NCBI RefSeq assembly: GCF_025397915.1
Contig: NZ_JALIDZ010000005.1
Coordinates: 310,001 to 374,000, forward strand
DNA: 64,000 nucleotides
Origin: Microbaculum marinisediminis
GTDB lineage: Bacteria > Pseudomonadota > Alphaproteobacteria > Rhizobiales > Tepidamorphaceae
Direction of reading: 5' to 3'
Part shown: one piece after another, positions 1 to 64,000 of the stretch
Layout: each line of letters opens with the position of its first letter
How positions within the stretch are numbered: the stretch's first letter is position 1
Translations under genes and position numbers: made by a program
Notes under the pieces: generated by a model
Databases searched by the model: none
What the model was told of the DNA's origin: nothing
What the model saw: only the letters and a program-made list of their open reading frames with translations

Positions 1-1209
1 AATCGGTTCGCGACCGCGGCGCTCGCCTTCATCGCCACCGAGGACGAAATCCACGACCGCGCGCTGGCCGATCTGGCACGGGCGGCCGGCGTTCCCGTCA
101 ACGTCGTCGACCGGCCGGAGCTGTGCGACGTGCTGACGCCGGCGATCGTCGACCGCGCGCCGGTGACGGTCGCGATCTCGACCGAGGGCGCCGCGCCGGT
201 GCTGGCCGGTCTCCTCAGGGCGAAGATCGAGGACATGCTGACTCCGGGCACCGGCCGTCTGGCGACACTTGCCGGAGAGCTGCGCGGCCGGGTGGCGGCG
301 CTGCTGCCGCCGGGCCGGGCGCGGCTTGACTTCTGGCGGGCTTATTTCACCGGCGAAGAGATGGCGGTCGCCGCCACGAATGGCGCCGCGGCGCTGCGCC
401 GGAGCGTGGCGAAACTTCTGGAGTCCCGGCGTCCTGGCGACCCCGGGCAGGGCTTCGTCTGGCTCGTCGGCGCCGGGCCGGGGGCGGCCGACCTTTTGAC
501 GCTGCGGGCCCGACGGGTGCTGGCGCAGGCCGACGTGGTGGTCCATGACGGCCTGATCGAGCCGGAGGTGCTGGATGTCGTGCGCCGCGACGCGCGGCGG
601 ATCGACGTGGGCAAGCGCAAGGGCAGGGCCAACGCCTCGCAGGCCGAGATCAACGCGATCCTGATCGCCGAGGCGAAGGCCGGGCACAGGACGGTGCGGC
701 TGAAGGCCGGCGATCCGATGGTCTACGGCCGGGCCGGGGAAGAGCTCGCCGCGTTGCGGCAGGCGGACATCGCGCACGCGGTGGTGCCTGGCATCACGGC
801 GGCGCTGGGGGCGGCGGCCGATACGGCCACCCCACTGACCCATCGCGCGCATGCGTCCGCGCTCGTCTTCGCCACAGGACACGCGGCACCGGGCGCGGAC
901 GGGCTCGACTGGGCGGAACTGGCCCGATCCGACGCGACGATCAGCCTCTACATGGCGCGCAGCGTCGCCGACGAGGTCGCCAACGCCCTGATATCACACG
1001 GCCTTTCACCCGATACCCCGGTCGCCGCGGTCGAGAACGCTTGCCGGCCACACCAGCGGCGGTTCTTCGGGCGCCTGGACCGGCTGCCGGCGCTGGCGGG
1101 GCGGGGCGACGTCACCGGGCCGGTGGTCATCTTCGTCGGCCGCGCGGTGGCCGAAGGCGACTGGGCCGACGCCGAAAGCTTCGCGGCAAAGGCCGCCCTG
1201 GCGGCGTAG
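1..1209 (+). CDS. cysG: Siroheme synthase CysG, 5'-truncated by window edge
   Basis: Bifunctional siroheme synthase; 402 residues are visible and the reading frame is open from base 1, so the start lies outside the window. The first part is the C-terminal half of the precorrin-2 dehydrogenase/ferrochelatase domain (VNVVDRPELC, then VTVAISTEG). From about visible residue 153 a uroporphyrinogen-III methyltransferase domain follows, with the SAM-site loop VGAGPGAADLLTLRA and the family motif GDPMVYGRAGEE. Siroheme is the prosthetic group of the sulfite reductase encoded two genes downstream, which explains the linkage. The next gene starts 22 bases after the TAG stop, so they are probably co-transcribed. 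Identification rests on motifs and context and is secure. Confidence 0.95.
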   Translation, partial: NRFATAALAFIATEDEIHDRALADLARAAGVPVNVVDRPELCDVLTPAIVDRAPVTVAISTEGAAPVLAGLLRAKIEDMLTPGTGRLATLAGELRGRVAALLPPGRARLDFWRAYFTGEEMAVAATNGAAALRRSVAKLLESRRPGDPGQGFVWLVGAGPGAADLLTLRARRVLAQADVVVHDGLIEPEVLDVVRRDARRIDVGKRKGRANASQAEINAILIAEAKAGHRTVRLKAGDPMVYGRAGEELAALRQADIAHAVVPGITAALGAAADTATPLTHRAHASALVFATGHAAPGADGLDWAELARSDATISLYMARSVADEVANALISHGLSPDTPVAAVENACRPHQRRFFGRLDRLPALAGRGDVTGPVVIFVGRAVAEGDWADAESFAAKAALAA

Positions 1210-1231
1210 AACGGATACGAGGAGGACGATA

Positions 1232-1558
1232 ATGGCATATGCAAGCAATTTTCGCGTCCTGACCGCAAACCGCCTGGCCGACGGCCGCGTCGTCTATCTC
1301 GGCGATCGCGACTGGACCGTCGATCTCGGCGCGGCGCGGCTGGTGCAGACCAACGCCGATGCCGAGGTCGCCGAGCGGGCCGGCCGCGAGGCTGTGGCGG
1401 CGCGGCTGGTGGTAGAGCCCTACCTGATCGACGTCGAGGCGGAGGATCGCGGCGTCCAGCCGGTGCGGCTGCGCGAGCGCATCCGCGCCGGCGGCCCGAC
1501 GACGGGCAATGCGGTGGCAGGCAACGCGGCGACGGGTGCCGCGCGGGAAACGGCCTGA
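1232..1558 (+). CDS. DUF2849 family protein of the sulfite reductase operon
   Basis: Small 108-residue cytoplasmic protein lying between cysG and cysI. The N-terminus (VLTANRLADGRVVYLG, then a conserved-looking Trp) matches my recollection of DUF2849, a family found almost only next to cysG/cysI in alphaproteobacteria. The body is acidic; the last 25 residues are a low-complexity Gly/Ala/Thr tail. No signal peptide, metal motif or membrane segment is visible. A strong GAGGAGG ribosome site sits 8 bases before the ATG. Function is unknown; a helper role for siroheme delivery or sulfite reductase is inference from position only. Confidence 0.85.
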   Translation: MAYASNFRVLTANRLADGRVVYLGDRDWTVDLGAARLVQTNADAEVAERAGREAVAARLVVEPYLIDVEAEDRGVQPVRLRERIRAGGPTTGNAVAGNAATGAARETA

Positions 1559-1649
1559 GGGCCACCACGATACCGGACCGGACGGCCGCGGTGGCGGTGT
1601 CCCGATCGGCATCGGTGCAAACGGCAGACCTCCAAGAGCGAAGAAAACC

Positions 1650-3371
1650 ATGTACCGCTACGACGAATTCGACCACGCCTTCGTGCGCGACCGGCTGGAG
1701 CAGTTCCGCGACCAGGTTAACCGGCGTCTCGCCGGGGACCTCACCGAGGAGCAGTTCAAGCCGCTGCGGCTGATGAACGGCGTCTATCTACAGCTCCACG
1801 CCTACATGCTCAGGATCGCCATTCCCTATGGCACCCTGTCGGCCCGTCAGCTGCGCAAGCTCGCCCATGTCGCGCGTACCTACGACAAGGGCTACGGCCA
1901 CTTCACCACGCGCCAGAACCTGCAGCTCCATTGGCCGAGGCTCGAGGACATCCCGACGATCCTGGAGGAGCTGGCGGAGGTCGAGATGCATGCGATCCAG
2001 ACCTCGGGCAACTGCATCCGCAACGTCACCACCGATCACTTCGCCGGTGCGGCCGCCGACGAGGTCGCCGATCCGCGCCCGTGGGCCGAGATCGTGCGGC
2101 AATGGTCGTCGCTGCATCCGGAATTCTCGTTCCTGCCGCGCAAGTTCAAGGTGGCGGTGACGGCGGCGGCGCGCGACCGCGCGGCGATCCGCGTCCACGA
2201 CATCGGGCTGGAGCTGCGGCGCGGACCGGACGGAGGCATCGGGTTTCGCGTCTTCGTCGGCGGCGGCCTGGGCCGCACGCCGATGGTCGGCCGGGAAATC
2301 CGCGATTTCGTGCCGGAGAACGCGCTGCTCGCCTATCTCGAGGCGATATTGCGCGTCTACAACCGCTATGGCCGGCGCGACAACAAGTTCAAGGCGCGGA
2401 TCAAGATCCTCGTGCACGAGCGCGGCATCGAGGAGATCCGCGCGGGCGTGGAGGCCGAGTTCGAGACCCTGCGCGGCGGCGCCCTCGACGTGCCGGCGGA
2501 GGCGCGCGAGCGGATCGCGGCCTATTTCGCCCCGCCGGCCTTCGCCGACCTGCCGGCCAGGAGCGCGGCGCTGGAAGCGGCCTGGAAGGCCGATCCGACG
2601 TTCGGGCGCTGGATCGCGCGCAACACCCATCCGCACAAGGTGCCCGGCTACGTCTCGGCGACGATCTCGCTGAAGCCCGTCGGCGGCGTGCCGGGGGACG
2701 CGACCGCGGCGCAGATGGACGCCGTCGCCGACCTCGCCGAACGGTACGGGTTCGACGAGATCCGGGTGAGCCACGAGCAGAACCTGATCCTGCCGCATGT
2801 CCGCAAGGACGACCTGCGCGCGGTCTATGACGGCCTCGTCGCGGCGGGACTGGCCACCGGCAACGCCGGGTTCGCCACTGACATCATCGCGTGCCCCGGC
2901 CTCGACTATTGCGCGCTCGCCAACGCCCGGTCGATCCCCATCGCCCAGCGGCTGTCCGAACGCTTCGCCGACGCCGACCGGCAGGCGGAGATCGGCGACC
3001 TCAGCCTGAAGATCTCGGGCTGCATCAACGCCTGCGGCCACCATCACGTCGGCCACATCGGCATTCTCGGTGTCGACCGGAAAGGCGAGGAATTCTACCA
3101 GATCACGCTGGGCGGCGCCCCCGGGGGCGAGATTGCCGGTGCCGGGAGCGGGGTTGGCGAGAGCGGGGGTGCCGAGATCGGGGGGGCGGACGCCGCCATA
3201 GGCGAGATCGTCGGCAAGGGCTTTTCCGCCGACGATGTCGTCGATGCCGTGGAGACCATCGTCGACACCTATCTGACGCTGCGCGAGGGCCGCGAGGAAA
3301 CCTTCCTGGCCGCCTGGCGCCGCCTCGGCAACGCACCGTTCCAGGAGGCGCTCTATGGTGGACGATCCTAA
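1650..3371 (+). CDS. cysI: Sulfite (nitrite/sulfite) reductase hemoprotein
   Basis: 573-residue siroheme/[4Fe-4S] reductase that reduces sulfite to sulfide with six electrons, here probably from ferredoxin. The cluster ligands are visible as Cys415-x5-Cys421 (CPGLDYC) and Cys458-x3-Cys462 (GCINACG). Two ferredoxin-like half domains flank the siroheme regions (TRQNLQLHW, SGNCIRNVTTD; SHEQNLILPH). The ATG at 1650 (MYRYDEFDHAF) is chosen over an in-frame upstream start because the upstream extension is low-complexity and overlaps DUF2849. Near residues 490-511 there is a Gly/Ala/Glu-rich stretch between LGG and AAIGEIVG that looks like an insertion. Sulfite rather than nitrite is favoured by the neighbouring cysG, cysH and DUF934. 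Confidence 0.95.
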   Translation: MYRYDEFDHAFVRDRLEQFRDQVNRRLAGDLTEEQFKPLRLMNGVYLQLHAYMLRIAIPYGTLSARQLRKLAHVARTYDKGYGHFTTRQNLQLHWPRLEDIPTILEELAEVEMHAIQTSGNCIRNVTTDHFAGAAADEVADPRPWAEIVRQWSSLHPEFSFLPRKFKVAVTAAARDRAAIRVHDIGLELRRGPDGGIGFRVFVGGGLGRTPMVGREIRDFVPENALLAYLEAILRVYNRYGRRDNKFKARIKILVHERGIEEIRAGVEAEFETLRGGALDVPAEARERIAAYFAPPAFADLPARSAALEAAWKADPTFGRWIARNTHPHKVPGYVSATISLKPVGGVPGDATAAQMDAVADLAERYGFDEIRVSHEQNLILPHVRKDDLRAVYDGLVAAGLATGNAGFATDIIACPGLDYCALANARSIPIAQRLSERFADADRQAEIGDLSLKISGCINACGHHHVGHIGILGVDRKGEEFYQITLGGAPGGEIAGAGSGVGESGGAEIGGADAAIGEIVGKGFSADDVVDAVETIVDTYLTLREGREETFLAAWRRLGNAPFQEALYGGRS

Positions 3372-4197
3372 CCCCGAGCAGGCGTCGGGCGGGCGTAATG
3401 GGGCCACACCTGGCCGCGCCGCCTGGCCCGAGGCGGCGTCGCTCGAAGCGGCAGCGCTCGATCGGCTTTTCGCCGGCGCCAGCGCCGAGGACCTGATCGC
3501 CTATGCCGTCAGGGACCTGGCGCCGGGGCGGGCGGCGGTGGTGTCGTCGTTCGGCGCGGATTCGGTGGTGCTCCTGCACCTCGTCTCCAGGGTGGCACCG
3601 GACACGCCGGTGCTCTTCATCGATACGGCCAAGCATTTTGCCGAAACGCTCGCCTATCGCGACACGCTCGCCGAACGGCTGGGCCTCGTCGACATTCGCT
3701 CGGTGACGCCGCAGCCCGGGCGGCTCGCGGCCCTCGATCCCGATGGCGATCTCCACCGCCGCGACGCCGACCTGTGCTGCCGTATCCGCAAGCAGGAACC
3801 GCTGGAGACCGCGCTTGCCGGCTTCGACCTCTGGATCAACGGACGCCGGCGCGATCAGACCGCCGATCGCGAGGCGATGCCCCTGGTGGAGCGCGACGGC
3901 GACCGGCTGAAGATCAATCCGCTGGCGGGCTGGGCGGCGTCCGAGATCGCCGCCTATCGCACGATCCACGCGCTGCCGCGGCATCCGCTTTCTGCCAAAG
4001 GATACTTGTCGGTCGGCTGCGCGCCGTGCACCAGCCCGGTCGCCGACGACGAGGACGCCCGGGCCGGGCGCTGGCGCGGGCGGGACAAGACGGAGTGCGG
4101 CATCCATATCGCCCGCAACGGCGAGACGGTGCGCGTGCTGCGGCCGGTGCGAGGCAGAGGACAGGACGGAGACGGAGTGCCGGGGCACAAATCATGA
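3355..4197 (+). CDS. cysH: Adenylyl-sulfate (APS) reductase, Fe-S type CysH
   Basis: 280 residues. Reduces APS to sulfite and AMP with thioredoxin. The PP-loop signature appears as SSFGADSVVLL, followed by FIDTAKHF. The cluster-binding cysteines Cys141-Cys142 (LCCRIRK) and Cys222-x2-Cys225 (GCAPC) are present, which marks the [4Fe-4S] APS-using class rather than the cluster-free PAPS enzyme of enteric bacteria. The catalytic cysteine is Cys248 in KTECGIH. The ATG overlaps the 3' end of cysI by 17 bases and the TGA overlaps the next gene by ATGA, so translation is probably coupled through the operon. Confidence 0.95.
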   Translation: MVDDPNPEQASGGRNGATPGRAAWPEAASLEAAALDRLFAGASAEDLIAYAVRDLAPGRAAVVSSFGADSVVLLHLVSRVAPDTPVLFIDTAKHFAETLAYRDTLAERLGLVDIRSVTPQPGRLAALDPDGDLHRRDADLCCRIRKQEPLETALAGFDLWINGRRRDQTADREAMPLVERDGDRLKINPLAGWAASEIAAYRTIHALPRHPLSAKGYLSVGCAPCTSPVADDEDARAGRWRGRDKTECGIHIARNGETVRVLRPVRGRGQDGDGVPGHKS

Positions 4198-4703
4198 CGA
4201 CAATCGAAATCTGGACCCGAGAGGGATTTGTGGCGGACCGCTTTCGCCGCCTGGGCGACGACGAGGCGCTGCCGGAGACCGGCTCCGTACTGGTTCCGGC
4301 GTCGCGCTGGCAAGGCCTCGAGGGGGGCGAACATCGCGATGGCTGCGAGATCGGCGTCGAGCTGTTGCCCGAGGATCCGGTGGAGGACCTTGTGCCGCAC
4401 CGGGAGCGGATCGCGATGATCGCGCTCAATTTTCCTGCCTTTACGGACGGTCGGGCCTATTCGAGTGCCCGTTTGCTGCGCGAACGCTTCGGTTTCACCC
4501 GGGAAATCCGGGCGACGGGCGACATCTTGCTCGACCAGATTCCGTTCATGCTGCGTTGCGGATTTTCCGCCTTTGCCATAAGTCACGGTCCGACTCGCCG
4601 CGCACTCGCGGACGGGCATTGGCCCGAAGTGCCGATCTACCTGCAGCCCGTCGGGCGGCAGGAGGCGCCGGGCACCCGGCCGTGGATGCGTCTCAGCCGC
4701 TAG
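4194..4703 (+). CDS. DUF934 family protein, sulfite reductase partner
   Basis: 169-residue protein starting at an ATGA overlap with cysH. The segment NFPAFTDGRAYSSARLLRER followed by EIRATGDILLDQ and FMLRCGFSAF matches DUF934, a family conserved beside cysI in many proteobacteria and often labelled an oxidoreductase without direct evidence. No cofactor motif is obvious and only one Cys is in the conserved block. It is the last gene of the cysG-DUF2849-cysI-cysH-DUF934 operon. The biochemical role is unknown; assistance to sulfite reductase is inferred from conserved linkage. Confidence 0.88.
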   Translation: MTTIEIWTREGFVADRFRRLGDDEALPETGSVLVPASRWQGLEGGEHRDGCEIGVELLPEDPVEDLVPHRERIAMIALNFPAFTDGRAYSSARLLRERFGFTREIRATGDILLDQIPFMLRCGFSAFAISHGPTRRALADGHWPEVPIYLQPVGRQEAPGTRPWMRLSR

Positions 4704-4843
4704 TGCTCCGTATCCGAAGTTCGACACAATGTTCAGCAGCTTCCGTACGAACGCCGGTTTAGACAAGGACACCAGCCAGTTTGTGTTTCTGGTGTGGTTT
4801 TCGGGTCTGACGTCCGTCGCCTGGTCCGCTGAACGCGATGTGA

Positions 4844-5917
<1,074 letters not shown>

Positions 5918-5958
5918 GTCCGGCCGCGGTTCCGGCCCCCCCTCCATCCGGCACGCGT

Positions 5959-6182
5959 TGCCCGGGGCACGCCCGGGCATGACGCGGGACTGGTGAGGCA
6001 GGGCGATGCGGCCTGTGGAGTCCCGCCTTCGCGGGACTGCGCGGAGGGGGAGAAGCCGGTGATGCGCCCTTCGCAGCCCTCATCCTGAGGAGCGGCGAAG
6101 CCGCGTCTCGAAGGACGAGGGCGAAGCTCGCGGCCGCTGCTCGCAACCCTGCACGTCATTACCAGGCTTGACCTGGCAATGA
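5959..6182. repeat. Cluster of four intergenic palindromic elements
   Basis: The 320-base gap between the FNR gene and DUF4031 holds no gene. It contains four hairpin-forming elements: 5959-5979 (TGCCCGGG arms, loop GCACG); 6019-6038 (AGTCCCGC arms, loop CTTC); 6078-6120, a 43-base interrupted palindrome with outer arms CCTCATCCT/AAGGACGAGG and inner arms GCGGC/GCCGC; and 6156-6182 (TCATTACCAGG/CCTGGCAATGA, loop CTTGA). Elements like the third and fourth are familiar as dispersed intergenic palindromes of Rhizobiales genomes. They may act as bidirectional terminators or mRNA-end protectors. Confidence 0.75.
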
Positions 6183-6237
6183 GGGGCGTATGGCATGAGG
6201 GTAGTATGTCAGGGGGGCGAGGGAGCGCGAGGACGCG

Positions 6238-6549
6238 ATGGCCGTCTATGTCGACGAGGCGATCTGGCACTGGCACGGCCGCAAGTGGTGCCACCTGCTC
6301 GCCGACAGCGAGGCGGAGCTGCATCGCTTCGCCTTTTCCCTCGGCGTCCAGCGCTCGTCGTATCAGGGGCCGCCGCGTACGGGAAAACCGCATTACGACC
6401 TGACCGCCTGGGAACGCAGCCGCGCGATCAGCCGCGGCGCCATCCCCTGCGACCGCCAGCAGATCATAGCCGTTCTGCGGCAGGTGCGGGGGCAGGTGCG
6501 GGGGCGGGCGCGCCCACTCGTCGCGGCAGCCGAAATGGCGGCCGGCTGA
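6238..6549 (+). CDS. DUF4031 domain protein
   Basis: 103-residue cytoplasmic protein. MAVYVDEAIWHWHGRKWCHL, then LLADSEAELHRFA and PHYDLTAWERSRAISRGA match DUF4031, a short family of unknown function with conserved aromatic, His and Asp residues near the N-terminus. The ATG at 6238 puts the conserved VYVD motif at residues 3-6, which fixes the start. It is flanked by a palindrome cluster upstream and a convergent secreted-protein gene downstream, so it is probably monocistronic. No function can be assigned. Confidence 0.8.
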   Translation: MAVYVDEAIWHWHGRKWCHLLADSEAELHRFAFSLGVQRSSYQGPPRTGKPHYDLTAWERSRAISRGAIPCDRQQIIAVLRQVRGQVRGRARPLVAAAEMAAG

Positions 6550-6556
6550 TCCGGCG

Positions 6557-7123
6557 TCAGTAGCTCGCCGGCACGAACAGAGCGATGAGGTTGATGTTGT
6601 CGATCTCGACGTTTCCGCCCGCTTCCGTGCACATCAGGTTGACGGCGACGGGCCCGGCCGCCGCGACCGGCAGTGGACGCGTCAGGCTTGCCGTCACGTA
6701 GCCGGTGCCTTCGTTCAGGCTCGTGTTCAGTCCCGCCGTGGTGCCGTCGACGATGGTGCAGCCGTGGACGCTGCCCGGGTTGATGTGATGGGCATTGAAG
6801 CTGGCCGTTGCGACGACGGTTCCCGGCCCGGGCGCCGTGAGCGAGACCGAGAAGACGGTCTCGTAGGTGCCGGTGAGAGGGACCGGCGTGAGGGAGGAGG
6901 CCGAGGCGACGCCGGCCGGCTTCGCCGATCTGTGCAGGTGTTTCGCCCTGACGGTGTTCTTCCTGATCTTGGCGCCAGTCACCGCGTTCTTGCCGATGTC
7001 CCTCTTGCCGACACAGCCCTTGCAGGCGAGGTCGGTGGCGGTCTGGGCCACGGCGGGAGACCCGAGCCCGGCCAGGGCGACGGCGGCGGCGAACGCGATC
7101 CGGTGTCGTGCAGTCACGGGCAT
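6557..7123 (-). CDS. Exported hypothetical protein
   Basis: 188 residues with a clear Sec signal peptide (RHRIAFAAAVALAGLGSPAV, cleavage likely after AVAQ). The start at 7123 is preferred over an upstream alternative because it places the signal peptide directly at the N-terminus. After the signal come a CKGC pair, a basic segment with DIGKNAVTGAKIRKNTVRAK, and a beta-rich domain with regularly spaced Thr/Val and two further cysteines. I do not recognise a named family. The DIG-NAVTGAKI type motif occurs in many secreted bacterial proteins of unknown function. Probably periplasmic or extracellular. Confidence 0.7.
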   Translation of the reverse strand: MPVTARHRIAFAAAVALAGLGSPAVAQTATDLACKGCVGKRDIGKNAVTGAKIRKNTVRAKHLHRSAKPAGVASASSLTPVPLTGTYETVFSVSLTAPGPGTVVATASFNAHHINPGSVHGCTIVDGTTAGLNTSLNEGTGYVTASLTRPLPVAAAGPVAVNLMCTEAGGNVEIDNINLIALFVPASY

Positions 7124-7371
7124 GGCTCGTATCGATCCCTCGATGGGACCGGATCCCCCTGGCGGTGGACGCATTGGAAATCCGGTCGGTTTCCCTAAAA
7201 AGCCGAGCGGTGATATGCGCGTCCGGTTTCATCGCGATGTCCGGCCTGTTTCGGTCCGGTTTCGGTCGGTAAACCTGCGGCCTCCGGTGCGGAGGCGTCT
7301 CATTTGCGCTCGCGCGCGGGGGCCGGCAGCGCTATCGTCCGCAGCCTGTTCGGCCAGTGCGGATCACCGGC

Positions 7372-8145
7372 ATGATGCGTTTCCTGATCGCGATCCTCGC
7401 CGGCATCCTCGGCGCGGGCCTCGGGCTGGTCGCCGGCTGGTTCGTTGGCGAGTTCCTGGCATGGCTTTTCGAGGTCTCCTGCTTCGAGGGGGCCTGCGGC
7501 TATTTCGTCGGACTGATCGCCATCATCGGCGGGCTGGTCGGCCTTGTCGCCGGGCCCCTGATCGCGCTGGTCGCGGGGCGGCGACGCGCGGGCCGGGAGG
7601 CACCCGCGGATGCGGTGCCGGGCCGGGCAAGGGCGAAGACGGCGGGCCAGTTCGTCGGCGCGATCGCCGTGATCGTTGCCCTGGGGGCGGGGGGAACCTG
7701 GCTTTACGCCTGGCTCGCCGACGACAGCCTGGGCGGGCCGAACCGGGCGCCGCCGCAGCTGCACTACGAGATACGGTTTCCGGCCGGGACCGCATTGCCG
7801 GATACGGCGGCGGGCGTCGATGTCCAGCTCGACACCGAGAAGAACCAGGCATGGGGCGACCTGTTCGACGACTGGACCCGGCGGGACGGCGACCGGCCGA
7901 TGATCGCCGGTTTCTTCGAGCTCTATTTCCGGGCAAGTTCCCGCGTGCTGTCGGTCAAGCTGCCCGAGGGGCCGCGCTACATCTTCGTGCTCAAGCTGCC
8001 GCGCGCGCCGGGGCAAATGGCGGCCTACACCGACTGGCATCCGGCCGATGCCGTCGACGAGGACGGCAGCGCGCAGCCGCGCGCGGCAAGCGGCCAGGAG
8101 GGTGTCGAGATCCGCTACCGTGTCGTCTACGCGGGCGAGGATTAG
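7372..8145 (+). CDS. Membrane-anchored hypothetical protein
   Basis: 257 residues. Three hydrophobic segments are visible: about residues 5-35, 44-70 and 92-112, the first two rich in Gly. A C-terminal soluble domain of about 140 residues follows (LHYEIRFPAGTALPD onward), probably extracytoplasmic. Two Met codons in tandem at 7372 and 7375 are the likely start; a GTG at 7357 is an alternative. The family is not recognised. It is convergent with the glutamine synthetase homologue, with 43 bases between the stops. Confidence 0.65.
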   Translation: MMRFLIAILAGILGAGLGLVAGWFVGEFLAWLFEVSCFEGACGYFVGLIAIIGGLVGLVAGPLIALVAGRRRAGREAPADAVPGRARAKTAGQFVGAIAVIVALGAGGTWLYAWLADDSLGGPNRAPPQLHYEIRFPAGTALPDTAAGVDVQLDTEKNQAWGDLFDDWTRRDGDRPMIAGFFELYFRASSRVLSVKLPEGPRYIFVLKLPRAPGQMAAYTDWHPADAVDEDGSAQPRAASGQEGVEIRYRVVYAGED

Positions 8146-8188
8146 CGCGTTTCCGGTCGGAACGGCCGCCTGCAAGCCGGGCGGGTGC

Positions 8189-9562
8189 CTAGACGTTCAG
8201 CAGCAGGTATTCGCGTTCCCAGCTCGAGATGACGCGGTTGTAGAGCTGCCATTCGAGCCGCTTCACCTCCAGGAAGGCGTCGACGAAGCGGCTGCCGAGC
8301 ACTTCGCGCAGGGCCTCGCTGGCCGACAGCATCACCAGCGCGTCGTGGTGGTGCAGCGGCAGGCCGAAGGGCAGGGTGTGGGCGTCGATGGTGACCACGG
8401 GGTCCGGATCGATCGTCTCGCGCAGCCCCAGCAGGCCACAGGCCAGCGTGGCGGCGAAGGCGATGTAGGGATTGGAATCGACGCCCGGCACCCGGTTCTC
8501 GACGCGGCGGGCGGATGGCGGCGAATCCGGCACGCGCAGGCCGCAGGTGCGGTTGTCGCGGCCCCAGTGGACGTTGATCGGGGCGTCGGATTCCAGCCGT
8601 ATGCGCCGGAACGAGTTCACGTTCGGACAGAACAGCGGCATCGCCGAAGGCACGTAGCGCTGCAGGCCGGAAATGTAGTGGAACAGCGTCGGGGCGTCGT
8701 TGCCGTCGTCGTCGACGAAGATGTTGCGGCCGTTGTCCGCGCGCACGATCGACTGGTGCACGTGCATCGCCGAGCCCGGCTCGTTCTCGTGCGGCATCGC
8801 CATGAAGGTGGCGTACATGTCGTGCTTCAGCGCGGCCTTGCGCGCGGCGCGCTTGAACAGGAACACCTGGTCGGCCAGCTCCAGCGGGTCGCCGTGCAGG
8901 AAGTTCATCTCGAGCTGCGCCGGGCCGGCCTCGTGCGCCATCGTGCCGATCTCGATCCGCGACTCCTCGCAGTAGGCGTAGATTTCCTCGACGACGGGAT
9001 CGAACTCGTTGGCCGCCTCGATGCCATAGGCCTGGCGGCCGGATTCCTTGCGCCCCGAGATGCCGACTGGCGTCGTCAGCGGAATGTCCGGATCGGTGGA
9101 TTTCTCGACCAGATAGTATTCGAGCTCGGGGGCGACGATGGGCGTCAGGCCCTGGTCGGCATAGAGCTGCAGCACGCGCTTGAGCACCGAGCGCGGCGCG
9201 AAATCGACCAGCGTGCCGTCGTTGTAGGTCGTGTCGCAGATCACCTGCGCCGTCGGCTCCTGGTACCAGGGGACGATGCGGACCGTGCCGACATCGGGGA
9301 TCGTGCGGATGTCCTGGTCGGTTTCCGACTGGATGCCGCCTTCCTCGGCCGGATCGCCGGTCACCGCCTGCAGCAGGATCGTCTCGGGCAGGCGCAGCCC
9401 CGAGTCCAGGTTGCGGATGAAATCCTCGCGCGGGACGATCTTGCCGCGCATCATGCCGGTCATGTCCGGCACCAGGCATTCGACCTCGTCGATATTGCGG
9501 CCGCGCAGCCAGCGCACGATATCGTCCTTGGTCTTCGGTGTTTCGCTTGGGTCGCTATCCAT
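8189..9562 (-). CDS. Glutamine synthetase family protein, PuuA-like
   Basis: 457 residues. ATP-dependent amide ligase of the glutamine synthetase fold, most like gamma-glutamylpolyamine synthetases. Landmarks in order: N-terminal beta-grasp with PDMTGMMRGKIVPRE; metal-site PELEYYLV; HVHQS; NVNSFRRI; NRTCGLRVP; and VENRVPGVDSNPYIAFAA. The tyrosine-adenylylation motif of classical GlnA is absent. The start at 9562 is supported by GGAG five bases upstream. The substrate cannot be read from sequence; putrescine or another amine is the leading guess. A PuuB-like oxidase gene lies at 35411 but is not linked. A divergent methyltransferase gene starts 108 bases away. Confidence 0.88.
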   Translation of the reverse strand: MDSDPSETPKTKDDIVRWLRGRNIDEVECLVPDMTGMMRGKIVPREDFIRNLDSGLRLPETILLQAVTGDPAEEGGIQSETDQDIRTIPDVGTVRIVPWYQEPTAQVICDTTYNDGTLVDFAPRSVLKRVLQLYADQGLTPIVAPELEYYLVEKSTDPDIPLTTPVGISGRKESGRQAYGIEAANEFDPVVEEIYAYCEESRIEIGTMAHEAGPAQLEMNFLHGDPLELADQVFLFKRAARKAALKHDMYATFMAMPHENEPGSAMHVHQSIVRADNGRNIFVDDDGNDAPTLFHYISGLQRYVPSAMPLFCPNVNSFRRIRLESDAPINVHWGRDNRTCGLRVPDSPPSARRVENRVPGVDSNPYIAFAATLACGLLGLRETIDPDPVVTIDAHTLPFGLPLHHHDALVMLSASEALREVLGSRFVDAFLEVKRLEWQLYNRVISSWEREYLLLNV

Positions 9563-9669
9563 GGGAACTCCGGACGATTGATGACGCAGGCGGAAGGTTG
9601 CCCGCTCCGTCTTAGCCATGCCTCGGGGGAGCGGGCAAAGGAAATCTGCAGGCAAACGGATCAAAGGCC

Positions 9670-10290
9670 ATGGGTTTCTATGTCGACAGGTTCGCGCCGC
9701 GGCTGACGCATCTGTGCTGCGGCAGCCGCCGGATCGCCGAGCAGCGCGGGCTGATCGTGCCGCAGGCCGAGGGCGTCGTCGTCGAGATCGGCTTCGGCTC
9801 CGGCCACAATCTCGGCTTCTATCGCAAGGGCAAGGTGACGCAGGTCGTCGGCGTGGAGCCGAATGCCGGCATGCTGCGGCTGGCCGACAGGAACCTGGCC
9901 GCCGCGCCCGTACCCGTCGAGTTTCACCAGGGGGTCGCCGAGGACCTGCCGCTGGAGACCCATTCGGCCGACACCGCCGTGCTGACCTACACGCTGTGCT
10001 CCGTCGCCGAGCCGGCGCGGGCGCTGTCCGAACTGAGGCGCGTGCTGAAGCCGTCGGGAAAGCTGCTGTTGCTGGAGCACGGTCGCTCGGACGAGCCCGG
10101 CGTGGCGCGCTGGCAAGACCGGCTCGATCCGTTCTGGACCGTCTGCGCCGCGGGCTGCCACCTCAACCGGCCGACCCGCCAGGCGGTGGAGGCGGCGGGC
10201 TTTTCGATCGAACAGCTCGACACCTTCTACCTGCGCGGCGCCCCGCACGTCCTCGGCTTCCATTCCCGCGGGATCGCCGTGCCGCGCTGA
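9670..10290 (+). CDS. Class I SAM-dependent methyltransferase
   Basis: 206 residues. A Methyltransf_11-type Rossmann fold with motif I VEIGFGSGHN (residues 38-47), an acidic residue at the end of strand 2 (VVGVEPN), and post-motif AVLTYTLCSVAEPARALSEL followed by RVLKPSGKLLLLEHG. The RPTRQAVEAAGF segment near the C-terminus resembles METTL7/UbiE-like enzymes acting on small hydrophobic or thiol substrates. No signal peptide. It is divergent from the PuuA-like gene. The substrate is unknown. Confidence 0.88.
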   Translation: MGFYVDRFAPRLTHLCCGSRRIAEQRGLIVPQAEGVVVEIGFGSGHNLGFYRKGKVTQVVGVEPNAGMLRLADRNLAAAPVPVEFHQGVAEDLPLETHSADTAVLTYTLCSVAEPARALSELRRVLKPSGKLLLLEHGRSDEPGVARWQDRLDPFWTVCAAGCHLNRPTRQAVEAAGFSIEQLDTFYLRGAPHVLGFHSRGIAVPR

Positions 10291-10367
10291 GGCGGGTGGC
10301 CGGGCTGTGGCGCTGGCCGGCCCCGCTTGCCGCATCGCGGGCTGCCCGCGCCGAAGGGCCGAATGGG

Positions 10368-10455
10368 TCCCGGATCAGGTCCGGGAACGGGGCTGTTCGC
10401 GGGGCACGCCCGCGCGCCCGATCACAGGCCGCGTGCTCCGGGCTTGACCCGGAGC
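10368..10455. repeat. Composite palindrome, upstream copy (flanks lrp gene)
   Basis: Two hairpins in the 315-base gap upstream of the first Lrp gene: TCCCGGA arms with loop TCAGG at 10368-10386, and GCTCCGGG arms with loop CTTGA at 10435-10455. The left arms are 67 bases apart. The same pair with the same spacing recurs downstream of the lrp gene at 11151-11238. No coding sequence is visible in this gap; the lrp operator region occupies its 3' end. Confidence 0.8.
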
Positions 10456-10546
10456 CCAGGGGCGGGTGCCGACGGTGTACCCGGTCTGCACCCGTCCTCT
10501 GGACAAGAGCGATGGAAATCTACTATTAGGCTCGCACTGAAATAAG

Positions 10547-10594
10547 TTTCCAATAATTCGCATCGCTGAATGTGATATTGGAAAATAATTCCAA
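10547..10594 (+). promoter_or_regulatory. Putative Lrp operator array upstream of lrp gene
   Basis: AT-rich island just upstream of the Lrp/AsnC gene at 10606. TTTCCAATA at 10547-10555 is perfectly inverted as TATTGGAAA at 10576-10584. The latter overlaps a second inverted repeat, TTGGAA (10578-10583), five bases, TTCCAA (10589-10594). So three TTGGAA/TTCCAA half sites sit within 48 bases. Symmetric AT-rich sites next to an Lrp-family gene are typical autoregulatory operators; this assignment is inferred. Confidence 0.65.
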
Positions 10595-10605
10595 AGGCGC
10601 CGCCC

Positions 10606-11082
10606 ATGCTCGACCGTATCGACCGCAAGATCCTGGCCGTCCTGCAGGAGGACTGCACCATGCCCGTCGCCGAGATCGGCAAGCGGGTGGGCCTGTCGAC
10701 GACGCCATGCTGGCGGCGCATCCAGAAGCTGGAGGAGGAGGGCGTCATCCAGAAGCGGGTGGCGCTGGTCGATCCCAAAAAGGTGCGCGCCGGCGTCACC
10801 GTTTTCGTGGCGATCCGCACCAACCAGCACGCCGAGGAGTGGCTGGGGACGTTCGCCGACGCCGTCACCGACCTGCCGGAGGTGGTCGAGTTCTACCGGA
10901 TGAGCGGCGACGTCGACTATCTGCTGCGCGTCGTCGTGCCCGACATCGAGCACTACGACATCTTCTACAAGAAGCTGATTTCGCGCGTGGCGCTGACCGA
11001 CGTGTCGTCGAGCTTCGCCATGGAGCAGATCAAGTTTACCACCGCGCTGCCGCTGGAGTTCGCCGCCGAGGACGGGCGGTAG
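10606..11082 (+). CDS. Lrp/AsnC family transcriptional regulator
   Basis: 158 residues. N-terminal winged HTH (LDRIDRKILAVLQEDCT, VAEIGKRVGLSTTPCWRRIQ, LEEEGVIQKRVALVDPKKV) followed by a RAM ligand-binding domain (VTVFVAIRTNQHAEEW, VVEFYRMSGDVDYLLRVVV). Members sense amino acids as octamers or dimers. It appears monocistronic, flanked on both sides by the same composite palindrome. Upstream half sites (10547-10594) suggest autoregulation. The effector and targets are not evident from the flanking genes. Confidence 0.93.
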   Translation: MLDRIDRKILAVLQEDCTMPVAEIGKRVGLSTTPCWRRIQKLEEEGVIQKRVALVDPKKVRAGVTVFVAIRTNQHAEEWLGTFADAVTDLPEVVEFYRMSGDVDYLLRVVVPDIEHYDIFYKKLISRVALTDVSSSFAMEQIKFTTALPLEFAAEDGR

Positions 11083-11150
11083 CGCGCGCCGGGATTCCGG
11101 AGACGCTCGGTCCGGCGGCACGGCCGTGGCTGATAGCAAGGCCGCATGGG

Positions 11151-11349
11151 TCCCGGATCACGTCCGGGACACGCGTTTGTTAGATTGGCACGGCCGTGCC
11201 CTAAACCAAGTCCGCGTGCTCCGGGCTCGACCCGGAGCCCATTTCGCGGTTCCCGGATCGCACCGCCGTTCCGTTCTGTACGTCATGCCCGGGCGTGACC
11301 CGGGCATCTGGTGCCACACGCCTGAGATTGCCGGGTCAGGCCCGGCAAT
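11151..11349. repeat. Composite palindrome, downstream copy, plus two more hairpins
   Basis: The 340-base gap after the lrp gene holds four hairpins and no gene: 11151-11169 (TCCCGGA arms, loop TCACG); 11218-11238 (GCTCCGGG arms, loop CTCGA); 11285-11307 (ATGCCCGGG arms, loop CGTGA); 11327-11349 (ATTGCCGGG arms, loop TCAGG). The first two repeat the upstream copy, again with 67 bases between left arms. All loops fit CNYGA or its complement. These may terminate transcription of lrp and of the convergent dehydrogenase gene. Confidence 0.8.
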
Positions 11350-11422
11350 GACGTAAAGAGGGGCTGCCGGAGCGGGTTGCCGTATTGGTCGCAATGCCGC
11401 GCCGGATCGAGGCGGCGTCCGG

Positions 11423-12292
11423 CTATTTCTGCAGGCGGGCGATCAGGCTCGAGGTGTCCCAGCGGTTGCCGTCCATGGCCTGGACGTCGGAATAGAACTG
11501 GTCGACCAGCGCGGTGACGGGCAGGTGGGCGCCGTTGCCGCGGGCCTCCTCGAGGCAGATCGACAGGTCCTTGCGCATCCAGTCGACGGCGAAGCCGAAA
11601 TCGAACTTGCCGGCGGCCATGGTCGACCAGCGGTTCTCCATCTGCCACGACTGGGCCGCGCCCTTGGAGATCACCGCGATCACCTTGGCGACGTCGAGGC
11701 CGGACACCATCGCCATGTGGATGCCCTCGGACAGGCCCTGCACGAGGCCGGCGATGCAGATCTGGTTGACCATCTTGGTGAGCTGGCCGGCGCCGGCCTC
11801 GCCCATCAGGCCGACCATCTTGGCGTAGGCCTGGATCACCGGCTCGGCCTTGTCGAACACCGCCTGGTCGCCGCCGACCATCACGGTGAGCTGGCCGTTC
11901 TCGGCGCCGGCCTGGCCGCCGGAGACCGGTGCGTCGAGGAAGCCGAAGCCCTTCGATACGGCGATCTCGTAGAGCTCGCGGGCGACGGTGGCGGAGGCGG
12001 TGGTGTTGTCGATGAAGACCGCGCCGTCCTTCATGCCGTGGAAGGCGCCGTCGGGGCCGGTGGTGACGGCGCGCAGGTCGTCGTCGTTGCCGACGCAGCA
12101 GAAGACGAAGTCGCAGCCCTCGGCGGCCGCCTTCGGGGTCGGGGCGGCGGTGCCGCCATGCTCCGCGACCCATTGCTCGGCCTTGGCGGCGGTGCGGTTG
12201 TAGACGGTCACGTCGTGGCCGCCCTTGGCCTTCAGGTGTCCGGCCATCGGATAGCCCATCACGCCCAGGCCGATGAATGCCACTTTCGCCAT
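11423..12292 (-). CDS. NAD(P)-dependent beta-hydroxyacid dehydrogenase (HIBADH family)
   Basis: 289 residues. N-terminal Rossmann domain with VAFIGLGVMGYPMAGHL, the substrate loop DAPVSGGQAGAENGQLTVMV, and the catalytic-lysine helix region LTKMVNQICIAGLVQGLSEG. It belongs to the 3-hydroxyisobutyrate / tartronate-semialdehyde / glyoxylate reductase superfamily, oxidising or reducing a beta-hydroxyacid. The ATG at 12292 is supported by GGGAG about 8 bases upstream; the longer in-frame extension lacks family similarity. The exact substrate is undetermined. It is divergent from adenine deaminase. Confidence 0.88.
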   Translation of the reverse strand: MAKVAFIGLGVMGYPMAGHLKAKGGHDVTVYNRTAAKAEQWVAEHGGTAAPTPKAAAEGCDFVFCCVGNDDDLRAVTTGPDGAFHGMKDGAVFIDNTTASATVARELYEIAVSKGFGFLDAPVSGGQAGAENGQLTVMVGGDQAVFDKAEPVIQAYAKMVGLMGEAGAGQLTKMVNQICIAGLVQGLSEGIHMAMVSGLDVAKVIAVISKGAAQSWQMENRWSTMAAGKFDFGFAVDWMRKDLSICLEEARGNGAHLPVTALVDQFYSDVQAMDGNRWDTSSLIARLQK

Positions 12293-12453
12293 GTCGTTGC
12301 TCCCTGTCCCCGTGCGATGCATACGTTGCGCCGCGTTGTAGCCGATCGGCGCCTTGGTGTCAGCGATAGCCGAACTGGTTATCGCATCGCGCGCAATTCG
12401 ACTAGGATCGGACCGGCAAAACAATTGTGAGGGAACCGGATGCGGAGGCCGAC

Positions 12454-14247
12454 ATGACGGGAATTAGGCCCTGGAGCGCGGTTGCGGCGCGGCTCGTCGA
12501 TGTGGCGACCGGCAAGACGCCGGCCGACCTGGTGGTGCGCGGCGGGCGTTGGGTGAACGTGCATTCGCGCGAGGTGATCGCGGCAACGGACGTCGCCATC
12601 GCCGCTGGCCGCTTCGCCTATGTCGGTCCGGACGCGCGCCACACGGTGGGCGAGGGGACGCGGGTGATCGAGGCGGACGGGGCCTACATGGTGCCCGGCC
12701 TGTGCGACGGGCACATGCATGTGGAAAGCGGCATGGTGACGGTCACCGAGTTCGTCCGCGCCGTGCTGCCGCACGGCACCACCTCGATGTTCGTCGATCC
12801 GCACGAGATCGCCAACGTGCTCGGCCTCAAGGGCGTCAAGCTGATGCATGACGAGGCGATGGCGATGCCGTCGAACGTGTTCGTGCAGATGCCGAGCTGC
12901 GTGCCGAGCGCGCCGGGCCTGGAGACGGCCGGGGCGGAGCTGGGGCCTGAGGACGTCGCCGAGGCGATGGCGTGGCCGAACATCATCGGGCTCGGCGAGG
13001 TGATGAACTTTCCCGGTGTCGCCAGCGGCGACGAGACCATGCTGGGCGAGATCGCCGCGACCATGGGCGCGGGCAAGACGGTGGGCGGCCATTTCGCCTC
13101 GCCGGACCTGGGCGCGCTGTTCCACGGCTATGTCGCCGGCGGGCCGGCCGACGACCACGAGGGCACCCGGCTGGAGGACGCGGTCGCGCGCGTGCGCCAG
13201 GGCATGCGGGCGATGCTGCGGCTCGGCTCGGCCTGGTACGACGTCGCCGCGCAGATCAAGGCGGTGACCGAGATGGGCCTCGATCCGCGCAACTTCATCC
13301 TGTGCACCGACGACAGCCATTCCGGCACGATCGTCAACGAGGGACACATGAACCGGGTGGTGCGGCACGCGATCGCGCAGGGCTGCAACCCGCTGGTGGC
13401 GATCCAGATGGCGACCATCAACACCGCCAGCCATTTCGGCCTGGAACGCGAACTCGGCGCGATCGCGCCGGGCCGGCGCGCCGACATGATCCTGACCTCG
13501 GACCTGCCGAGCCTGCCGGTGGAGACCGTCATCGCGCGCGGCCAGGTGGTGGCGGAGGGCGGTTCGCTGACGATCGACATTCCGGCCTACGACTATCCGG
13601 ATTTCGCCCGCGACACGGTGAAGCTCGGCCGTACGCTGACGGCGGCGGACTTCGACATCCCGGCACCGGAGGGGGCGTCGGAGGTGACGGCGCGGGTCAT
13701 CGGCGTGATCGAGAACCAGGCGCCGACAAAGGCGCTGGAACGGACGCTGAAGGTCGAGAACGGTCTGGTCATCGGCGATGGGGCGCAGGACGTCTGCCAG
13801 ATCGCGCTGGTCGAGCGGCACCGGAGGACCGGGGCGGTCACCAACGGCTTCGTCTCCGGCTTCGGCTATACCGTGCCCTGCGCCGTGGCGAGCACGGTGG
13901 CGCACGACAGCCACCACATGATCGTGGTCGGCACCGACAAGGCCGACATGGCGCTGGCGGCCAATCGCGCGGCGGAGGTCGGCGGCGGCATCGTCGTCGT
14001 CGCCGGCGGCAGGGAGCTGGCGCTGGTCGAGCTGCCGATCGCCGGCCTGATGTCGAACGAGCGCGCCGAGGTCGTCGCGGCCAAGGCCGAGGCCATGGTC
14101 GCGGCGATGCGGGCGTGCGGCTGCACCCTCAACAACGCCTACATGCAGCACTCGCTGCTGGCGCTGGTGGTGATCCCCGAGCTCCGGATCTCCGACAAGG
14201 GGCTGGTCGATGTCACCGCGTTCGAGATGACCGACCTGTTCGTGTGA
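12454..14247 (+). CDS. ade: Adenine deaminase
   Basis: 597 residues. Hydrolyses adenine to hypoxanthine and ammonia for purine salvage. Amidohydrolase metal motif DGHMHVESGM near residue 90, then the family block HGTTSMFVDPHEIANVLGLK, a late CTDDSHSG aspartate region, and a C-terminal domain with STVAHDSHHMIVVGTD and LPIAGLMSNERAE. This C-terminal domain separates AdeC-type enzymes from other amidohydrolases. The ATG at 12454 has GGAGG 6 bases upstream and is preferred over an upstream GTG at 12427. Convergent with the ABC permease genes. Confidence 0.93.
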   Translation: MTGIRPWSAVAARLVDVATGKTPADLVVRGGRWVNVHSREVIAATDVAIAAGRFAYVGPDARHTVGEGTRVIEADGAYMVPGLCDGHMHVESGMVTVTEFVRAVLPHGTTSMFVDPHEIANVLGLKGVKLMHDEAMAMPSNVFVQMPSCVPSAPGLETAGAELGPEDVAEAMAWPNIIGLGEVMNFPGVASGDETMLGEIAATMGAGKTVGGHFASPDLGALFHGYVAGGPADDHEGTRLEDAVARVRQGMRAMLRLGSAWYDVAAQIKAVTEMGLDPRNFILCTDDSHSGTIVNEGHMNRVVRHAIAQGCNPLVAIQMATINTASHFGLERELGAIAPGRRADMILTSDLPSLPVETVIARGQVVAEGGSLTIDIPAYDYPDFARDTVKLGRTLTAADFDIPAPEGASEVTARVIGVIENQAPTKALERTLKVENGLVIGDGAQDVCQIALVERHRRTGAVTNGFVSGFGYTVPCAVASTVAHDSHHMIVVGTDKADMALAANRAAEVGGGIVVVAGGRELALVELPIAGLMSNERAEVVAAKAEAMVAAMRACGCTLNNAYMQHSLLALVVIPELRISDKGLVDVTAFEMTDLFV

Positions 14248-14351
14248 GGTCGTTTCGGAAAGGCGAAACCCGAGGCGGCGGAATCGCTTGCGGCGCGGCC
14301 CTGGTGCGTTGAATCAAGCGCTGACCACGTGTGGGCCGCGGCGCCGCCGCC

Positions 14352-15044
14352 TCAGGACGCCATCCGCAGATGGCGCGTCAGGCGGCGTTCCAGCCTGTCC
14401 CAGACCCGGCGCAGCGTCTCGACGATGATGAGATAAAGGATCGCCGCCCACAGGTAGACCTGGAAGTCGAAGGAGCGGGCGAAGGCGAGGCGGGTGGTGC
14501 CCATCAGGTCGAAGACGGTGATGACGCTGGCGATCGCCGATCCCTTGATCATCAGGATGATCTCGTTGCCCAGCGGGCGCAGCGCGACGATGTAGGCCTG
14601 CGGCAGGATCACCTTCCAGTAGATGGCTGGCATCCGCATGCCCATGGTCAGCGCCGCCTCGCTCTGGCCGCGCGGCACCGACAGGATGGCGCCGCGCAGG
14701 ATCTCGGCCTGATAGGCGGCGGTGTTCAGCGTGAAGGTGAAGATCGCGCAGTTGAAGGCATCGCGGAAGAACCACCACAGACCGACCGATTCCAGCGACG
14801 GGCGGAACTGGCCGGCGCCGTAGTAGACCAGGAACACCTGGGCGAGCAGCGGCGTGCCGCGGAAGAAGTAGACGTAGCAGAAGCTGGCCGCGTTGAGGGC
14901 GCGGGATTTCGCGATGCGGGCGAGCGCGACGGGAAAGGCGAGGAGGCCGCCGAGCACGATCGAGATGACGACCAGCTCGATCGTGACGAGGAGGCCGTCG
15001 AGCATGCGCGGGCCGTAGCGGGCCATGAGGTCGAAGTCGATCAT
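14352..15044 (-). CDS. Polar amino-acid ABC transporter permease (HisM/ArtM type)
   Basis: 230 residues, inner-membrane subunit with about five transmembrane segments. HisMQ-type landmarks: MLDGLLVTIELVVISIVLGG at the N-terminus, YVYFFRGTPLLAQVFLVYYG, and the cytoplasmic EAA loop AAYQAEILRGAILSVPRGQS ending in the permease Gly. The true start is the ATG at 15044 (MIDFDLMARYG), overlapping the upstream permease stop by ATGA. Works as a heterodimer with the neighbouring permease. No ATP-binding subunit follows; the next gene is convergent adenine deaminase. Confidence 0.93.
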   Translation of the reverse strand: MIDFDLMARYGPRMLDGLLVTIELVVISIVLGGLLAFPVALARIAKSRALNAASFCYVYFFRGTPLLAQVFLVYYGAGQFRPSLESVGLWWFFRDAFNCAIFTFTLNTAAYQAEILRGAILSVPRGQSEAALTMGMRMPAIYWKVILPQAYIVALRPLGNEIILMIKGSAIASVITVFDLMGTTRLAFARSFDFQVYLWAAILYLIIVETLRRVWDRLERRLTRHLRMAS

Positions 15045-15757
15045 GCCGCTCTCGTCTCCCCGCGCGCGGCGCGGCGCTCGATCCAGGTGATGCCGAAGCT
15101 CGAGATGATCGAGAACAGCAGGTAGATGGAGCAGGCGACCGCGTAGAAGAAGAACGGCTCCTTGGTCGCGCCGACGACGACGTTGGTCATGCGCAGCAGG
15201 TCGTTGAGCGCGATCACGGAGACGAGCGAGGTGTCCTTGAGGAGCACCAGCCACAGATTGGCGATGCCGGGTAGGGCATAGCGCCACAACTGCGGGAAAA
15301 TGACGAGGCGGAGCGTCTGGAACCGGTTGAGCCCGAGCGCATGGGCGCCCTCGATCTGGCCCTTGGAGATCGCCCGGAGGGCGGCGAGGAAGACCTCGCT
15401 GGAAAAGGCGGCGAAGACGACGCCGAGCGCCACCATGCCGGCGACGAAGCCGTTCACCTCGACATAGGCGTCGGTGAACAGGCCGATGACCTTCTGCAGC
15501 AGGATCTGGCCGCCGTAATAGATGATGAACAGCGTCAGCAGCTCGGGCAGGCCGCGGAACACGGTGGTGAAGGCGCCGCCGAGGGCCTGCAGCACGCGCG
15601 AGTCCGAGTTGCGCGCCAGCGCCACCAGGAACCCGATCACGAGGCCGAACGGCAAGGTGGCGACCGCCAGCCGGATCGTCAGCCAGGCGCCGGCCATGAT
15701 CTCGTCGCCCCATCCCTCGGGGCCCGGCTGAAGAAGCTGGAAAAGGTCCGTCATCAC
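15041..15757 (-). CDS. Polar amino-acid ABC transporter permease (HisQ type)
   Basis: 238 residues, integral membrane permease. Landmarks: WGDEIMAGAWLTIRLAVATL near the N-terminus, VFRGLPELLTLFIIYYGGQI, and the EAA loop SSEVFLAALRAISKGQIEGA followed by ALGLNRFQTLRLVIFPQLWR. Pairs with the downstream permease, with which it shares an ATGA overlap. It lies 94 bases downstream of the binding-protein gene, across a hairpin that may lower permease expression relative to the binding protein. Confidence 0.93.
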   Translation of the reverse strand: MMTDLFQLLQPGPEGWGDEIMAGAWLTIRLAVATLPFGLVIGFLVALARNSDSRVLQALGGAFTTVFRGLPELLTLFIIYYGGQILLQKVIGLFTDAYVEVNGFVAGMVALGVVFAAFSSEVFLAALRAISKGQIEGAHALGLNRFQTLRLVIFPQLWRYALPGIANLWLVLLKDTSLVSVIALNDLLRMTNVVVGATKEPFFFYAVACSIYLLFSIISSFGITWIERRAARGETRAA

Positions 15758-15792
15758 CCCCCGTCCAAACGCCTGGTCCCCAGGACGAACAA

Positions 15793-15819
15793 GCCCCGGC
15801 GACGCTGGGCGCCGCCGGG
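15793..15819 (-). terminator. Intercistronic hairpin between binding protein and permease genes
   Basis: Inverted repeat CCCCGGCG (15793-15800) and CGCCGGGG (15812-15819) with an 11-base loop, between the binding-protein stop (15852) and the permease start (15757). No T tract follows on the minus strand. It is more likely an mRNA stabiliser or partial attenuator, which commonly sets high binding-protein to permease ratios. Confidence 0.5.
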
Positions 15820-15851
15820 GGCGGACTGGTTGTCAGGCGATCATCATGGCC

Positions 15852-16625
15852 CTAGTAGATCGAGAACGGGAAATACTTCTCGTTGATCTTCTCGTAGGTG
15901 CCGTCGGCGATGATCGCGGCCAGGGCCTCGTTCATCATCTTCTTGAGGTCCTGGTCCTCCTTGCGCAGCGCGATGCCGGCGCCGTCGCCGAAGTACCTCG
16001 GATCGGTCTCGGGCTCACCGACGAATTCGCAGCACTTGCCTTCCTCGGTGTTCTCCAGCCACTCGTACAGGACCACAGAGTCGGCCAGCACCGCGTCGAG
16101 GCGGCCGTTGGCGAGGTCCATGTTGGCCTCGTCCTGGGTGCCGTAGAGCTTCAGATCCGAGTCCGGACGCTCGCCCTCGAGGAAGTTGGCGTGGATGGTG
16201 GCGGACTGGGCGCCAAGGGCCTTGCCCTTCAGGGCCTCGGCCGAGGTGTCGGTGACCGCCGACTCCTTGCGGGCGATAAAGCGGGCCGGGGTGTTGTAGT
16301 ACTTGTCGGTGAACTCGACCTGCTTCTTGCGCTCCTCGGTGATCGACATCGAGGCGACGATGGCGTCGTACTTGTTGGCGAGCAGGGCGGGAATGATGCC
16401 GTCCCAGTCCTGTGCGACGAATTCGCACTTCACCGCCATCTTGTCGCAGAGCGCCTGGGCGATCTCGATGTCGAAGCCCTGAAGCTGGTTGTTCGTGTCG
16501 TAGAAGTTGAACGGAGGATAGGCGCCCTCGGTGCCGATACGGACCGTGCTCCAATCCTTCGCTGCCGCTCCGCCGGCAAAGACAAGTGCCGTGGCTGCAA
16601 CGGCCAGACGCAGGAATTGACGCAT
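15852..16625 (-). CDS. Periplasmic amino-acid binding protein of ABC transporter
   Basis: 257 residues with a signal peptide (FLRLAVAATALVFAGGAAA, cleavage near AAAK). Family-3 solute-binding fold: VRIGTEGAYPPFNFYD, GFDIEIAQALCDKM, DWDGIIPALLANKYDAIVAS and MSITEERKKQVEFTDKYY. This pattern is that of Lys/Arg/Orn/His and octopine/nopaline binding proteins. A CC pair late in the protein is unusual. The start at 16625 has GGGGA upstream. It delivers ligand to the HisQ/HisM-like permeases encoded downstream. Confidence 0.93.
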   Translation of the reverse strand: MRQFLRLAVAATALVFAGGAAAKDWSTVRIGTEGAYPPFNFYDTNNQLQGFDIEIAQALCDKMAVKCEFVAQDWDGIIPALLANKYDAIVASMSITEERKKQVEFTDKYYNTPARFIARKESAVTDTSAEALKGKALGAQSATIHANFLEGERPDSDLKLYGTQDEANMDLANGRLDAVLADSVVLYEWLENTEEGKCCEFVGEPETDPRYFGDGAGIALRKEDQDLKKMMNEALAAIIADGTYEKINEKYFPFSIY

Positions 16626-16857
16626 AGTGTTCCCCTGTTGGTTGTTGGTGCGTTTCCAGTATGTCCATCCGCCCGGTCGGGCGGTTACTGTCATCTTCCC
16701 ACTATTCTTCCCGCCCGCGCAACAGGCTTGGGTCCGACAGGGCCTGTCCGTCTAAACCCTTCGATGGAACATCGAAAGTAACGGTTCAACACGGCGTCGC
16801 CGCCGTGCTAATGTCGCTTCGCACCTGCAAAAAATGCGGATTCTTGGGGATTCCGGA

Positions 16858-17841
16858 ATGGATTTTCGCCGTCGACAGCTCTTGAAGGCCGGTTTCGCCG
16901 CGGGCGCGGCCTTGGCCGGCTCCGCGCTCGGAGCCGGCAGGAGCGAGGCCGCCCAGCCGAAGGCGGCCCGGCAGGTGCCCGGAATCTACCGCATCGCCGT
17001 TGGCGATATCATCGTCACCGCGATCCTGGACGGCTATGTGAACCTGGGGACGAACATGTTCCCCGACGCCACGCCCGACGAGGTGGAGCGGCTGCAGCGC
17101 GCGAGTTTCGCGCCGACCGGCGACACCGTGCGCGCCTCGGTCAACTGCTTCGTGGTCAATACCGGCGACAAGCTGGCGATCATCGATGCCGGCGGCCGCG
17201 ATTTCCTTGGCCCGACCATGGGCGACATGCCGCGCGGACTGGCCGCCGCCGGCATCGATCCCGCCAATGTCGACGTGGTGATCGCCACGCACATGCATCC
17301 CGACCATATCGGCGGGATCGCCACGAAAAACGGGGCGGCGGCGTTCGCCAACGCGCAGCTCGTCGTCTGCGGCGACGACTGGGATTTCTGGATGAGCCCG
17401 GACAATCTCAACAACGCCGCCGAGGTGGCGAAGCCGTTCTTCCACGCCGCGCAGGCGGCCGCCACGCCCTATGCCAAGACCGTTCGCAAGATCGGCCCGG
17501 ACGAGGAAGTGATCCCCGGCATCCGCTCGGTGCCGCTGCCCGGACACACGCCGGGCCACACCGGCTACATGGTGTCGTCGGGCAACGATACGCTGTTCGT
17601 CTGGGGCGACATCGTCCATTCGCCGATGCTGCAGTTCCCGCATCCCAACTGGTCGATCGCGCTGGATACCTCGCCGCAGAAGGCGATCATGACCCGGCGC
17701 AAGGCGTTCGACATGGCGGTGACCGACCGGTTGCTGGTCGCCGGCATGCATCTGCCCTATCCGGGCATCGGCCACGTGGTGCGCAGCAACGGGTTCCGTT
17801 TCGTTCCCGCCGACTGGGTCTACACGCTCCAGGCGCCCTGA
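16858..17841 (+). CDS. Tat-exported metallo-beta-lactamase-fold hydrolase
   Basis: 327 residues. N-terminal twin-arginine signal (MDFRRRQLLKAGFAAGAALA), so it is exported folded to the periplasm. The zinc motif H145-x-H147-x-D149-H150 is in THMHPDHIGG; further ligands are likely in LPGHTPGHTGY and WGDIVHSP. The starting ATG at 16858 sits directly before the Tat motif. The sequence resembles AHL-lactonase/quorum-quenching-like and other small-molecule MBL hydrolases, but the substrate cannot be read. Monocistronic; divergent from the ABC transporter. Confidence 0.9.
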   Translation: MDFRRRQLLKAGFAAGAALAGSALGAGRSEAAQPKAARQVPGIYRIAVGDIIVTAILDGYVNLGTNMFPDATPDEVERLQRASFAPTGDTVRASVNCFVVNTGDKLAIIDAGGRDFLGPTMGDMPRGLAAAGIDPANVDVVIATHMHPDHIGGIATKNGAAAFANAQLVVCGDDWDFWMSPDNLNNAAEVAKPFFHAAQAAATPYAKTVRKIGPDEEVIPGIRSVPLPGHTPGHTGYMVSSGNDTLFVWGDIVHSPMLQFPHPNWSIALDTSPQKAIMTRRKAFDMAVTDRLLVAGMHLPYPGIGHVVRSNGFRFVPADWVYTLQAP

Positions 17842-18071
17842 GCCGGGTTCCTCTGAAGACTTATCTTTCGCGGCCGTTTGCAGCGGCTCCGGAGGCAGCG
17901 TCTCCGGGTCGCGGGCGGCCGTCCGGCGTTCACGCCGGCGTTTCTCGCCGGTGGCCGTGGTCCTGACCCCGCCCATCCTGTCCCGCTTGTCCTATCAATC
18001 GACGATCCGGCATTTTTCCGGAGCCTTACACGAGGTTTCGGTGGGTTTCCGAATTTTGCGATGTAATCGGG

Positions 18072-18109
18072 ATATAATATTGATAAATGCGAATACAGCA
18101 GTATTATAT
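18072..18109 (+). promoter_or_regulatory. Putative operator upstream of lrp-lysE operon
   Basis: Strongly AT-rich inverted repeat in a GC-rich genome: ATATAATATTG (18072-18082) and CAGTATTATAT (18099-18109), matching at 10 of 11 positions around a 16-base spacer. It ends five bases before the ATG of the Lrp/AsnC gene, so bound regulator would cover the ribosome site and probably the promoter. The remaining gap (17842-18071) shows only small GC hairpins. Confidence 0.65.
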
Positions 18110-18114
18110 CCGGC

Positions 18115-18579
18115 ATGGATGAGATCGACCGCAAGATTGCCGACATACTCCAGACGGACGGGCGGGCCGCCAGCGTCGACATCGCGTCGGCGGTCGGCGT
18201 GTCCACGTCGACGGCCAACGAGCGCGTGCGCCGCCTCGTGGCGAACGGCACGATCACCGAGTGGCGCGGGGTTCTGGACCCCGAGAAAGTGGGCGCCGCG
18301 CTGTGCGTGTTCGTGTTCCTCGACCTGGCCTATGACGGCGAGGCCGAGGCCTGCCGCGCGCTCATGGCGTTTCCCGAGGTGCAGGAGCTGCACCACATCA
18401 GCGGCCAGCACTCGTACCTGATGAAGGTGCGCGTTGCCGACACGAACGCGCTTCAGCGGTTCCTGCAAAGCAGCGTGAAGCCGCTGCCCGCCGTCCAGAG
18501 GACGGAGACCCTCGTGTCCCTGGACGCGCTCAAGGAAACGACCGTGGTGAAGATCTCACCGGACGCACGCGAAAGCTGA
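18115..18579 (+). CDS. Lrp/AsnC family transcriptional regulator
   Basis: 154 residues. Winged HTH (MDEIDRKIADILQTDGRAAS, VDIASAVGVSTSTANERVRR, LVANGTITEWRGVLDPEKVG) and RAM domain (CVFVFLDLAYDGEAEACRA, VQELHHISGQHSYLMKVRV). It differs clearly from the Lrp at 10606. It is followed 4 bases later by a LysE-type exporter, the classical arrangement of an amino-acid sensor controlling an amino-acid efflux gene. Here it is on the same strand rather than divergent. The adjacent palindrome suggests autoregulation. Confidence 0.93.
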   Translation: MDEIDRKIADILQTDGRAASVDIASAVGVSTSTANERVRRLVANGTITEWRGVLDPEKVGAALCVFVFLDLAYDGEAEACRALMAFPEVQELHHISGQHSYLMKVRVADTNALQRFLQSSVKPLPAVQRTETLVSLDALKETTVVKISPDARES

Positions 18580-18583
18580 TCCC

Positions 18584-19201
18584 ATGGAAATCCTGCTCAA
18601 GGGCATCGGCGTCGGCTTCGCCGTGGCGGCGCCGGTCGGTCCGATCGGACTGCTTTGCATCCGGCGCACGCTGACGGACGGCCGGGCGGCCGGTCTGGCG
18701 TCCGGCCTTGGCGCGGCGACCGCGGATGCCGTCTACGGGCTTCTGGTGGCGGCCGGGTTCGCGGCGACCGGCGTGCTGCTGAGCTACGCGACCCCGCTGC
18801 AACTCGGCGGTGGCCTGCTGATCGCCCTGCTCGGGGCGATGTCGATCCGAGGGTTCCTGAACGGCCCGGCGGAGGACAGCGCGCGGGAGATTGCCTCGCG
18901 CGCGTCCGTGATCCCCGCCTACAGCACCACGTTCGCGCTGACGCTTTCCAACCCGATGACCATTCTGGCCTTTGTCGGGCTGATCGCCGGCCTCGGCGCC
19001 TCGGCGGCGGACTCACCCTCGGCACCCTACTGGCTGGTGGCGGGCGTGTTCATCGGGTCGGCGCTGTGGTGGCTGTTTCTCGTCCACCTGGCGCTGGCCG
19101 CCAGGACGCGGATCACCCCGCGCGTCACGCGCTGGTTCGATCTGGTCTCCGGGCTCGTGCTGGTGGTCTGGGGGCTCTGGATCGCGAGGGGCGCACTATG
19201 A
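18584..19201 (+). CDS. LysE family amino-acid exporter
   Basis: 205 residues with about six transmembrane segments. The N-terminus GIGVGFAVAAPVGPIGLLCI carries the LysE/RhtB signature, and the central loop has TTFALTLSNPMTILAFVGL with the family NP motif. Exports an amino acid or derivative driven by proton motive force. The start follows the regulator stop by 4 bases and the stop overlaps the next gene by ATGA, so the three genes form a tight operon. The substrate is unknown. Confidence 0.92.
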   Translation: MEILLKGIGVGFAVAAPVGPIGLLCIRRTLTDGRAAGLASGLGAATADAVYGLLVAAGFAATGVLLSYATPLQLGGGLLIALLGAMSIRGFLNGPAEDSAREIASRASVIPAYSTTFALTLSNPMTILAFVGLIAGLGASAADSPSAPYWLVAGVFIGSALWWLFLVHLALAARTRITPRVTRWFDLVSGLVLVVWGLWIARGAL

Positions 19202-20781
19202 CCACGCCGCGCCATATCGCGCTGGTCGGCTGCGGCTTTACCGGCACGAGCGCCTTCTACCAGCTGGTCGACCGGTATCCTGTCGAGAAGATCACGATCT
19301 TCGAGGCGACCGGGGACTTCGGGCCCGGCTATCCCTACCGAACGGACGAGAGCCGCGACTACCTGATCAACAACACCACGGACACCATGTGTCTCGTGGC
19401 ATCGAACCGGCGCGCCTTCGTCGACTGGCTCAGGACGCGCCCCGATCTCGCGCCCGACCTCGACGAGAAAGGTCATCTGCCGCGCCCCGTCTACGGCGAA
19501 TTCCTCAAAGACGCGGTCGCGGCGACCCGGGTGAATGCCGCGATCAAGGGCATCGCGGTGGACCTGATCCCCCATGCTGTGTCGGATATCACGGAGACCG
19601 ACGGCGGCGTCACGCTCACCTGGGCGGGCGGGACCACGGTTGCCGACGTCGCCATCCTGACGACGGGCCGCGCGGTGGAATACCAGCCGTTTCCGGCCCC
19701 GCCCGCGGGTGGCGCGCGCTACCTCGCAAGCCATATCGGCACTGCCGACTTCGAGACCATCCCGCCGGACGCCACGGTGCACATCATGGGGGCGTCGCTG
19801 AGCGCCTATGACGTGCTGAACAGGCTGTTCGCGCCGTCGACCGGCTGCCGGTTCGCGCGCGGTGCGGATGGCGCGCTGACATTCGTGCCCGGAGCGAACC
19901 AGAGGCATGCGGTTTTGTGTTCGCGCAGCGGGCGCATCAAGGGCGCGCAGACCCGAAACGGCGGGGCCGTCACCCGAAACGCCTTCACGCCGGCGCGCAT
20001 CCGGGCGCTGGCCGGGGCGGGGCAGTTCGATCTGGCGGCGCTGCGCGACCTGGTGATGGACGATGCCGCGGCCAACGGCGTGACGCTCGATGCCGACGGC
20101 CTGATGGATCCCTATCGCGACTGCGCCGACGCCGACGCGCTGAACGCGCGGGCGGCGGAGATCCTGGCGCACGCGATCGGGCTGGCGGATAGTTCCGATA
20201 CAGTGAACTTCCTGGTCGATTTCCTCGGCGACGCGCAGGTCGATCTCTGGGACCTCTTTGCCGAGCGCCTGCTGTCGGCCGAGGCCGAACGGACCTATCG
20301 CGACGCCGTGGAGACCGCGGTGCTGTGCTATGCCGCGCCCTGTCCGGTTCCGACGGCGGAGAAGATCCTCGCGCTCATGAAGGCCGGGCGCCTCCGTATC
20401 CTCAAGGGCGCGCGCGATGTCGGGCTGGATGACACCGGCGCCTACACGATCCACCACGATTTCGGATCGGAGCGTGCCGACATCCTGGTCAACACGATCG
20501 GGGCGGTGAACCGCGACGTCGCCCACCCGGACCAGGACGGCCTGACCCGCGCGCTGGCGAAGAAGGGCTATTTGCGGCCCTATGCGCGCGACGGGATCGC
20601 CTTGCCCGGGGCGGATGTCGACATGGCGAGCTTTCGCGCGACGGGGGCGACCAACATCTATGTCGCCAATATGATGCTCTGGGGGCCGGGCTTCTTCACC
20701 AGCTCGGCGTTCATGATGGCGACTGTCGTCGAGCGATTGCTGGCGCGGATGTTCCAGGCCGGCGCAATGGGCAAGGGCTGA
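19198..20781 (+). CDS. FAD/NAD(P)-binding protein (COG4529 / NAD_binding_9 type)
   Basis: 527 residues. Begins with a dinucleotide fold HIALVGCGFTGTSAFYQLVD, then FEATGDFGPGYPYRTDESRD, LINNTTDTMCLV and PRPVYGEFLKD, the pattern of the COG4529 family of putative flavin-dependent monooxygenases. A second nucleotide region is near VHIMGASLSAYDVLNRLF. The C-terminal part contains NIYVANMMLWGPGFFTSSAF. Substrate and activity are unknown. ATGA overlap with lysE implies that its substrate or product may be an amino-acid derivative, but that is inference. Confidence 0.82.
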   Translation: MTTPRHIALVGCGFTGTSAFYQLVDRYPVEKITIFEATGDFGPGYPYRTDESRDYLINNTTDTMCLVASNRRAFVDWLRTRPDLAPDLDEKGHLPRPVYGEFLKDAVAATRVNAAIKGIAVDLIPHAVSDITETDGGVTLTWAGGTTVADVAILTTGRAVEYQPFPAPPAGGARYLASHIGTADFETIPPDATVHIMGASLSAYDVLNRLFAPSTGCRFARGADGALTFVPGANQRHAVLCSRSGRIKGAQTRNGGAVTRNAFTPARIRALAGAGQFDLAALRDLVMDDAAANGVTLDADGLMDPYRDCADADALNARAAEILAHAIGLADSSDTVNFLVDFLGDAQVDLWDLFAERLLSAEAERTYRDAVETAVLCYAAPCPVPTAEKILALMKAGRLRILKGARDVGLDDTGAYTIHHDFGSERADILVNTIGAVNRDVAHPDQDGLTRALAKKGYLRPYARDGIALPGADVDMASFRATGATNIYVANMMLWGPGFFTSSAFMMATVVERLLARMFQAGAMGKG

Positions 20782-20914
20782 CCGGCGCTCCCGCCGACAG
20801 GGCCGAAACGGGCGTTTCCCCGCCGATTGGCGTTTTCTTAAACGGCTTGCCCTAGGGTCGCCTGCCATCGCGCGGCGTCCGCGCTGCCTGCCATCGGGCC
20901 ATGGGGAGACCGCC

Positions 20915-21790
20915 ATGTTCGAACGCCTTTCCAGAAGCTGGGACCTCGTCCAGGCGAGCGCGGCGGTGTTGCGCGACGACAAGGAGCTTCTGATCCTGCC
21001 GGTGATCTCGGGCTTCTGCTCTCTGATGGTGATGGCGGCCTTCCTCGCACCCGCCTACCTGACCGGGGCGCTGGAGGCGATCGCCCGGGACAGCCAGGAT
21101 GGCGGCATGCCCGGGGCCGGCATGACGGCCGAGATCTACGTCGCCGTCTTCCTGTTCTACATCGTCCAGTATTTCGTGGTCTTCTTCTTCAACACTGCGC
21201 TTGTCGGGGCGGCGCTGCTGCGGCTTGGCGGTCACAATCCGACGCTCGGCGACGCGCTGGCGATCGCGACTGCCCGGATCGGTCAGATCGCCGGCTACGC
21301 GGTGGTCTCGGCCACCGTCGGCCTGCTCCTGCGGATGATCGCGGAACGGTTCGGCTTCCTCGGCCGGATCGTCGAAGCCATGTTCGGCCTCGCCTGGTCG
21401 GTCTCGACCTTCCTGGTGGTGCCGATCATCGCGGCGCACGGCATCGGCCCCGTCCGGGCGGTGAAGGAAAGCGCCGCGCTGCTGCGCAAGACATGGGGAG
21501 AGAACCTCATCGGCAATGGCGGCATCGGGCTGGCGGTCACCGTCGTCGTGATGCCGATCGCGTTCATCGGTTTCGGCGCCATGCAGTACCTGTTCGCCCA
21601 GCCGGGCATGGCGCCCGCGGCCATCCTGGTCGCCGCGGCAACGGTGCTGGCGCTGGCCGCCATCGGCATCTTCGCGGCGGCACTCGGCGGGGTCTATTCG
21701 GCAGCCCTCTACCTCTACGCGGACGGCGGCACGACCATGCGTGGCTTTGACCGCTCGCTGCTCGAAGGTGCCTTCACCCGCAAGGCGTAA
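20915..21790 (+). CDS. Polytopic membrane protein, DUF6159-like
   Basis: 291 residues with around six hydrophobic segments (residues 24-50, 70-95, 125-145, 158-180, 210-232, 240-270). An amphipathic N-terminus FERLSRSWDLVQASAAVL precedes the first segment, and a central loop has SAALLRKTWGENLIGNGGIG. This matches my memory of the DUF6159 family, whose function is unknown. The stop is only 12 bases from the convergent moeA stop. The 133-base upstream gap shows no clear promoter. Confidence 0.75.
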   Translation: MFERLSRSWDLVQASAAVLRDDKELLILPVISGFCSLMVMAAFLAPAYLTGALEAIARDSQDGGMPGAGMTAEIYVAVFLFYIVQYFVVFFFNTALVGAALLRLGGHNPTLGDALAIATARIGQIAGYAVVSATVGLLLRMIAERFGFLGRIVEAMFGLAWSVSTFLVVPIIAAHGIGPVRAVKESAALLRKTWGENLIGNGGIGLAVTVVVMPIAFIGFGAMQYLFAQPGMAPAAILVAAATVLALAAIGIFAAALGGVYSAALYLYADGGTTMRGFDRSLLEGAFTRKA

Positions 21791-21802
21791 GGGGCGGACG
21801 GC

Positions 21803-23122
21803 TCAGCGCGGCGGCAGGCCGGCCTCGCCGAAGGGCAGGAAGCGGACGCGATCGCCGCGCCTGACGGCGGTGACGTCCTCGGGGATCTCGATCAGCCCGT
21901 CGGCCTCGCGCAGCGAGGTGATCAGGCCCGATCCGTCGCGGGGATACTTGGCCACGCGCCGGACACCGCCCGGGGCCCCGCCTGAGCCTCCGTTGGGGCT
22001 TCCGGCGGGATCGTCGATCATCAATCCACGCAGGAACTCGCGACGGTCCGGCTTCTTGTCGGCGATCTCGAAATCGGCTTCCAGCACGACCCGCCTGGGC
22101 TCGCGCCATGTCGCGCCGCCGAGCGCGAGTAGCGCCTGGCGTACATAGAGCACGAAGCAGACGAAGGCGGCGACCGGATTGCCCGGCAGGCCGAGCACCA
22201 CGCAATCGCCGATCTGGCCCATCGCCATCGGCCGGCCCGGCTTGATGGCGAGCTGCCACATGTGGCGGTGGCCGAGGTCGCTCAGGGTGGCGATGACGTG
22301 ATCCTCCTCGCCGCGGCTCGCGCCGCCGGTGGTCAGTATCACGTCATGGCCGGCGGCGGCGTCGGTCAGCGCCGTGCGCACGATCCCGGCCTTGTCGGGC
22401 AGGACGCCGAGATCGCTCACCGCGACCGGCAGGGTGGACAGCAGCGCCGATAGCAGCGGCCGGTTGGAATCGTAGACGGCCCCCTCGCGAAACGCCGCGC
22501 CGGCCTCCAGGATCTCGTCCCCGGTCGACAGGATCGCCACCTTCAGCGGCGCGAAACAGGAAACCGCGCCGGCGCCGGTGGAGGCGATCGCACCGATCTC
22601 CTGCGGCCTGAGGATGGTTCCGGCCTCGACCAGCACGTCGCCGGCCCGGAGGTCCTCGCCGGCCCTGCGGCGGTTGGCGCCGGGCTTCAGGCCGGGCGGG
22701 ATCGCGACGAAACCCCGGCCGTCCTGCTCGTGCGGCTCGCAGTCCTCCTGCATGGCGATGGTATCGGCGCGCGGCGGCATCACCGCGCCCGTGAAGATGC
22801 GCGCGGCCGACCCGACGGGCAGGGGGCTGTCGGCGGGATGGCCGGCGGCGATGCGCGTCGATATTGGAAAGAAGCCGCCCGTCGCCTCGTAGTCGGAATG
22901 GGCGAAGGCATAGCCGTCGACCGCGGAATTGTCGGCGCCGGGGACAGGGCGCGGCGCGGCGACGGCCTCGGCGCAGATGCGGCCGAGCGCGCTGGCGAGC
23001 GAAACCGGTTCGGGGGCCGTGACCGGCCTCATGCGCTCGCGCAGGATCGACAGGGCCTCGTCGTGGCGCAGCCGGTCCCTGTCGTGCAGGAAGCAATCGT
23101 CAAGCAGTTTGCGCGGCGGCAT
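21803..23122 (-). CDS. moeA: Molybdopterin molybdenumtransferase MoeA
   Basis: 439 residues. Inserts molybdate into adenylylated molybdopterin. Visible landmarks: VPGADNSAVDGYAFAHSDYE near residue 60, IFTGAVMPPRADTIAMQED, STGDEILEAGAAF, the MPT-binding TTGGASRGEEDHV, and GLPGNPVAAFVCFVLYVR. The ATG at 23122 (MPPRKLLDDCFLHD) overlaps mobB by 23 bases. It is the third gene of mobA-mobB-moeA, transcribed leftward, which together make bis-MGD cofactor. Confidence 0.95.
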   Translation of the reverse strand: MPPRKLLDDCFLHDRDRLRHDEALSILRERMRPVTAPEPVSLASALGRICAEAVAAPRPVPGADNSAVDGYAFAHSDYEATGGFFPISTRIAAGHPADSPLPVGSAARIFTGAVMPPRADTIAMQEDCEPHEQDGRGFVAIPPGLKPGANRRRAGEDLRAGDVLVEAGTILRPQEIGAIASTGAGAVSCFAPLKVAILSTGDEILEAGAAFREGAVYDSNRPLLSALLSTLPVAVSDLGVLPDKAGIVRTALTDAAAGHDVILTTGGASRGEEDHVIATLSDLGHRHMWQLAIKPGRPMAMGQIGDCVVLGLPGNPVAAFVCFVLYVRQALLALGGATWREPRRVVLEADFEIADKKPDRREFLRGLMIDDPAGSPNGGSGGAPGGVRRVAKYPRDGSGLITSLREADGLIEIPEDVTAVRRGDRVRFLPFGEAGLPPR

Positions 23123-23660
23123 CGGTTCTCGGCTTGGGCAGGGCGTGATAGGCGGCGATGAAGTCGGCGATCTCGGCGACCGCGTCGAGATCGAAGCGCG
23201 GCAGGTCGCCGGTTCCGCCCGCATGTTCGGCGGTATTGTCCGTGGCGATGGCGACGATCATCGGATCGGTCGGGGCGAGTGGGCCCTTGTCGTGGCTCTG
23301 CTGCCGGCGGCACTCGATCTTGGGGTGGCGCTCGCGCTTGTAGCCCTCGACCAGGATCAGGTCGGCGGGGGCGAGGCGGGCGACGATCTCGTCCAGGCTC
23401 GGCTCCCGGTCGGCCGTATCGTTCGGGCGCAGCTCGTGCATCAGCGCCCAGCGCGACGCGGAGACGATGGCGACCTCGGTGGCGCCGGCCTCGCGGTGGC
23501 GGAAGGAATCGGTGCCCGGCACGTCGATGTCGAAGGCGTGATGGGCGTGCTTGATCGAACTCACCCGGTAGCCGCGCCTCGCGAATTCCGCGATCAGCCG
23601 CGTCGTCAGCGTCGTCTTGCCGGAGTTCTTCCAGCCGGTCACGCCGAAGATCGGGGTCAT
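23100..23660 (-). CDS. mobB: Molybdopterin-guanine dinucleotide biosynthesis adaptor MobB
   Basis: 186 residues. P-loop GTP-binding protein with Walker A GWKNSGKTTLTTRL at residues 8-21, then VSSIKHAHHAFDIDVPGTDS and HREAGATEVAIVS. The conserved LILVEGYKRERHPKIE segment is diagnostic. Enhances MobA-dependent guanylylation of molybdenum cofactor. The start at 23660 forms an ATGA overlap with mobA; the 3' end overlaps moeA by 23 bases, so all three are translationally coupled. Confidence 0.94.
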   Translation of the reverse strand: MTPIFGVTGWKNSGKTTLTTRLIAEFARRGYRVSSIKHAHHAFDIDVPGTDSFRHREAGATEVAIVSASRWALMHELRPNDTADREPSLDEIVARLAPADLILVEGYKRERHPKIECRRQQSHDKGPLAPTDPMIVAIATDNTAEHAGGTGDLPRFDLDAVAEIADFIAAYHALPKPRTDAAAQTA

Positions 23661-24367
23661 GCGGCGGGCTCCCCGGCAACGCCCGCCTCGAGCCGGGCGG
23701 CGATCGCCTCGGCGGTCGCCATGTCCTCGGGCGTGTTGACGTTGAAGAACGGGTCGATCTCCATGTTGTCGATGGCGGTCCTGCCGAAGATCACCTCGAC
23801 ATTGGGATGGCGGTTCACCCAGACCAGCACCTTGCGCAGGTCCTCGTCGCGGACGGCCTTTTCCAGATCGTCCGCGAGCGCCACCGGCCACAGGCCGAAG
23901 ACGGGATGCACCCGGTCGCCGGATTTCGCCAGCGCGATCATGCCGTCGCGGTGGCCCGCCGCGGCGACGAGGCGGGCGACCATATCCTCGGGGAAGAACG
24001 GCGTGTCGGTCGCCGCCGTCACCACCCAGCGCGCCTGCGGGCACTGTTTCGCGGCCCAGCGCATGCCGGCGAGGATGCCGGCCAGCGGCCCGGCTGAGCC
24101 TTCCACCGGATCGCGCGTCACCGGCAGGCCGAACCCGTCGAAGCGGGTGGGGTCGCCGTTGGCGTTGATGACCACGGTGCCGACCTGGGATCCAAGCCGC
24201 GCGATCACATGGGCGAGCATCGGCTTGCCGCCCAGCGTCTGCAGGCTCTTCTCGTCGCCGCCCATGCGCCGCGACAGCCCGCCCGCCAGGACGCAGCCGA
24301 CGGTGAGCGCCGCCTGGCCCGGGTTGTCGTGCAGCCCGGTCTCGTCGTGGCGGGAAACGATGGTCAT
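23657..24367 (-). CDS. mobA: Molybdenum cofactor guanylyltransferase MobA
   Basis: 236 residues. Transfers GMP from GTP to Mo-molybdopterin. Nucleotidyltransferase signature CVLAGGLSRRMGGDEKSLQT near residue 25, INANGDPTRF, VTRDPVEGSAGPLAGILAGM, and the metal-binding TAATDTPFF. The C-terminal FFNVNTPEDMATAE is typical of MobA. The first 18 residues precede the conserved core and a later start cannot be ruled out. First gene of the Moco operon; the 163-base gap to fdhD shows nothing notable. Confidence 0.94.
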   Translation of the reverse strand: MTIVSRHDETGLHDNPGQAALTVGCVLAGGLSRRMGGDEKSLQTLGGKPMLAHVIARLGSQVGTVVINANGDPTRFDGFGLPVTRDPVEGSAGPLAGILAGMRWAAKQCPQARWVVTAATDTPFFPEDMVARLVAAAGHRDGMIALAKSGDRVHPVFGLWPVALADDLEKAVRDEDLRKVLVWVNRHPNVEVIFGRTAIDNMEIDPFFNVNTPEDMATAEAIAARLEAGVAGEPAA

Positions 24368-24530
24368 GCGGGAGCCCCTGAAATGGTCTTGCGATGTCGC
24401 TTCGGGCCCCGGATCCCCTCCGGGGCGCAAGTTCCATTGTATTTCGTCAGCCGGAACGCTCGACCAGCCGCGTGTCTCCAACGTGCGCCGGGACATGGTC
24501 CGGTCCATTTGCGCGATGAAACGGTTCGGT

Positions 24531-25415
24531 TCACTCGCCGGCCTCCGCGAAACTGCCCTTGCGGCGGTGCTTCGGCGCCTCGTCCTCGACGGTATCGGGA
24601 TCGAGGTCGAAGTCGATGCGGTGGTCGCCGGACAGCGCGAGGAAGCGCTTGCCACGGGCGCGGCCGATCAGCGTCAGTCCCGCCTGCCGCGCCAGCTCGA
24701 CACCCCAGGCGGTGAACCCGGAGCGCGACACGAGGATGGGGATGCCCATCATCACCGTCTTGATGACCATCTCAGAGGTCAGGCGGCCGGTGGTGTAGAA
24801 GATCTTGTCGGCGGCGGGCTCCTTGTTCAGGAACATCCAGCCGGCGATCTTGTCGACGGCGTTGTGGCGGCCGACGTCCTCCATGTAGACCAGCGGCCTG
24901 TCCTCGCGGCACAGCACGCAGCCGTGGATCGCGCCGGCGGCGAGATAGAGCGAGGGCGCGGTGTTGATCTTCTTCGTCAGGCCGTAGAGCCAGGATGTCT
25001 TCAAAACGGCGTCGGCGGGCAGGCTGACCGTCTCGAAGCTTTCCATGACATCGCCGAAGACGGTGCCCTGGGCGCAGCCCGAGGTGCGCACCTTCTTCTT
25101 CAGCTTGTCCTCGTAGTTGGTCTGCCGCTTCGTGCGCACCACCACGACGTCGAGGTCGTCGTCGTGCTCGATGGCGGTGATCTCGTCGTCGGGCACGAGC
25201 ATGTTCTGGTTCAGGAGATAGCCGACGGCGAGCAGGTCGGGCCGGTCGCCGATCGTCATCATGGTGACGATCTCCTGGGCATTCAGGAACAGCGTCAGCG
25301 GGCGCTCGTTGACGACGCGCGTCTCCACGCGCGCGCCGGTCTGGTCGATCCCGGTCACCGGCGTGGTCAGTTTCGGGTCGTCCGGATCGGGCCGGACCAG
25401 AAACTCGTCGCTCAA
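24531..25415 (-). CDS. fdhD: Formate dehydrogenase accessory sulfurtransferase FdhD
   Basis: 294 residues. Passes sulfur from cysteine desulfurase to the bis-MGD cofactor of formate dehydrogenase. Landmarks: NERPLTLFLNAQEIVTMMTI, YLLNQNMLV, the active-site loop RTSGCAQGTVFGDV, AAGAIHGCVLC, MEDVGRHNAVDKIAG, and TTGRLTSEMVIKTVMMGIPI. The loop has Cys-Ala-Gln-Gly rather than the CxxC described for the E. coli protein; a CVLC pair occurs later. Adjacent to mobA on the same strand, so cofactor synthesis and sulfuration are co-located. No fdh structural genes are in the window. Confidence 0.93.
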   Translation of the reverse strand: MSDEFLVRPDPDDPKLTTPVTGIDQTGARVETRVVNERPLTLFLNAQEIVTMMTIGDRPDLLAVGYLLNQNMLVPDDEITAIEHDDDLDVVVVRTKRQTNYEDKLKKKVRTSGCAQGTVFGDVMESFETVSLPADAVLKTSWLYGLTKKINTAPSLYLAAGAIHGCVLCREDRPLVYMEDVGRHNAVDKIAGWMFLNKEPAADKIFYTTGRLTSEMVIKTVMMGIPILVSRSGFTAWGVELARQAGLTLIGRARGKRFLALSGDHRIDFDLDPDTVEDEAPKHRRKGSFAEAGE

Positions 25416-25600
25416 GGCGTCGCTCCGCTGGTTGTTCCGCCTTCTGACATAGCCTCCGCGGCGCCTGTTTCAAAGCGTCGCGTCGCGCCCGGCCTTTCCG
25501 GCAATCTTTCGGGCACCATTTGACCCGTAACCCCGTCCGATTACATAAGGCGCACAGGGACGCCGGCGACATGCGGGCACAAAGACCAACGAAAGGAAGC

Positions 25601-26836
25601 ATGATGGCGTTGACCAAGGACGCGGTTCTGGGCGAGCTCTCGCGGGTCAAGGGACCCGACAGGACCGGCGACATCGTCTCGCTCGGGCTCGTATCGGAGG
25701 TCGTCATCCAGAGCGGGCGGGTCTATTTCGCCATCTCCGTCGATCCGGCGCGGGCGCAGGAGCTCGAGCCGATGCGGGCGGCGGCCGAGAAGGTCGTCGC
25801 GGAAATCCCCGGCGTTGAGAAGGTGATGGTGACGCTGACGTCCGAGAAGCGCGGCGGCGCGTCCGGCCCCGCACCGGCTGGCGCACCTGCTGCCGGGCCG
25901 GCCGGTGGCGCGGGCGGTGCCCCGCGGGGTGGACCGGGTGCCGTGCCGCCGCCGATGGCGGGCCGCGCGGGCGGACACGGTGGCCCCGGCGGCGCGCCGG
26001 GCGGCCATCAGCCGAGACCCGCACAGGGCGTTCCCGGCGTGAAGAACATCATAGCGGTGGCCTCGGGCAAGGGGGGCGTCGGCAAGTCGACGACCACGGT
26101 CAACCTGGCGCTCGGCCTGCAGGCGATCGGGCTCAAGGTCGGCGTGCTCGACGCCGATATCTACGGGCCGTCGCAGCCGCGCCTGCTCGGTGTCTCCGGC
26201 CGGCCGGAGCCGGTGAACGGCAAGACGCTGAAGCCGCTCGAAGGCTACGGCATCAAGGTCATGTCGATGGGCTTCCTGGTCGAGGAAGACACGCCGATGA
26301 TCTGGCGCGGGCCGATGGTGATCTCGGCGCTGACCCAGTTGCTGCGCGAGGTGCTCTGGGGCGAGCTCGACGTGCTCGTCGTCGACATGCCGCCGGGAAC
26401 GGGCGACGCCCAGCTCACCATGGCCCAGCAGGTGCCGCTCGCCGGGTCGGTGATCGTGTCGACGCCGCAGGACCTCGCCCTGATCGACGCGCGCAAGGGC
26501 ATCAACATGTTCCGCCGCGTCGACGTGCCGATCCTCGGCATCATCGAGAACATGAGCTATTTCATGTGCCCGAGCTGCGGCACGCGCTCCGACATCTTCG
26601 GCCACGGCGGCGCGCGCGAGGAGGCGGAGCGGCTCGGCGTCGAGTTCCTCGGCGAGGTGCCGCTGCACATGGACATTCGCGAGAAGTCGGACTCCGGCCG
26701 GCCTGTTGTGGTGTCCGACCCGGACGGCCCGCACGCGCGGATCTTCAAGGACATCGCGTCGAAGGTCTGGGCCGAGATCGAGCGGGCCAAGGGCACCGCC
26801 GGCCGCCCGGCGCCGCAGATCGTCATGGAGAGCTGA
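25601..26836 (+). CDS. apbC: Fe-S cluster carrier ATPase, ApbC/Mrp family
   Basis: 411 residues. An N-terminal MIP18/FeS-assembly-P domain (residues 1-85) is joined by a Gly/Pro/Ala-rich linker (about 86-145) to a deviant Walker P-loop NTPase: VASGKGGVGKSTTTVNLAL, VLDADIYGPSQPRLLG, VVDMPPGTGDAQLTMAQQ. The bridging cluster ligands are in MSYFMCPSCGTR (CxxC). Transfers Fe-S clusters to apo-proteins. The ATG at 25601 follows GAAAGGAAGC and is preferred over an upstream in-frame start. Divergent from fdhD. Confidence 0.94.
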   Translation: MMALTKDAVLGELSRVKGPDRTGDIVSLGLVSEVVIQSGRVYFAISVDPARAQELEPMRAAAEKVVAEIPGVEKVMVTLTSEKRGGASGPAPAGAPAAGPAGGAGGAPRGGPGAVPPPMAGRAGGHGGPGGAPGGHQPRPAQGVPGVKNIIAVASGKGGVGKSTTTVNLALGLQAIGLKVGVLDADIYGPSQPRLLGVSGRPEPVNGKTLKPLEGYGIKVMSMGFLVEEDTPMIWRGPMVISALTQLLREVLWGELDVLVVDMPPGTGDAQLTMAQQVPLAGSVIVSTPQDLALIDARKGINMFRRVDVPILGIIENMSYFMCPSCGTRSDIFGHGGAREEAERLGVEFLGEVPLHMDIREKSDSGRPVVVSDPDGPHARIFKDIASKVWAEIERAKGTAGRPAPQIVMES

Positions 26837-26853
26837 GGGCAGGGTGGCCCGAG

Positions 26854-26929
26854 ATGCCCGGGTCAGGCCCGGGCATGAAGCGGAAAGCCTATCCCCTTTT
26901 CACCTCATCGCCGGGCTCGACCCGGCGAT
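26854..26929. repeat. Two palindromes between convergent genes
   Basis: 26854-26876 (ATGCCCGGG arms, loop TCAGG) and 26907-26929 (ATCGCCGGG arms, loop CTCGA), in the 102-base gap between the stops of apbC and the convergent methyltransferase gene. They belong to the same CCGGG-CNYGA-CCCGG family as at 6-11 kb and are well placed to act as bidirectional terminators. Confidence 0.8.
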
Positions 26930-26938
26930 CCTGGCGGC

Positions 26939-28378
26939 TCAGCGCGGGGCGGCGGTGTAGACGCGAACCGGATAGGGGCTCAGCAGCGCGATCCGGCGGC
27001 GTATGGACGGGGGCATATCCAGCGCCCTGAAGGTCGGGCTTTCGCGGAACGCCATCGGGTTGCGCGGATCGACCAGGACGAGCGTCACGCGCGCCTCGCG
27101 TGCGTGCTCGGCAAGGCGGGCGGCCATGCGCGTCATCAGCCGCTCGGAGAACGGATCGAACATCCAGACCACCAGATCGCCCTCGGGCAACGGCGCGTCG
27201 AAGGCATCGTCCAGGACCAGGTCGACCTCGCGGCAGCGCATGTGCGCGCGCGGCCAGTGGCGCAGGTTCAACTCGGCATCCTCGTGCAGCTCGCGGGCGA
27301 ACTCGACGCCGACGATGCGCTGGAACGGAAACCGGGCGGCTTCGAACAGCACGCGGCCGCGCCCCGAGCCGATGTCGAGGAACGTCGTGTGCTCGAACGG
27401 GCCGGGCAGGCACGCCTGTATTCCGGAGAGCACCCATTCGACCAGCCGGCGCGGCGTCGGGCGATAGTCGTTGCCGTGCGTGGCGTTCGGGCCGACGATG
27501 TGCAGGTCGCGCAGCGGCGTCTCGACCATGGTGTCGGCCTTGTCGAGTTTGTTGCCGCCGCGATCCAGAACCAGCCGGTGCAGGTGGCGCAGGGCCGCGC
27601 GATAGGGCGGCAGCGGCGGCGCGTCGATGCCCTGCGGCGCGGGAACGGGCGTCTGCTCGCGAATTTCCGGCCTCGGCGGCTCGGACCGCGCGGGCGCCTC
27701 GGTTCGCGTAGGTGGCGGCGGCGCAGGCGGTTTGGATTCCGCGACGGCGGGGGCGGCCGGGTCCCCCGGCTTGCCCCCTTGCGCCCGGGTGCTTGCGGTC
27801 TTGGCCGGTGTCCCGGCCCCGTCCTTCGATGCCGCGTCTTCGGCGCTCTTCGCGGCTGTCTTCGCCGGTTGCGCGCGTTTCCGCGTCGTGGCCTTGCGCT
27901 TGCGAACCGTCTTGGGCGCCTTCTCAGGCGCGGTGTCCGCAGCCTGATCCGGCGTCTCGGCCGGCGCGGCGGTGGTGGTTCCTGCGACCTCGGCCTTCGC
28001 GGGTTTGGCCTTCCCGGGTTTGGCTTGCGTGGCCTTGGTGCGCGATCGTTTGGCGACGGGCTTCCTGGTCGCCGATTCTGTGTCTGATTTCGGAGGCGCC
28101 GATTTCGCGTCTTCTGGCTCGCCGTCCAACGTCTTTGCGGCGGCCTTCCTGGAAGCGGCCTTCTTCGGGGTGGCTTTCTTAGGGGCCGCCTTTTTTGCGG
28201 CGGTCTTCTTGGGGGCCGTCTTCCCGCGGGTACTCGATTTGCTGGTCGGCTTCGCCGTGGACCGCTCCGGCGCGGCATCCGGTTCGGCGCGAACGTCTCC
28301 TGACGCCGCGGTGTCCGCTGCGCGGTCTTCGTCCGGTTGCGTGTCGCCCGGATGCCTGTCCAGTGTTTCGGAAGCCAT
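26939..28378 (-). CDS. Class I methyltransferase with histone-H1-like basic tail
   Basis: 479 residues in two unlike parts. Residues 1-40 are acidic. Residues about 41-175 are a Lys/Ala/Pro repeat tail (TAPKKTAAKKAAPKKATPKK and similar) resembling eukaryotic H1 C-termini and bacterial H1-like proteins. A Pro-rich spacer follows to about residue 255. The C-terminal 225 residues are a SAM methyltransferase: motif I FLDIGSGRGRVLFEAA near 333-346, IVGVEFARELHEDAELNL, then LVVWMFDPFSERLM. No signal peptide or membrane segment. The tail suggests nucleic-acid or polyanion binding, and the substrate could be protein or nucleic acid; both are inference. The next gene upstream (VWA) is 86 bases away. 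Confidence 0.85.
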   Translation of the reverse strand: MASETLDRHPGDTQPDEDRAADTAASGDVRAEPDAAPERSTAKPTSKSSTRGKTAPKKTAAKKAAPKKATPKKAASRKAAAKTLDGEPEDAKSAPPKSDTESATRKPVAKRSRTKATQAKPGKAKPAKAEVAGTTTAAPAETPDQAADTAPEKAPKTVRKRKATTRKRAQPAKTAAKSAEDAASKDGAGTPAKTASTRAQGGKPGDPAAPAVAESKPPAPPPPTRTEAPARSEPPRPEIREQTPVPAPQGIDAPPLPPYRAALRHLHRLVLDRGGNKLDKADTMVETPLRDLHIVGPNATHGNDYRPTPRRLVEWVLSGIQACLPGPFEHTTFLDIGSGRGRVLFEAARFPFQRIVGVEFARELHEDAELNLRHWPRAHMRCREVDLVLDDAFDAPLPEGDLVVWMFDPFSERLMTRMAARLAEHAREARVTLVLVDPRNPMAFRESPTFRALDMPPSIRRRIALLSPYPVRVYTAAPR

Positions 28379-28464
28379 GGCCTCGTCTTAGCGGATTCTT
28401 GGAACGGGGTGCTATGTCCCGACCGAACGAGGCCTAACTATGACAAAATATTTAATTATTTGGC

Positions 28465-29640
28465 TTACCGCACCAGTTCCCGCATGGCCTCGTCGAGCCC
28501 TTCGAGGGTCAGCGGGTACATGCGGTCGGAGAACAGCTGCTTCATCATCGCGATCGAGGGCGTGTAGTCCCAGTGCTGCTCGGGCACCGGATTGAGCCAG
28601 ACCGCGTGCTCGTAGATGCCGAGCAGGCGCTGCATCCAGACGGCGCCGGCCTCCTCGTTGAAATGCTCGACCGAGCCGCCCGGCTGCGCGATCTCGTAGG
28701 GGCTCATCGAGGCGTCGCCGACGAAGATCACCTTGTAGTCGGCAGGGAACTTGTGGAGCACGTCCCAGGTGGGCGTGCGCTCCTGCCAGCGCCGGCGGTT
28801 GTCCTTCCACACCGATTCATAGAGGCAGTTGTGGAAGTAGAAATACTCCATGACCTTGAACTCGGTGCGGGCCGCCGAGAACAGCTCCTGCGAGGTCTTG
28901 ATGTGCCAGTCCATGGAGCCGCCGATATCGAAAAAGGCGAGCACCTTCACCGCGTTGCGGCGTTCGGGACGGAACTTCAGGTCGAGCCAGCCCTTGTCGG
29001 CGGTCTGGCGGATGGTGCCGCCGAGATCGAGCTCGTCGGCCGCGCCCGTGCGGGCGAACTTGCGCAGGCGGCGCAGCGCCACCTTGATGTTGCGGGTGCC
29101 GAGCTCGACGGAATCGTCGAGGTCCTTGAACTCTCGCTTGTCCCACACCTTCACCGCGCGGCGGTGGCGGCTCTCGTCCTGGCCGATGCGGATGCCTTCG
29201 GGATTGTAGCCGTAGGCGCCGAACGGCGAGGTGCCGGCTGTGCCGATCCACTTGTTGCCGCCCTGGTGGCGGCCCTGCTGTTCCCTGAGGCGCTCCTTCA
29301 GCGTCTCCATCAGCTTGTCCCAGCCGCCGAGCGCCTCGATCTCGGCCTTCTCCTCCTCGGTGAGGTACTTCTCGGCGAGTTTCCGGAGCCATTCCTCCGG
29401 GATCTCGGCCTCGATGCCGTCCGACATCAGCTCCAGGCCCTTGAAGACGTGGCCGAAGACCTGGTCGAACTTGTCGAGGTTGCGCTCGTCCTTCACCAGG
29501 CAGGCGCGGGACAGGTAGTAGAAGTCCTCGACCCGCTTTTGGGCGAGGTCGCGTTCCAGCGCTTCCATCAGGGTCAGATACTCGCGCAGGGTCACGGGCA
29601 CGCCGGCCTGCTTGAGCTCGTGGAAGAAGGTAACGAACAT
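28465..29640 (-). CDS. CoxE-like von Willebrand A domain protein
   Basis: 391 residues, cytoplasmic. N-terminal helical region FVTFFHELKQAGVPVTLREY, middle basic segment, and C-terminal VWA domain with the metal-site region LAFFDIGGSMDWHIKTSQEL. The MIDAS reads D238-x-G240-x-S242, with Gly where the canonical DxSxS has the first Ser. A second metal loop may be in IFVGDASMSPYEI. Members of this family work with MoxR AAA+ ATPases in cofactor insertion or complex assembly. The likely partner is the MoxR gene at 39884-40729 on the same strand, unusually 10 kb away. Confidence 0.9.
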   Translation of the reverse strand: MFVTFFHELKQAGVPVTLREYLTLMEALERDLAQKRVEDFYYLSRACLVKDERNLDKFDQVFGHVFKGLELMSDGIEAEIPEEWLRKLAEKYLTEEEKAEIEALGGWDKLMETLKERLREQQGRHQGGNKWIGTAGTSPFGAYGYNPEGIRIGQDESRHRRAVKVWDKREFKDLDDSVELGTRNIKVALRRLRKFARTGAADELDLGGTIRQTADKGWLDLKFRPERRNAVKVLAFFDIGGSMDWHIKTSQELFSAARTEFKVMEYFYFHNCLYESVWKDNRRRWQERTPTWDVLHKFPADYKVIFVGDASMSPYEIAQPGGSVEHFNEEAGAVWMQRLLGIYEHAVWLNPVPEQHWDYTPSIAMMKQLFSDRMYPLTLEGLDEAMRELVR

Positions 29641-29791
29641 GGCGCTCCGTCGGTGCGAAAACGATCGGTGCGGACCATAAGCCCGATCGCGCCGTCGTCC
29701 AAGCGCCCGCCGCCATGCTGCAAGACGTGCGGCAAGAAATGCCGGAGCGGCGGTGCCGCCCCGGCCGGTTGACCGGCTCAGGCGCCGCCGA

Positions 29792-30616
29792 TCAGGGCTC
29801 GACGACGTCGAAGACGACGCGCAGCACGGCGCCGTCGCGGTGGCGCTTGCGCTTGGGCTCGAGGATCATCATGACGTCGAACTGTCCGGGCCCGAAATCC
29901 GTGGCCATGTAGGACTGCTGACCGCGGGTGCGCGGATCGGCGTCGATGTACTCCTCGTAGAACGCCAGGTTCTGCGAGTTCTGGCTGACCTGCGAGGTTC
30001 CCTCGTCATCGCTGATCTCGACCGTGGACTTGGTCACCCAGCCATAGCCGTTCCTCTGGCCCGTCGGGCTGTTGGTGAGTTTCTTCAGCTGCAGCCAGAG
30101 ATACCGGGTCTTTTCTGACGGATCGGTGTCGATCAGCAGCCAGCCCCGATAGTCCTCGAGGTCCGGGTTGCCGCCGTTCAGCGCCGCATCGTAGGAATAG
30201 GCGAAATTCCAGCGCGCCCGTCCGGTGTGGGTCGAGGGGACGCCATTGGCGGGATCGGCGACCTGATGGCCGGCGGGAACCACGATGTGCACGATGCCCT
30301 TGCCGTCCACGTATGTCGGCGGGATGTCGTAGCCCTGACGGTAGTGCGCCTTGATCGCCAGCTCGATCCCGGCCCTGTCGAACCGGCGGATGACGAAGTT
30401 CGTGGCCGGGATGCCGGTGCCGGCGTACATGGTGCCGACGGCGCCCGGATCCTGGGCGGTGATGTCCAGGTCCTCGGTCAGATACGTGTCGACCGCCTTC
30501 GAGTATTGCGCGTAATAAGGATGGGATTTACGCCGACCGGCCTCGGACTCGGCTGTAATCAATACAAAAGACGCAGCGATTCCGAGGGACAACGCGAGCT
30601 TGAGCGCAGTCTTCAT
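29792..30616 (-). CDS. Exported hypothetical protein
   Basis: 274 residues. Signal peptide KTALKLALSLGIAASFVLIT, cleavage near SEAG. The mature part is Tyr/Asp-rich: a segment VDTYLTEDLDITAQDPGAVG, then GHQVADPANGVP, WNFAYSYDAALNGGNPDLED, and a C-terminal FGPGQFDVMMILEPKRKR. The spacing of charged and aromatic residues suggests a globular, beta-rich periplasmic or extracellular protein. I do not recognise a family. Monocistronic between the VWA gene and another exported protein. Confidence 0.72.
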   Translation of the reverse strand: MKTALKLALSLGIAASFVLITAESEAGRRKSHPYYAQYSKAVDTYLTEDLDITAQDPGAVGTMYAGTGIPATNFVIRRFDRAGIELAIKAHYRQGYDIPPTYVDGKGIVHIVVPAGHQVADPANGVPSTHTGRARWNFAYSYDAALNGGNPDLEDYRGWLLIDTDPSEKTRYLWLQLKKLTNSPTGQRNGYGWVTKSTVEISDDEGTSQVSQNSQNLAFYEEYIDADPRTRGQQSYMATDFGPGQFDVMMILEPKRKRHRDGAVLRVVFDVVEP

Positions 30617-30701
30617 CTATTGCCTCCTCAAACGTTTGCCGGGAGACAATGGCATGATTCCCTTGCGTCAGGCCACCTGGGGTGGCAGGGCGCGCGATAC
30701 T

Positions 30702-31229
30702 CTAGTTAGTCGCGAGGAAGGTCAGGTCGGCGGAGACGAAGTCGTCGCTGCCGGCTTCGGGCATGGTGCGGCCGACGATGCGGAAGCGGGCGTCCTCCGG
30801 ATCGATGACGAGGGTGGACACCGCGCGGCCGTTGGTCTCGAAATCGTTGTGGCGCACCTTGAAGACCAGCCGCCTGCCATTGCGCAGTCCGGTCAGCGGC
30901 GGGCTCTTCGAGCCGAGCGAGTCCTGCCACACCGCCGAGTAGTAGCCCTTCGTGGTGTTGTAGGTCAGCGCGATCTTGAAGGTGCCGGTGAAGCGGTCGC
31001 CGCCGCAGCGTCCGCTCAACTCCAGCTGGTCGCTGCCGCGCAGCGTGCCGTCGACGCGGCAGACGAGCTTTTCCTGCGGTGCGTCGCCGGCGGTGCGGAC
31101 CGCTCCGGTGCCGCGCCATTGCCCGGTGAAGCCCTTGAGAAAGCCGTTCTCTCCGGCATGCGCGCCGGGGGCGGCGAGCGCAAAGAGGACTGCGGCGGCG
31201 GCCGTAAGGCGTGACATGGAGCGGATCAT
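30702..31229 (-). CDS. Small exported lipocalin-like hypothetical protein
   Basis: 175 residues with a signal peptide (MSRLTAAAAVLFALAAPGAH, cleavage near AHAG). The mature part begins FLKGFTGQWRGTGAV, reminiscent of lipocalin/DUF1579-type barrels that start with a G-x-W motif, and continues with alternating strands (LVCRVDGTLRGSDQLELSGR, FTGTFKIALTYNTTKGYYSA). Two Cys could form a disulfide. Starts at 31229 or 31217 both give a sensible signal peptide. Periplasmic; function unknown. Confidence 0.72.
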   Translation of the reverse strand: MIRSMSRLTAAAAVLFALAAPGAHAGENGFLKGFTGQWRGTGAVRTAGDAPQEKLVCRVDGTLRGSDQLELSGRCGGDRFTGTFKIALTYNTTKGYYSAVWQDSLGSKSPPLTGLRNGRRLVFKVRHNDFETNGRAVSTLVIDPEDARFRIVGRTMPEAGSDDFVSADLTFLATN

Positions 31230-31335
31230 ACGAATCTTCTCATCCAAACTCGCGGCGCTTTTGTGACGGCGGCGAATCGATAGGCGGCGAAATGCGCGCG
31301 CCAAGTCCCTAAATGACCCATCGGCGGGGGAATCG

Positions 31336-32424
31336 TCAATCGGCCTTCGCGGCGGCCTTGCCCTTGTCTCCGGTGCCGGCCACCAGCGTCGACATGACGT
31401 CGGAGATGCCGGGCGGGCTATTGGCAAGCCAGGGCAGGGGGCGGCAGACGTCGAGCGCGGCCAGGCCGACCCGGGCCGTCATCATGCCGTTGACGACACC
31501 TTCGCCGAGACGGGCCGACAGGCGCGCGGCCACGCCGTGGCCGACGAGCTGCTGGATCAGGCTGTCGGTCATGGCGATGCCCCCGGTGACCGCGAGATGG
31601 GCGATCGACAGCTTCAGCAGCCGGTAGAGGGCAAGCCCCGACGGACGCCCGCCATAGAGCACGCCGATGCGGCGCACGAGGCGGACCGTCTCGATCAGCA
31701 CATAGGCGATGTCGACGAGCGCGCGCGGACTGATCGCCGTCACCACCGACACCCGGCCGGCCGCGCCGGTGATCAGCGCCCGGGCCTCCGCGTCCATGCG
31801 GGTCATCAGCTCCTTCTCGGCCAGGCGCAGGAGGTCGCGTCCGTCGATGATATCGTCGGCATGCTCGCTGACGGCGGCCCGCGCCCGCGCCGTCTCCGGC
31901 CGGCGGGCATAAAGCGCGACCGTCTCGCGGACGATGCGCCGTGCGGCGTCGCGGTCGTCGTCGGCGGCGGCCGCGTCGGCATCGGCCCGCAGATGGGTGA
32001 CGCGGGACAGGCGCATCAGGCCGGCGATCTCGCGGCCCACCACCACCAGCAGGGCGAGGGCGGTGAGGCCGGCGAGGCCGAGCGCGATCCAGCCCAGCAC
32101 GTCGTTGCGGGCGAACAGGCCGGCGACGAAATCGGTGATCCAGATGCCGACGGCGAACGAGAGGAAGGCGCCGAACGCACCGAAGAACAGCTTGCCCCAG
32201 GCGAAGCCGCGCCGCGGCGCGGGCGGCACTTCGACAAGCGCGCCGCCGGACTCCGCCGCGAAGGCGTCCTCGGCGTCCGGCGTGAGGACGGCCTTGGGCT
32301 TCGACTTCGCCCGCGCGCGTGCCGCCGTGCCGGGGGGCTCGTGCGGGCCGCCGGGGTCCTCGACCAGGACGGCGGCGTCGGACAGCCGGAACGCGGCGGG
32401 GCGGCGGATCTTCTTGTCGTTCAT
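31336..32424 (-). CDS. YcjF/TIGR01620 family inner-membrane protein (DUF697)
   Basis: 362 residues. A polar N-terminus of about 70 residues, then two transmembrane helices around residues 75-100 and 110-130 (LGWIALGLAGLTALALLVVV), then a helical DUF697 domain with ALVDIAYVLIETVRLVRRIG and LKLSIAHLAVTGGIAMTDSL. The ATGA overlap with the YcjX gene matches the ycjX-ycjF pair known from enteric bacteria, where it is part of envelope-stress regulons. The molecular role is uncertain. Confidence 0.9.
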   Translation of the reverse strand: MNDKKIRRPAAFRLSDAAVLVEDPGGPHEPPGTAARARAKSKPKAVLTPDAEDAFAAESGGALVEVPPAPRRGFAWGKLFFGAFGAFLSFAVGIWITDFVAGLFARNDVLGWIALGLAGLTALALLVVVGREIAGLMRLSRVTHLRADADAAAADDDRDAARRIVRETVALYARRPETARARAAVSEHADDIIDGRDLLRLAEKELMTRMDAEARALITGAAGRVSVVTAISPRALVDIAYVLIETVRLVRRIGVLYGGRPSGLALYRLLKLSIAHLAVTGGIAMTDSLIQQLVGHGVAARLSARLGEGVVNGMMTARVGLAALDVCRPLPWLANSPPGISDVMSTLVAGTGDKGKAAAKAD

Positions 32425-33932
32425 TCGAGCCGGTCTCCGATCAGGAACTGCAGCGTCCGGTCGAGCCGGATGTGGGGCAGCGACAGCGACAGGCCTTCGG
32501 CGGTGCGCTGCAGCGCCGGCGGGCGGAAGCGCACGAAGCGATAGGCCTCGGCTTCGTCCTCGGAAACCGATTCAGGAACTTCGAAGATTGATTCAGGGTG
32601 TTCGAAAACCGATTCCGGATCGGCGGGCAAGTCCCCGGGAAATATAGCGATTTCCTCCTTGCCGTCGAACGTCTCGCCGTCGACGCGCTGGCCCTTCTCG
32701 GGCGTGCCGACGATGCAGTCGAGGCTCTCGCGCCCGCGCCTGACGGTCGCCTCGCGGGTCGCGCGGACGGAGGCCAGGGCGACCACGTCGACCTCGGCGC
32801 CGGCGAAGGCGGCACGCACGGCGGCGGTCTGGACGAGGCGCGACAGGATCGCCTCGAGCCGGTCGTGGCTGCGGTGGTGCAGGTGGTCGGCCTTGGTGGC
32901 GGCGAAGACGATCCGGTCGATGCGGCGGGTGAGGATGCGCGACAGCCAGCTCGCGCGTCCGGGCCGGAAGCAGGCGAGGATCTCCGACAGGGCGGTTTCC
33001 AGGTCGGCGATCGCCGAGGGGCCGGCATTCAGGGCCTGCAGCGCGTCGACCAGCACGATCTGCCGGTCCAGGCGGGCGAAATGGTCGCGGAAGAACGGCT
33101 TCACCACCACCGACTTGTAGGCCTCGTAGCGGCGCTCCATCATCGCGGCGAGCGTGTGCCGGCCGGCCCGGGCGCCCGGGCCCATGTCGAGGGGCGCGAA
33201 GGTGAACGCCGGCGAGCCCTCGAGGTCACCGGGCATCAGGAACCGGCCGGGCGGCAGGGCGGAGAGCGAGAAGCGCTCGTCGCGGCAGGCGCGCAGATAG
33301 GTGGTTAAGAGCTCGGCGGCCATGCGGGCGGCGGTCTCGTCCTCGGGACCGTCGGGATCGAGCGTCTGAAGATGGGCGTGCCAGTCGGCCGCCAGCCGCG
33401 ATCGCGGCGCCACGCGCGACTGCGCGATCGTGCGGGCCGACCAGTCGGCGTAGCTCTGGTTCAGGAGCGGCAGGTCGAGCAGCCACTCGCCGGGGTAGTC
33501 GACGATATCCAGATGCAGCTTGCCGGGACCGATCCGGCTGCCCCAGAAGGTGGCCGACTCGTATTCGATCGTGACCCTGAGCTCGCTGACCCGGCGCGTC
33601 GACTCCGGCCAGTGGCGATCCTTTCCGGTGAGCGCCTCGACATGGGCCTCGTAGTCGAAGCGCGGCACGTCGTCGTCTGGCTGCGGATCGAGATGGGCGC
33701 GGGAGAGGCGCCCCTCGGCCATGGCGTCGAACACCGGCAGGCGGCCGCCATGGACGAGATTGTGGACGAGGGCGGTGATGAACACCGTCTTGCCGGAGCG
33801 CGACAGGCCCGTGACCCCGAGCCTGAGCGAGGGGGCGACGAGGCCGCCTGCGAAATCGATGAGATTGCCGACCGCGAGCCGGGCCTCGTCGGCGATGGAC
33901 GTTCTGGTCACGCTGCGCTCACTGCCGGTCAT
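32421..33932 (-). CDS. YcjX-like P-loop GTPase
   Basis: 503 residues. Walker A GVTGLSRSGKTVFITALVHN near residue 40, then the YcjX block GPGKLHLDIVDYPGEWLLDL and LLNQSYADW. Later features: VFAATKADHLHHRSHDRLEA as a guanine-specificity-like TKAD, and DVVALASVRATREATV. An acidic insertion near residues 440-465 holds three imperfect PES[VI] units (ESVFEHPESIFEVPESV). The start at 33932 is chosen over 33944, which lies 12 bases upstream in frame. Co-translated with the YcjF-like gene by ATGA overlap. Confidence 0.9.
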   Translation of the reverse strand: MTGSERSVTRTSIADEARLAVGNLIDFAGGLVAPSLRLGVTGLSRSGKTVFITALVHNLVHGGRLPVFDAMAEGRLSRAHLDPQPDDDVPRFDYEAHVEALTGKDRHWPESTRRVSELRVTIEYESATFWGSRIGPGKLHLDIVDYPGEWLLDLPLLNQSYADWSARTIAQSRVAPRSRLAADWHAHLQTLDPDGPEDETAARMAAELLTTYLRACRDERFSLSALPPGRFLMPGDLEGSPAFTFAPLDMGPGARAGRHTLAAMMERRYEAYKSVVVKPFFRDHFARLDRQIVLVDALQALNAGPSAIADLETALSEILACFRPGRASWLSRILTRRIDRIVFAATKADHLHHRSHDRLEAILSRLVQTAAVRAAFAGAEVDVVALASVRATREATVRRGRESLDCIVGTPEKGQRVDGETFDGKEEIAIFPGDLPADPESVFEHPESIFEVPESVSEDEAEAYRFVRFRPPALQRTAEGLSLSLPHIRLDRTLQFLIGDRLE

Positions 33933-33996
33933 TCCCGTCAGCAATGTAGGAGCGATGGCCCGCTTTCGGAATAGCGGACCGGAAAACGCTTCTATC

Positions 33997-34521
33997 TCAA
34001 TCTTCTAGATCGAGCATCTTGGGCGTGCAGAAGGCGGTCAGGCGGCCGGCGCCGGGGCCGATCTCGTCCCAGCGCGGGCCGTCGAAATCGATGATGGCGA
34101 GTGCGCCGGTCGGGTATTTCTCGCGCATCAGCGTCAGCGCCCGGGCGTCGCCGGCCGGCGCCAGCACCATCGCCACCTCTTCCATCGCGGGGTTGTGGCC
34201 GACCAGCATCAGCGTGTTGGCGGTGCCGCCGGCCATCCGTGCGGCCGTCAGATAGCCCTCGGCATCGGCCTCGTAGAGGCGGCGGGTAAACGCCACTTCC
34301 ATGTCGGAGGCCATATGCGGCAGCATCAGCGCCAGGGTCTCGCGGGCCCGCTGGGCGGTGGAGCAGACGATGCGCTGCGGCAACAGGCCCTGCTGCACCA
34401 TGAACTTCGCGATCGCGGGTGCCGCGGACCGCCCGCGGCTGTTGAGTGGACGGTCGAAATCGGCGCGGCCGGGATCGGACCAGGACGACTTGGCGTGGCG
34501 GAGCAAAAGCAGGCGGGGCAT
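33997..34521 (-). CDS. sixA: Histidine phosphatase, SixA-like
   Basis: 174 residues. Phosphoglycerate-mutase-fold phosphatase with LLLLRHAKSSW (catalytic RH at 8-9), DFDRPLNSRGR, and VGHNPAMEE holding the second His. The protein is close in length to E. coli SixA, a phosphohistidine phosphatase, and alphaproteobacterial homologues are often named so. It follows the enoyl-CoA hydratase gene by 17 bases on the same strand. The substrate is inferred only. Confidence 0.85.
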   Translation of the reverse strand: MPRLLLLRHAKSSWSDPGRADFDRPLNSRGRSAAPAIAKFMVQQGLLPQRIVCSTAQRARETLALMLPHMASDMEVAFTRRLYEADAEGYLTAARMAGGTANTLMLVGHNPAMEEVAMVLAPAGDARALTLMREKYPTGALAIIDFDGPRWDEIGPGAGRLTAFCTPKMLDLED

Positions 34522-34538
34522 GGGATCGGGCTCCGGGT

Positions 34539-35306
34539 TCAGGCGATCTTGGAGAAATCGGGCTTGCGCTTTTCCATGAAGGCGGTGAACGCCTCGCGCG
34601 CCTCGGGCGAGGACAGCTGTGCGGTGAAGATGCGCACTTCCTCCAGAATTCGCGCCTCCAGGGCGGCAACGTCGCCCTTCAGGAGCCGCTTGGACTCGCG
34701 CATGGCCGAGGGCGGCTGCGCGGCGATGCGGGCGGCGACGTCCATGACGTCGGCCTCCAGCGCCTCCGGTGCAACGACATGGTTGGCGATGCCGAGCTCG
34801 ACGGCGCGGGCCCCGTCGAAGGGATCGCCCAGCATGATCAGCTCGGCGGCGCGCACGTGGCCCAGCACCCGCGGCAGCAGCAGCGTCGAGCCGGCTTCCG
34901 GCACCAGACCGAGATTGACGAAGGGCAGGCGCAGCTTCGCCCGTGCCGTCACGAACACCAAGTCGCAGTGCAGCAGGGTGGTGGTGCCGATGCCGACCGC
35001 ATCGCCGTCGACGCCCGCGACGAGCGGAACCGTCGAGCGGGCGAGCGCCCGCAGGTAGCGCACCACCGGTGCGTCTTCGTCGTGCGGGGGACGCGACAGG
35101 AAGTCGCCGATGTCGTTGCCGGCGCAGAAGGAGCCCTCGCTGCCGAGCAGGACGATGGCGCGCACATCGCGGTCCGCCTCGGCGCCGGCGATCGCGTCGG
35201 CCAGCGCGGCGTACATGTCGACGGTCAGCGCGTTCTTCTTGTCCGGCCGCGCGATACGGATGACGAGGACATGGCCTTCGCGGCGGCTCTGGATGTGGTC
35301 GCTCAT
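34539..35306 (-). CDS. Enoyl-CoA hydratase/isomerase family protein
   Basis: 255 residues, crotonase fold. The oxyanion-hole segment GSEGSFCAGNDIGDFLS is near residue 58, VAGVDGDAVGIGTTTLLHCD follows, and PFVNLGLVPEAGSTLLLPRV carries the likely catalytic Glu in PEAG. The first acidic catalytic position (Glu144 in rat enzyme) is not clearly a Glu here, so isomerase or degradative activity is possible. Probably acts on short or substituted acyl-CoA in fatty-acid or amino-acid breakdown. Clustered with sixA. Confidence 0.9.
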   Translation of the reverse strand: MSDHIQSRREGHVLVIRIARPDKKNALTVDMYAALADAIAGAEADRDVRAIVLLGSEGSFCAGNDIGDFLSRPPHDEDAPVVRYLRALARSTVPLVAGVDGDAVGIGTTTLLHCDLVFVTARAKLRLPFVNLGLVPEAGSTLLLPRVLGHVRAAELIMLGDPFDGARAVELGIANHVVAPEALEADVMDVAARIAAQPPSAMRESKRLLKGDVAALEARILEEVRIFTAQLSSPEAREAFTAFMEKRKPDFSKIA

Positions 35307-35410
35307 TTCGATTTCCCGGTTGTATCGTTCCGGCGGCTTGCCGACGGGCGCTGCATACCATAACCAGCCGTCCCAGTGACGTCAGCCAGCGTAGCCGCGC
35401 GAGACCGCAG

Positions 35411-36718
35411 ATGACCGATCCAGCCCACATAGACAGCTTTTATGCCGCGACCATGACGGAGGCGCCCGCCCGGCCGCCGCTGGAGGGAAAGGCGGAGGCC
35501 GAGGTCTGCGTCATCGGCGGGGGGCTCGCCGGGCTCACCACCGCGCGGGAGCTCGCCGCCGCCGGGCGCTCGGTTGTGCTGGTGGAAGGCGCGCGCGTCG
35601 GCTGGGCGGCGTCGGGCCGCAACGGCGGTTTCGTCTCGCCGGGCTATGCCGAAGGCATCGACGCGATCGAGGACAAGCTCGGCTACGAGCATGCAAGGGC
35701 GCTTTGGGACCTGTCCGTCGAGGGCGTGGACTATGTGCGCGGGGCGATCGACGAACTGAAGCCGGCGGGCGTGGACCCGGTGCCGGGCTGGCTGAAGGTG
35801 ATCCGCTACGACGATGCGGATGGGCTGAAGCGCCGCGCGGAGACCATGGCGACCCGCTACGGGCATCCGCGGGACTTCTGGCCGACCGAACATGTGCGCG
35901 AGACGCTGAGGACGAACACCTACTTCCAGGGGCTGCACGACACGACGGCGTTCCATATCCATCCACTCAACTACGCGCTGGCGCTGGCCGCCGACGCCGA
36001 GGCGAAGGGCGCGCGGATCTGCGAGGGGACGCCGGCGCAGCGGCTCGATCGCGGGCGTGCCGGCTGGATCGTCGAGACGCCGCAAGGCACCGTGTCGGCG
36101 CGCGACGTGGTGCTTTCGGGCAGCGCCTATCCGCCGAATTTGTGGCGGCAGATCGACCGGGCGGTGCTGCCGATCGCGACCTACGTGATCGTCACCGAGC
36201 CGATGGCCGACCGGCTGGCCGAGTCGATCCGGTTCGGCGGCTGCATCGGCGATACCCGCCGCGCCTCCGACTACTACCGGATCGTCGAAGACGGCCGGCT
36301 GCTGTGGGGCGGGCGCATCACCACGCGCCGCTCCGAACCGGCGCATCTGGCGCAGATGCTGAAGCGCGACATCCTGGCGATCTATCCGCAGCTCGGCGAT
36401 TTCCGGGTCGAATTCGCGTGGGGCGGCCTGATGGGCTACGCGGTGCACAAGATGCCGCTAATCGGGCGCATTGGCGAGGGGCTGTGGGCCTGCACGGCGT
36501 TCGGTGGGCACGGGCTCAACACCACGGCGATCGGCGGCAGCCTGATCGCGCGGGCTATTGCCGGCGGCGACGATACCTGGAAACGGTTCAGGCCGTATCG
36601 CCCGCTCTGGGGCGGCGGATCGCTGGGCCGTGCGGCAACCCAGCTCATATACTGGAAGTTGCAATTCCTCGACGCTCTGGAAGAGCGCAGGGCGCGTCGC
36701 GGCGACGATTCCGCGTGA
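35411..36718 (+). CDS. FAD-dependent amine/amino-acid oxidoreductase (PuuB/OrdL-like)
   Basis: 435 residues of the DAO family. N-terminal FAD fold VCVIGGGLAGLTTARELAAA, then WAASGRNGGFVSPGYAEG, a motif typical of gamma-glutamylputrescine oxidase and related OrdL proteins. The C-terminus has WGGLMGYAVHKMPLIGRIGE and TAFGGHGLNTTAIGG. Oxidises a secondary or gamma-glutamyl amine with O2 as acceptor in characterised relatives. Divergent from the hydratase. A PuuA-like gene occurs at 8189-9562 but 26 kb away, so a shared putrescine pathway is only suggested. Confidence 0.88.
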   Translation: MTDPAHIDSFYAATMTEAPARPPLEGKAEAEVCVIGGGLAGLTTARELAAAGRSVVLVEGARVGWAASGRNGGFVSPGYAEGIDAIEDKLGYEHARALWDLSVEGVDYVRGAIDELKPAGVDPVPGWLKVIRYDDADGLKRRAETMATRYGHPRDFWPTEHVRETLRTNTYFQGLHDTTAFHIHPLNYALALAADAEAKGARICEGTPAQRLDRGRAGWIVETPQGTVSARDVVLSGSAYPPNLWRQIDRAVLPIATYVIVTEPMADRLAESIRFGGCIGDTRRASDYYRIVEDGRLLWGGRITTRRSEPAHLAQMLKRDILAIYPQLGDFRVEFAWGGLMGYAVHKMPLIGRIGEGLWACTAFGGHGLNTTAIGGSLIARAIAGGDDTWKRFRPYRPLWGGGSLGRAATQLIYWKLQFLDALEERRARRGDDSA

Positions 36719-36885
36719 GTTCGGCCCGGGGGCGGGGGGGCGTCAGGATCTCGTCGTTTTGCCGTCTAAAATGCGCAATCGATACAATTCTAGTTTTATC
36801 AACACGAACTTTTTCAGTTTCTGACGCTACGTAGCTGACTCCGGGGCGAGGACCACCAGACGATCGGCACGGGAGCAATATAAAC

Positions 36886-38361
36886 GTGGCGTCACTTGGA
36901 TCTGCGGCGGGACAACCGGAAATCGAAATTTACTTTGATGGAATTGAAAGGCGAACCGTCTTCGCCGAGGTTCGGGACCTGCTCGACGACTGGCGTCATG
37001 CCGCCCGCGAGGACGGGGGGCTGCCGCGTCGGGACCGGTTTGCCAGGCACATCGCCGGGCCCGGTGGCGTCAACCTGATGCTGCTGAACGCCGAGAACGG
37101 CGACTTCCGTTTCGACGTCGTCGGCGATCAGGTTTCCGCGCTCTTCGGCCACGACCCCACAGGCCGCCTGCTCGGCGATATGCCCTATCCCTCAGCGCAC
37201 GCCTACATGCCGCGCTACAAGTACTGCATCGAGACGGGCGCGCCGACGTTCACCGTCCAGCGCAAGGTGAGTTTCGGCGTTCCCGGCGCCAGCGAACGGC
37301 TGCTGTTGCCGCTGCGCCAGGAAAACGGCAACGCCGGGATGCTCGTCTACGTGCGGTCGCGGGCCGACAACTACGACCTGATCCGCGCGGTCTTCAACGC
37401 CAGCCAGCACGGCATCCTGGTGGTTTCGGCGATGCGCGACCGCCTGGGCGCGGTCGCCGATTTCGAGATCACGGCGGTCAACAGTTCGGCAGCGGCGCTG
37501 TTCGGCGGCGACCCGGGCGATCTGGTTGGCAAAGGGCTGAAGTCGCTGTTGCCGCTCGCGGATCTCGAGCGCGTGTGGCCGGATCTTCACGCGAGCCTGG
37601 AGACCGGCGTCACCCGCGTCTACGAAGCGCTGGAGGCATCGGGCGCGCGGGGTGGCGTCTACCGGATCAGCAGCGCCAGGGTCGGCGACGGGCTGGCGAT
37701 CACCATCTCGGACCTGACGCAGCTGCAGAAGACGATGCAGACGCTGGAGACCCAGCACGCGAGCCTGGTCAAGGTGAACGCCGAGCTGCGCTCGGAAGTG
37801 GCCCGGCGCCGGCGTCTGGAGGCCGAGCTCAAGCAACTCGCGGAAACCGATCCTCTGACGGGGATCGCCAACCGCCGCCGCTTCATCCAATCCATGACCG
37901 ATTGCCTGGACGGGGCCGACGAAACGGCGGCGCAATCGGCGCTGATCCTGTTCGATATCGACGACTTCAAGGCGGTGAACGATCGCTACGGCCACCCGGC
38001 GGGTGACAGCGTTTTGCGTGAAATCGCCCGGATCGTCTCCGGGCATTTCGGCGACGATGCCGTGTTCGGTCGCCTCGGCGGCGAGGAGTTCGGCGTATTC
38101 CTGCCCGAGGCGCCCGGCGAACACGGGTGCCGGATCGCGGAAACGCTTCGCCGGATCATCGCCGGGACGGTGCACGGCGATCCCGGTCGACCAATCAAGG
38201 TAACGGCGAGTTTCGGGGTGACGACGATACAGCCGCCCTGCGAGGTCGAGACCCTGGTGGCCTTAGCCGACGAGGCGCTCTACGCCGCCAAATGGCAAGG
38301 TCGCAATCGGGTCGAATACAACTGCGCCGTCGCGCATGCGCACGGCACGGAAGCCGGCTGA
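36886..38361 (+). CDS. PAS-containing diguanylate cyclase (GGDEF)
   Basis: 491 residues starting at GTG 36886 (GGGAG about 10 bases upstream). The N-terminal 165 residues look like a PAS-like domain, followed by a second PAS near 170-285 (NASQHGILVVSAMRD, FEITAVNSSAAALF), a short coiled coil (LETQHASLVKVNAELRSEVA), and a GGDEF domain (TDPLTGIANRRRFIQ, ILFDIDDFKAVNDRYGH) with active-site GGEEF at 398-402. No RxxD inhibitory site is present; the position reads GDDA. No membrane segments, so it probably senses a cytoplasmic cue and makes c-di-GMP. The 167-base AT-rich upstream gap has no motif I can name. Confidence 0.93.
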   Translation: MASLGSAAGQPEIEIYFDGIERRTVFAEVRDLLDDWRHAAREDGGLPRRDRFARHIAGPGGVNLMLLNAENGDFRFDVVGDQVSALFGHDPTGRLLGDMPYPSAHAYMPRYKYCIETGAPTFTVQRKVSFGVPGASERLLLPLRQENGNAGMLVYVRSRADNYDLIRAVFNASQHGILVVSAMRDRLGAVADFEITAVNSSAAALFGGDPGDLVGKGLKSLLPLADLERVWPDLHASLETGVTRVYEALEASGARGGVYRISSARVGDGLAITISDLTQLQKTMQTLETQHASLVKVNAELRSEVARRRRLEAELKQLAETDPLTGIANRRRFIQSMTDCLDGADETAAQSALILFDIDDFKAVNDRYGHPAGDSVLREIARIVSGHFGDDAVFGRLGGEEFGVFLPEAPGEHGCRIAETLRRIIAGTVHGDPGRPIKVTASFGVTTIQPPCEVETLVALADEALYAAKWQGRNRVEYNCAVAHAHGTEAG

Positions 38362-38375
38362 TCGGTAACATAAAA

Positions 38376-38399
38376 ACGCCGGGCCCTGAGGCCCGGCGT
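38376..38399 (-). terminator. Rho-independent terminator of BA14K gene
   Basis: Perfect 10-bp stem ACGCCGGGCC / GGCCCGGCGT with loop CTGA. Read on the minus strand it is followed by TTTTTA, and it lies 14 bases past the stop of the BA14K-like gene. The convergent GGDEF gene also ends here but has no T tract on its side. Confidence 0.88.
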
Positions 38400-38413
38400 C
38401 CGGTCTCGCCGGC

Positions 38414-38875
38414 CTACTGGCAGAACCGCTTCTGGCCGCTGTAGGTCGTGTAGTAGCCCGTATTCGGGTCGAACGAGCGAAACTTTGACGAACAGTACTG
38501 GTACCAGGCCGGCGTCCAGGGCTGCAGGCCGCCGGCGGGCTGGGCCGCGCGCTGGTTCATGCAGTTGTAGTAGGCCGTGTCATAGGCATTCTGGTAGCGC
38601 TGGGCGTGGGTCGCCGCGCCGCCCACGGCGCCGGTGCCGCCGCCGATCAGCGCGCCCGTGCCGGCGCCCCTGCTGCCGCCGATGATGCCGCCGATGATCG
38701 CGCCGCCCACCGCGCCCACGGCCGCGCCGCCAAGCACCTCGGTGCCGGAGGAGACGCGCTTCGCGTAGTCGCGCGCATAGGCGTCGCAGCTCGCGTGCGA
38801 CTGGGCGGCGGCATTGCCCGCCATGCCCAGCGAAACGAGTGCGGCGCATGCAATCGTTGCAAGTCTGGTTTTCAT
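38414..38875 (-). CDS. Glycine-zipper, BA14K-like exported protein
   Basis: 153 residues. Signal peptide TRLATIACAALVSLGMAGNA. A glycine-zipper segment (VLGGAAVGAVGGAIIGGIIG and onward, about residues 48-90) is expected to insert into or associate with membrane. The C-terminus has CSSKFRSFDPNTGYYTTYSG ending in RFCQ, the pattern of the BA14K lectin-like family first described in Brucella. Probably periplasmic or outer-membrane associated. Start at 38875; a longer in-frame start lacks a signal peptide. Confidence 0.85.
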   Translation of the reverse strand: MKTRLATIACAALVSLGMAGNAAAQSHASCDAYARDYAKRVSSGTEVLGGAAVGAVGGAIIGGIIGGSRGAGTGALIGGGTGAVGGAATHAQRYQNAYDTAYYNCMNQRAAQPAGGLQPWTPAWYQYCSSKFRSFDPNTGYYTTYSGQKRFCQ

Positions 38876-38895
38876 CTGCTGGTTCCTGTCGTTCT

Positions 38896-38943
38896 TCCGC
38901 CAATGCGATCGAAAGGGCTTCCGCCAAAGCGATCCAACGGGCT
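38896..38943. repeat. 24-base imperfect tandem duplication
   Basis: Two adjacent 24-base units beginning TCCGCCAA (38896-38919 and 38920-38943) differ at three positions. They lie directly upstream of the BA14K start, within a 298-base gap otherwise holding the fasciclin terminator. Meaning unknown; they could be remnants of a replication slip or spaced regulatory sites. Confidence 0.7.
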
Positions 38944-39122
38944 CGCGTTTTTCGCCAAGGCGTCGCGTTTCCATGCGCGCCGCCCTGACCGGGACGCGTT
39001 TTCTGGTCCCGGCGAGACCGTGGCTATCGTACCGGAAGACAGGTGTCTATCCAAACGATTCGGCGCCGATACGGGCGTCCTGTGCAGCCGGCCCATGCCC
39101 GATGTTGCGCCGAAAACGGAAA

Positions 39123-39149
39123 GGGCCGCGGTCGAACCGACCGCGGCCC
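39123..39149 (-). terminator. Rho-independent terminator of fasciclin gene
   Basis: Perfect 12-bp stem GGGCCGCGGTCG / CGACCGCGGCCC with loop AAC. On the minus strand it is followed by TTTCCGTTTTC. It lies 25 bases after the fasciclin-domain gene stop. Confidence 0.8.
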
Positions 39150-39173
39150 CGCTTCGGCCGGTTGGCCGACAAA

Positions 39174-39722
39174 TCAGGGAAGCAGAACCGTATCGATGAC
39201 GTGGATGACGCCGTTGGACTGATCGACGTCGGCGACGGTGACGGTTGCCGTGTTGCCCTTGGCGTCCGTGATCTTGACGGCGTCGCCGTCGAGCATGGCG
39301 GTCAGGGTGGCGCCCTGCACGGTCGTCAGTTCCGCCTTGCCGCCCATGGCCGAGATCTTTTCGACGAGGGCCGATGCGGTCACGTCACCGGAAACCACGT
39401 GGTAGGTGAGAACGGCAACGAGTTGATCCTTGTTTTCGGGCTTGAGCAGCGTTTCCACGGTGCCGGCGGGCAACTTCTGGAAAGCGGCGTCGACCGGAGC
39501 GAAGACGGTGAAGGGGCCCTTGCCCTGGAGCGTCTCGACCAGGCCGGCGGCCTGGACGGCGGCGACAAGGGTCTTGTGGTCCTGGGAGGCTGAGGCGTTC
39601 TCGACGATGTTTTTCGACGCATGCATCTCGGCGCCACCGACCATCTTGGCGATCGAGGGCGTCGATACGGCGGCGAGCGCCAGGCCGGCAATTCCGAAGA
39701 CAGCATACTTGAACGGTTTCAT
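39174..39722 (-). CDS. Fasciclin-domain exported protein
   Basis: 182 residues. Signal peptide FKYAVFGIAGLALAAVSTPS, then one FAS1 domain: VENASASQDHKTLVAAVQAA, GPFTVFAPVDAAFQKLPAGT, LVAVLTYHVVSGDVTASALV and the closing GVIHVIDTVLLP. Single-FAS1 secreted proteins in rhizobia (Nex18-like) are linked to cell-surface adhesion. GGGAG upstream supports the ATG at 39722. Monocistronic with its own terminator. Confidence 0.92.
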   Translation of the reverse strand: MKPFKYAVFGIAGLALAAVSTPSIAKMVGGAEMHASKNIVENASASQDHKTLVAAVQAAGLVETLQGKGPFTVFAPVDAAFQKLPAGTVETLLKPENKDQLVAVLTYHVVSGDVTASALVEKISAMGGKAELTTVQGATLTAMLDGDAVKITDAKGNTATVTVADVDQSNGVIHVIDTVLLP

Positions 39723-39883
39723 GTCGTTCTCCCGTAACGAAGGTTGACCTCTCTTGGAGGATTGGCGGGAGCTACGCAGTCGATCGGCCGGCGGCCTTGC
39801 CGCCGCCGTTCAAGTTCGTGTGAGGCGGACGTGATTCAGGGGCTTCCCCGGCCGGATGGCCGCCGTCCGACGTGGCAAGGGGG

Positions 39884-40729
39884 CTAGTTGCCGCCGCGCC
39901 GCGTCATGAAGGCGAGGCGCTCGAACAGATGGACGTCCTGCTCGTTCTTGAGCAGCGCGCCATGCAGCGGCGGGATCAGCTTCTTGGGATCGCGCTCGCG
40001 CAGCGCGGTCTCGTCGATGTCCTCGGACAGCAGGAGCTTGATCCAGTCGAGCAGTTCGGAGGTAGACGGCTTCTTCTTGAGGCCCGGCACGTCGCGGATG
40101 TCGTAGAAGACCGACAGCGCTTCCTGGAGAAGCCGCTTCTTGAGGCCGGGGAAGTGGACGTCGACGATCGCGGACATGGTGTCGGGATCGGGGAAGCGGA
40201 TGTAGTGGAAGAAGCACCGGCGCAGGAAGGCGTCGGGCAGCTCCTTCTCGTTGTTGGAGGTGATGACGACGATCGGGCGGACGCGCGCATGGACCATCTC
40301 GCCGGTCTCGTAGACGTAGAACTCCATGCGGTCGAGTTCCTGCAGCAGGTCGTTGGGGAACTCGATATCGGCCTTGTCGATCTCGTCGATGAGAAGGACC
40401 GGGCGCTGCTCCGCGGTGAAGGCGTCCCAGAGCCGGCCGCGGCGGATGTAGTTGCGGATGTCGTGGACCCGCTCGTCGCCGAGCTGGCTGTCGCGCAGGC
40501 GGCTGACGGCGTCGTACTCGTACAGGCCCTGCTGCGCCTTGGTAGTCGACTTGATGTGCCATTCCAGCAGCGGCACGCCGAGGCTGTTGGCCATCTCGTG
40601 GGCCAGGACCGTCTTGCCCGTCCCGGGCTCGCCCTTGACCAGCAGCGGGCGCTCCAGCGTGATCGCGGCATTGACGGCGATCCGCAGATCCTCGGTGGCG
40701 ACGTAGCTTCCAGTACCCTCGAAACGCAT
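39884..40729 (-). CDS. MoxR-family AAA+ ATPase
   Basis: 281 residues. Walker A VKGEPGTGKTVLAHEMANSL near residue 33, Walker B VLLIDEIDKADIEFPNDL, sensor-1 VVITSNNEKELPDAFLRR. The C-terminal lid has PPLHGALLKNEQDVHLFERL. The ATG at 40729 has GGGAG about 8 bases upstream; 40750 is an alternative without one. MoxR proteins remodel target complexes with a VWA partner; the CoxE-like protein encoded at 28465-29640 is the candidate. It lies beside, but opposite to, the flagellar genes and is probably unrelated to them. Confidence 0.92.
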   Translation of the reverse strand: MRFEGTGSYVATEDLRIAVNAAITLERPLLVKGEPGTGKTVLAHEMANSLGVPLLEWHIKSTTKAQQGLYEYDAVSRLRDSQLGDERVHDIRNYIRRGRLWDAFTAEQRPVLLIDEIDKADIEFPNDLLQELDRMEFYVYETGEMVHARVRPIVVITSNNEKELPDAFLRRCFFHYIRFPDPDTMSAIVDVHFPGLKKRLLQEALSVFYDIRDVPGLKKKPSTSELLDWIKLLLSEDIDETALRERDPKKLIPPLHGALLKNEQDVHLFERLAFMTRRGGN

Positions 40730-40795
40730 TCCGGCGGCTCCCAAATCCATTGCGCGGCAACTGGTAGCGCAGTTCCGACAAAGGGGCTACCGGCG

Positions 40796-40814
40796 CGCGG
40801 CATTTTTTGCCGCG
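40796..40814. promoter_or_regulatory. Putative FlbD-type enhancer (ftr-like) for flgE
   Basis: Perfect inverted repeat CGCGGCA-TTTTT-TGCCGCG. It matches the CGGCA-N5/6-TGCC pattern also found near flgI (53257-53291) and sits 83 bases upstream of the flgE sigma-54 element. That is enhancer distance for a FlbD-like activator. It is also just upstream of the moxR start, so a role as a hairpin in that region is not excluded. Confidence 0.5.
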
Positions 40815-40896
40815 ACGGGGAATTTCTTCCGCGTCGGATACGGGTTCGCTGACCGGGGTTCTCGATAAGTCTTTGAATTTATTGATGTCGTCATGC

Positions 40897-40912
40897 TGGC
40901 ACGGCGATTGCT
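40897..40912 (+). promoter_or_regulatory. Sigma-54 promoter of flgE operon
   Basis: TGGCACGGCGATTGCT fits the sigma-54 consensus TGGCACG-N4-TTGCT at every specified base, with GG and GC ten bases apart. Transcription would begin about 12 bases after the GC, giving a leader of roughly 55 bases before the flgE ATG at 40980. Confidence 0.88.
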
Positions 40913-40979
40913 GCCCGTGCCTACGAATGGGTGCGGCCGGTTGGGCCGAACTCCGCGTATTCCATCGGAGGGATGAGCT

Positions 40980-42353
40980 ATGGGTATCTATGGGGCGCTG
41001 GCGACGGCGGTGTCGGGGCTGAAGGCGCAGTCGTTCGCGCTCGAGCACGTGTCCGGCAACATCGCCAATTCTCAGACGGTCGGCTTCAAGCGGACGGAGA
41101 CGACGTTCGCCGACCTGGTGCCGGATTCCCCGTACTACAAGCAGCTCGCCGGCGGCGTTCAGGTGTTCACCCGGGCGACCAACAACGTGCAGGGCGATAT
41201 CCGTGCCGCCGAAGTGCCGACCTTCATGGGGATCAACGGCGACGGCTTCTTCATCGTTGAGCAGCGTGCCGACATGGCCGACGGCAACCCGGTGTTCGGC
41301 GGCGTCGACTACTACACGCGCCGGGGCGACTTCGAGTTCGACCGCAGCGGCTACCTGGTCAACGGCGCGGGCAACTACCTGAAGGCAATCCGCGTCGACC
41401 CGCAGACCGGCAACCTCGTCGGCAGCCTGCCGGAACCGGTGCGCATCACCAACGACTTCCTGCCGGCTCAGGCCACGTCGCAGATCGACCTGCGCGCCAA
41501 CCTCTCGTCCTATCCGATGACGACCGCCGCGGATCCGGACATCCCGGACAGCGAGCTGCTGAATCCGGCCGACTACAACAACAACCCGACCGCGGGCGCC
41601 GACGGGCTCATCCAGGGCCAGGACGTCTCGACCTTCCTGGACCAGTCGATCTCGGGCAGCGCGATCACCGTCTACGACTCCGCCGGCGCGCCGGTGAACA
41701 TCCAGATGCGCTGGGCGAAGACCGACAATACCAACGGCGGCGGCTCGGATACCTGGAACCTGTTCTATCAGGTGGATTCCAACGCGACCGGCACCGACAC
41801 CGCCTGGCTCAATGTCGGGCAGGACTACGTCTTCAACTCCTCCGGCCAGCTCACGCCCGATATCGCGCAGGTGAACCTGACCGGCGTGACGGTGAACGGC
41901 GTGAACGTGGGCGACATCACCCTCAAGCACGGCGTCAACGGCATCACCCAGTTTGCCGACTCCAACGGCAACGCGCAGGTTACGGAGCTCAGGCAGAACG
42001 GCTATGCCGCCGGCGAGCTGGTCGGCGTGTCGATCTCGGAAGCCGGGCGTATCGTGGCGAGCTACACCAACGGCCGCACCGTCGATCTCTACGAAGTGCG
42101 GCTGGCGTCCTTCAATGCCGAGAACCGGCTGCAGAAGATGGACGGCGGCACCTATGCGGTGACCCAGGACTCGGGCCCGGCGATCCTCGGGGCGCAGGGC
42201 TCCATCATCGGCGCCTCGGTGGAAAGCTCGAATACCGACATCGCCGACGAATTCACCAAGCTGATCGTCACGCAGCAGGCCTACGCCGCCGGCACCCGCA
42301 TCGTCACGACCAGCAACGAGATGCTCCAGGAAGTGCTCAACATGATCCGCTGA
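40980..42353 (+). CDS. flgE: Flagellar hook protein FlgE
   Basis: 457 residues. Subunit of the flexible hook. N-terminal rod/hook motif GIYGALATAVSGLKAQSFAL and NIANSQTVGFKRTETTFADL; the GDGFFIVEQ block begins the D1 domain; the C-terminal heptad region NTDIADEFTKLIVTQQAYAA and TTSNEMLQEVLNMIR completes the coiled-coil export/assembly end. GGAGGG lies 9 bases before the ATG. First gene of flgE-flgK-flgL under a textbook sigma-54 promoter. Confidence 0.95.
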   Translation: MGIYGALATAVSGLKAQSFALEHVSGNIANSQTVGFKRTETTFADLVPDSPYYKQLAGGVQVFTRATNNVQGDIRAAEVPTFMGINGDGFFIVEQRADMADGNPVFGGVDYYTRRGDFEFDRSGYLVNGAGNYLKAIRVDPQTGNLVGSLPEPVRITNDFLPAQATSQIDLRANLSSYPMTTAADPDIPDSELLNPADYNNNPTAGADGLIQGQDVSTFLDQSISGSAITVYDSAGAPVNIQMRWAKTDNTNGGGSDTWNLFYQVDSNATGTDTAWLNVGQDYVFNSSGQLTPDIAQVNLTGVTVNGVNVGDITLKHGVNGITQFADSNGNAQVTELRQNGYAAGELVGVSISEAGRIVASYTNGRTVDLYEVRLASFNAENRLQKMDGGTYAVTQDSGPAILGAQGSIIGASVESSNTDIADEFTKLIVTQQAYAAGTRIVTTSNEMLQEVLNMIR

Positions 42354-42432
42354 CGCGGATCGTCAGTGCGGGCCCGGCACCGGCCGGGTCCGACCGTTCC
42401 CCCCGATCGCTCCCCAGGAGGCGGCAGGCACA

Positions 42433-44583
42433 ATGGGACTCTACGGCGTACTCGGATCGGCGCTTTCGGGCCTGCGGGTGACGCAGGCCGGGCTCGACGT
42501 CGTCTCGCGCAACGTCTCCAACGCCGATACCCCCGGCTATACCCGCAAGACGCTCGAACGCTCGACGATGGTCGTCGGCAGCAACGTCACGGGCATCCGC
42601 ATCGGCGACATCGTGCGCGACGTGGATTCGCTGGTGCAGCGGCAGCTGCGGCTGGAGAACAGCGGCGCCGGGTATGTCCGCATCCTCAAACAGTACTACG
42701 ACCAGCTCGACCTGATGCTGGGCGAACCCGGCTCGGCGAACGGGGTCGACACGCTGTTCAACACCTTCCGTTCGTCGATGGAGGCGCTGGCGACCAGTCC
42801 GGACTCCTTCATCGCGCGCGAGCAGGCGCTGCGCGACGCGCAGGTTCTCGCCGGCAACCTGAACCAGCTGTCGTCCGACATCCAGGCGATGCGGCTGGAG
42901 GCCGAGCGCGGCATCGGCGACGCGGTGCAGCGGGCCAACGAGCTGCTGGGCAAGATCGCCAAGATCAACATGGACATCGGCAGCCGCGACCAGCTCGAGT
43001 CGCCGCCGGCAGACCTGCTCGACATCCGCGACGGCTATATCTCCGAGCTCAGCGAACTGATGGACATCCAGGTGATGGAGCGCGAGCGCGGCACCGTCAG
43101 CATCATGACGAAGTCGGGGACGATGCTGCTCGACCTGTTGCCGGTGGAGCTGCAATTCGATCAGCGCGGCTCCATGACGCCGCAGTCGCTCTACTCCGAC
43201 GACCCGGCCGAGCGCGGCGTCGGCACGATCCGGATCGTGTCGCAGAACGGCGCGGTGCTCGATCTCATCGAGAACAATCAGATCCGCTCAGGCAAGATCT
43301 CGGCCCTGCTGGAGCTGCGCGACGAGTTCCTGGTCGACGCCCAGGCCCAGCTCGACGTCCTGGCCGAAGCGCTGGCGCGCTCTCTGTCGGGACGCACCGT
43401 CGACGGCACCGCGACCACGGTCGGCACCCAGGACGGCTTCGATGTCGACCTGACCGGGATCCAGTCCGGCGACCGGGTCAACCTGACGCTGGCGACGCAG
43501 CCCGGCGGGGCCGAGCAGACCTACACGATCATCCGGGTCGACGACCCGGCGAGCCTGCCGCTCGACAACAGCGTCACGGCCGATCCCAACGACATCGTCA
43601 TCGGCGTCGACTTCTCGGGCGGCTACGCGTCCGTCGCGGCGCAGCTCAACGCCGCGCTGGGCCCGCAGGTCGACGTCTCGGCGCCGGGCGGCAACGTGCT
43701 GCGGTTCCTGGACGACGGCGACGCGACCGCGAACTCGACCGGCTCGCTCTACGGCGCCGACGGCTCGACGCTGAACCTGGCCGGCCTCAACGGCGAAGCC
43801 CTGACGATCAACGTCAACGGCGTCGACAACGTCTTCAACTTCGGCCCGGCGACGACGGGGCAGGACCTGCAGTCGTGGCTGGACGGTCTGCCCGGCATCG
43901 GCGCGACGATCGCCGCGGGCGATCTCGTCATCACCGGAGATACGCCGGCCGACGGCTTCTCCATCACCTTCTCCAATCCGTCCGTCGGGACGGCGACGGG
44001 GTTGTCCGAGGGGTCGTTCAACACCTCCGCGATCACGTCCGTGGACGCGTCGATCACCAACACGGCACTGGACGGCAACGGGCTCGCGATCCCGCTCTTC
44101 GTCGATGGCGGCAGCCCCTATACCGGGCGCCTGGAGGGTATGCCCCAGCGCATCGGCTTCGCCGGCCGCATCTCCGTCAACGCGGCGCTGCTGGCCGACA
44201 ACACGAAGCTGGTCCAGTACGGCGCCGGGATCGAGATCGGCGATCCCGCGCGTCCCCTCGACATGCTGCGGCGCCTCACGCAGATGCAGATCACCTTCCC
44301 GGCGGAGACCAAGGTGGCGGGGTCGACGCCGTATACCGGCACGGTCTCCGGCTTCGTCCAGCGCATCATCTCCTATCAGGGGGCGATCGCGCAGGACGTG
44401 AGCCAGGCGACCGAAGCCCAGGAGACGGTGGTCGCCCAGCTCGAGGAGCGGTTCACGTCGCGGTCGGGCGTCAATATCGACCAGGAAATGGCCCACCTGA
44501 TCGAGCTGCAGACGGCGTATCAGGCCAACACCCGTCTGATCACGGCGTTCCGTGAGATGATGGACCTACTGATGAGGATGTAG
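42433..44583 (+). CDS. flgK: Flagellar hook-associated protein 1 FlgK
   Basis: 716 residues, hook-filament junction protein. The N-terminus GLYGVLGSALSGLRVTQAGL with NVSNADTPGYTRKTLERSTM is diagnostic, and the C-terminus NIDQEMAHLIELQTAYQANT plus FREMMDLLMRM is the standard FlgK end. The middle third (about residues 330-560) is a large Asp/Gly/Thr-rich beta region, longer than in enteric FlgK (about 550 residues). Strong AGGAGG upstream. It follows flgE by 79 bases, probably in one operon. Confidence 0.95.
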   Translation: MGLYGVLGSALSGLRVTQAGLDVVSRNVSNADTPGYTRKTLERSTMVVGSNVTGIRIGDIVRDVDSLVQRQLRLENSGAGYVRILKQYYDQLDLMLGEPGSANGVDTLFNTFRSSMEALATSPDSFIAREQALRDAQVLAGNLNQLSSDIQAMRLEAERGIGDAVQRANELLGKIAKINMDIGSRDQLESPPADLLDIRDGYISELSELMDIQVMERERGTVSIMTKSGTMLLDLLPVELQFDQRGSMTPQSLYSDDPAERGVGTIRIVSQNGAVLDLIENNQIRSGKISALLELRDEFLVDAQAQLDVLAEALARSLSGRTVDGTATTVGTQDGFDVDLTGIQSGDRVNLTLATQPGGAEQTYTIIRVDDPASLPLDNSVTADPNDIVIGVDFSGGYASVAAQLNAALGPQVDVSAPGGNVLRFLDDGDATANSTGSLYGADGSTLNLAGLNGEALTINVNGVDNVFNFGPATTGQDLQSWLDGLPGIGATIAAGDLVITGDTPADGFSITFSNPSVGTATGLSEGSFNTSAITSVDASITNTALDGNGLAIPLFVDGGSPYTGRLEGMPQRIGFAGRISVNAALLADNTKLVQYGAGIEIGDPARPLDMLRRLTQMQITFPAETKVAGSTPYTGTVSGFVQRIISYQGAIAQDVSQATEAQETVVAQLEERFTSRSGVNIDQEMAHLIELQTAYQANTRLITAFREMMDLLMRM

Positions 44584-44588
44584 ACGGC

Positions 44589-46100
44589 ATGAGCGTTCCT
44601 CCCCTGTCGAAGTCTCTCGGCTGGACGCGCGGCATCATCGAGTCGCGCGAGAAACTGTTCGATCTGCAGCGCCAGCTCGCCACCGGAAAGAAGGCGGCGA
44701 CCTACGGCACGCTCGGGCCGGATCGGACGCTCAGCATCGCGATGCGGTCAAGGACCTCCATCACCGACGCCTACAAGTCGACGATCCAGACGATCTCCCT
44801 GCGCATGAACGTGATGACCCAGGCGATCGACCGCTTCAGCAATATCGGCCGTGAGATCCGTACCGACGCGATGGTGCCGGACTATGTCCTGACGGACGGC
44901 AACCGCTCGTCGACCCAGCTGCGGGCCGAGGCGGCGCTGGACGAGGCGCTGTCGCTGCTGCGTTCCGAGGTCGGCGGCCGCTACCTGTTCGCGGGGCGCA
45001 GGACCGATGCGGAACCGGTCGAGCCGACGCCGGCGATCATGGACGGCGCCGGCGCGCGCGCCGGCTTCAAGCAGCATCTGTCGGAGCGGATGCAGGCCGA
45101 TATGGGCGCCGACGGGCTCGGCCGTCTCGTCGTGCCGGTTCCGGCGGCCGCGGACGTCGCCATTTCCGAGGACGTCGACGGCAGTCCGTTCGGCTTCAAG
45201 ATCGTTCAGCTCGCCACGACCCTGACCGGGACGACGGCGACGGGGCCGGCCGGCGTGCCGCCGCAGGCGACGCTGTCCTTCTCCGCGACGCTGCCCGAAG
45301 CCGGCGAGACCGTGCGCCTGACGCTGTCCATGCCGGATGGCACGGAGACGGTCGTCGAGCTTACCGCCGTCGCGGCGGGCGAGGGCGGGGACCCCGGCAC
45401 GTTCGAAATCGGCGCCGACGAGACCACCACGGCCGCGAACTTCCAGGCCGCGCTCGTTACCAGCCTGGAGACGGAGGCGGCCACGGAGCTGCGGGCCGCG
45501 TCCGGCTACGCGGCGGCCGACGATTTCTTCAACATGGACGATGCCAACCCGCCGCAGCGCGTCGACGGCCCGCCGTTCGACACCGCCACGGCCCTGCGCG
45601 ACGGGACGCCCGCCGACACCGTGTTCTGGTATCTGGGCGACGGCGACCTGACGACCGACTCGCGCTCGACGGCGATCGCGCGGATCGACGAATCCATCTC
45701 GGTCGCCTACGGCGCGCGCGGCAACGAGGAGGCGTTCCGCTGGACGATCCAGAATCTCGCGGTCCTCGCGGCGCAAACCTTCGATCCGAACAATCCCGAC
45801 GTCGAGCGGGAGCGCTACTCGGCGATGACCAGCCGGGTGGTGAGCAACCTGTCGTTCCCGGACAAGCGACAGACAGTCGAAGCCATCTATGCCGAGATCA
45901 CGACGGCGCAGTACGTCTCCGGACAGGCCGATGAGCGCCATACGGCGACCAAGGCCACGGCCGTGCAGCTGTTGTCGGAGGTGGAGGTCGCCGACCGCGA
46001 CGAGGTGGCGGTGAAGATCCTGCAGCTACAGACGCGGCTGGAGGCGAGCTACCAGACGACCGCGGTGCTGTCGCAGCTCAGCCTCGTCAACTTCCTCTGA
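44589..46100 (+). CDS. flgL: Flagellar hook-associated protein 3 FlgL
   Basis: 503 residues, second junction protein. N-terminal helix IIESREKLFDLQRQLATGKK and YGTLGPDRTLSIAMRSRTSI, then SLLRSEVGGRYLFAGRRTDA near residue 130, and a C-terminus VADRDEVAVKILQLQTRLEA ending in a flagellin-like QLSLVNFL. A variable beta domain of about 150 residues in the middle makes it longer than typical FlgL. It follows flgK by 5 bases. Last gene of the rightward hook operon; converges on flaF. Confidence 0.93.
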   Translation: MSVPPLSKSLGWTRGIIESREKLFDLQRQLATGKKAATYGTLGPDRTLSIAMRSRTSITDAYKSTIQTISLRMNVMTQAIDRFSNIGREIRTDAMVPDYVLTDGNRSSTQLRAEAALDEALSLLRSEVGGRYLFAGRRTDAEPVEPTPAIMDGAGARAGFKQHLSERMQADMGADGLGRLVVPVPAAADVAISEDVDGSPFGFKIVQLATTLTGTTATGPAGVPPQATLSFSATLPEAGETVRLTLSMPDGTETVVELTAVAAGEGGDPGTFEIGADETTTAANFQAALVTSLETEAATELRAASGYAAADDFFNMDDANPPQRVDGPPFDTATALRDGTPADTVFWYLGDGDLTTDSRSTAIARIDESISVAYGARGNEEAFRWTIQNLAVLAAQTFDPNNPDVERERYSAMTSRVVSNLSFPDKRQTVEAIYAEITTAQYVSGQADERHTATKATAVQLLSEVEVADRDEVAVKILQLQTRLEASYQTTAVLSQLSLVNFL

Positions 46101-46168
46101 CGCCCGGGTCTCAGCGGCGGGTCCTGCCGCGTTTGCAGCGCTGACGTCGTCTGCCTTCTGAAACGAAA

Positions 46169-46191
46169 AAGGCGGCCACCAGGGCCGCCTT
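46169..46191 (-). terminator. Rho-independent terminator after flaF
   Basis: Stem AAGGCGGCC / GGCCGCCTT with loop ACCAG; on the minus strand it is followed by a T run (TTTTT with the preceding stem bases). It lies about 80 bases past the flaF stop in the convergent flgL-flaF gap and so ends the leftward flbT-flaF transcript. Confidence 0.82.
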
Positions 46192-46271
46192 GCGATAGAT
46201 CTTCGGAGAAGGAAAGCGTCGATTTTCCCGACTTCGGCGCATTCTGCAGCTCCCCTATGGCTGGGACCGTA

Positions 46272-46640
46272 TCAGCTCGTGGCGCGCAGTCCGGCGGCCA
46301 GCTCGCGGTTGATCGAGATCAGCGAGGGCACCTTTTCCGGGCGTGGGTTGGTCTGAAGATCGATGGTCTGATTGAAGATGAACAGCGACAGATTGGCGAT
46401 GTTCTGCTTGACCTGATGCGGAAGCGGGTTTTCCGGCTTCGTGGCGGAGGTGGCGAAGATCGTCCAGAGGCGGCGGTTGAACGTCAGTGCCTCGTCCAGC
46501 TCGGGCTTCCGGTTCGGCCAATCGTCGCAAACACGCTGGAGCTTTGCCGCGGCTTTTATGAGCAGGTCTGCCTCGAGATCACGCGGGCTGCTCGTTTTCT
46601 GGGCTGTGCTGGCGTACAGCTGCGCCGCCGAATTTTGCAT
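46272..46640 (-). CDS. flaF: Flagellar biosynthesis regulator FlaF
   Basis: 122 residues, all-alpha. The core SSPRDLEADLLIKAAAKLQR, then LDEALTFNRRLWTIFATSAT and NIANLSLFIFNQTIDLQTNP match FlaF of rhizobia and Caulobacter, an activator or chaperone of flagellin synthesis that opposes FlbT. The start at 46640 makes a 62-base out-of-frame overlap with the 3' end of flbT; no later Met would keep the conserved N-terminus, so the overlap appears real. Confidence 0.93.
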   Translation of the reverse strand: MQNSAAQLYASTAQKTSSPRDLEADLLIKAAAKLQRVCDDWPNRKPELDEALTFNRRLWTIFATSATKPENPLPHQVKQNIANLSLFIFNQTIDLQTNPRPEKVPSLISINRELAAGLRATS

Positions 46641-47016
46641 GTTCCAGTAGTTCCTCTTCGTACTCGATTAGCGCCTTGGCTTCGCGAAGAGCTTTGTAAA
46701 GAAATCCAGTTAAGATCTGATTATTGATCCGGTCCACGTAGGGCAGCGTGCTTGGTGCCGCCCGGACGACATCGTTCACCAGTTCAAAGTAGATGTCGTG
46801 GCGTGACTGGGTCTCGCCGTCCAGATACATGACCTGAACGGCAAGGTAGATCCGCTTGGCCGGCGTGTCGGCCGTCTCCGGAGTCAGGATGTCCTTTTCC
46901 CGCAGGATGGGAATGTCGCCCTCGATATACAGCCGGGAGCGTTGGCCGCCATTGGTGATCACGGCGGTGCCGAGAATAAACCGTTCGCCGGGCTTCAGCT
47001 CGACCTTGAGCGCCAT
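46579..47016 (-). CDS. flbT: Flagellin mRNA regulator FlbT
   Basis: 145 residues. LKVELKPGERFILGTAVITN at the N-terminus, LYIEGDIPILREKDILTPET and KRIYLAVQVMYLDGETQSRH are conserved FlbT blocks. In Caulobacter FlbT binds flagellin leader mRNA and limits its translation until hook completion. It lies 113 bases after the first flagellin gene on the same strand. Its end overlaps flaF by 62 bases, with the flaF ribosome site inside flbT codons. Confidence 0.94.
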   Translation of the reverse strand: MALKVELKPGERFILGTAVITNGGQRSRLYIEGDIPILREKDILTPETADTPAKRIYLAVQVMYLDGETQSRHDIYFELVNDVVRAAPSTLPYVDRINNQILTGFLYKALREAKALIEYEEELLEHAKFGGAAVRQHSPENEQPA

Positions 47017-47080
47017 CGTCGTGCCTCGCGCTTTGTTTCGGGTGCGAAGAATCGCTTTTGCAGATTACCCGAAAAGAAAA

Positions 47081-47102
47081 CGGCGGGACCGAGGCCCCGC
47101 CG
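47081..47102 (-). terminator. Terminator-like hairpin after first flagellin gene
   Basis: Stem CGGCGGGACC / GGCCCCGCCG with one A-C mismatch and a short loop; on the minus strand it is followed by TTTTCTTTTC. It lies between the flagellin stop (47130) and flbT start (47016), so it may stabilise flagellin mRNA while allowing some readthrough. Confidence 0.65.
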
Positions 47103-47129
47103 CCGCAACCGTGAAAAGCCGGGCCGGCG

Positions 47130-48680
47130 TCAGAACAGGCGGAGCACCGCCTGGTCGGCCTCGGAGGCCAGGGACAGCGCGACCGAGGAGAGCTGCTGGC
47201 GGGTCTGCAGGGCCAGCATGTTGGCGCCTTCCTCGTTGGTGTCGGCGAGCACCAGGTTGTCGGCGCCGGTCTCCAGCGTGTTCTTCATCGCCTTTGTGAA
47301 GTCCTGGCGGTTCTCGACCATCGAAAGGTTGGAACCAAGCGCGGACGACTGCGAGCGGATCGCATCGAGCGCCGCGCCGACATCGGCGATGATGGCGTCG
47401 ATGGCGGCGTCGCTGTCCAGATCGACGGAATCAAGAGACGTCAGGCCGAGGTTGTAGGAATTGATCGCCTTGCCGTCCTTGGTCTGGATGTTCAGCGTCG
47501 ACGTGCCGGTCTCGTTGAAGCTGATCTTCAGATTGTCGCCGCGCAGCAGGTTGACGCCGTTGAACGAGGAATCGTCGGCCAGCTTGTCGAGCTGGTCGCG
47601 CAGCAGGTTGTACTGCGTGGCGAATTCGGTGCGGACCGCATTGCCGCCGATCGTTCCGGTCCCCGCACCGCCATCAACGATGCCGGCGGGTGTCAGGCCG
47701 GCTACGTCGAGTTCCTGCGTCGACTGGTTCTCGATGCGCAGCCTGCCGTTGTCGTTCGACGCGCGGATCTTGCTGTCGAGCGCGCTGTTCATGTTGATCT
47801 CGTCCACGAGGGCGTCGACCGATTTGGCGATCGGGGTGCTGGTGGAGCCGGCGCCGCCGGCCAGGCCGGAGTCGCTGGCGCCGGCAAGGGTCTCGGCGAC
47901 ATTCGTCACCGCGACGGCCGCGAGGCCCGTGTCGGCGATGACGTCGGACGTCAGCACCAGTTCGCCGCCGGACGTGCTGGCGGTGATGTCGACGTCATTG
48001 GCGGCAAACCCGGCATTGAGGAGATCCTGCAATTCCGTCGCCGAAACGGCCTCGACGTCGGCGACGTCGAGCGTCGTGGCGGCACCGCCGTCGACCGATA
48101 CGCTGAGTGTGTCGGCATCGACCGCGGTGATCGCGATCGAGCGGGTGCCGCCGCCGTTGATGGCGACGTCGAAGCCGAGCGAGCCGGCGTAGCTGTTGTC
48201 GGCGGCGCTGTCGAAGTCGAGGGCGGCGAAACCGGCGCCGGTGAAGATGCCCTGGGCCCCCGTCAGTTCGATATCGACGGCGGTCGCGCCGATCGCGCCG
48301 CCGGAGAAGGACATGGTCTCGGTGCCGGCTGGGGTGGCGCCCAGGTCGACGGCGTAGGACATGGTCTTGAACGACTTGTCCTGACGGGCCTGACGCAGGG
48401 TTGATTGCATCGATTCCAGGTTCCTGGTGATCGACGTCAGGCCGTTGTCGGCCGCCTCCAGCGTCTTGACGCCGTTCGACATGGAATCGAGCAGCGCCGA
48501 GAGTTCGTTGGCGCGGGTCTGCAGCGAGGCCGAGGTAAAGAAGTTGGTCGGGTTGTCGAGGGCCGAGTTGACCTTCTTGCCGGTGGCAAGACGGTGCTGC
48601 GTCGTGGCCATCAGATCGGCGGTTTTCTGCAGCGAGAGCAGGTTCTGCCGCACGCCCGTGGACAGGGTAATGTCAGACAT
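47130..48680 (-). CDS. fliC: Flagellin A (proximal to flbT)
   Basis: 516 residues, filament subunit. The conserved D0/D1 N-terminus has LSTGVRQNLLSLQKTADLMA, ATGKKVNSALDNPTNFFTSA and LTSITRNLESMQSTLRQARQ; the C-terminus has NLVLADTNEEGANMLALQTR and SLASEADQAVLRLF. About 280 residues of Ala/Asp/Gly/Thr-rich beta domain lie between. It has the same length as the neighbouring flagellin with no visible indel; differences concentrate in the central domain. The 237-base upstream gap holds inverted repeats but no sigma-54 match. Confidence 0.95.
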   Translation of the reverse strand: MSDITLSTGVRQNLLSLQKTADLMATTQHRLATGKKVNSALDNPTNFFTSASLQTRANELSALLDSMSNGVKTLEAADNGLTSITRNLESMQSTLRQARQDKSFKTMSYAVDLGATPAGTETMSFSGGAIGATAVDIELTGAQGIFTGAGFAALDFDSAADNSYAGSLGFDVAINGGGTRSIAITAVDADTLSVSVDGGAATTLDVADVEAVSATELQDLLNAGFAANDVDITASTSGGELVLTSDVIADTGLAAVAVTNVAETLAGASDSGLAGGAGSTSTPIAKSVDALVDEINMNSALDSKIRASNDNGRLRIENQSTQELDVAGLTPAGIVDGGAGTGTIGGNAVRTEFATQYNLLRDQLDKLADDSSFNGVNLLRGDNLKISFNETGTSTLNIQTKDGKAINSYNLGLTSLDSVDLDSDAAIDAIIADVGAALDAIRSQSSALGSNLSMVENRQDFTKAMKNTLETGADNLVLADTNEEGANMLALQTRQQLSSVALSLASEADQAVLRLF

Positions 48681-48760
48681 CGTTCATTCCTCTTCCCGCA
48701 ACCGATAGTCAACACTGGGCGCGGCTCCGATCATGTCCTCGGGGCCGGAATCTGCGCGTT

Positions 48761-48818
48761 AACCTCTTGTAGAGGTTGGTAAAGAATTACGGTTAACAAG
48801 TTCTTATCCGGCCGGATA
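48761..48818. promoter_or_regulatory. Inverted repeats in leader/promoter region of flagellin A
   Basis: AACCTCT-TGT-AGAGGTT (48761-48777) is a perfect 7-bp hairpin and TATCCGGCCGGATA (48805-48818) is a perfect 14-base palindrome. Both lie 80-140 bases upstream of the flagellin A start. They could be regulator sites or, for the first, an mRNA leader structure relevant to FlbT. Neither has a counterpart upstream of flagellin B that I can see. Confidence 0.4.
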
Positions 48819-48867
48819 CCGGACCGCGCGAGAAGGGAAATCGGGGGAAGGAAAAGCCATAAAAAAA

Positions 48868-48891
48868 GCGGCGGGGCCGAGGCCCCGCCGC
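48868..48891 (-). terminator. Rho-independent terminator of flagellin B gene
   Basis: Perfect 10-bp stem GCGGCGGGGC / GCCCCGCCGC with loop CGAG, followed on the minus strand by seven T. It lies 27 bases after the flagellin B stop. A strong intrinsic terminator, so the two flagellin genes are mostly separate transcripts. Confidence 0.92.
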
Positions 48892-48917
48892 CAGTAACGG
48901 TCGTCCCTGAGAAGGGA

Positions 48918-50468
48918 TCAGAACAGGCGGAGCACCGCCTGGTCGGCCTGCGAGGCCAGGGACAGAGCGACCGAGGAGAGCTGCTGGCGCGTCTGCAGGG
49001 CCAGCATGTTGGCGCCTTCCTCGTTGGTGTCGGCCAGCACCAGGTTGTCGGCGCCGGTCTGGAGCGTGTTCTTCATCGACTTGGAGAAGTCCTGACGGTT
49101 TTCGACCATGGACAGGTTCGAACCGAAGGACGACGACTGCGAACGGATCGTGTTCAGAGCGTCGGACACCGTCGACAGGAGCGAGTCGATGTTGGCGTCA
49201 CTGTCCAGATCCGCGGCTTCGATCGACATCAGGCCGAGATTGGCGGAGTTGATCGTCTCGCCATCCTTGGACTGGATGTTGAGCGTCGACGTTCCGGTCT
49301 CGTTGAAGTTGATCTTCAGGTTGTCGCCGCGCAGCAGGTTGACACCGTTGAACGAGGAGTCGTCCGACAGCTTGTCGAGCTGGTCGCGAAGCAGGTTGAA
49401 CTGCGTCGCGAGGTCGGACCGGACACCATTGCCGCCGATCGTCGCCGTGCCGGAGCCGCCGTCGACGATGGCACCCGCCGAAGCGCCGGTGATGGTCAGC
49501 TCCTGCGTCGACTGGTTCTCGATGCGCAGCTTGCCGTTGTCGTTCGACGCACGGATCTTGTCGGTCAGGCCGGCGTTGCCGTTGATTTCATCGACCAGCA
49601 GGTCGACCGACTTGGCGGATACCGTGCCGAGGCTGCCGGCGCCGCCGGCGAGACCGGAATCACTGGCACCGGCCAGGGTCTCGGCGACATTGGTCACCGC
49701 GACGGCGGCCGTGCCGGCGTCACTGGCCGTGTTGGACGTGAGCACCAGCTCACCGCCGTCGGTGCTGGCGGTGATGTCGACGTTGTTGGCGGCGAAGCCC
49801 GCGTTGAGCACGCTCTCCAGTTCCGTCGAGGTGACGGCCTCGACGTCGGCAACGTCGACGTTGGTCGCCGCGCCGCCGTCGACGGTGATGGCGAGGGTGT
49901 CGGCGTCGACCGCGGTGATCGAGATCGACTGGGCCGTGCCGCCATCGACGGCGACGTCGAAGTCGAGCGTGCCGGCGTAGCTGTTGTCAGCCGCGCTGTC
50001 GAAGTCGAGGGCGGCGAAGCCGGCGCCGGTGAAGACACCCTGGGCTTCGGTCAGGTCGATATCGACGGCCGTCGCGCCGACGGAACCGCCGGAGAACGAC
50101 AGGGTCTCGGTGCCGGCCGGGCTGGCGCCCAGGTCGACATTGTAGGACGTGGTCTTGAACGACTTGTCCTGACGCGCCTGACGCAGGGTCGACTGCATCG
50201 ACTCGAGGTTCTTGGTGATCGAGGTCAGGCCGTTGTCGGCGGCTTCCAGGGTCTTCACGCCGTTCGACATGGAGTCGAGCAGGGACGACAGATCCGACGC
50301 GCGGGTCTGCAGCGAGGCCGAGGTGAAGAAGTTGGTCGGGTTGTCGAGGGCCGAGTTGACCTTCTTGCCGGTGGCAAGACGGTTCTGCGTGGAGGCCATC
50401 AGGTCGGCGGTTTTCTGCAGCGAGAGAAGATTCTGCCGCACGCCAGCGGACAGGGTAATGTCAGCCAT
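48918..50468 (-). CDS. fliC: Flagellin B (tandem paralogue)
   Basis: 516 residues. N- and C-terminal D0/D1 regions are nearly identical to flagellin A (for example FKTTSYNVDLGASPAGTET against FKTMSYAVDLGATPAGTET). The central domain carries more substitutions but keeps length and blocks such as FTGAGFAALDFDSAADNSYA and AVTNVAETLAGASDSGLAGG. No Cys. AAAAGGAT precedes the ATG. It arises from a tandem duplication. Upstream (50469-50601) I find no sigma-54 element; an inverted TAACCG/CGGTTA pair is present. Confidence 0.95.
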   Translation of the reverse strand: MADITLSAGVRQNLLSLQKTADLMASTQNRLATGKKVNSALDNPTNFFTSASLQTRASDLSSLLDSMSNGVKTLEAADNGLTSITKNLESMQSTLRQARQDKSFKTTSYNVDLGASPAGTETLSFSGGSVGATAVDIDLTEAQGVFTGAGFAALDFDSAADNSYAGTLDFDVAVDGGTAQSISITAVDADTLAITVDGGAATNVDVADVEAVTSTELESVLNAGFAANNVDITASTDGGELVLTSNTASDAGTAAVAVTNVAETLAGASDSGLAGGAGSLGTVSAKSVDLLVDEINGNAGLTDKIRASNDNGKLRIENQSTQELTITGASAGAIVDGGSGTATIGGNGVRSDLATQFNLLRDQLDKLSDDSSFNGVNLLRGDNLKINFNETGTSTLNIQSKDGETINSANLGLMSIEAADLDSDANIDSLLSTVSDALNTIRSQSSSFGSNLSMVENRQDFSKSMKNTLQTGADNLVLADTNEEGANMLALQTRQQLSSVALSLASQADQAVLRLF

Positions 50469-50601
50469 TGTTCAATCCTTTTCTGGATCTGTTACTCAAC
50501 AAGCGGCCTTTCTGGCCGTATGACGCCGTTCTAACCGGGCGCGTCCTAAGGGTCGGTTAATCGGAATAGGCGAATCGTTCGGGGTCACCCGATTTGCTGG
50601 T

Positions 50602-51033
50602 TCAGACCGATTTCGTGATCCGTGGCGGTTCGTCGTCGCGGCTGGCGTTGGCGCGGCTGGCGTAGGCGCGCTTGCCCAGCAGGCCGCCAAACCGGGGGGC
50701 GTCGAACCGGGGAGTGTCGCAGGCGGCAATCGACTCCAGCGAAAGGTGGGCTTCCGGGAAGACAGGTTCGTGCGCGGGACCGGCCGCGGGCGCGATCTCG
50801 CGTTGCGGGGCGGACGCGGCGTCCGGTTGTGGGTTCGGGTGAGGGGCGCCGTGATCGCTGTTTGCCTCGTTGCCGGACCGTTCCCGTTTCTTGTCGCGGG
50901 CACGTTCGGCATCGTCGGGCGGGCGCACGGACCGGGCCGGCGGCACGAGCGTGGCTTCGCCGGCCGGGGCGGGCCTGGCCCAGCTCTCCGTCGGTGGCAG
51001 CGTCTGCGCCCTGCCGGCGATACTCGCGTCCAA
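50602..51033 (-). CDS. Unrecognised protein in flagellar cluster
   Basis: About 143 residues if it begins at the TTG at 51033; the frame opens near 51066 and has no ATG. The minus-strand codons have strongly GC-biased third positions like neighbouring genes, which argues for real coding. The sequence is Pro/Ala/Arg-rich and probably disordered, with LPPTESWARPAPAGEATLVP near the start and a C-terminus GGLLGKRAYASRANASRDD. No signal peptide or family. It sits between flgN and flagellin B on the same strand; a flagellar chaperone or assembly role is a guess from position. Overlapping frames here are lower-quality. Confidence 0.5.
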   Translation of the reverse strand: MDASIAGRAQTLPPTESWARPAPAGEATLVPPARSVRPPDDAERARDKKRERSGNEANSDHGAPHPNPQPDAASAPQREIAPAAGPAHEPVFPEAHLSLESIAACDTPRFDAPRFGGLLGKRAYASRANASRDDEPPRITKSV

Positions 51034-51159
51034 CGTCGCCTCCAGCCGGCAAACGGCCGGCCTCGCTCATCCCTCGCGGGACAAGCCTATCGGCGCGCGG
51101 TGAATCGCGGGTTGCGGGAACCGATCGCGTTTTAACGGATCAGCCCGCAGGGCGTCCGG

Positions 51160-51654
51160 TCAGAGGGCGACGTTGTAGGACAGGGGGGCGGCGCGCGGTG
51201 CCGTTTCGGTCTGCCTGGCGTTGGCGCCATAGGTCTGGGTCTGTCCGCCCTGTCGGGCGGCGGCCAGGCCGGCGACGTCGCGGATCAGCGTTTCCGACAC
51301 GGTGCGGGCCGTCGCGAGAACGGCCAGGTTGAGGGAGATCGCCGACTCCAGCGCCTGATGGCGTTCGCGGAGATGGCCGACCTCGTCCGGCACGAGCTGG
51401 TTCAGCTCGGCGCCGGCGGACGACAGGACGCCATGAGCCTTCATATAGCGCTCGGCGACCACGGACTTGCGGGCGGAAACCTCGGCCGCCGCGGTCAGGC
51501 GTGCGGCCCGGATCAGGCTGGTTTCCTCGTTCAGCACCGCGATCAGCGAGTCGACCGTCTGCGCCAGATCGACGCAGAAATCGCGCGCCGCGGCCGGGTC
51601 CGACACGGGCGTCGGGCTGCTATTGCTGGCCGGACTGCTATTGCTGAATGTCAT
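51160..51654 (-). CDS. FlgN-like flagellar export chaperone
   Basis: 164 residues, mostly helical. DFCVDLAQTVDSLIAVLNEE, TSLIRAARLTAAAEVSARKS and HLRERHQALESAISLNLAVL form a long coiled coil as in FlgN, the chaperone of FlgK and FlgL. A C-terminal tail with GQTQTYGANARQTET is typical of alphaproteobacterial members. The start at 51654 overlaps flgJ by 17 bases. Assignment relies on the helix pattern and on position after flgI-flgJ; sequence identity to enteric FlgN is low. Confidence 0.75.
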   Translation of the reverse strand: MTFSNSSPASNSSPTPVSDPAAARDFCVDLAQTVDSLIAVLNEETSLIRAARLTAAAEVSARKSVVAERYMKAHGVLSSAGAELNQLVPDEVGHLRERHQALESAISLNLAVLATARTVSETLIRDVAGLAAARQGGQTQTYGANARQTETAPRAAPLSYNVAL

Positions 51655-51961
51655 TGTTAGCCTCCTGAAGGGACAAGAGCTCGCGGGCGACATCGTCGGC
51701 AATGCCGATGCCGCCGGCGGCCGCGATGTTGGCGCCGTATTGCTCGATCAGCAGGGACCGGAACATTTCCTCGCCATGGCCGCCGCCGAACGGACCGTCG
51801 GTGCTGACGCCGGCGAACATCTGCGACAGCATGGTGTTGAGGAACACCGACTCGAATTCCTGCGCCGATTGGCGAATGCTGTCGGGCGTGCCCTTGGCGC
51901 CCGTCGACAGTGCTGGACCGAGGGCGGGCGAGGACAGGGCGAGATCCGCGGGGATAGCCAT
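51638..51961 (-). CDS. flgJ: Rod-binding protein FlgJ (N-terminal domain only)
   Basis: 107 residues. The rod-cap domain has IRQSAQEFESVFLNTMLSQM, GGGHGEEMFRSLLIEQYGAN and GIGIADDVARELL. The C-terminal muramidase domain of enteric FlgJ is absent, as usual in alphaproteobacteria, so another enzyme must open the peptidoglycan for the rod. The ATG at 51961 follows the flgI stop by two bases; a GTG at 51967 is an alternative. Overlaps flgN by 17 bases. Confidence 0.9.
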   Translation of the reverse strand: MAIPADLALSSPALGPALSTGAKGTPDSIRQSAQEFESVFLNTMLSQMFAGVSTDGPFGGGHGEEMFRSLLIEQYGANIAAAGGIGIADDVARELLSLQEANNDIQQ

Positions 51962-51963
51962 CG

Positions 51964-53121
51964 TCACATCACCTCGATGTCGGCCTGCAGCGAGCCGGAC
52001 GTCTTGATCGCCTGAAGGATCGAGATCAGGTCGCGCGGCCCGACACCGAGCGCGTTCAGCCCGTCGACCAGTTGCTGCAGGCTGACGCCGCCGTCGACGA
52101 TCGCCATGCGGTTGCCGGACTGGTCGTCTACCGTGATCTGGGTGCGCGGAACCTCGACGGTCTCCGCCCCGAACGGCGCGAACGCGCCCGGCTGGCTGAC
52201 TTCCGGCGTCTCGGTGATGGTGACCGTGAGGTTGCCCTGGGCGACGGCGACGGTGGAGACGCGCACGTCCTTGCCCATGACGATGATCCCGGAATTCTCG
52301 TCGATGACCACGCGGGCGGGCTGATCGGGATCGACGCGGAGTTGCTCGATATCGGTCAGAAGCGAGACGATGTCGCTGGAATACTTGCCCGACATGCGGA
52401 TCTGGACGGTCGCCGGGTCGGTCGCCTCGGCTGTGCCGGGGCCGATATAGTCGTTGATGCTCTGGGCGATCCGCGTGGCCGTCGTCAGATCCGGATTGCG
52501 CAGGGCCAGGCGCAGGCTGGCGAGCTGGGAAAGCTCGAAGTCGATTTCGCGCTCGATCAGGGCGCCGTTGGCGATGCGCCCGCTGGTCGGGACGCCCCGT
52601 GTGACCTGGGCGGCCTCGCCCTCGACGTTGAAGCCGGCGACGGCGACCGGTCCCTGGGCGACCGCGTAGACCTCGCCGTCGGCGCCCAGCAGCGGCGTCA
52701 CCAGCAGGGTGCCGCCCTGCAGGTTGGTCGAATCGCCGAGCGTGGAGACGGTGACGTCGATGCGGCTGCCGTGGGTAGAAAACGCCGGCAGATTGGCCGT
52801 GACCATGACCGCCGCGACGTTTTTCGTGCGGAGCTGCGCGTCGCGGGTGTTCATGCCCAGCCGTTCCAGCATCGCCTGCAGGCTTTGCAGGGTGAAGGGC
52901 GAGTTGTTCAGCGTGTCGCCGGTGCCGTTCAGGCCGACGACAAGGCCGTACCCGATCAACTGGTTCTCGCGAACGCCTTCGATGTCGACCAGGTCCTTGA
53001 TCCGCGAGGATGCCAGAGCCGGCGGCGGCGCACAGAGCGCCGCGGCGACCGCGACGGCCGTCGCCAGGCGAAGGCCGCGTGAGAAAACTGACCGTAAATT
53101 CTTAACGCGCGGGATCACCAC
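51964..53121 (-). CDS. flgI: Flagellar P-ring protein FlgI
   Basis: 385 residues with a signal peptide (LRLATAVAVAAALCAPPPAL). Forms the P ring in the peptidoglycan layer. Diagnostic blocks: RIKDLVDIEGVRENQLIGYG, LVVGLNGTGDTLNNSPFTLQ, LGMNTRDAQLRTKNVAAVMV and the C-terminal ALGVGPRDLISILQAIKTSG. Starts at GTG 53121 with GGGGAG upstream. First gene of flgI-flgJ-flgN, divergent from fliX, with a sigma-54 element about 34 bases upstream of the start. Confidence 0.95.
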   Translation of the reverse strand: MVIPRVKNLRSVFSRGLRLATAVAVAAALCAPPPALASSRIKDLVDIEGVRENQLIGYGLVVGLNGTGDTLNNSPFTLQSLQAMLERLGMNTRDAQLRTKNVAAVMVTANLPAFSTHGSRIDVTVSTLGDSTNLQGGTLLVTPLLGADGEVYAVAQGPVAVAGFNVEGEAAQVTRGVPTSGRIANGALIEREIDFELSQLASLRLALRNPDLTTATRIAQSINDYIGPGTAEATDPATVQIRMSGKYSSDIVSLLTDIEQLRVDPDQPARVVIDENSGIIVMGKDVRVSTVAVAQGNLTVTITETPEVSQPGAFAPFGAETVEVPRTQITVDDQSGNRMAIVDGGVSLQQLVDGLNALGVGPRDLISILQAIKTSGSLQADIEVM

Positions 53122-53154
53122 ACTTGCTCCCCTTCAGCAATCCTCCAACTAGAA

Positions 53155-53170
53155 AGCCAGATCCGTGCCA
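53155..53170 (-). promoter_or_regulatory. Sigma-54 promoter of flgI
   Basis: On the minus strand the sequence reads TGGCACGGATCTGGCT. It fits TGGCACG-N4-TTGCT with one change, and GG and GC are the required ten bases apart. The predicted start of transcription is near 53145, about 24 bases before the GTG of flgI. Confidence 0.8.
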
Positions 53171-53256
53171 AGCAATCGCGGTTCGGGAAAACGCTGTAAA
53201 GGTATGGAATCTCGAGGGTTTTGAGTTCGTGTCGCAGGCGTTCGCCGTTAAGGTTC

Positions 53257-53291
53257 CGGCAAGAACTTGCCGCCGCCCGGCAAATTCTGCC
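53257..53291. promoter_or_regulatory. Paired ftr-like sites between fliX and flgI
   Basis: CGGCAAGAACTTGCCG (53257-53272) is a perfect inverted repeat with a 2-base centre; CGGCAAATTCTGCC (53278-53291) is a related imperfect one. They lie 87-121 bases upstream of the flgI sigma-54 element and 76-110 upstream of fliX. In Caulobacter such ftr sites bind FlbD, activating sigma-54 promoters and repressing early ones. FlbD itself is not in this window. Confidence 0.6.
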
Positions 53292-53297
53292 CATGCG

Positions 53298-53316
53298 TTA
53301 AGGTGCCGTTAACCAT
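53298..53316 (+). promoter_or_regulatory. CtrA-type site upstream of fliX
   Basis: TTAA (53298-53301), seven bases, TTAAC (53309-53313) matches the full CtrA consensus TTAA-N7-TTAAC, and the right half extends to TTAACCAT. It is 50 bases upstream of the fliX ATG. Early (class II) flagellar genes are under CtrA control in Caulobacter. Confidence 0.78.
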
Positions 53317-53366
53317 GGCTGGTGAGATTTGGCCGTGGCTGGAGCAAAGGGGGGAGGCTTCGATTC

Positions 53367-53786
53367 ATGCGTATCGACGGACCCGGAGGGGCGGGCCAGA
53401 TCAAGCGTCCGCGGGGCGGTGCGAAGAGCGATCGGTCAACGAACGTCTTTTCGTTCTCCCAATCGGAGCGTTCGGAAACCGCGACCGGAGCCGCCGCATC
53501 GGGACCGATCGGCGGCATCGACGCGTTGCTGGCGCTTCAGTCGGTGGAGGAGCCGGGGGGGCGCGGACCGCGGCTCAAGCACGGCCACGACATGCTCGAC
53601 CTGCTCGACGACATCAAGATCGCCTTGCTCGCGGGTGACGTACCGGCCGCCAAGCTGCAGAGCCTGGTCGATACCGTGGGGCGCCGGCCCGACCGGTATG
53701 GCGACGAGCGCATCGAGTCGGTGCTCGACGAAATAGAGCTTCGCGCCCGCGTCGAGCTTGCGAAATTGGGGCGTGAAGCGGCCTGA
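53367..53786 (+). CDS. fliX: Flagellar assembly trans-acting factor FliX
   Basis: 139 residues. The N-terminus MRIDGPGGAGQIKRPRGGAK is disordered and basic; the conserved part is GGIDALLALQSVEEPGGRGP, HDMLDLLDDIKIALLAGDVP and VLDEIELRARVELAKLGREA. FliX links completion of the early basal body to FlbD activity. The ATG at 53367 with GGGGAGG 10 bases upstream is preferred over an earlier in-frame ATG. Divergent fliX/flgI is the same arrangement as in Caulobacter. Confidence 0.92.
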   Translation: MRIDGPGGAGQIKRPRGGAKSDRSTNVFSFSQSERSETATGAAASGPIGGIDALLALQSVEEPGGRGPRLKHGHDMLDLLDDIKIALLAGDVPAAKLQSLVDTVGRRPDRYGDERIESVLDEIELRARVELAKLGREAA

Positions 53787-53956
53787 TATCCGGCGATTGC
53801 CCCTAACCCGCTGAAACCACGGCCGAAAGCAGGGCGGATCGTACTACCGCGCGAATTAAGTCACATTACAATCTTGTCATCGACGACTTGTTGTAAGCGG
53901 CCCTGTCAGCGGTTATAAGGGCGCCCGTTATCGACGGACCCTAAAGGGAATCGCCG

Positions 53957-54367
53957 ATGGTTGGCGTAAGAGACTACCGCCCTACTACCAAAGAGCCTTT
54001 CATGAACGAGAGGCAGCGCGAGTACTTCCGTGCAAAACTGCTTGCATGGAAGGAAGAGATTCTGCGTGAAAGCCGCGAGACGCTGAACCAGCTCCAGGTC
54101 GACAGCCAGAATCACCCTGATTTGGCCGACCGTGCGTCTTCGGAGACGGATCGGGCCATCGAGCTGCGGGCTCGCGACCGCCAGCGTAAGCTGATCGCCA
54201 AGATCGATGCCGCGCTCAAGCGGATCGATGAGGGGACCTACGGCTATTGCGAGGAAACCGGCGAGCCGATCAGCCTCAAGCGGCTTGATGCAAGGCCGAT
54301 CGCGACCTTGTCGATCGAGGCGCAGGAGCGTCACGAACGGCGCGAGCGTGTCTATCGCGACGACTGA
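53957..54367 (+). CDS. dksA: DksA-type RNA polymerase-binding factor lacking most zinc cysteines
   Basis: 136 residues. Binds the RNA polymerase secondary channel and, with ppGpp, retunes promoters. The N-terminus YRPTTKEPFMNERQREYFRA supports the start at 53957; the coiled-coil tip region has DRASSETDRAIELRARDRQR. In the zinc-finger region only Cys98 remains (GYCEETGEP); the other three ligand positions are Thr101, Ser and Ala (ARPIATLSIEAQE). Loss of ligands is common in alphaproteobacterial DksA, so it should still fold. Embedded among flagellar genes but with its own terminator. Confidence 0.93.
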   Translation: MVGVRDYRPTTKEPFMNERQREYFRAKLLAWKEEILRESRETLNQLQVDSQNHPDLADRASSETDRAIELRARDRQRKLIAKIDAALKRIDEGTYGYCEETGEPISLKRLDARPIATLSIEAQERHERRERVYRDD

Positions 54368-54394
54368 TTAAACTCAGTCTCCAAAGAAACTGAA

Positions 54395-54427
54395 AAACGC
54401 CTCCGGCCACTGGTCGGGGGCGTTTTT
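54395..54427 (+). terminator. Rho-independent terminator of dksA
   Basis: Long stem AAACGCCTCCGGCC / GGTCGGGGGCGTTT with G-T wobbles and a small loop, followed by a run of T on the plus strand (GCGTTTTTTG). It begins 28 bases after the dksA stop. Confidence 0.9.
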
Positions 54428-54445
54428 TGTGCGTGGAAAAGAAAG

Positions 54446-54476
54446 GGCGCGGTCCCGGGGGAGCTGGGACCGCGCC
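54446..54476 (-). terminator. Rho-independent terminator of flgH operon
   Basis: Perfect 11-bp stem GGCGCGGTCCC / GGGACCGCGCC with a 9-base loop; on the minus strand it is followed by TTTCTTTTCC. It lies 30 bases after the flgH stop and ends flgF-flgG-flgA-flgH. Confidence 0.85.
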
Positions 54477-54505
54477 GATTGGCCGTTCTGTCAGATGGGG
54501 GAGCG

Positions 54506-55276
54506 TCAGAACGGCAGGATGATGTCCAGGAACTGTTGCCCGTAGGGAGGCTGCTGGACATCGGTAATCTGGCCGCGTCCGCCGTAGGAGATGCGGGCCT
54601 CGGCGATCTTGGTCGAATCGACCGTGTTGTTGGCGGTGATGTCTTCGGGACGGATCACGCCGGCCACGATCAGTTCCCGCATCTCGAAGTTGACGCGGAC
54701 CTCCTGGCGTCCCTCGATCACCATGTTGCCGTTGGGCAGGACCTGGGTGACGACGGCGGCCAGGTTCGTGCGCAGCTCTTCCTTGCGGTTAACCGAGCCT
54801 TCACCGGTGGTGGCGGTGTCGCCGTTGAGGTCGATGACGGCGCTGCCGGTCTTGTAGTCGTCGGGGATCAGGTCGAGGAACGCGTTGCCCGCCGCGCCCG
54901 AAATGTCGCGCCCCCCCGAGGCGATGCGGCTGCGCTCGGTCTTGTTGTCGAAGATGGCCTTGTCGGAGAAGATGACCTCGACCGTGAGAATGTCTCCGAC
55001 CCCCTTGGCGCGCTGATCCTTGAAGAAGGCGCGGGCGCCGGACCGCCACAGGGAGTTGGAGCTGAACACCGGCGGCTCGGGGTCGGGCATCGGCATCGAC
55101 ACGGGACGATAGCCGGCCACCGCCGTCGGGTTCTCGATCGCCGACAGGTAGGGCGGCTTGTTGATCTGGGCGATCTTGTCGGCGGTGCTGGAGCAGCCCG
55201 CGGCGGCGGCGCCGAGGATGCCGATCGCGGCGAGGCGTCCGATGTCTCGGAATGTCCGGTTCGTTACGCGCGTCAT
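54506..55276 (-). CDS. flgH: Flagellar L-ring lipoprotein FlgH
   Basis: 256 residues. Lipoprotein signal with lipobox (GILGAAAAGC) near residue 28, so anchored in the outer membrane, where it forms the L ring. Conserved blocks: SLWRSGARAFFKDQRAKGVG, DILTVEVIFSDKAIFDNKTE, NLAAVVTQVLPNGNMVIEGR, ELIVAGVIRPEDITANNTVD and ARISYGGRGQITDVQQPPYG. GAGGGAGAG upstream supports the ATG at 55276. Follows flgA by 25 bases. Confidence 0.95.
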   Translation of the reverse strand: MTRVTNRTFRDIGRLAAIGILGAAAAGCSSTADKIAQINKPPYLSAIENPTAVAGYRPVSMPMPDPEPPVFSSNSLWRSGARAFFKDQRAKGVGDILTVEVIFSDKAIFDNKTERSRIASGGRDISGAAGNAFLDLIPDDYKTGSAVIDLNGDTATTGEGSVNRKEELRTNLAAVVTQVLPNGNMVIEGRQEVRVNFEMRELIVAGVIRPEDITANNTVDSTKIAEARISYGGRGQITDVQQPPYGQQFLDIILPF

Positions 55277-55301
55277 GAAACTCTCCCTCAGGACCGGCAT
55301 G

Positions 55302-56285
55302 TCAGCGGACGGTGGTCGGCAGCGACGCCACCGGAACCCGCTGCGGCAGGACGGTGACGAAGCCGGGACCGCTGATCTCGGCCTCGACGGTCCGCTTCGA
55401 CTGAATGTTGAAAACCTGGATGACCTCGCCGCGCGCGCCGGCCGACAGGGCCCGTCCGCGGGTGGTCAGCGTCAGCCCGGGCGTGCGGTAGATGATCGTC
55501 ACCAGGTCGCCGCGATGGACCAGAATCGGCTCCATCAGCAGGTCGGCGGTCAGCGGCACGCCGTCGCGAAGGTGCCGGCGGGCGGACATCCCGGTGAGCC
55601 GGTCGGCGTCGACGATCATCTCCGAGCGCACGGCGCTGCGGGGCAGGCGGTCGATGACGATGTCGCGCGGGCTGATCACCTCGCCGCGCTCCAGGGCGCG
55701 CGCCAGGACCGGGACCTCGATGATCTCGACCGCGCGGCCGGAGAACCGCAGGCCGGTGCCCGCGGCGCGGCTGTCGGCGACCGCCAGAAGGGCGGCGAAA
55801 CGGCCGGTCGCCGGATCGTATTCGAGCTTGTCCACGCTCAGCGGCGCCATGGCGGACTGCTCGACGACGATCGGCTGCTCGAACCGGTCGAGGGTCACGT
55901 CGATGTCCTCGGGCCGGTCGCCGCGTCCCGTCTCGACGATATGGCGCGTGATCGCCTGCACGATCTCGTCGCTGGCGATCGCGCGGCCGAGCCGGCTGAC
56001 CGACACCGAATCGAGGCCGCCGGTATCCAGGCCGGCCAGACCCTGGGCCTGGGCCGCCGTGAGGATCCGATCGACGCGGACGGTGCCGGCGGTGCCAAGG
56101 TCCGGCGCCCGGAAGACCGCGATGCCGGAGGCCGCGCCGGCGCCGTCGATCAGGTCGCCGAGTGTCACGAGCGGACCGTGCACGGTCACCTGAGCCTTCA
56201 ACCGGGGCTGTTCGGCCCCCATCGCCGGCAGGGCGAACACGGCGACCGCAAGCGCGGCGCCGACGACGAGCGTGCGTATGATCAT
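55302..56285 (-). CDS. flgA: P-ring assembly chaperone FlgA
   Basis: 327 residues with a signal peptide (IIRTLVVGAALAVAVFALPA). Periplasmic chaperone for FlgI. The C-terminal SAF-like domain is visible as LARALERGEVISPRDIVIDR, GMSARRHLRDGVPLTADLLM and GDLVTIIYRTPGLTLTTRGR, closing with VIQVFNIQSKRTVEAEISGP. An N-terminal extension of about 170 residues is longer than in enteric FlgA. Lies between flgG and flgH on the same strand, a common alphaproteobacterial order. Confidence 0.94.
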   Translation of the reverse strand: MIIRTLVVGAALAVAVFALPAMGAEQPRLKAQVTVHGPLVTLGDLIDGAGAASGIAVFRAPDLGTAGTVRVDRILTAAQAQGLAGLDTGGLDSVSVSRLGRAIASDEIVQAITRHIVETGRGDRPEDIDVTLDRFEQPIVVEQSAMAPLSVDKLEYDPATGRFAALLAVADSRAAGTGLRFSGRAVEIIEVPVLARALERGEVISPRDIVIDRLPRSAVRSEMIVDADRLTGMSARRHLRDGVPLTADLLMEPILVHRGDLVTIIYRTPGLTLTTRGRALSAGARGEVIQVFNIQSKRTVEAEISGPGFVTVLPQRVPVASLPTTVR

Positions 56286-56302
56286 GATCCGTCCCCTTCG
56301 CG

Positions 56303-57088
56303 TTAGCGCATGCTCGCCGTCGACGACATCATTTCGTCGGCGGCGGTGATGACGCGGGAGTTCATCTCGTAGGCGCGCTGGGCGGCGATCAGATCGGAGA
56401 TCTCGGAGACCGGATTGACGTTGGCCTGCTCGAGATAGCCTTGCTGCAGCATGCCGTAGCCGTCGAGGCCGGGCGTGCCGACCTGTTCGGGACCGCTCGA
56501 CGGCGTCTCCAGGAAGAGGTTGTCGCCCATGGCTTCCAGGCCCGCCGGATTGACGAAGCGGACCAGGTCGATGTTGCCGAGGTCGACGGGATCGGTGTCC
56601 GTCGAGACGAAGGCCTGGATCAGCCCCTCGGAGTTGATCGAGACACCGCGGGCGTCGTCGGGGATGGTGATGCCGGGCTCGATGACATAGCCGTCGACGG
56701 TGACCAGCTGGCCGAGCGAGTCGCGTTCGAACGAGCCGTCGCGCGAATAGGCGGTGCGGCCGTCGGGCAGGCGGACGCGGAAGAAGCCTTCGCCGCGGAT
56801 GGCGACGTCCAGTTCCTTCTCCGTCATGGTGATGTTGCCCTGGCTCATCACCCGCGGCGTGGCGGCCGTCTTGACGCCGCCGCCGATCTCGATGCCGGTG
56901 GGGACGATGGTTCCGGTATCCGACGTCGAGGCGCCGGGCCGGCGCAGGTTCTCGTAGAGGAGATCCTGGAAATCGGCCCGCTGGCGCTTGAAGCCGGTGG
57001 TGCGCATGTTGGCGATGTTGTTGGAGATCACTTCGACGTTGAGCTCCTGGGCCATCATGCCGGAAGCCGCGATATGAAGTGCTTTCAT
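56303..57088 (-). CDS. flgG: Flagellar distal rod protein FlgG
   Basis: 261 residues, the standard FlgG length. N-terminal KALHIAASGMMAQELNVEVI and SNNIANMRTTGFKRQRADFQ, FlgG-specific DLLYENLRRPGA and LGNIDLVRFVNPAGLEAMGD, GYLEQANVNPVSEISDLIAA near the end, and TADEMMSSTASMR. Builds the distal rod through the P and L rings encoded by flgI and flgH. Follows flgF by 39 bases. Confidence 0.96.
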   Translation of the reverse strand: MKALHIAASGMMAQELNVEVISNNIANMRTTGFKRQRADFQDLLYENLRRPGASTSDTGTIVPTGIEIGGGVKTAATPRVMSQGNITMTEKELDVAIRGEGFFRVRLPDGRTAYSRDGSFERDSLGQLVTVDGYVIEPGITIPDDARGVSINSEGLIQAFVSTDTDPVDLGNIDLVRFVNPAGLEAMGDNLFLETPSSGPEQVGTPGLDGYGMLQQGYLEQANVNPVSEISDLIAAQRAYEMNSRVITAADEMMSSTASMR

Positions 57089-57127
57089 GGCGTGTTCCTT
57101 TTCAAGTCCAGTGGCGGTGGCCGGTCA

Positions 57128-57868
57128 TTACTGAATGACGGCCAGCACGCTGATGGCGTTGCGGCGCATGTCGTCCATGCGTTCGAGCATGGAGGACAGC
57201 GAGGTATAGGCGCGGGTTACCTCGATCATCCGGGTCATCTCGACGATCGGCTGGACGTTCGAGCCTTCGACCATGCCCTGGCGCACGGTGGCGTCGTTGG
57301 CGGTCTGCGGCTGGACCGGTGCGGAGAACAGGCTGGAGCCCTCCGGCTGCAGAATGGCGTCGTCGTCGAAGACGGCGACCCGCAGGCGGCCTTTCTCGCC
57401 GGCCTTCGTGGAGACCGTTCCGTCGGCGGCGATGGCCACGGCACCGTCGCGCTCGTCGAAGGTGATCACGCCGCCGTCGCCCATCACCCGGTGACCTTCG
57501 GCGGTGACCAGCGCGCCTTCGTTGTCGAGCAGGAACGCGCCGTTGCGCGTGTAGCGCTCGCCGGCCGGCGTCTGGACCACGAACCAGCCTTCGCCGTCGA
57601 TGGCGACGTCGAGCGGATTGCCGGTCTGCTGTATCGGTCCGGGCGCGAAGTCCTGCAGCGTGCCGCGGTCGATGACATAGGAGATGTCCCGATCGCCGGG
57701 CAGGGCGTCGGACGCCTCCGCCTTGGGCATCAGGTATTCCTCGAAAAGCACGTCGGACGATTTGAATCCGCCGGTTTCGAGATTCGCCAGATTGTTGGCG
57801 ATGACGTCCATCTGACGCCGCAGGGCGACCTGCCGCGACAGGGATACGAGTAGGGTATTGTCTTGCAT
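57128..57868 (-). CDS. flgF: Flagellar proximal rod protein FlgF
   Basis: 246 residues. MQDNTLLVSLSRQVALRRQM and DVIANNLANLETGGFKSSDV form the rod N-terminal helix; NPLDVAIDGEGWFVVQTPAG is the D1 start; VEGSNVQPIVEMTRMIEVTR and the terminal MRRNAISVLAVIQ complete it. The ATG at 57868 is chosen because the upstream in-frame extension lies in the promoter region. First gene of flgF-flgG-flgA-flgH, with a sigma-54 element 67 bases upstream. Confidence 0.95.
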   Translation of the reverse strand: MQDNTLLVSLSRQVALRRQMDVIANNLANLETGGFKSSDVLFEEYLMPKAEASDALPGDRDISYVIDRGTLQDFAPGPIQQTGNPLDVAIDGEGWFVVQTPAGERYTRNGAFLLDNEGALVTAEGHRVMGDGGVITFDERDGAVAIAADGTVSTKAGEKGRLRVAVFDDDAILQPEGSSLFSAPVQPQTANDATVRQGMVEGSNVQPIVEMTRMIEVTRAYTSLSSMLERMDDMRRNAISVLAVIQ

Positions 57869-57934
57869 CGTTGCACCATTGGTTGCTCCCCCGAGCGAAC
57901 GCCGCACGGTGCCGTGGGTGTTCACCGGTCATTA

Positions 57935-57950
57935 AGCATACGGTGTGCCA
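57935..57950 (-). promoter_or_regulatory. Sigma-54 promoter of flgF operon
   Basis: Minus-strand TGGCACACCGTATGCT has TGGCAC, GG and GC ten bases apart, and differs from the consensus downstream element TTGCT only at its first base (ATGCT); the seventh base is A instead of G. It lies in the 311-base divergent flgF-fliL gap, which has no other gene. Confidence 0.72.
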
Positions 57951-58005
57951 ACTCCGGAAAGTGAATGAAAACAATGGGATGAGAATTTTCGTCGGCGCCA
58001 GAGCC

Positions 58006-58043
58006 CGGCAATTTTGGGGCCGGCCGGCAACGACGGGCGGCAA
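58006..58043. promoter_or_regulatory. Three direct CGGCAA half sites between flgF and fliL
   Basis: CGGCAA occurs at 58006, 58025 and 58038 in the same orientation. It is the half site seen in the ftr-like palindromes at flgI. The three lie 56-93 bases upstream of the flgF sigma-54 element and just upstream of the fliL CtrA half site. They could be enhancer contacts for a FlbD-like activator; the evidence is weaker than at flgI and flgE. Confidence 0.4.
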
Positions 58044-58079
58044 TAATTTCCCACCCCGGCCGGGTTTGGAAACTTTTCG

Positions 58080-58087
58080 TTAACCAT
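58080..58087 (+). promoter_or_regulatory. CtrA half site upstream of fliL
   Basis: TTAACCAT, the same extended half site as at fliX, 92 bases upstream of the fliL start. The seven-base-spaced left half is degenerate (GAAA). The fliL-fliM promoter of Caulobacter is a classic CtrA target, which supports the assignment. Confidence 0.6.
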
Positions 58088-58179
58088 GCGCTTCATACGG
58101 TGAACATCAAGGCAGCGGGGGCTGGCGCACGGGGCTTTTTCGGACGTGCGCGCCCCGGAACAAACGGAACCGGTCAGGC

Positions 58180-58683
58180 ATGTCCACCGAGGTCGCTCAA
58201 CCCGATTTCGACAATATCGAGGCCACGCCCGATAGCGCTTCGCAGGACGGCGCGCCGAAGGGCCGGCGCAAGCTCGTCATCATCGGCGCGGCGGCCGTAC
58301 TCGGCGTCGCCCTGCTGGGCGGCGGCGGCTACCTGTTTCTCGGCTCGGGTGGCGGGTCCGGGACGGTCCAGCAAGAACCGCCGGTCTTCTTCGAACTTCC
58401 GGAAATGACCGTGAACCTGAGCTCGGTGGATCAGCGGCCGCAGTTCCTGCGCGTCCAGATCGCGCTGGAAATGAAGGACAGGGAGACGAAAGAGGCCGTG
58501 GAGCAGGTGCTGCCGAGGGTGCTCGACGCCTTCCAGGTCTATCTGCGCGAGCTGCGCTCGACCGACCTGCAGGGCTCCGCCGGCATCTACCGGCTCAAGG
58601 AAGAACTCGTGCGGCGCGTCAATCTGGCGATTCATCCCGCCGAGATCGACAACGTCGTTTTCAAAGAAATCATCGTCCAGTAG
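58180..58683 (+). CDS. fliL: Flagellar basal body-associated protein FliL
   Basis: 167 residues. A cytoplasmic N-terminus of about 30 residues, one transmembrane helix (LVIIGAAAVLGVALLGGGGY), and a periplasmic stomatin-like domain with FFELPEMTVNLSSVDQRPQF, LRVQIALEMKDRETKEAVEQ and IDNVVFKEIIVQ. Surrounds and supports stator units. First gene of fliL-fliM-DUF6468-MotE, spaced 8 bases from fliM. Confidence 0.94.
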   Translation: MSTEVAQPDFDNIEATPDSASQDGAPKGRRKLVIIGAAAVLGVALLGGGGYLFLGSGGGSGTVQQEPPVFFELPEMTVNLSSVDQRPQFLRVQIALEMKDRETKEAVEQVLPRVLDAFQVYLRELRSTDLQGSAGIYRLKEELVRRVNLAIHPAEIDNVVFKEIIVQ

Positions 58684-58691
58684 GCGCAGAC

Positions 58692-59861
58692 ATGGCAGAC
58701 GAAGAGGAAGACGTCGATCAGGACGCCCTGGCGGCCCAGTGGGGCGCCGAGCTGACCGATGAGGACGACGACGCCTCCGACGACGACATCGCCGCCAAAT
58801 GGGCGTCGATGGTCGAGGACGAGGAGCCCGACACCGGCACCGGCGGGGGAACCGAGCGGGTCCTCAACCAGGACGAAATCGACAGCCTGCTCGGCTTCAA
58901 CGGCGACGCGGCGAACCGCGACGAGAAGAGCGGCATCCGCTCGATCATCAATTCGACGATCGTCTCCTACGAACGCCTGCCGATGCTGGAGATCATCTTC
59001 GATCGGCTGGTGCGGCTGCTGACCACGAGCCTGCGCAACTTCACCTCCGACAATGTCGAGGTCGCGCTGGACAGCCTGTCCTCCGTGCGCTTCGGCGACT
59101 ACCTGAACTCGATCCCGCTGCCGGCGATCCTCGCCGTGTTCAAGGCCGAGGAATGGGACAATTACGGCCTCGTGACGGTCGGTTCGAACCTGATCTATTC
59201 GATGGTCGACGTGCTGCTGGGCGGCGGGCGCGGCTCGATGCGGCTCCGGATCGAGGGGCGTCCGTACACGACCATCGAGATGAACCTGATCCGGCGCATG
59301 ATCGAGCTGGTTCTGGCCGATGCCGACCAGGCCTTCGCGCCGCTGTCTCCGGTCCACTTCAACGTCGAGCGGCTCGAGACCAATCCGCGCTTCGCCGCGA
59401 TCGCACGGCCGGCCAACGCGGCGATCCTGGTCAAGCTCAGGATCGACATGGAAGACCGCGGCGGCAATATCGAGGTGCTGCTGCCCTACGCGACGATCGA
59501 GCCGATCCGCGACATGCTCCTGCAGATGTTCATGGGCGAGAAGTTCGGCCGTGATCCGATCTGGGAGGGGCACCTGGCCAGCGAGATGTGGAATTCGACC
59601 GTCGAGATCGACGCGGTGCTGTTCGAGCAGTCGATGCCGCTCGACCGCGTCATGAACTTCAAGGTCGGGGACACGCTGGTGCTCGACCGTCGCACGACCG
59701 ACCCGGTCACGCTGCGTTGCGGCGAAACGATCCTGACCGACGGCAAGGCCGGTCGCGTCGGCGATCGGGTCGCCGTGCGGATCGCCAACCGGCTGCGCCG
59801 GCCGAAAATGACCTATGCCGCCTTCGAGAAGGCCGACAGACTTGCCGTGGAGGGAACGTGA
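58692..59861 (+). CDS. fliM: Flagellar motor switch protein FliM
   Basis: 389 residues. C-ring component binding CheY-P. An acidic N-terminal extension of about 55 residues (EEEDVDQDALAAQW) precedes the conserved LNQDEIDSLLGF, the CheY-contact motif, which is normally at the extreme N-terminus. The middle domain follows (YERLPMLEIIFDRLVRLLTT, LLGGGRGSMRLRIEGRPYTT), then a FliN-like SpoA C-terminus (LDRVMNFKVGDTLVLDRRTT). The stop overlaps the next gene by GTGA. Confidence 0.95.
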   Translation: MADEEEDVDQDALAAQWGAELTDEDDDASDDDIAAKWASMVEDEEPDTGTGGGTERVLNQDEIDSLLGFNGDAANRDEKSGIRSIINSTIVSYERLPMLEIIFDRLVRLLTTSLRNFTSDNVEVALDSLSSVRFGDYLNSIPLPAILAVFKAEEWDNYGLVTVGSNLIYSMVDVLLGGGRGSMRLRIEGRPYTTIEMNLIRRMIELVLADADQAFAPLSPVHFNVERLETNPRFAAIARPANAAILVKLRIDMEDRGGNIEVLLPYATIEPIRDMLLQMFMGEKFGRDPIWEGHLASEMWNSTVEIDAVLFEQSMPLDRVMNFKVGDTLVLDRRTTDPVTLRCGETILTDGKAGRVGDRVAVRIANRLRRPKMTYAAFEKADRLAVEGT

Positions 59862-60298
59862 GCGGATCGTCGCTGGGATTGCTGATCGAAAGCCTGGTCG
59901 CGGTGCTTCTGCTCGTGACCATCGGCTACTGCGTGGTGCTCAACCGGCGCCTGAAACGCCTGCGCGCGGATGAATCGTCGCTGCGCGAGACGATCGCCGA
60001 ACTGGTGCGGGCGACCTCGATCGCCGAACAGGCGATCGAGGGGCTCAAGGGCACCGTGGTCGAGTGTGACCGCGACCTGACCAACAAGCTGCGGCAGGCC
60101 GACCGGTTCAGCCGCTCCATCGAGAAGCAGGTGGAACTCGGTGGCAAGGTGCTGAGCCGCCTGTCGCGGATCACCGAGCTGGCGCGCGGTCACGGCCTGG
60201 TCGAGCCCGCCAGGACGCCGGCGACGGCGCGGGCCACGGCACGCGAAGGCGCGCCGGCCGGCCAGACAGTGGCGAAAGCCGCTGGCAGGGCGGCATGA
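59858..60298 (+). CDS. DUF6468 protein of the fliM operon
   Basis: 146 residues starting at a GTG that overlaps the fliM stop. One N-terminal transmembrane helix (GLLIESLVAVLLLVTIGYCV), then a coiled coil (LRADESSLRETIAELVRATS, CDRDLTNKLRQADRFSRSIE) and an Ala-rich tail. Matches DUF6468, found in rhizobial flagellar clusters after fliM. Function unknown; membrane-anchored coiled coil beside motor genes suggests a structural or stator role. ATGA overlap with the next gene. Confidence 0.85.
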   Translation: MSGSSLGLLIESLVAVLLLVTIGYCVVLNRRLKRLRADESSLRETIAELVRATSIAEQAIEGLKGTVVECDRDLTNKLRQADRFSRSIEKQVELGGKVLSRLSRITELARGHGLVEPARTPATARATAREGAPAGQTVAKAAGRAA

Positions 60299-61083
60299 AA
60301 GATCTCCGGCTGCTGCCGCTGGTCATCATCGCCGTCGGCGCGCTGCTCGTCCTCAAGGGCGTCGGGCTGATCGTCGGCGAACCCAACCTGGTTGGCGGAA
60401 GCCGTCCGGCGCTGGCCCAGGACAGCGCCGCACCGCAGGACGGGGGGGCGCAGGAGACAGCCGGGCAGGGCGAGGCGCCGCAGCCGGACGGGCAGGATCA
60501 GACTTCGGCGCAGGCGGGAGCCGACGGACAGAAAGCCGCCGCGACCACCGAGAGAAAGACGCCCGAAGCGGCGAAGGCCGACGAACCGTCCTTCCTGGAG
60601 CGGGTCCTGGGCAGCGAGAGCCGGTCGCGCGAGGCGATCCTCGACAGCCTGGGAGAGCGGCGCCAGGAGCTGGAAGCGCGCGAGAAGGAACTGGACCTGC
60701 GCGAGAACCTGCTGAAGGCGGCCGAGCAGCGGCTGGAACAGCGGATCGCCGAGCTGAAGGACCTGGAAGCGCGCATCACCGCGGTCGAAGCCGAACGCAA
60801 GGGCGAGGACGACGAGCGGATGAAGAACGTCGTCACGATGTACGAGAGCATGAAGCCGAAGGACGCGGCGCGCATCTTCAACCGGCTCGACATGTCGGTC
60901 GTCTCCAAGGTCGCGAGCCTGATGAGCGCGAGGCAGATGGCGCTTGTGCTGGCGGAAATGGACTCCGAGGTGGCGCAGCGGCTGACGCTGGAACTGTCCG
61001 CAAAAAGCGCGGATCCCATTGCCGACACCGGTGGCGCCGGCGGCGAACTGCCCAAGATCGTCGGAACCCGACCGGTCAATTAG
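60295..61083 (+). CDS. MotE-family periplasmic coiled-coil protein
   Basis: 262 residues. N-terminal signal anchor (LRLLPLVIIAVGALLVLKGV), a Gln/Ala/Gly-rich linker (about residues 40-100), a coiled coil (ERRQELEAREKELDLRENLL, EQRLEQRIAELKDLEARITA), and the MgtE-N-like block YESMKPKDAARIFNRLDMSV followed by LVLAEMDSEVAQRLTLEL. MotE in Sinorhizobium is a chaperone for the motility protein MotC. Overlaps DUF6468 by ATGA and precedes the TPR gene by 115 bases. Confidence 0.88.
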   Translation: MKDLRLLPLVIIAVGALLVLKGVGLIVGEPNLVGGSRPALAQDSAAPQDGGAQETAGQGEAPQPDGQDQTSAQAGADGQKAAATTERKTPEAAKADEPSFLERVLGSESRSREAILDSLGERRQELEAREKELDLRENLLKAAEQRLEQRIAELKDLEARITAVEAERKGEDDERMKNVVTMYESMKPKDAARIFNRLDMSVVSKVASLMSARQMALVLAEMDSEVAQRLTLELSAKSADPIADTGGAGGELPKIVGTRPVN

Positions 61084-61198
61084 GCCCAATCCGGGATCCG
61101 GACTTAAGCCGCTATTTACTTGCCCGATCTAGTCTTTCTCCGGGATCGACAGGACGTCGATCGCGTCGCGCACATCGTGGCGTTCGACCGGAGAGAAC

Positions 61199-64000
61199 AT
61201 GAAAGCCGGCCCAGGCAGAATTGCCGCCCCTGGACTCGTATCGCGCTGCCTTGCCGGGCTGACGCGCGCGGCCGCGTGCCTGCTTGCCCTGTCGGCGCTG
61301 ACGGCAGCCGGCGGCGCCCGGGCGCAGGTGCCGGCAACCATCGAGGCCAGCGACACCGGAACCTACGCGCGGATGATCATCACGTTCGACAAGGACGTGC
61401 CGGCGTTCGACGTCACCGCGACGACAGGCGTCCTGGTTCTCGAATTCGATGAGCCCACCGCGCCGGACGTCGCGCGCCTCAGCGATGTCATCGGCCGCTT
61501 CATCACCGCCGCGCGGCGCGACCCCGACGGCGGCGCGATCCGCCTGGCGCTCGCCCAGCCGGTGACGGTGAACACGATGGAGGCCGGCGAAAAGCTGTTC
61601 GTCGATCTGATGCCGGGCGATTGGGTGGGGCTGCCGCCGGGGCTGCCGCAGGATGTGGTCGCCGAACTGGCGCGGCGCGCCGAGGAGACGGAGAAGCGCC
61701 AGCGCGAGCGCGAACTGCTCGAGAAATTCCGCAACTCAAAGCCCGTCGACGTCCGCGTTTCGAGCCTGCCGACCTTCACGCGCCTCGTGTTCGTCTTCGA
61801 AAGCGAGACGGATGGCCGCATCGAGCGGGACGTCGACAAGGCGAATGTCTATTTCGACAAGGCCGCACGTATCGATCTGTCCGGGCTGAAGCCGCGTCTG
61901 CCGTCCTATATCTCCGGCATCGAGTCGCGGCTCGGAGAGGGCGGTCTTGAGCTGTCGCTGACGGTCGATCCGGTGTCCCCGGTTCGCGGCTTCAGGGAAG
62001 GCAACACCTATGTCGTCGACGTGACGGCTCCGGGCAGCGCCGATGCCGGCGCGGCCGTTCTGGCGCCGCGCGCCGATGCCGATGTCGTCGACCTGCTGTC
62101 CGGCGACGTGCCGGGACGGCGCAGCCTGGCCGAGGAACACGAAGCCCTGGCCGCGGCGTTCGGGGCGGATGCGCAGGTCACGATCGCCGGGCAGGAGGCG
62201 CCCGCCGAGGCGCCGGATGCGGTTGCCGATCCCGAGCCCGCCGCTGATCCTGTCGCCGAGCCTCCCGCCACAGCTGAAACGGTAGCCGAACCCGAAATTG
62301 CCGAAGAGCCTGTCCTGGCCGAACAGCCCGTCCTGGCCGACCAGCCCCGCGGTGACGTGGACTATGTGCAGCCGGAGGCGCGCCGGTTCGCTTCCACCGT
62401 CAAGCTGACGCTCCCTTTCGACGCGCCGACCTCGGCGGCCGTGTTCGAGCAGGCGGGGGCGCTGTGGGCGGTGTTCGATTCACCGCAGCCGATCGACACC
62501 CGTATCCTGCGCAAGGACTTGAGCGGATATGCCTCCGCCGTCGACAGCTGGCGCAGCGGCAATACCTCCGTGCTGCGGCTGACGCTCGCCAAGCCGCTTC
62601 TGACGACGGTCTCGGGAGAGCCGGCGACCTGGGTGATCACGCTGGGCGACGTCATGCTGGAGCCGGGCTCTCCGCTCACCCTCCTTCGCGCGGTCAACGA
62701 GGATGGGCAGCCGGAAGCCATCGTGCAGTTTCCCAGCGCCGAAGCCGTCCACGAGATCCGGAATCCGGATGGCAGTGACCGGCTGTTCGTGACGACGGCC
62801 ATGCCGCCCTCGCGCTCGATCCCCAAGCCGTTCAATTTCGTCGAGTTCCAGGCGCCGACCACGATCCACGGGCTGGTGGTCCGACCGCTCGTCGACGACC
62901 TGAGCGTCAGGATCGACGGCGGCGATGTCCGTATCGGGCGTGGCAACGGCCTCGTCATGTCCGAGGTGAACGGACAGTACGCGCCCGGGCGCACCGCCGG
63001 CTTCGACGCGAGCCGTCCCGGCTTCGTCGACAGTATCGACGACAGCAGCCTGGATCCGGGCGCCGCCTACAAGCTGCTGTCGAAACACATCCGCGAGACG
63101 GCGGTCGCCGGGGACGTATCCCGTACCGGCTCGCGCGTGCAGATGGCGCGGGCGCTGCTGGGAACCGATCTCGGCGCGGAGGCGCTGGCGCAGCTCAGGC
63201 TGATCGAGCAGGAAGACCCCGCCGCGATGCGGGAGCCGGAGATCCGGGCGTTGCGCGGAATCGCCATGGCGATGATGCGCCGGCCCGACGAGGCGATCCG
63301 TGAGTTCGATACGTTCGGCCTCAACAGAAGCTCGGACGTCGCGCTGTGGCGCGGCGTCGCCGAGACCCAGAGGGGCAACTGGCGCGCCGCCGTCGCCGCC
63401 TTCGAGCAGGGCGCCCCGGCCTTGTCGAGCTACTCGGCGCGGCGTCAGAAGGATTTCCGGCTTGCGTCCGCGGAAGCCGCCCTCGAGGCCCGGGACTACG
63501 CCGAGGCGGCGGTGCGCATGGCCGAGCTGGAGGAGAACCAGGATTCCTCCGTGCCCGACCCGCACGTGGCGTTGCTGAGCGCGCGCCTGCAGATGGCGCT
63601 CGGCCGGACCGACGACGCGATCCGGGTTCTGGACAAGGTAATCGGCTCCGGAGACCGGCTGCTGGCCGCGCGGGCGCAGTTGCGCCGGGCCGAAGCGCTT
63701 CACAACGCCTACGGGTCGGCGCGATCCGACGAGATCATCTCGGATCTCGAACGGCTTGCGCTGTCGTGGCGAGGCGATGAGATCGAGCTCGGGGCCATGC
63801 GGCTTCTCGCCAATCTCCAGGTCGAGGCGTTCGACTACTACCGTGCCTTCGAGATCATGAAATCGGCAACGGTCGCGAACTCGGCTTCGCCGACGACGCG
63901 GGCGCTGCAGGACGACATGAACCGTGCCTTCCAGGAACTCTTCCTGGGCGGCCGGGCCGAGGAGATCCCGGCGGTCGATGCCCTGGCGCTGTACTACGAT
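61199..64000 (+). CDS. Large exported TPR-containing protein, 3'-truncated by window edge
   Basis: 934 residues visible and still open at the edge. GGAGAG five bases before the ATG supports the start. Signal peptide within residues 1-43 (ACLLALSALTAAGGARA). Two beta-rich domains follow: residues about 45-135 (TYARMIITFDKDVPAFDVTA) and 180-270. A Pro/Glu/Ala linker with short repeats (EEPVLAEQPVLADQP) is near 350-380. Another beta region has SVRIDGGDVRIG, and from about residue 610 onward there are TPR-like helices (REPEIRALRGIAMAMMRRPD). Proteins like this follow motE in rhizobial flagellar clusters; a periplasmic motor-scaffold role is inference. Confidence 0.85.
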   Translation, partial: MKAGPGRIAAPGLVSRCLAGLTRAAACLLALSALTAAGGARAQVPATIEASDTGTYARMIITFDKDVPAFDVTATTGVLVLEFDEPTAPDVARLSDVIGRFITAARRDPDGGAIRLALAQPVTVNTMEAGEKLFVDLMPGDWVGLPPGLPQDVVAELARRAEETEKRQRERELLEKFRNSKPVDVRVSSLPTFTRLVFVFESETDGRIERDVDKANVYFDKAARIDLSGLKPRLPSYISGIESRLGEGGLELSLTVDPVSPVRGFREGNTYVVDVTAPGSADAGAAVLAPRADADVVDLLSGDVPGRRSLAEEHEALAAAFGADAQVTIAGQEAPAEAPDAVADPEPAADPVAEPPATAETVAEPEIAEEPVLAEQPVLADQPRGDVDYVQPEARRFASTVKLTLPFDAPTSAAVFEQAGALWAVFDSPQPIDTRILRKDLSGYASAVDSWRSGNTSVLRLTLAKPLLTTVSGEPATWVITLGDVMLEPGSPLTLLRAVNEDGQPEAIVQFPSAEAVHEIRNPDGSDRLFVTTAMPPSRSIPKPFNFVEFQAPTTIHGLVVRPLVDDLSVRIDGGDVRIGRGNGLVMSEVNGQYAPGRTAGFDASRPGFVDSIDDSSLDPGAAYKLLSKHIRETAVAGDVSRTGSRVQMARALLGTDLGAEALAQLRLIEQEDPAAMREPEIRALRGIAMAMMRRPDEAIREFDTFGLNRSSDVALWRGVAETQRGNWRAAVAAFEQGAPALSSYSARRQKDFRLASAEAALEARDYAEAAVRMAELEENQDSSVPDPHVALLSARLQMALGRTDDAIRVLDKVIGSGDRLLAARAQLRRAEALHNAYGSARSDEIISDLERLALSWRGDEIELGAMRLLANLQVEAFDYYRAFEIMKSATVANSASPTTRALQDDMNRAFQELFLGGRAEEIPAVDALALYYD

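Follow-up and report, generated by a model that had tools for sequence, protein, structure and literature searches.

The window analysed here, that is, the whole 64 kb stretch of DNA, covers 310001-374000 of contig C5 in a draft genome of 5.11 Mb. Its gene content was established with Pfam, which supports the assignment of flgE, flgK, flaF, flbT, two flagellin genes, flgI, fliX, dksA, flgH, flgA, flgG, flgF, fliL and fliM; a flgL-like gene gave no Pfam match and is named from its position alone. Judged by FlgI, the nearest named relatives are two metagenome-assembled genomes (MAGs) assigned to Tepidamorphus, whose proteins are 90% and 82% identical, which most likely places the organism in the Hyphomicrobiales. 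The genes that matter most for the analysis are the following.

40980..42353, plus strand: flgE, hook protein (Pfam)
46272..46640, minus strand: flaF, flagellin biosynthesis regulator (PF07309, 1.9e-32)
46579..47016, minus strand: flbT, flagellin biosynthesis repressor (PF07378, 7.4e-42)
47130..48680, minus strand: fliC1, flagellin (PF00669/PF00700)
48918..50468, minus strand: fliC2, flagellin (PF00669/PF00700)
51964..53121, minus strand: flgI, P-ring (PF02119, 5.1e-139)
53367..53786, plus strand: fliX, FlbD partner protein (PF10768, 8.5e-36; family match from 53367)
57128..57925, minus strand: flgF, heading flgF-flgG-flgA-flgH
58180..58683, plus strand: fliL, heading the fliL-fliM unit (PF03748)

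FliX, FlbT and FlaF all lie inside the window, which contradicts the first-pass annotation, where the flagellar circuit was described as having no regulatory gene in the window. RpoN and FlbD, whose absence from the genome had been named beforehand as refuting the circuit, are both encoded, as is CtrA, and this part of the test does not refute it. RpoN is present in one copy, with three sigma-54 domains recognized by Pfam. FlbD scores 816.1 bits against a cut-off of 750 for the NCBIfam FlbD equivalog and carries an AAA+ sigma-54 domain and a Fis-type HTH; Pfam reported no receiver domain in it at an E-value of 0.001, and the FlbD of Caulobacter, which is run by FliX, is described as having a likewise strongly diverged receiver (PMC3930126, PMC3096577). 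The FlbD gene sits between flhA and fliN-fliH-fliG-fliF, these names being read from translations and that of fliG confirmed. CtrA scores 427.4 bits against a cut-off of 350 for the NCBIfam CtrA model and is 83% identical to Caulobacter CtrA, a value obtained with a query sequence typed by hand. Nine more response regulators in the genome are CtrA-like over most of their length, making ten matches with CtrA itself. SciP, a CtrA inhibitor going by its family name, is encoded directly upstream of fliF. The presence of FlbD, RpoN and CtrA was established for the window's genome, and the relatives were searched for FliX. A sigma-28 tier for the flagellins was also considered and is rejected for this genome, in which no FliA exceeds the cut-off of 189.6 bits; four weaker sigma-factor matches were found, the best at 109 bits.

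Sigma-54 elements had been claimed upstream of flgE, flgI and flgF. All three are present at the claimed positions and conserved in Hyphomicrobiales relatives, and two ftr-type palindromes, putative FlbD sites, lie further upstream.

40798-40812: ftr-type palindrome CGGCATTTTTTGCCG, 99 bp upstream of the flgE box
40897-40912, plus strand: sigma-54 -24/-12 box of flgE, TGGCACGGCGATTGCT, with flgE-flgK-flgL-like genes downstream
53170-53155, minus strand: sigma-54 box of flgI, TGGCACGGATCTGGCT, with the -12 element TGGC replacing TTGC
53278-53292: ftr-type palindrome CGGCAAATTCTGCCC in the flgI-fliX gap, 122 bp upstream of the flgI box
57950-57935, minus strand: sigma-54 box of flgF, TGGCACACCGTATGCT

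The boxes were scored with an approximate matrix. The three are the sole matches of at least 12.5 bits in a scan of the 64 kb, where dinucleotide shuffles gave a mean of 1.81; at 15 bits the window has two against a shuffle mean of 0.29, and at 18 bits one (flgE) against 0.01. The in-window count is by itself weak evidence and not significant, and the strict pattern TGGCAC-N5-TTGC occurs six times in the 5.1 Mb genome, the flgE box among them, against 12 in the reversed control. The case for the boxes rests on position and conservation. A box of at least 11 bits was found upstream of flgI in 79 of 81 loci, window included, the two misses being a locus without upstream sequence (L031) and one at 10.1 bits (L105); over 80 loci the median best score was 14.6 bits, as opposed to 4.5 for shuffled sequence. 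For flgF, 27 of the 28 rows scanned reached at least 13.3 bits; once L068 (which is the flgE of its locus) and L109 (a contig-end fragment without upstream sequence) were dropped, all 26 genuine upstreams scored at least 13.5. For flgE, 20 of 26 rows were dropped because they were anchored on paralogous rod genes (alignment from residue 6), and the six genuine upstreams, window included, all scored at least 13.3; L046 has a genuine flgE with just 40 bases of upstream sequence. Control upstreams almost never reached 14 bits (fliX 0/72, fliL 0/26, flbT 0/42, flgK 0/28, flgH 0/30, flgG 1/30). The flgK controls, which were expected to be negative, had a median score of 7.8, unexpectedly above the 3.9 for shuffled sequence. 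These locus counts are not independent, because 24 of the 80 loci are named Bosea. In a class-wide sample, the flgI box was present in 36 of 40 genomes. Elsewhere in the window's own genome, a sigma-54 box and an ftr palindrome stand together upstream of fliK, at L010:17335 and 17399; fliK, like fliO and flhA, is named from its translation.

The palindromes that had been noticed upstream of the flgE and flgI promoters are there, at 99 and 122 bp from the boxes. Across the genome, CGGCA-N5-TGCC is not enriched (172 matches as against 238 in the reversed control), so lone ftr matches mean little and it is conserved placement that counts. At flgI, 54 of 79 loci have [CG]GGCA-N5-TGCC at a distance of 87-123 bp upstream of the box. 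An ftr palindrome stands upstream of the flgE box in four of six loci, window included, and in L031 and L032 it occupies the same -99 position. For flgF, 20 of 26 genuine upstreams have one, in a count for which L096, L046 and L060 were also unusable; in the window's genome no intact ftr palindrome was found at flgF. A second palindrome near flgI, with an N6 spacer (53257-53272), recurs within 220 nt in none of the other 78 box-bearing flgI loci. Inspected by eye, the distances from ftr to sigma-54 box showed no single helical phase.

Turning to the early genes, CtrA-type sites had been reported before fliX (a full site) and fliL (a half site), and both are present.

53298-53312: full CtrA-type site TTAA-N7-TTAA of fliX, one in the window against a shuffle mean of 0.0
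58080-58085, plus strand: CtrA half site TTAACC upstream of fliL

Of 19 rows compared at fliL, 13 have a full site with at most one mismatch within 140 nt of the gene, which the window does not. In the genome, full-type sites occur at fliX, flgB and fliO/fliP, and the CtrA-like site at fliF carries one extra base. The divergent gap between flgB and a fliO-like gene with fliP (L159; fliP named by Pfam, flgB by a rod-domain match) contains a pair of full CtrA-type sites, and the centre of an ftr palindrome follows each of them at 24 bp downstream. By analogy, this is the placement expected if FlbD represses these early promoters. Repression of early promoters by FlbD has been described in Caulobacter (PMC3930126, PMC3096577).

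CtrA and ftr sites also meet in the flgI-fliX gap, where in the window the ftr centre lies 20 bp from the CtrA site. The palindrome at 53278-53292 could possibly serve both flgI and fliX. Allowing one mismatch in the CtrA site, 55 of 79 flgI-fliX gaps contain both elements. In the gaps of the order, 53 pairs have their centres 17-20 bp apart, with a spacing of precisely 20 bp in 40 cases, and 14 further pairs lie within 70 bp at different distances; these counts come from kindred loci and are not independent. In the class-wide sample (40 genomes, mostly top-ranked, out of the 126 in which FliX was matched), 14 genomes have both elements, with 12 pairs at 27-31 bp, one at 18 bp and six at 47-62 bp. 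The two main spacings differ by about one helical turn.

The first-pass annotation had seen no sigma-54 element at the two flagellin genes and had suggested that the last tier may be wired differently. A larger set of flagellins bears this out. The set was built from N-terminal matches with 300 nt of upstream sequence, and comprises 117 genes from 71 loci, window included, after one of the 118 extracted upstreams proved to be a second start of the same gene; the shuffle rates (0.59% for the sigma-54 box and 0.3% for the CtrA-type box described below) were calculated on all 118. No sigma-54 box reaches 12.5 bits in any of the 117 upstreams. Many of them carry instead a CtrA-type site with a putative -10 element. 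TTAAC-N6-TTA is present in 49 of 117 upstreams (46 of 71 loci), leaving 68 of 117 upstreams without the strict motif; minus the 24 Bosea loci, 30 of the remaining 72 genes and 27 of the remaining 47 loci have it. With TTAA-N7-TTAA and one mismatch allowed, the count is 86 of 118 (7.2% in shuffles), compared with 13 of 60 class-wide (16.5% in shuffles). When the first T of the motif is set at -38, the columns outside the anchor show A at -11 in 85%, T at -7 in 83% and G at -4 in 61% of 54 sites, which include overlapping registers of single promoters; after dereplication the figures are 26, 25 and 16 of 34, respectively. The loci as a group thus show a TTAA-N7-TTAA-type site near -35 with a -10 element at a fixed distance. 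Full CtrA motifs of Caulobacter have their 5' base near -35, with -39 reported for two promoters. Mapped CtrA promoters of Rhodobacter sphaeroides have the end of the site 23-24 nt before the start, with A at -11 and G at -4 (PMC6180460). We conclude that CtrA, together with sigma-70, probably drives the flagellins of the order. The window has two such sites, neither listed in the first-pass annotation.

48793-48807, minus strand: CtrA-type site with one mismatch (ATAA-N7-TTAA), 127 nt upstream of fliC1
50560-50546, minus strand: CtrA-type site TTAACCGACCCTTAG, 92 nt before the fliC2 start codon

Upstream of fliC2, where a sigma-54 box was looked for and none found, the common register places A at -10 rather than -11, lacks T at -7 and has G at -4. 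Outside the box fliC2 therefore fits the promoter profile poorly. Both the -10 element of fliC2 and the fliC1 upstream match the pattern less well than the loci do as a group, and the CtrA-type site of fliC1 is the weaker case of the two.

The flagellins could alternatively depend on FlbD and sigma-54 as well, giving the full Caulobacter wiring, either by read-through from flgI or from a degenerate box. Read-through into fliC2 is possible because this gene follows flgI on the minus strand and a search of the stretch separating it from the flgI operon gave no terminator-like site. Furthermore, most of the FliX-bearing genomes sampled across the class have sigma-54 flagellins: a box lies within 300 nt of 38 of 60 flagellins, in 35 of 53 genomes, after exclusion of one box at or beyond the start codon from the 39 (in 36 genomes) that score at least 12.5 bits. 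The 60 genes were hand-picked among the top-scoring matches listed, so the sample lacks weak-scoring flagellins, to which those of the window's own order belong. Only five of the 60 have the CtrA-type box, two of them alongside a sigma-54 box. Against the full wiring, the contrast between flagellins (0/117 at 12.5 bits or more) and flgI (79/81 at 11 bits or more) arises in the same loci, and a different conserved promoter occupies the flagellin upstreams. In addition, fliC1 lies behind a strong terminator-like hairpin (48892-48867) and so probably has its own promoter; around the hairpin, terminator-like sites are not in excess (four, versus 5.3 in shuffles). On balance, dependence of the flagellins on sigma-54 appears unlikely.

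A second alternative accepts the flagellin box as a regulatory site and assigns it to another OmpR-family regulator, Rem-like or FtcR-like. The genome's nine further CtrA-like response regulators offer candidates, and Rem is reported to drive flagellar genes in Sinorhizobium meliloti and other rhizobia (PMC8429497). The box itself argues for CtrA, since its TTAACC repeat, with a spacing of 11 bp, is also that of the fliX sites in these loci and since the promoter geometry equals that of mapped CtrA promoters. In S. meliloti, binding of CtrA to the promoter region of flaA has been reported (PMC4433202). A different regulator at the flagellins is accordingly improbable, marginally more so than dependence on sigma-54. 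That all of the motifs arose by chance in GC-rich DNA, with no circuit behind them, is barely credible despite genome-wide counts of sigma-54 and ftr motifs below the reversed controls, given that they are conserved at equivalent positions throughout the order and, for flgI, across the class.

The reading that we consider quite probable from these sequence patterns is a Caulobacter-type hierarchy in which the flagellin tier has moved from FlbD/sigma-54 to CtrA. The Caulobacter hierarchy proposed in the first-pass annotation is retained for the regulators, the sigma-54 and ftr elements and the early CtrA sites. The flagellin tier, which has no sigma-54 boxes, departs from it at the level of promoter elements, as that annotation had suspected. 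In this circuit, CtrA would act on the early genes (the fliX, fliL-fliM, flgB and fliO/fliP units) through TTAA-N7-TTAA-type sites. FlbD, with FliX and RpoN, would then act at ftr sites on the sigma-54 promoters of flgE, flgI, flgF and the distant fliK, that is, on hook, rod and P/L rings. FlbD might also shut the early promoters, as is suggested by the ftr palindromes just downstream of two early CtrA sites. The flagellins would be read from a CtrA-type box at about -38 with a sigma-70 -10 element, their transcription probably following CtrA, and the timing of flagellin relative to hook would be left to FlbT/FlaF as the checkpoint. Protein binding, the direction of regulation, start sites and the order of expression are all predicted from sequence in this scheme.

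A broader proposal can be given roughly even credence as a joint claim: that flagellins have moved to CtrA/sigma-70 in FliX-bearing Hyphomicrobiales, with FlbT/FlaF as the main brake, and that the flgI-fliX composite is a switch. Moving the flagellins would uncouple transcription of the filament from assembly of the hook-basal body. The CtrA-ftr composite, with its rigid spacing, would work as a single switch, such that bound FlbD turns flgI on and tunes fliX. The gene so tuned, fliX, is that of FlbD's own partner.

In the textbook flagellar hierarchy, flagellin is transcribed late, after the hook. If the circuit proposed here is correct, the FlbD/FliX checkpoint is kept for hook and rings, the filament comes directly under the cell-cycle regulator, and the order of assembly must rest mainly on translation control by FlbT/FlaF. 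It would also be an example of a single tier switching promoter class while the remaining circuit is unchanged. The new element is the joining of two known wirings in one circuit, CtrA-direct flagellins having already been published for Sinorhizobium; a literature search, with subscription papers mostly outside it, found no statement on such a hybrid.

Several known systems share parts of this arrangement. For the subpolar flagellum of Bradyrhizobium diazoefficiens, Dardis reportedly found in 2021 that FlbD-FliX controls the LP-ring, distal rod and hook; the likeness lies in the use of FlbD-FliX control in a rhizobium. Caulobacter crescentus has the regulators in common with this genome, and likewise uses sigma-54 promoters for the hook, rod and ring genes, ftr sites upstream of the boxes and near early promoters, and CtrA sites on early genes (PMC3930126, PMC3096577). 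The absence here of a FliA over the cut-off is counted as a further likeness. The difference lies in the flagellins, which in Caulobacter are RpoN-dependent and FlbD-controlled, whereas in the 71 loci here no flagellin has a sigma-54 box and many have CtrA-type promoters. In S. meliloti, flaA, flaB and flaC are direct CtrA targets (PMC4433202, PMC6180460), as is proposed here; the evidence reported there consists of ChIP-seq and expression data, with a reporter in addition for flaA (PMC4433202). S. meliloti differs in that VisNR/Rem takes the place of FlbD/FliX/sigma-54 in the control of early and middle genes, and in that the basal structural genes are just indirect targets of CtrA. The Fla2 system of R. 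sphaeroides resembles the flagellins described here in its CtrA promoter geometry, with A at -11 and G at -4 (PMC6180460). It differs in that FlbD is absent from the species presented in that paper and RpoN has no role, the latter given as unpublished, and in that flgE is CtrA-driven in that system and of the sigma-54 type here (PMC6180460).

The sigma-54 box at flgI departs from the consensus at its −12 element, and the departure is conserved.

Window 53155-53170, flgI sigma-54 box.

In the class-wide flgI-fliX stretches (L251-L290), TCGC replaces TTGC at −12 in 34 of the 36 box-bearing genomes of the sample. Among Hyphomicrobiales loci, 63 of 79 flgI boxes likewise carry TCGC instead of TTGC, and 5 of 79 carry TTGT. 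By contrast, TTGC or NTGC is the usual −12 in the sigma-54 boxes of flgE and the flagellin genes. The conserved off-consensus −12 may determine how strong the promoter is. Upstream of flgK, the median best sigma-54 score across 28 Hyphomicrobiales loci is 7.8 bits, well over the 3.9 bits of the shuffles; none of these 28 loci has a match of at least 14 bits 5′ of flgK. A further gene adjoins fliX.

Window 53957-54367, plus strand, dksA.

At the dksA position, a match to an overlapping reading frame is found again in many of the relatives listed.

Of the flagellins in class members that encode FliX, one (genome G032) has a sigma-28-like site, and another (genome G184) lacks a sigma-54 box and has a CtrA-type site near −82; the two are in flagellin stretches L213 and L218. 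Because of these two cases, the flagellin tier may have switched promoter type repeatedly. The two flagellins of the window are identical at 421 of 517 positions, stop counted, in a gap-free alignment.

Window 47079-47104, terminator-like hairpin 3′ of one flagellin gene.
Window 48867-48892, terminator-like hairpin 3′ of the other.

Since these hairpins are so closely alike, the flagellin duplication may have included the terminator.

Elsewhere in the genome, two stretches combine CtrA-related features with FlbD-type (ftr) palindromes or parts of them.

L010:14600-14887, minus strand, SciP (CtrA inhibitor family), immediately 5′ of the fliF-flbD-flhA genes.
L159:10284-10431, region between the divergent flgB and fliO-like genes, holding a pair of CtrA-type sites and a pair of ftr palindromes.

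The gap between SciP and fliF-flbD-flhA holds a TTAA-N8-TTAA-like site and half an ftr. In the flgB / fliO-like region the two halves mirror each other, the centre of each ftr palindrome lying 24 bp from that of its CtrA-type site.
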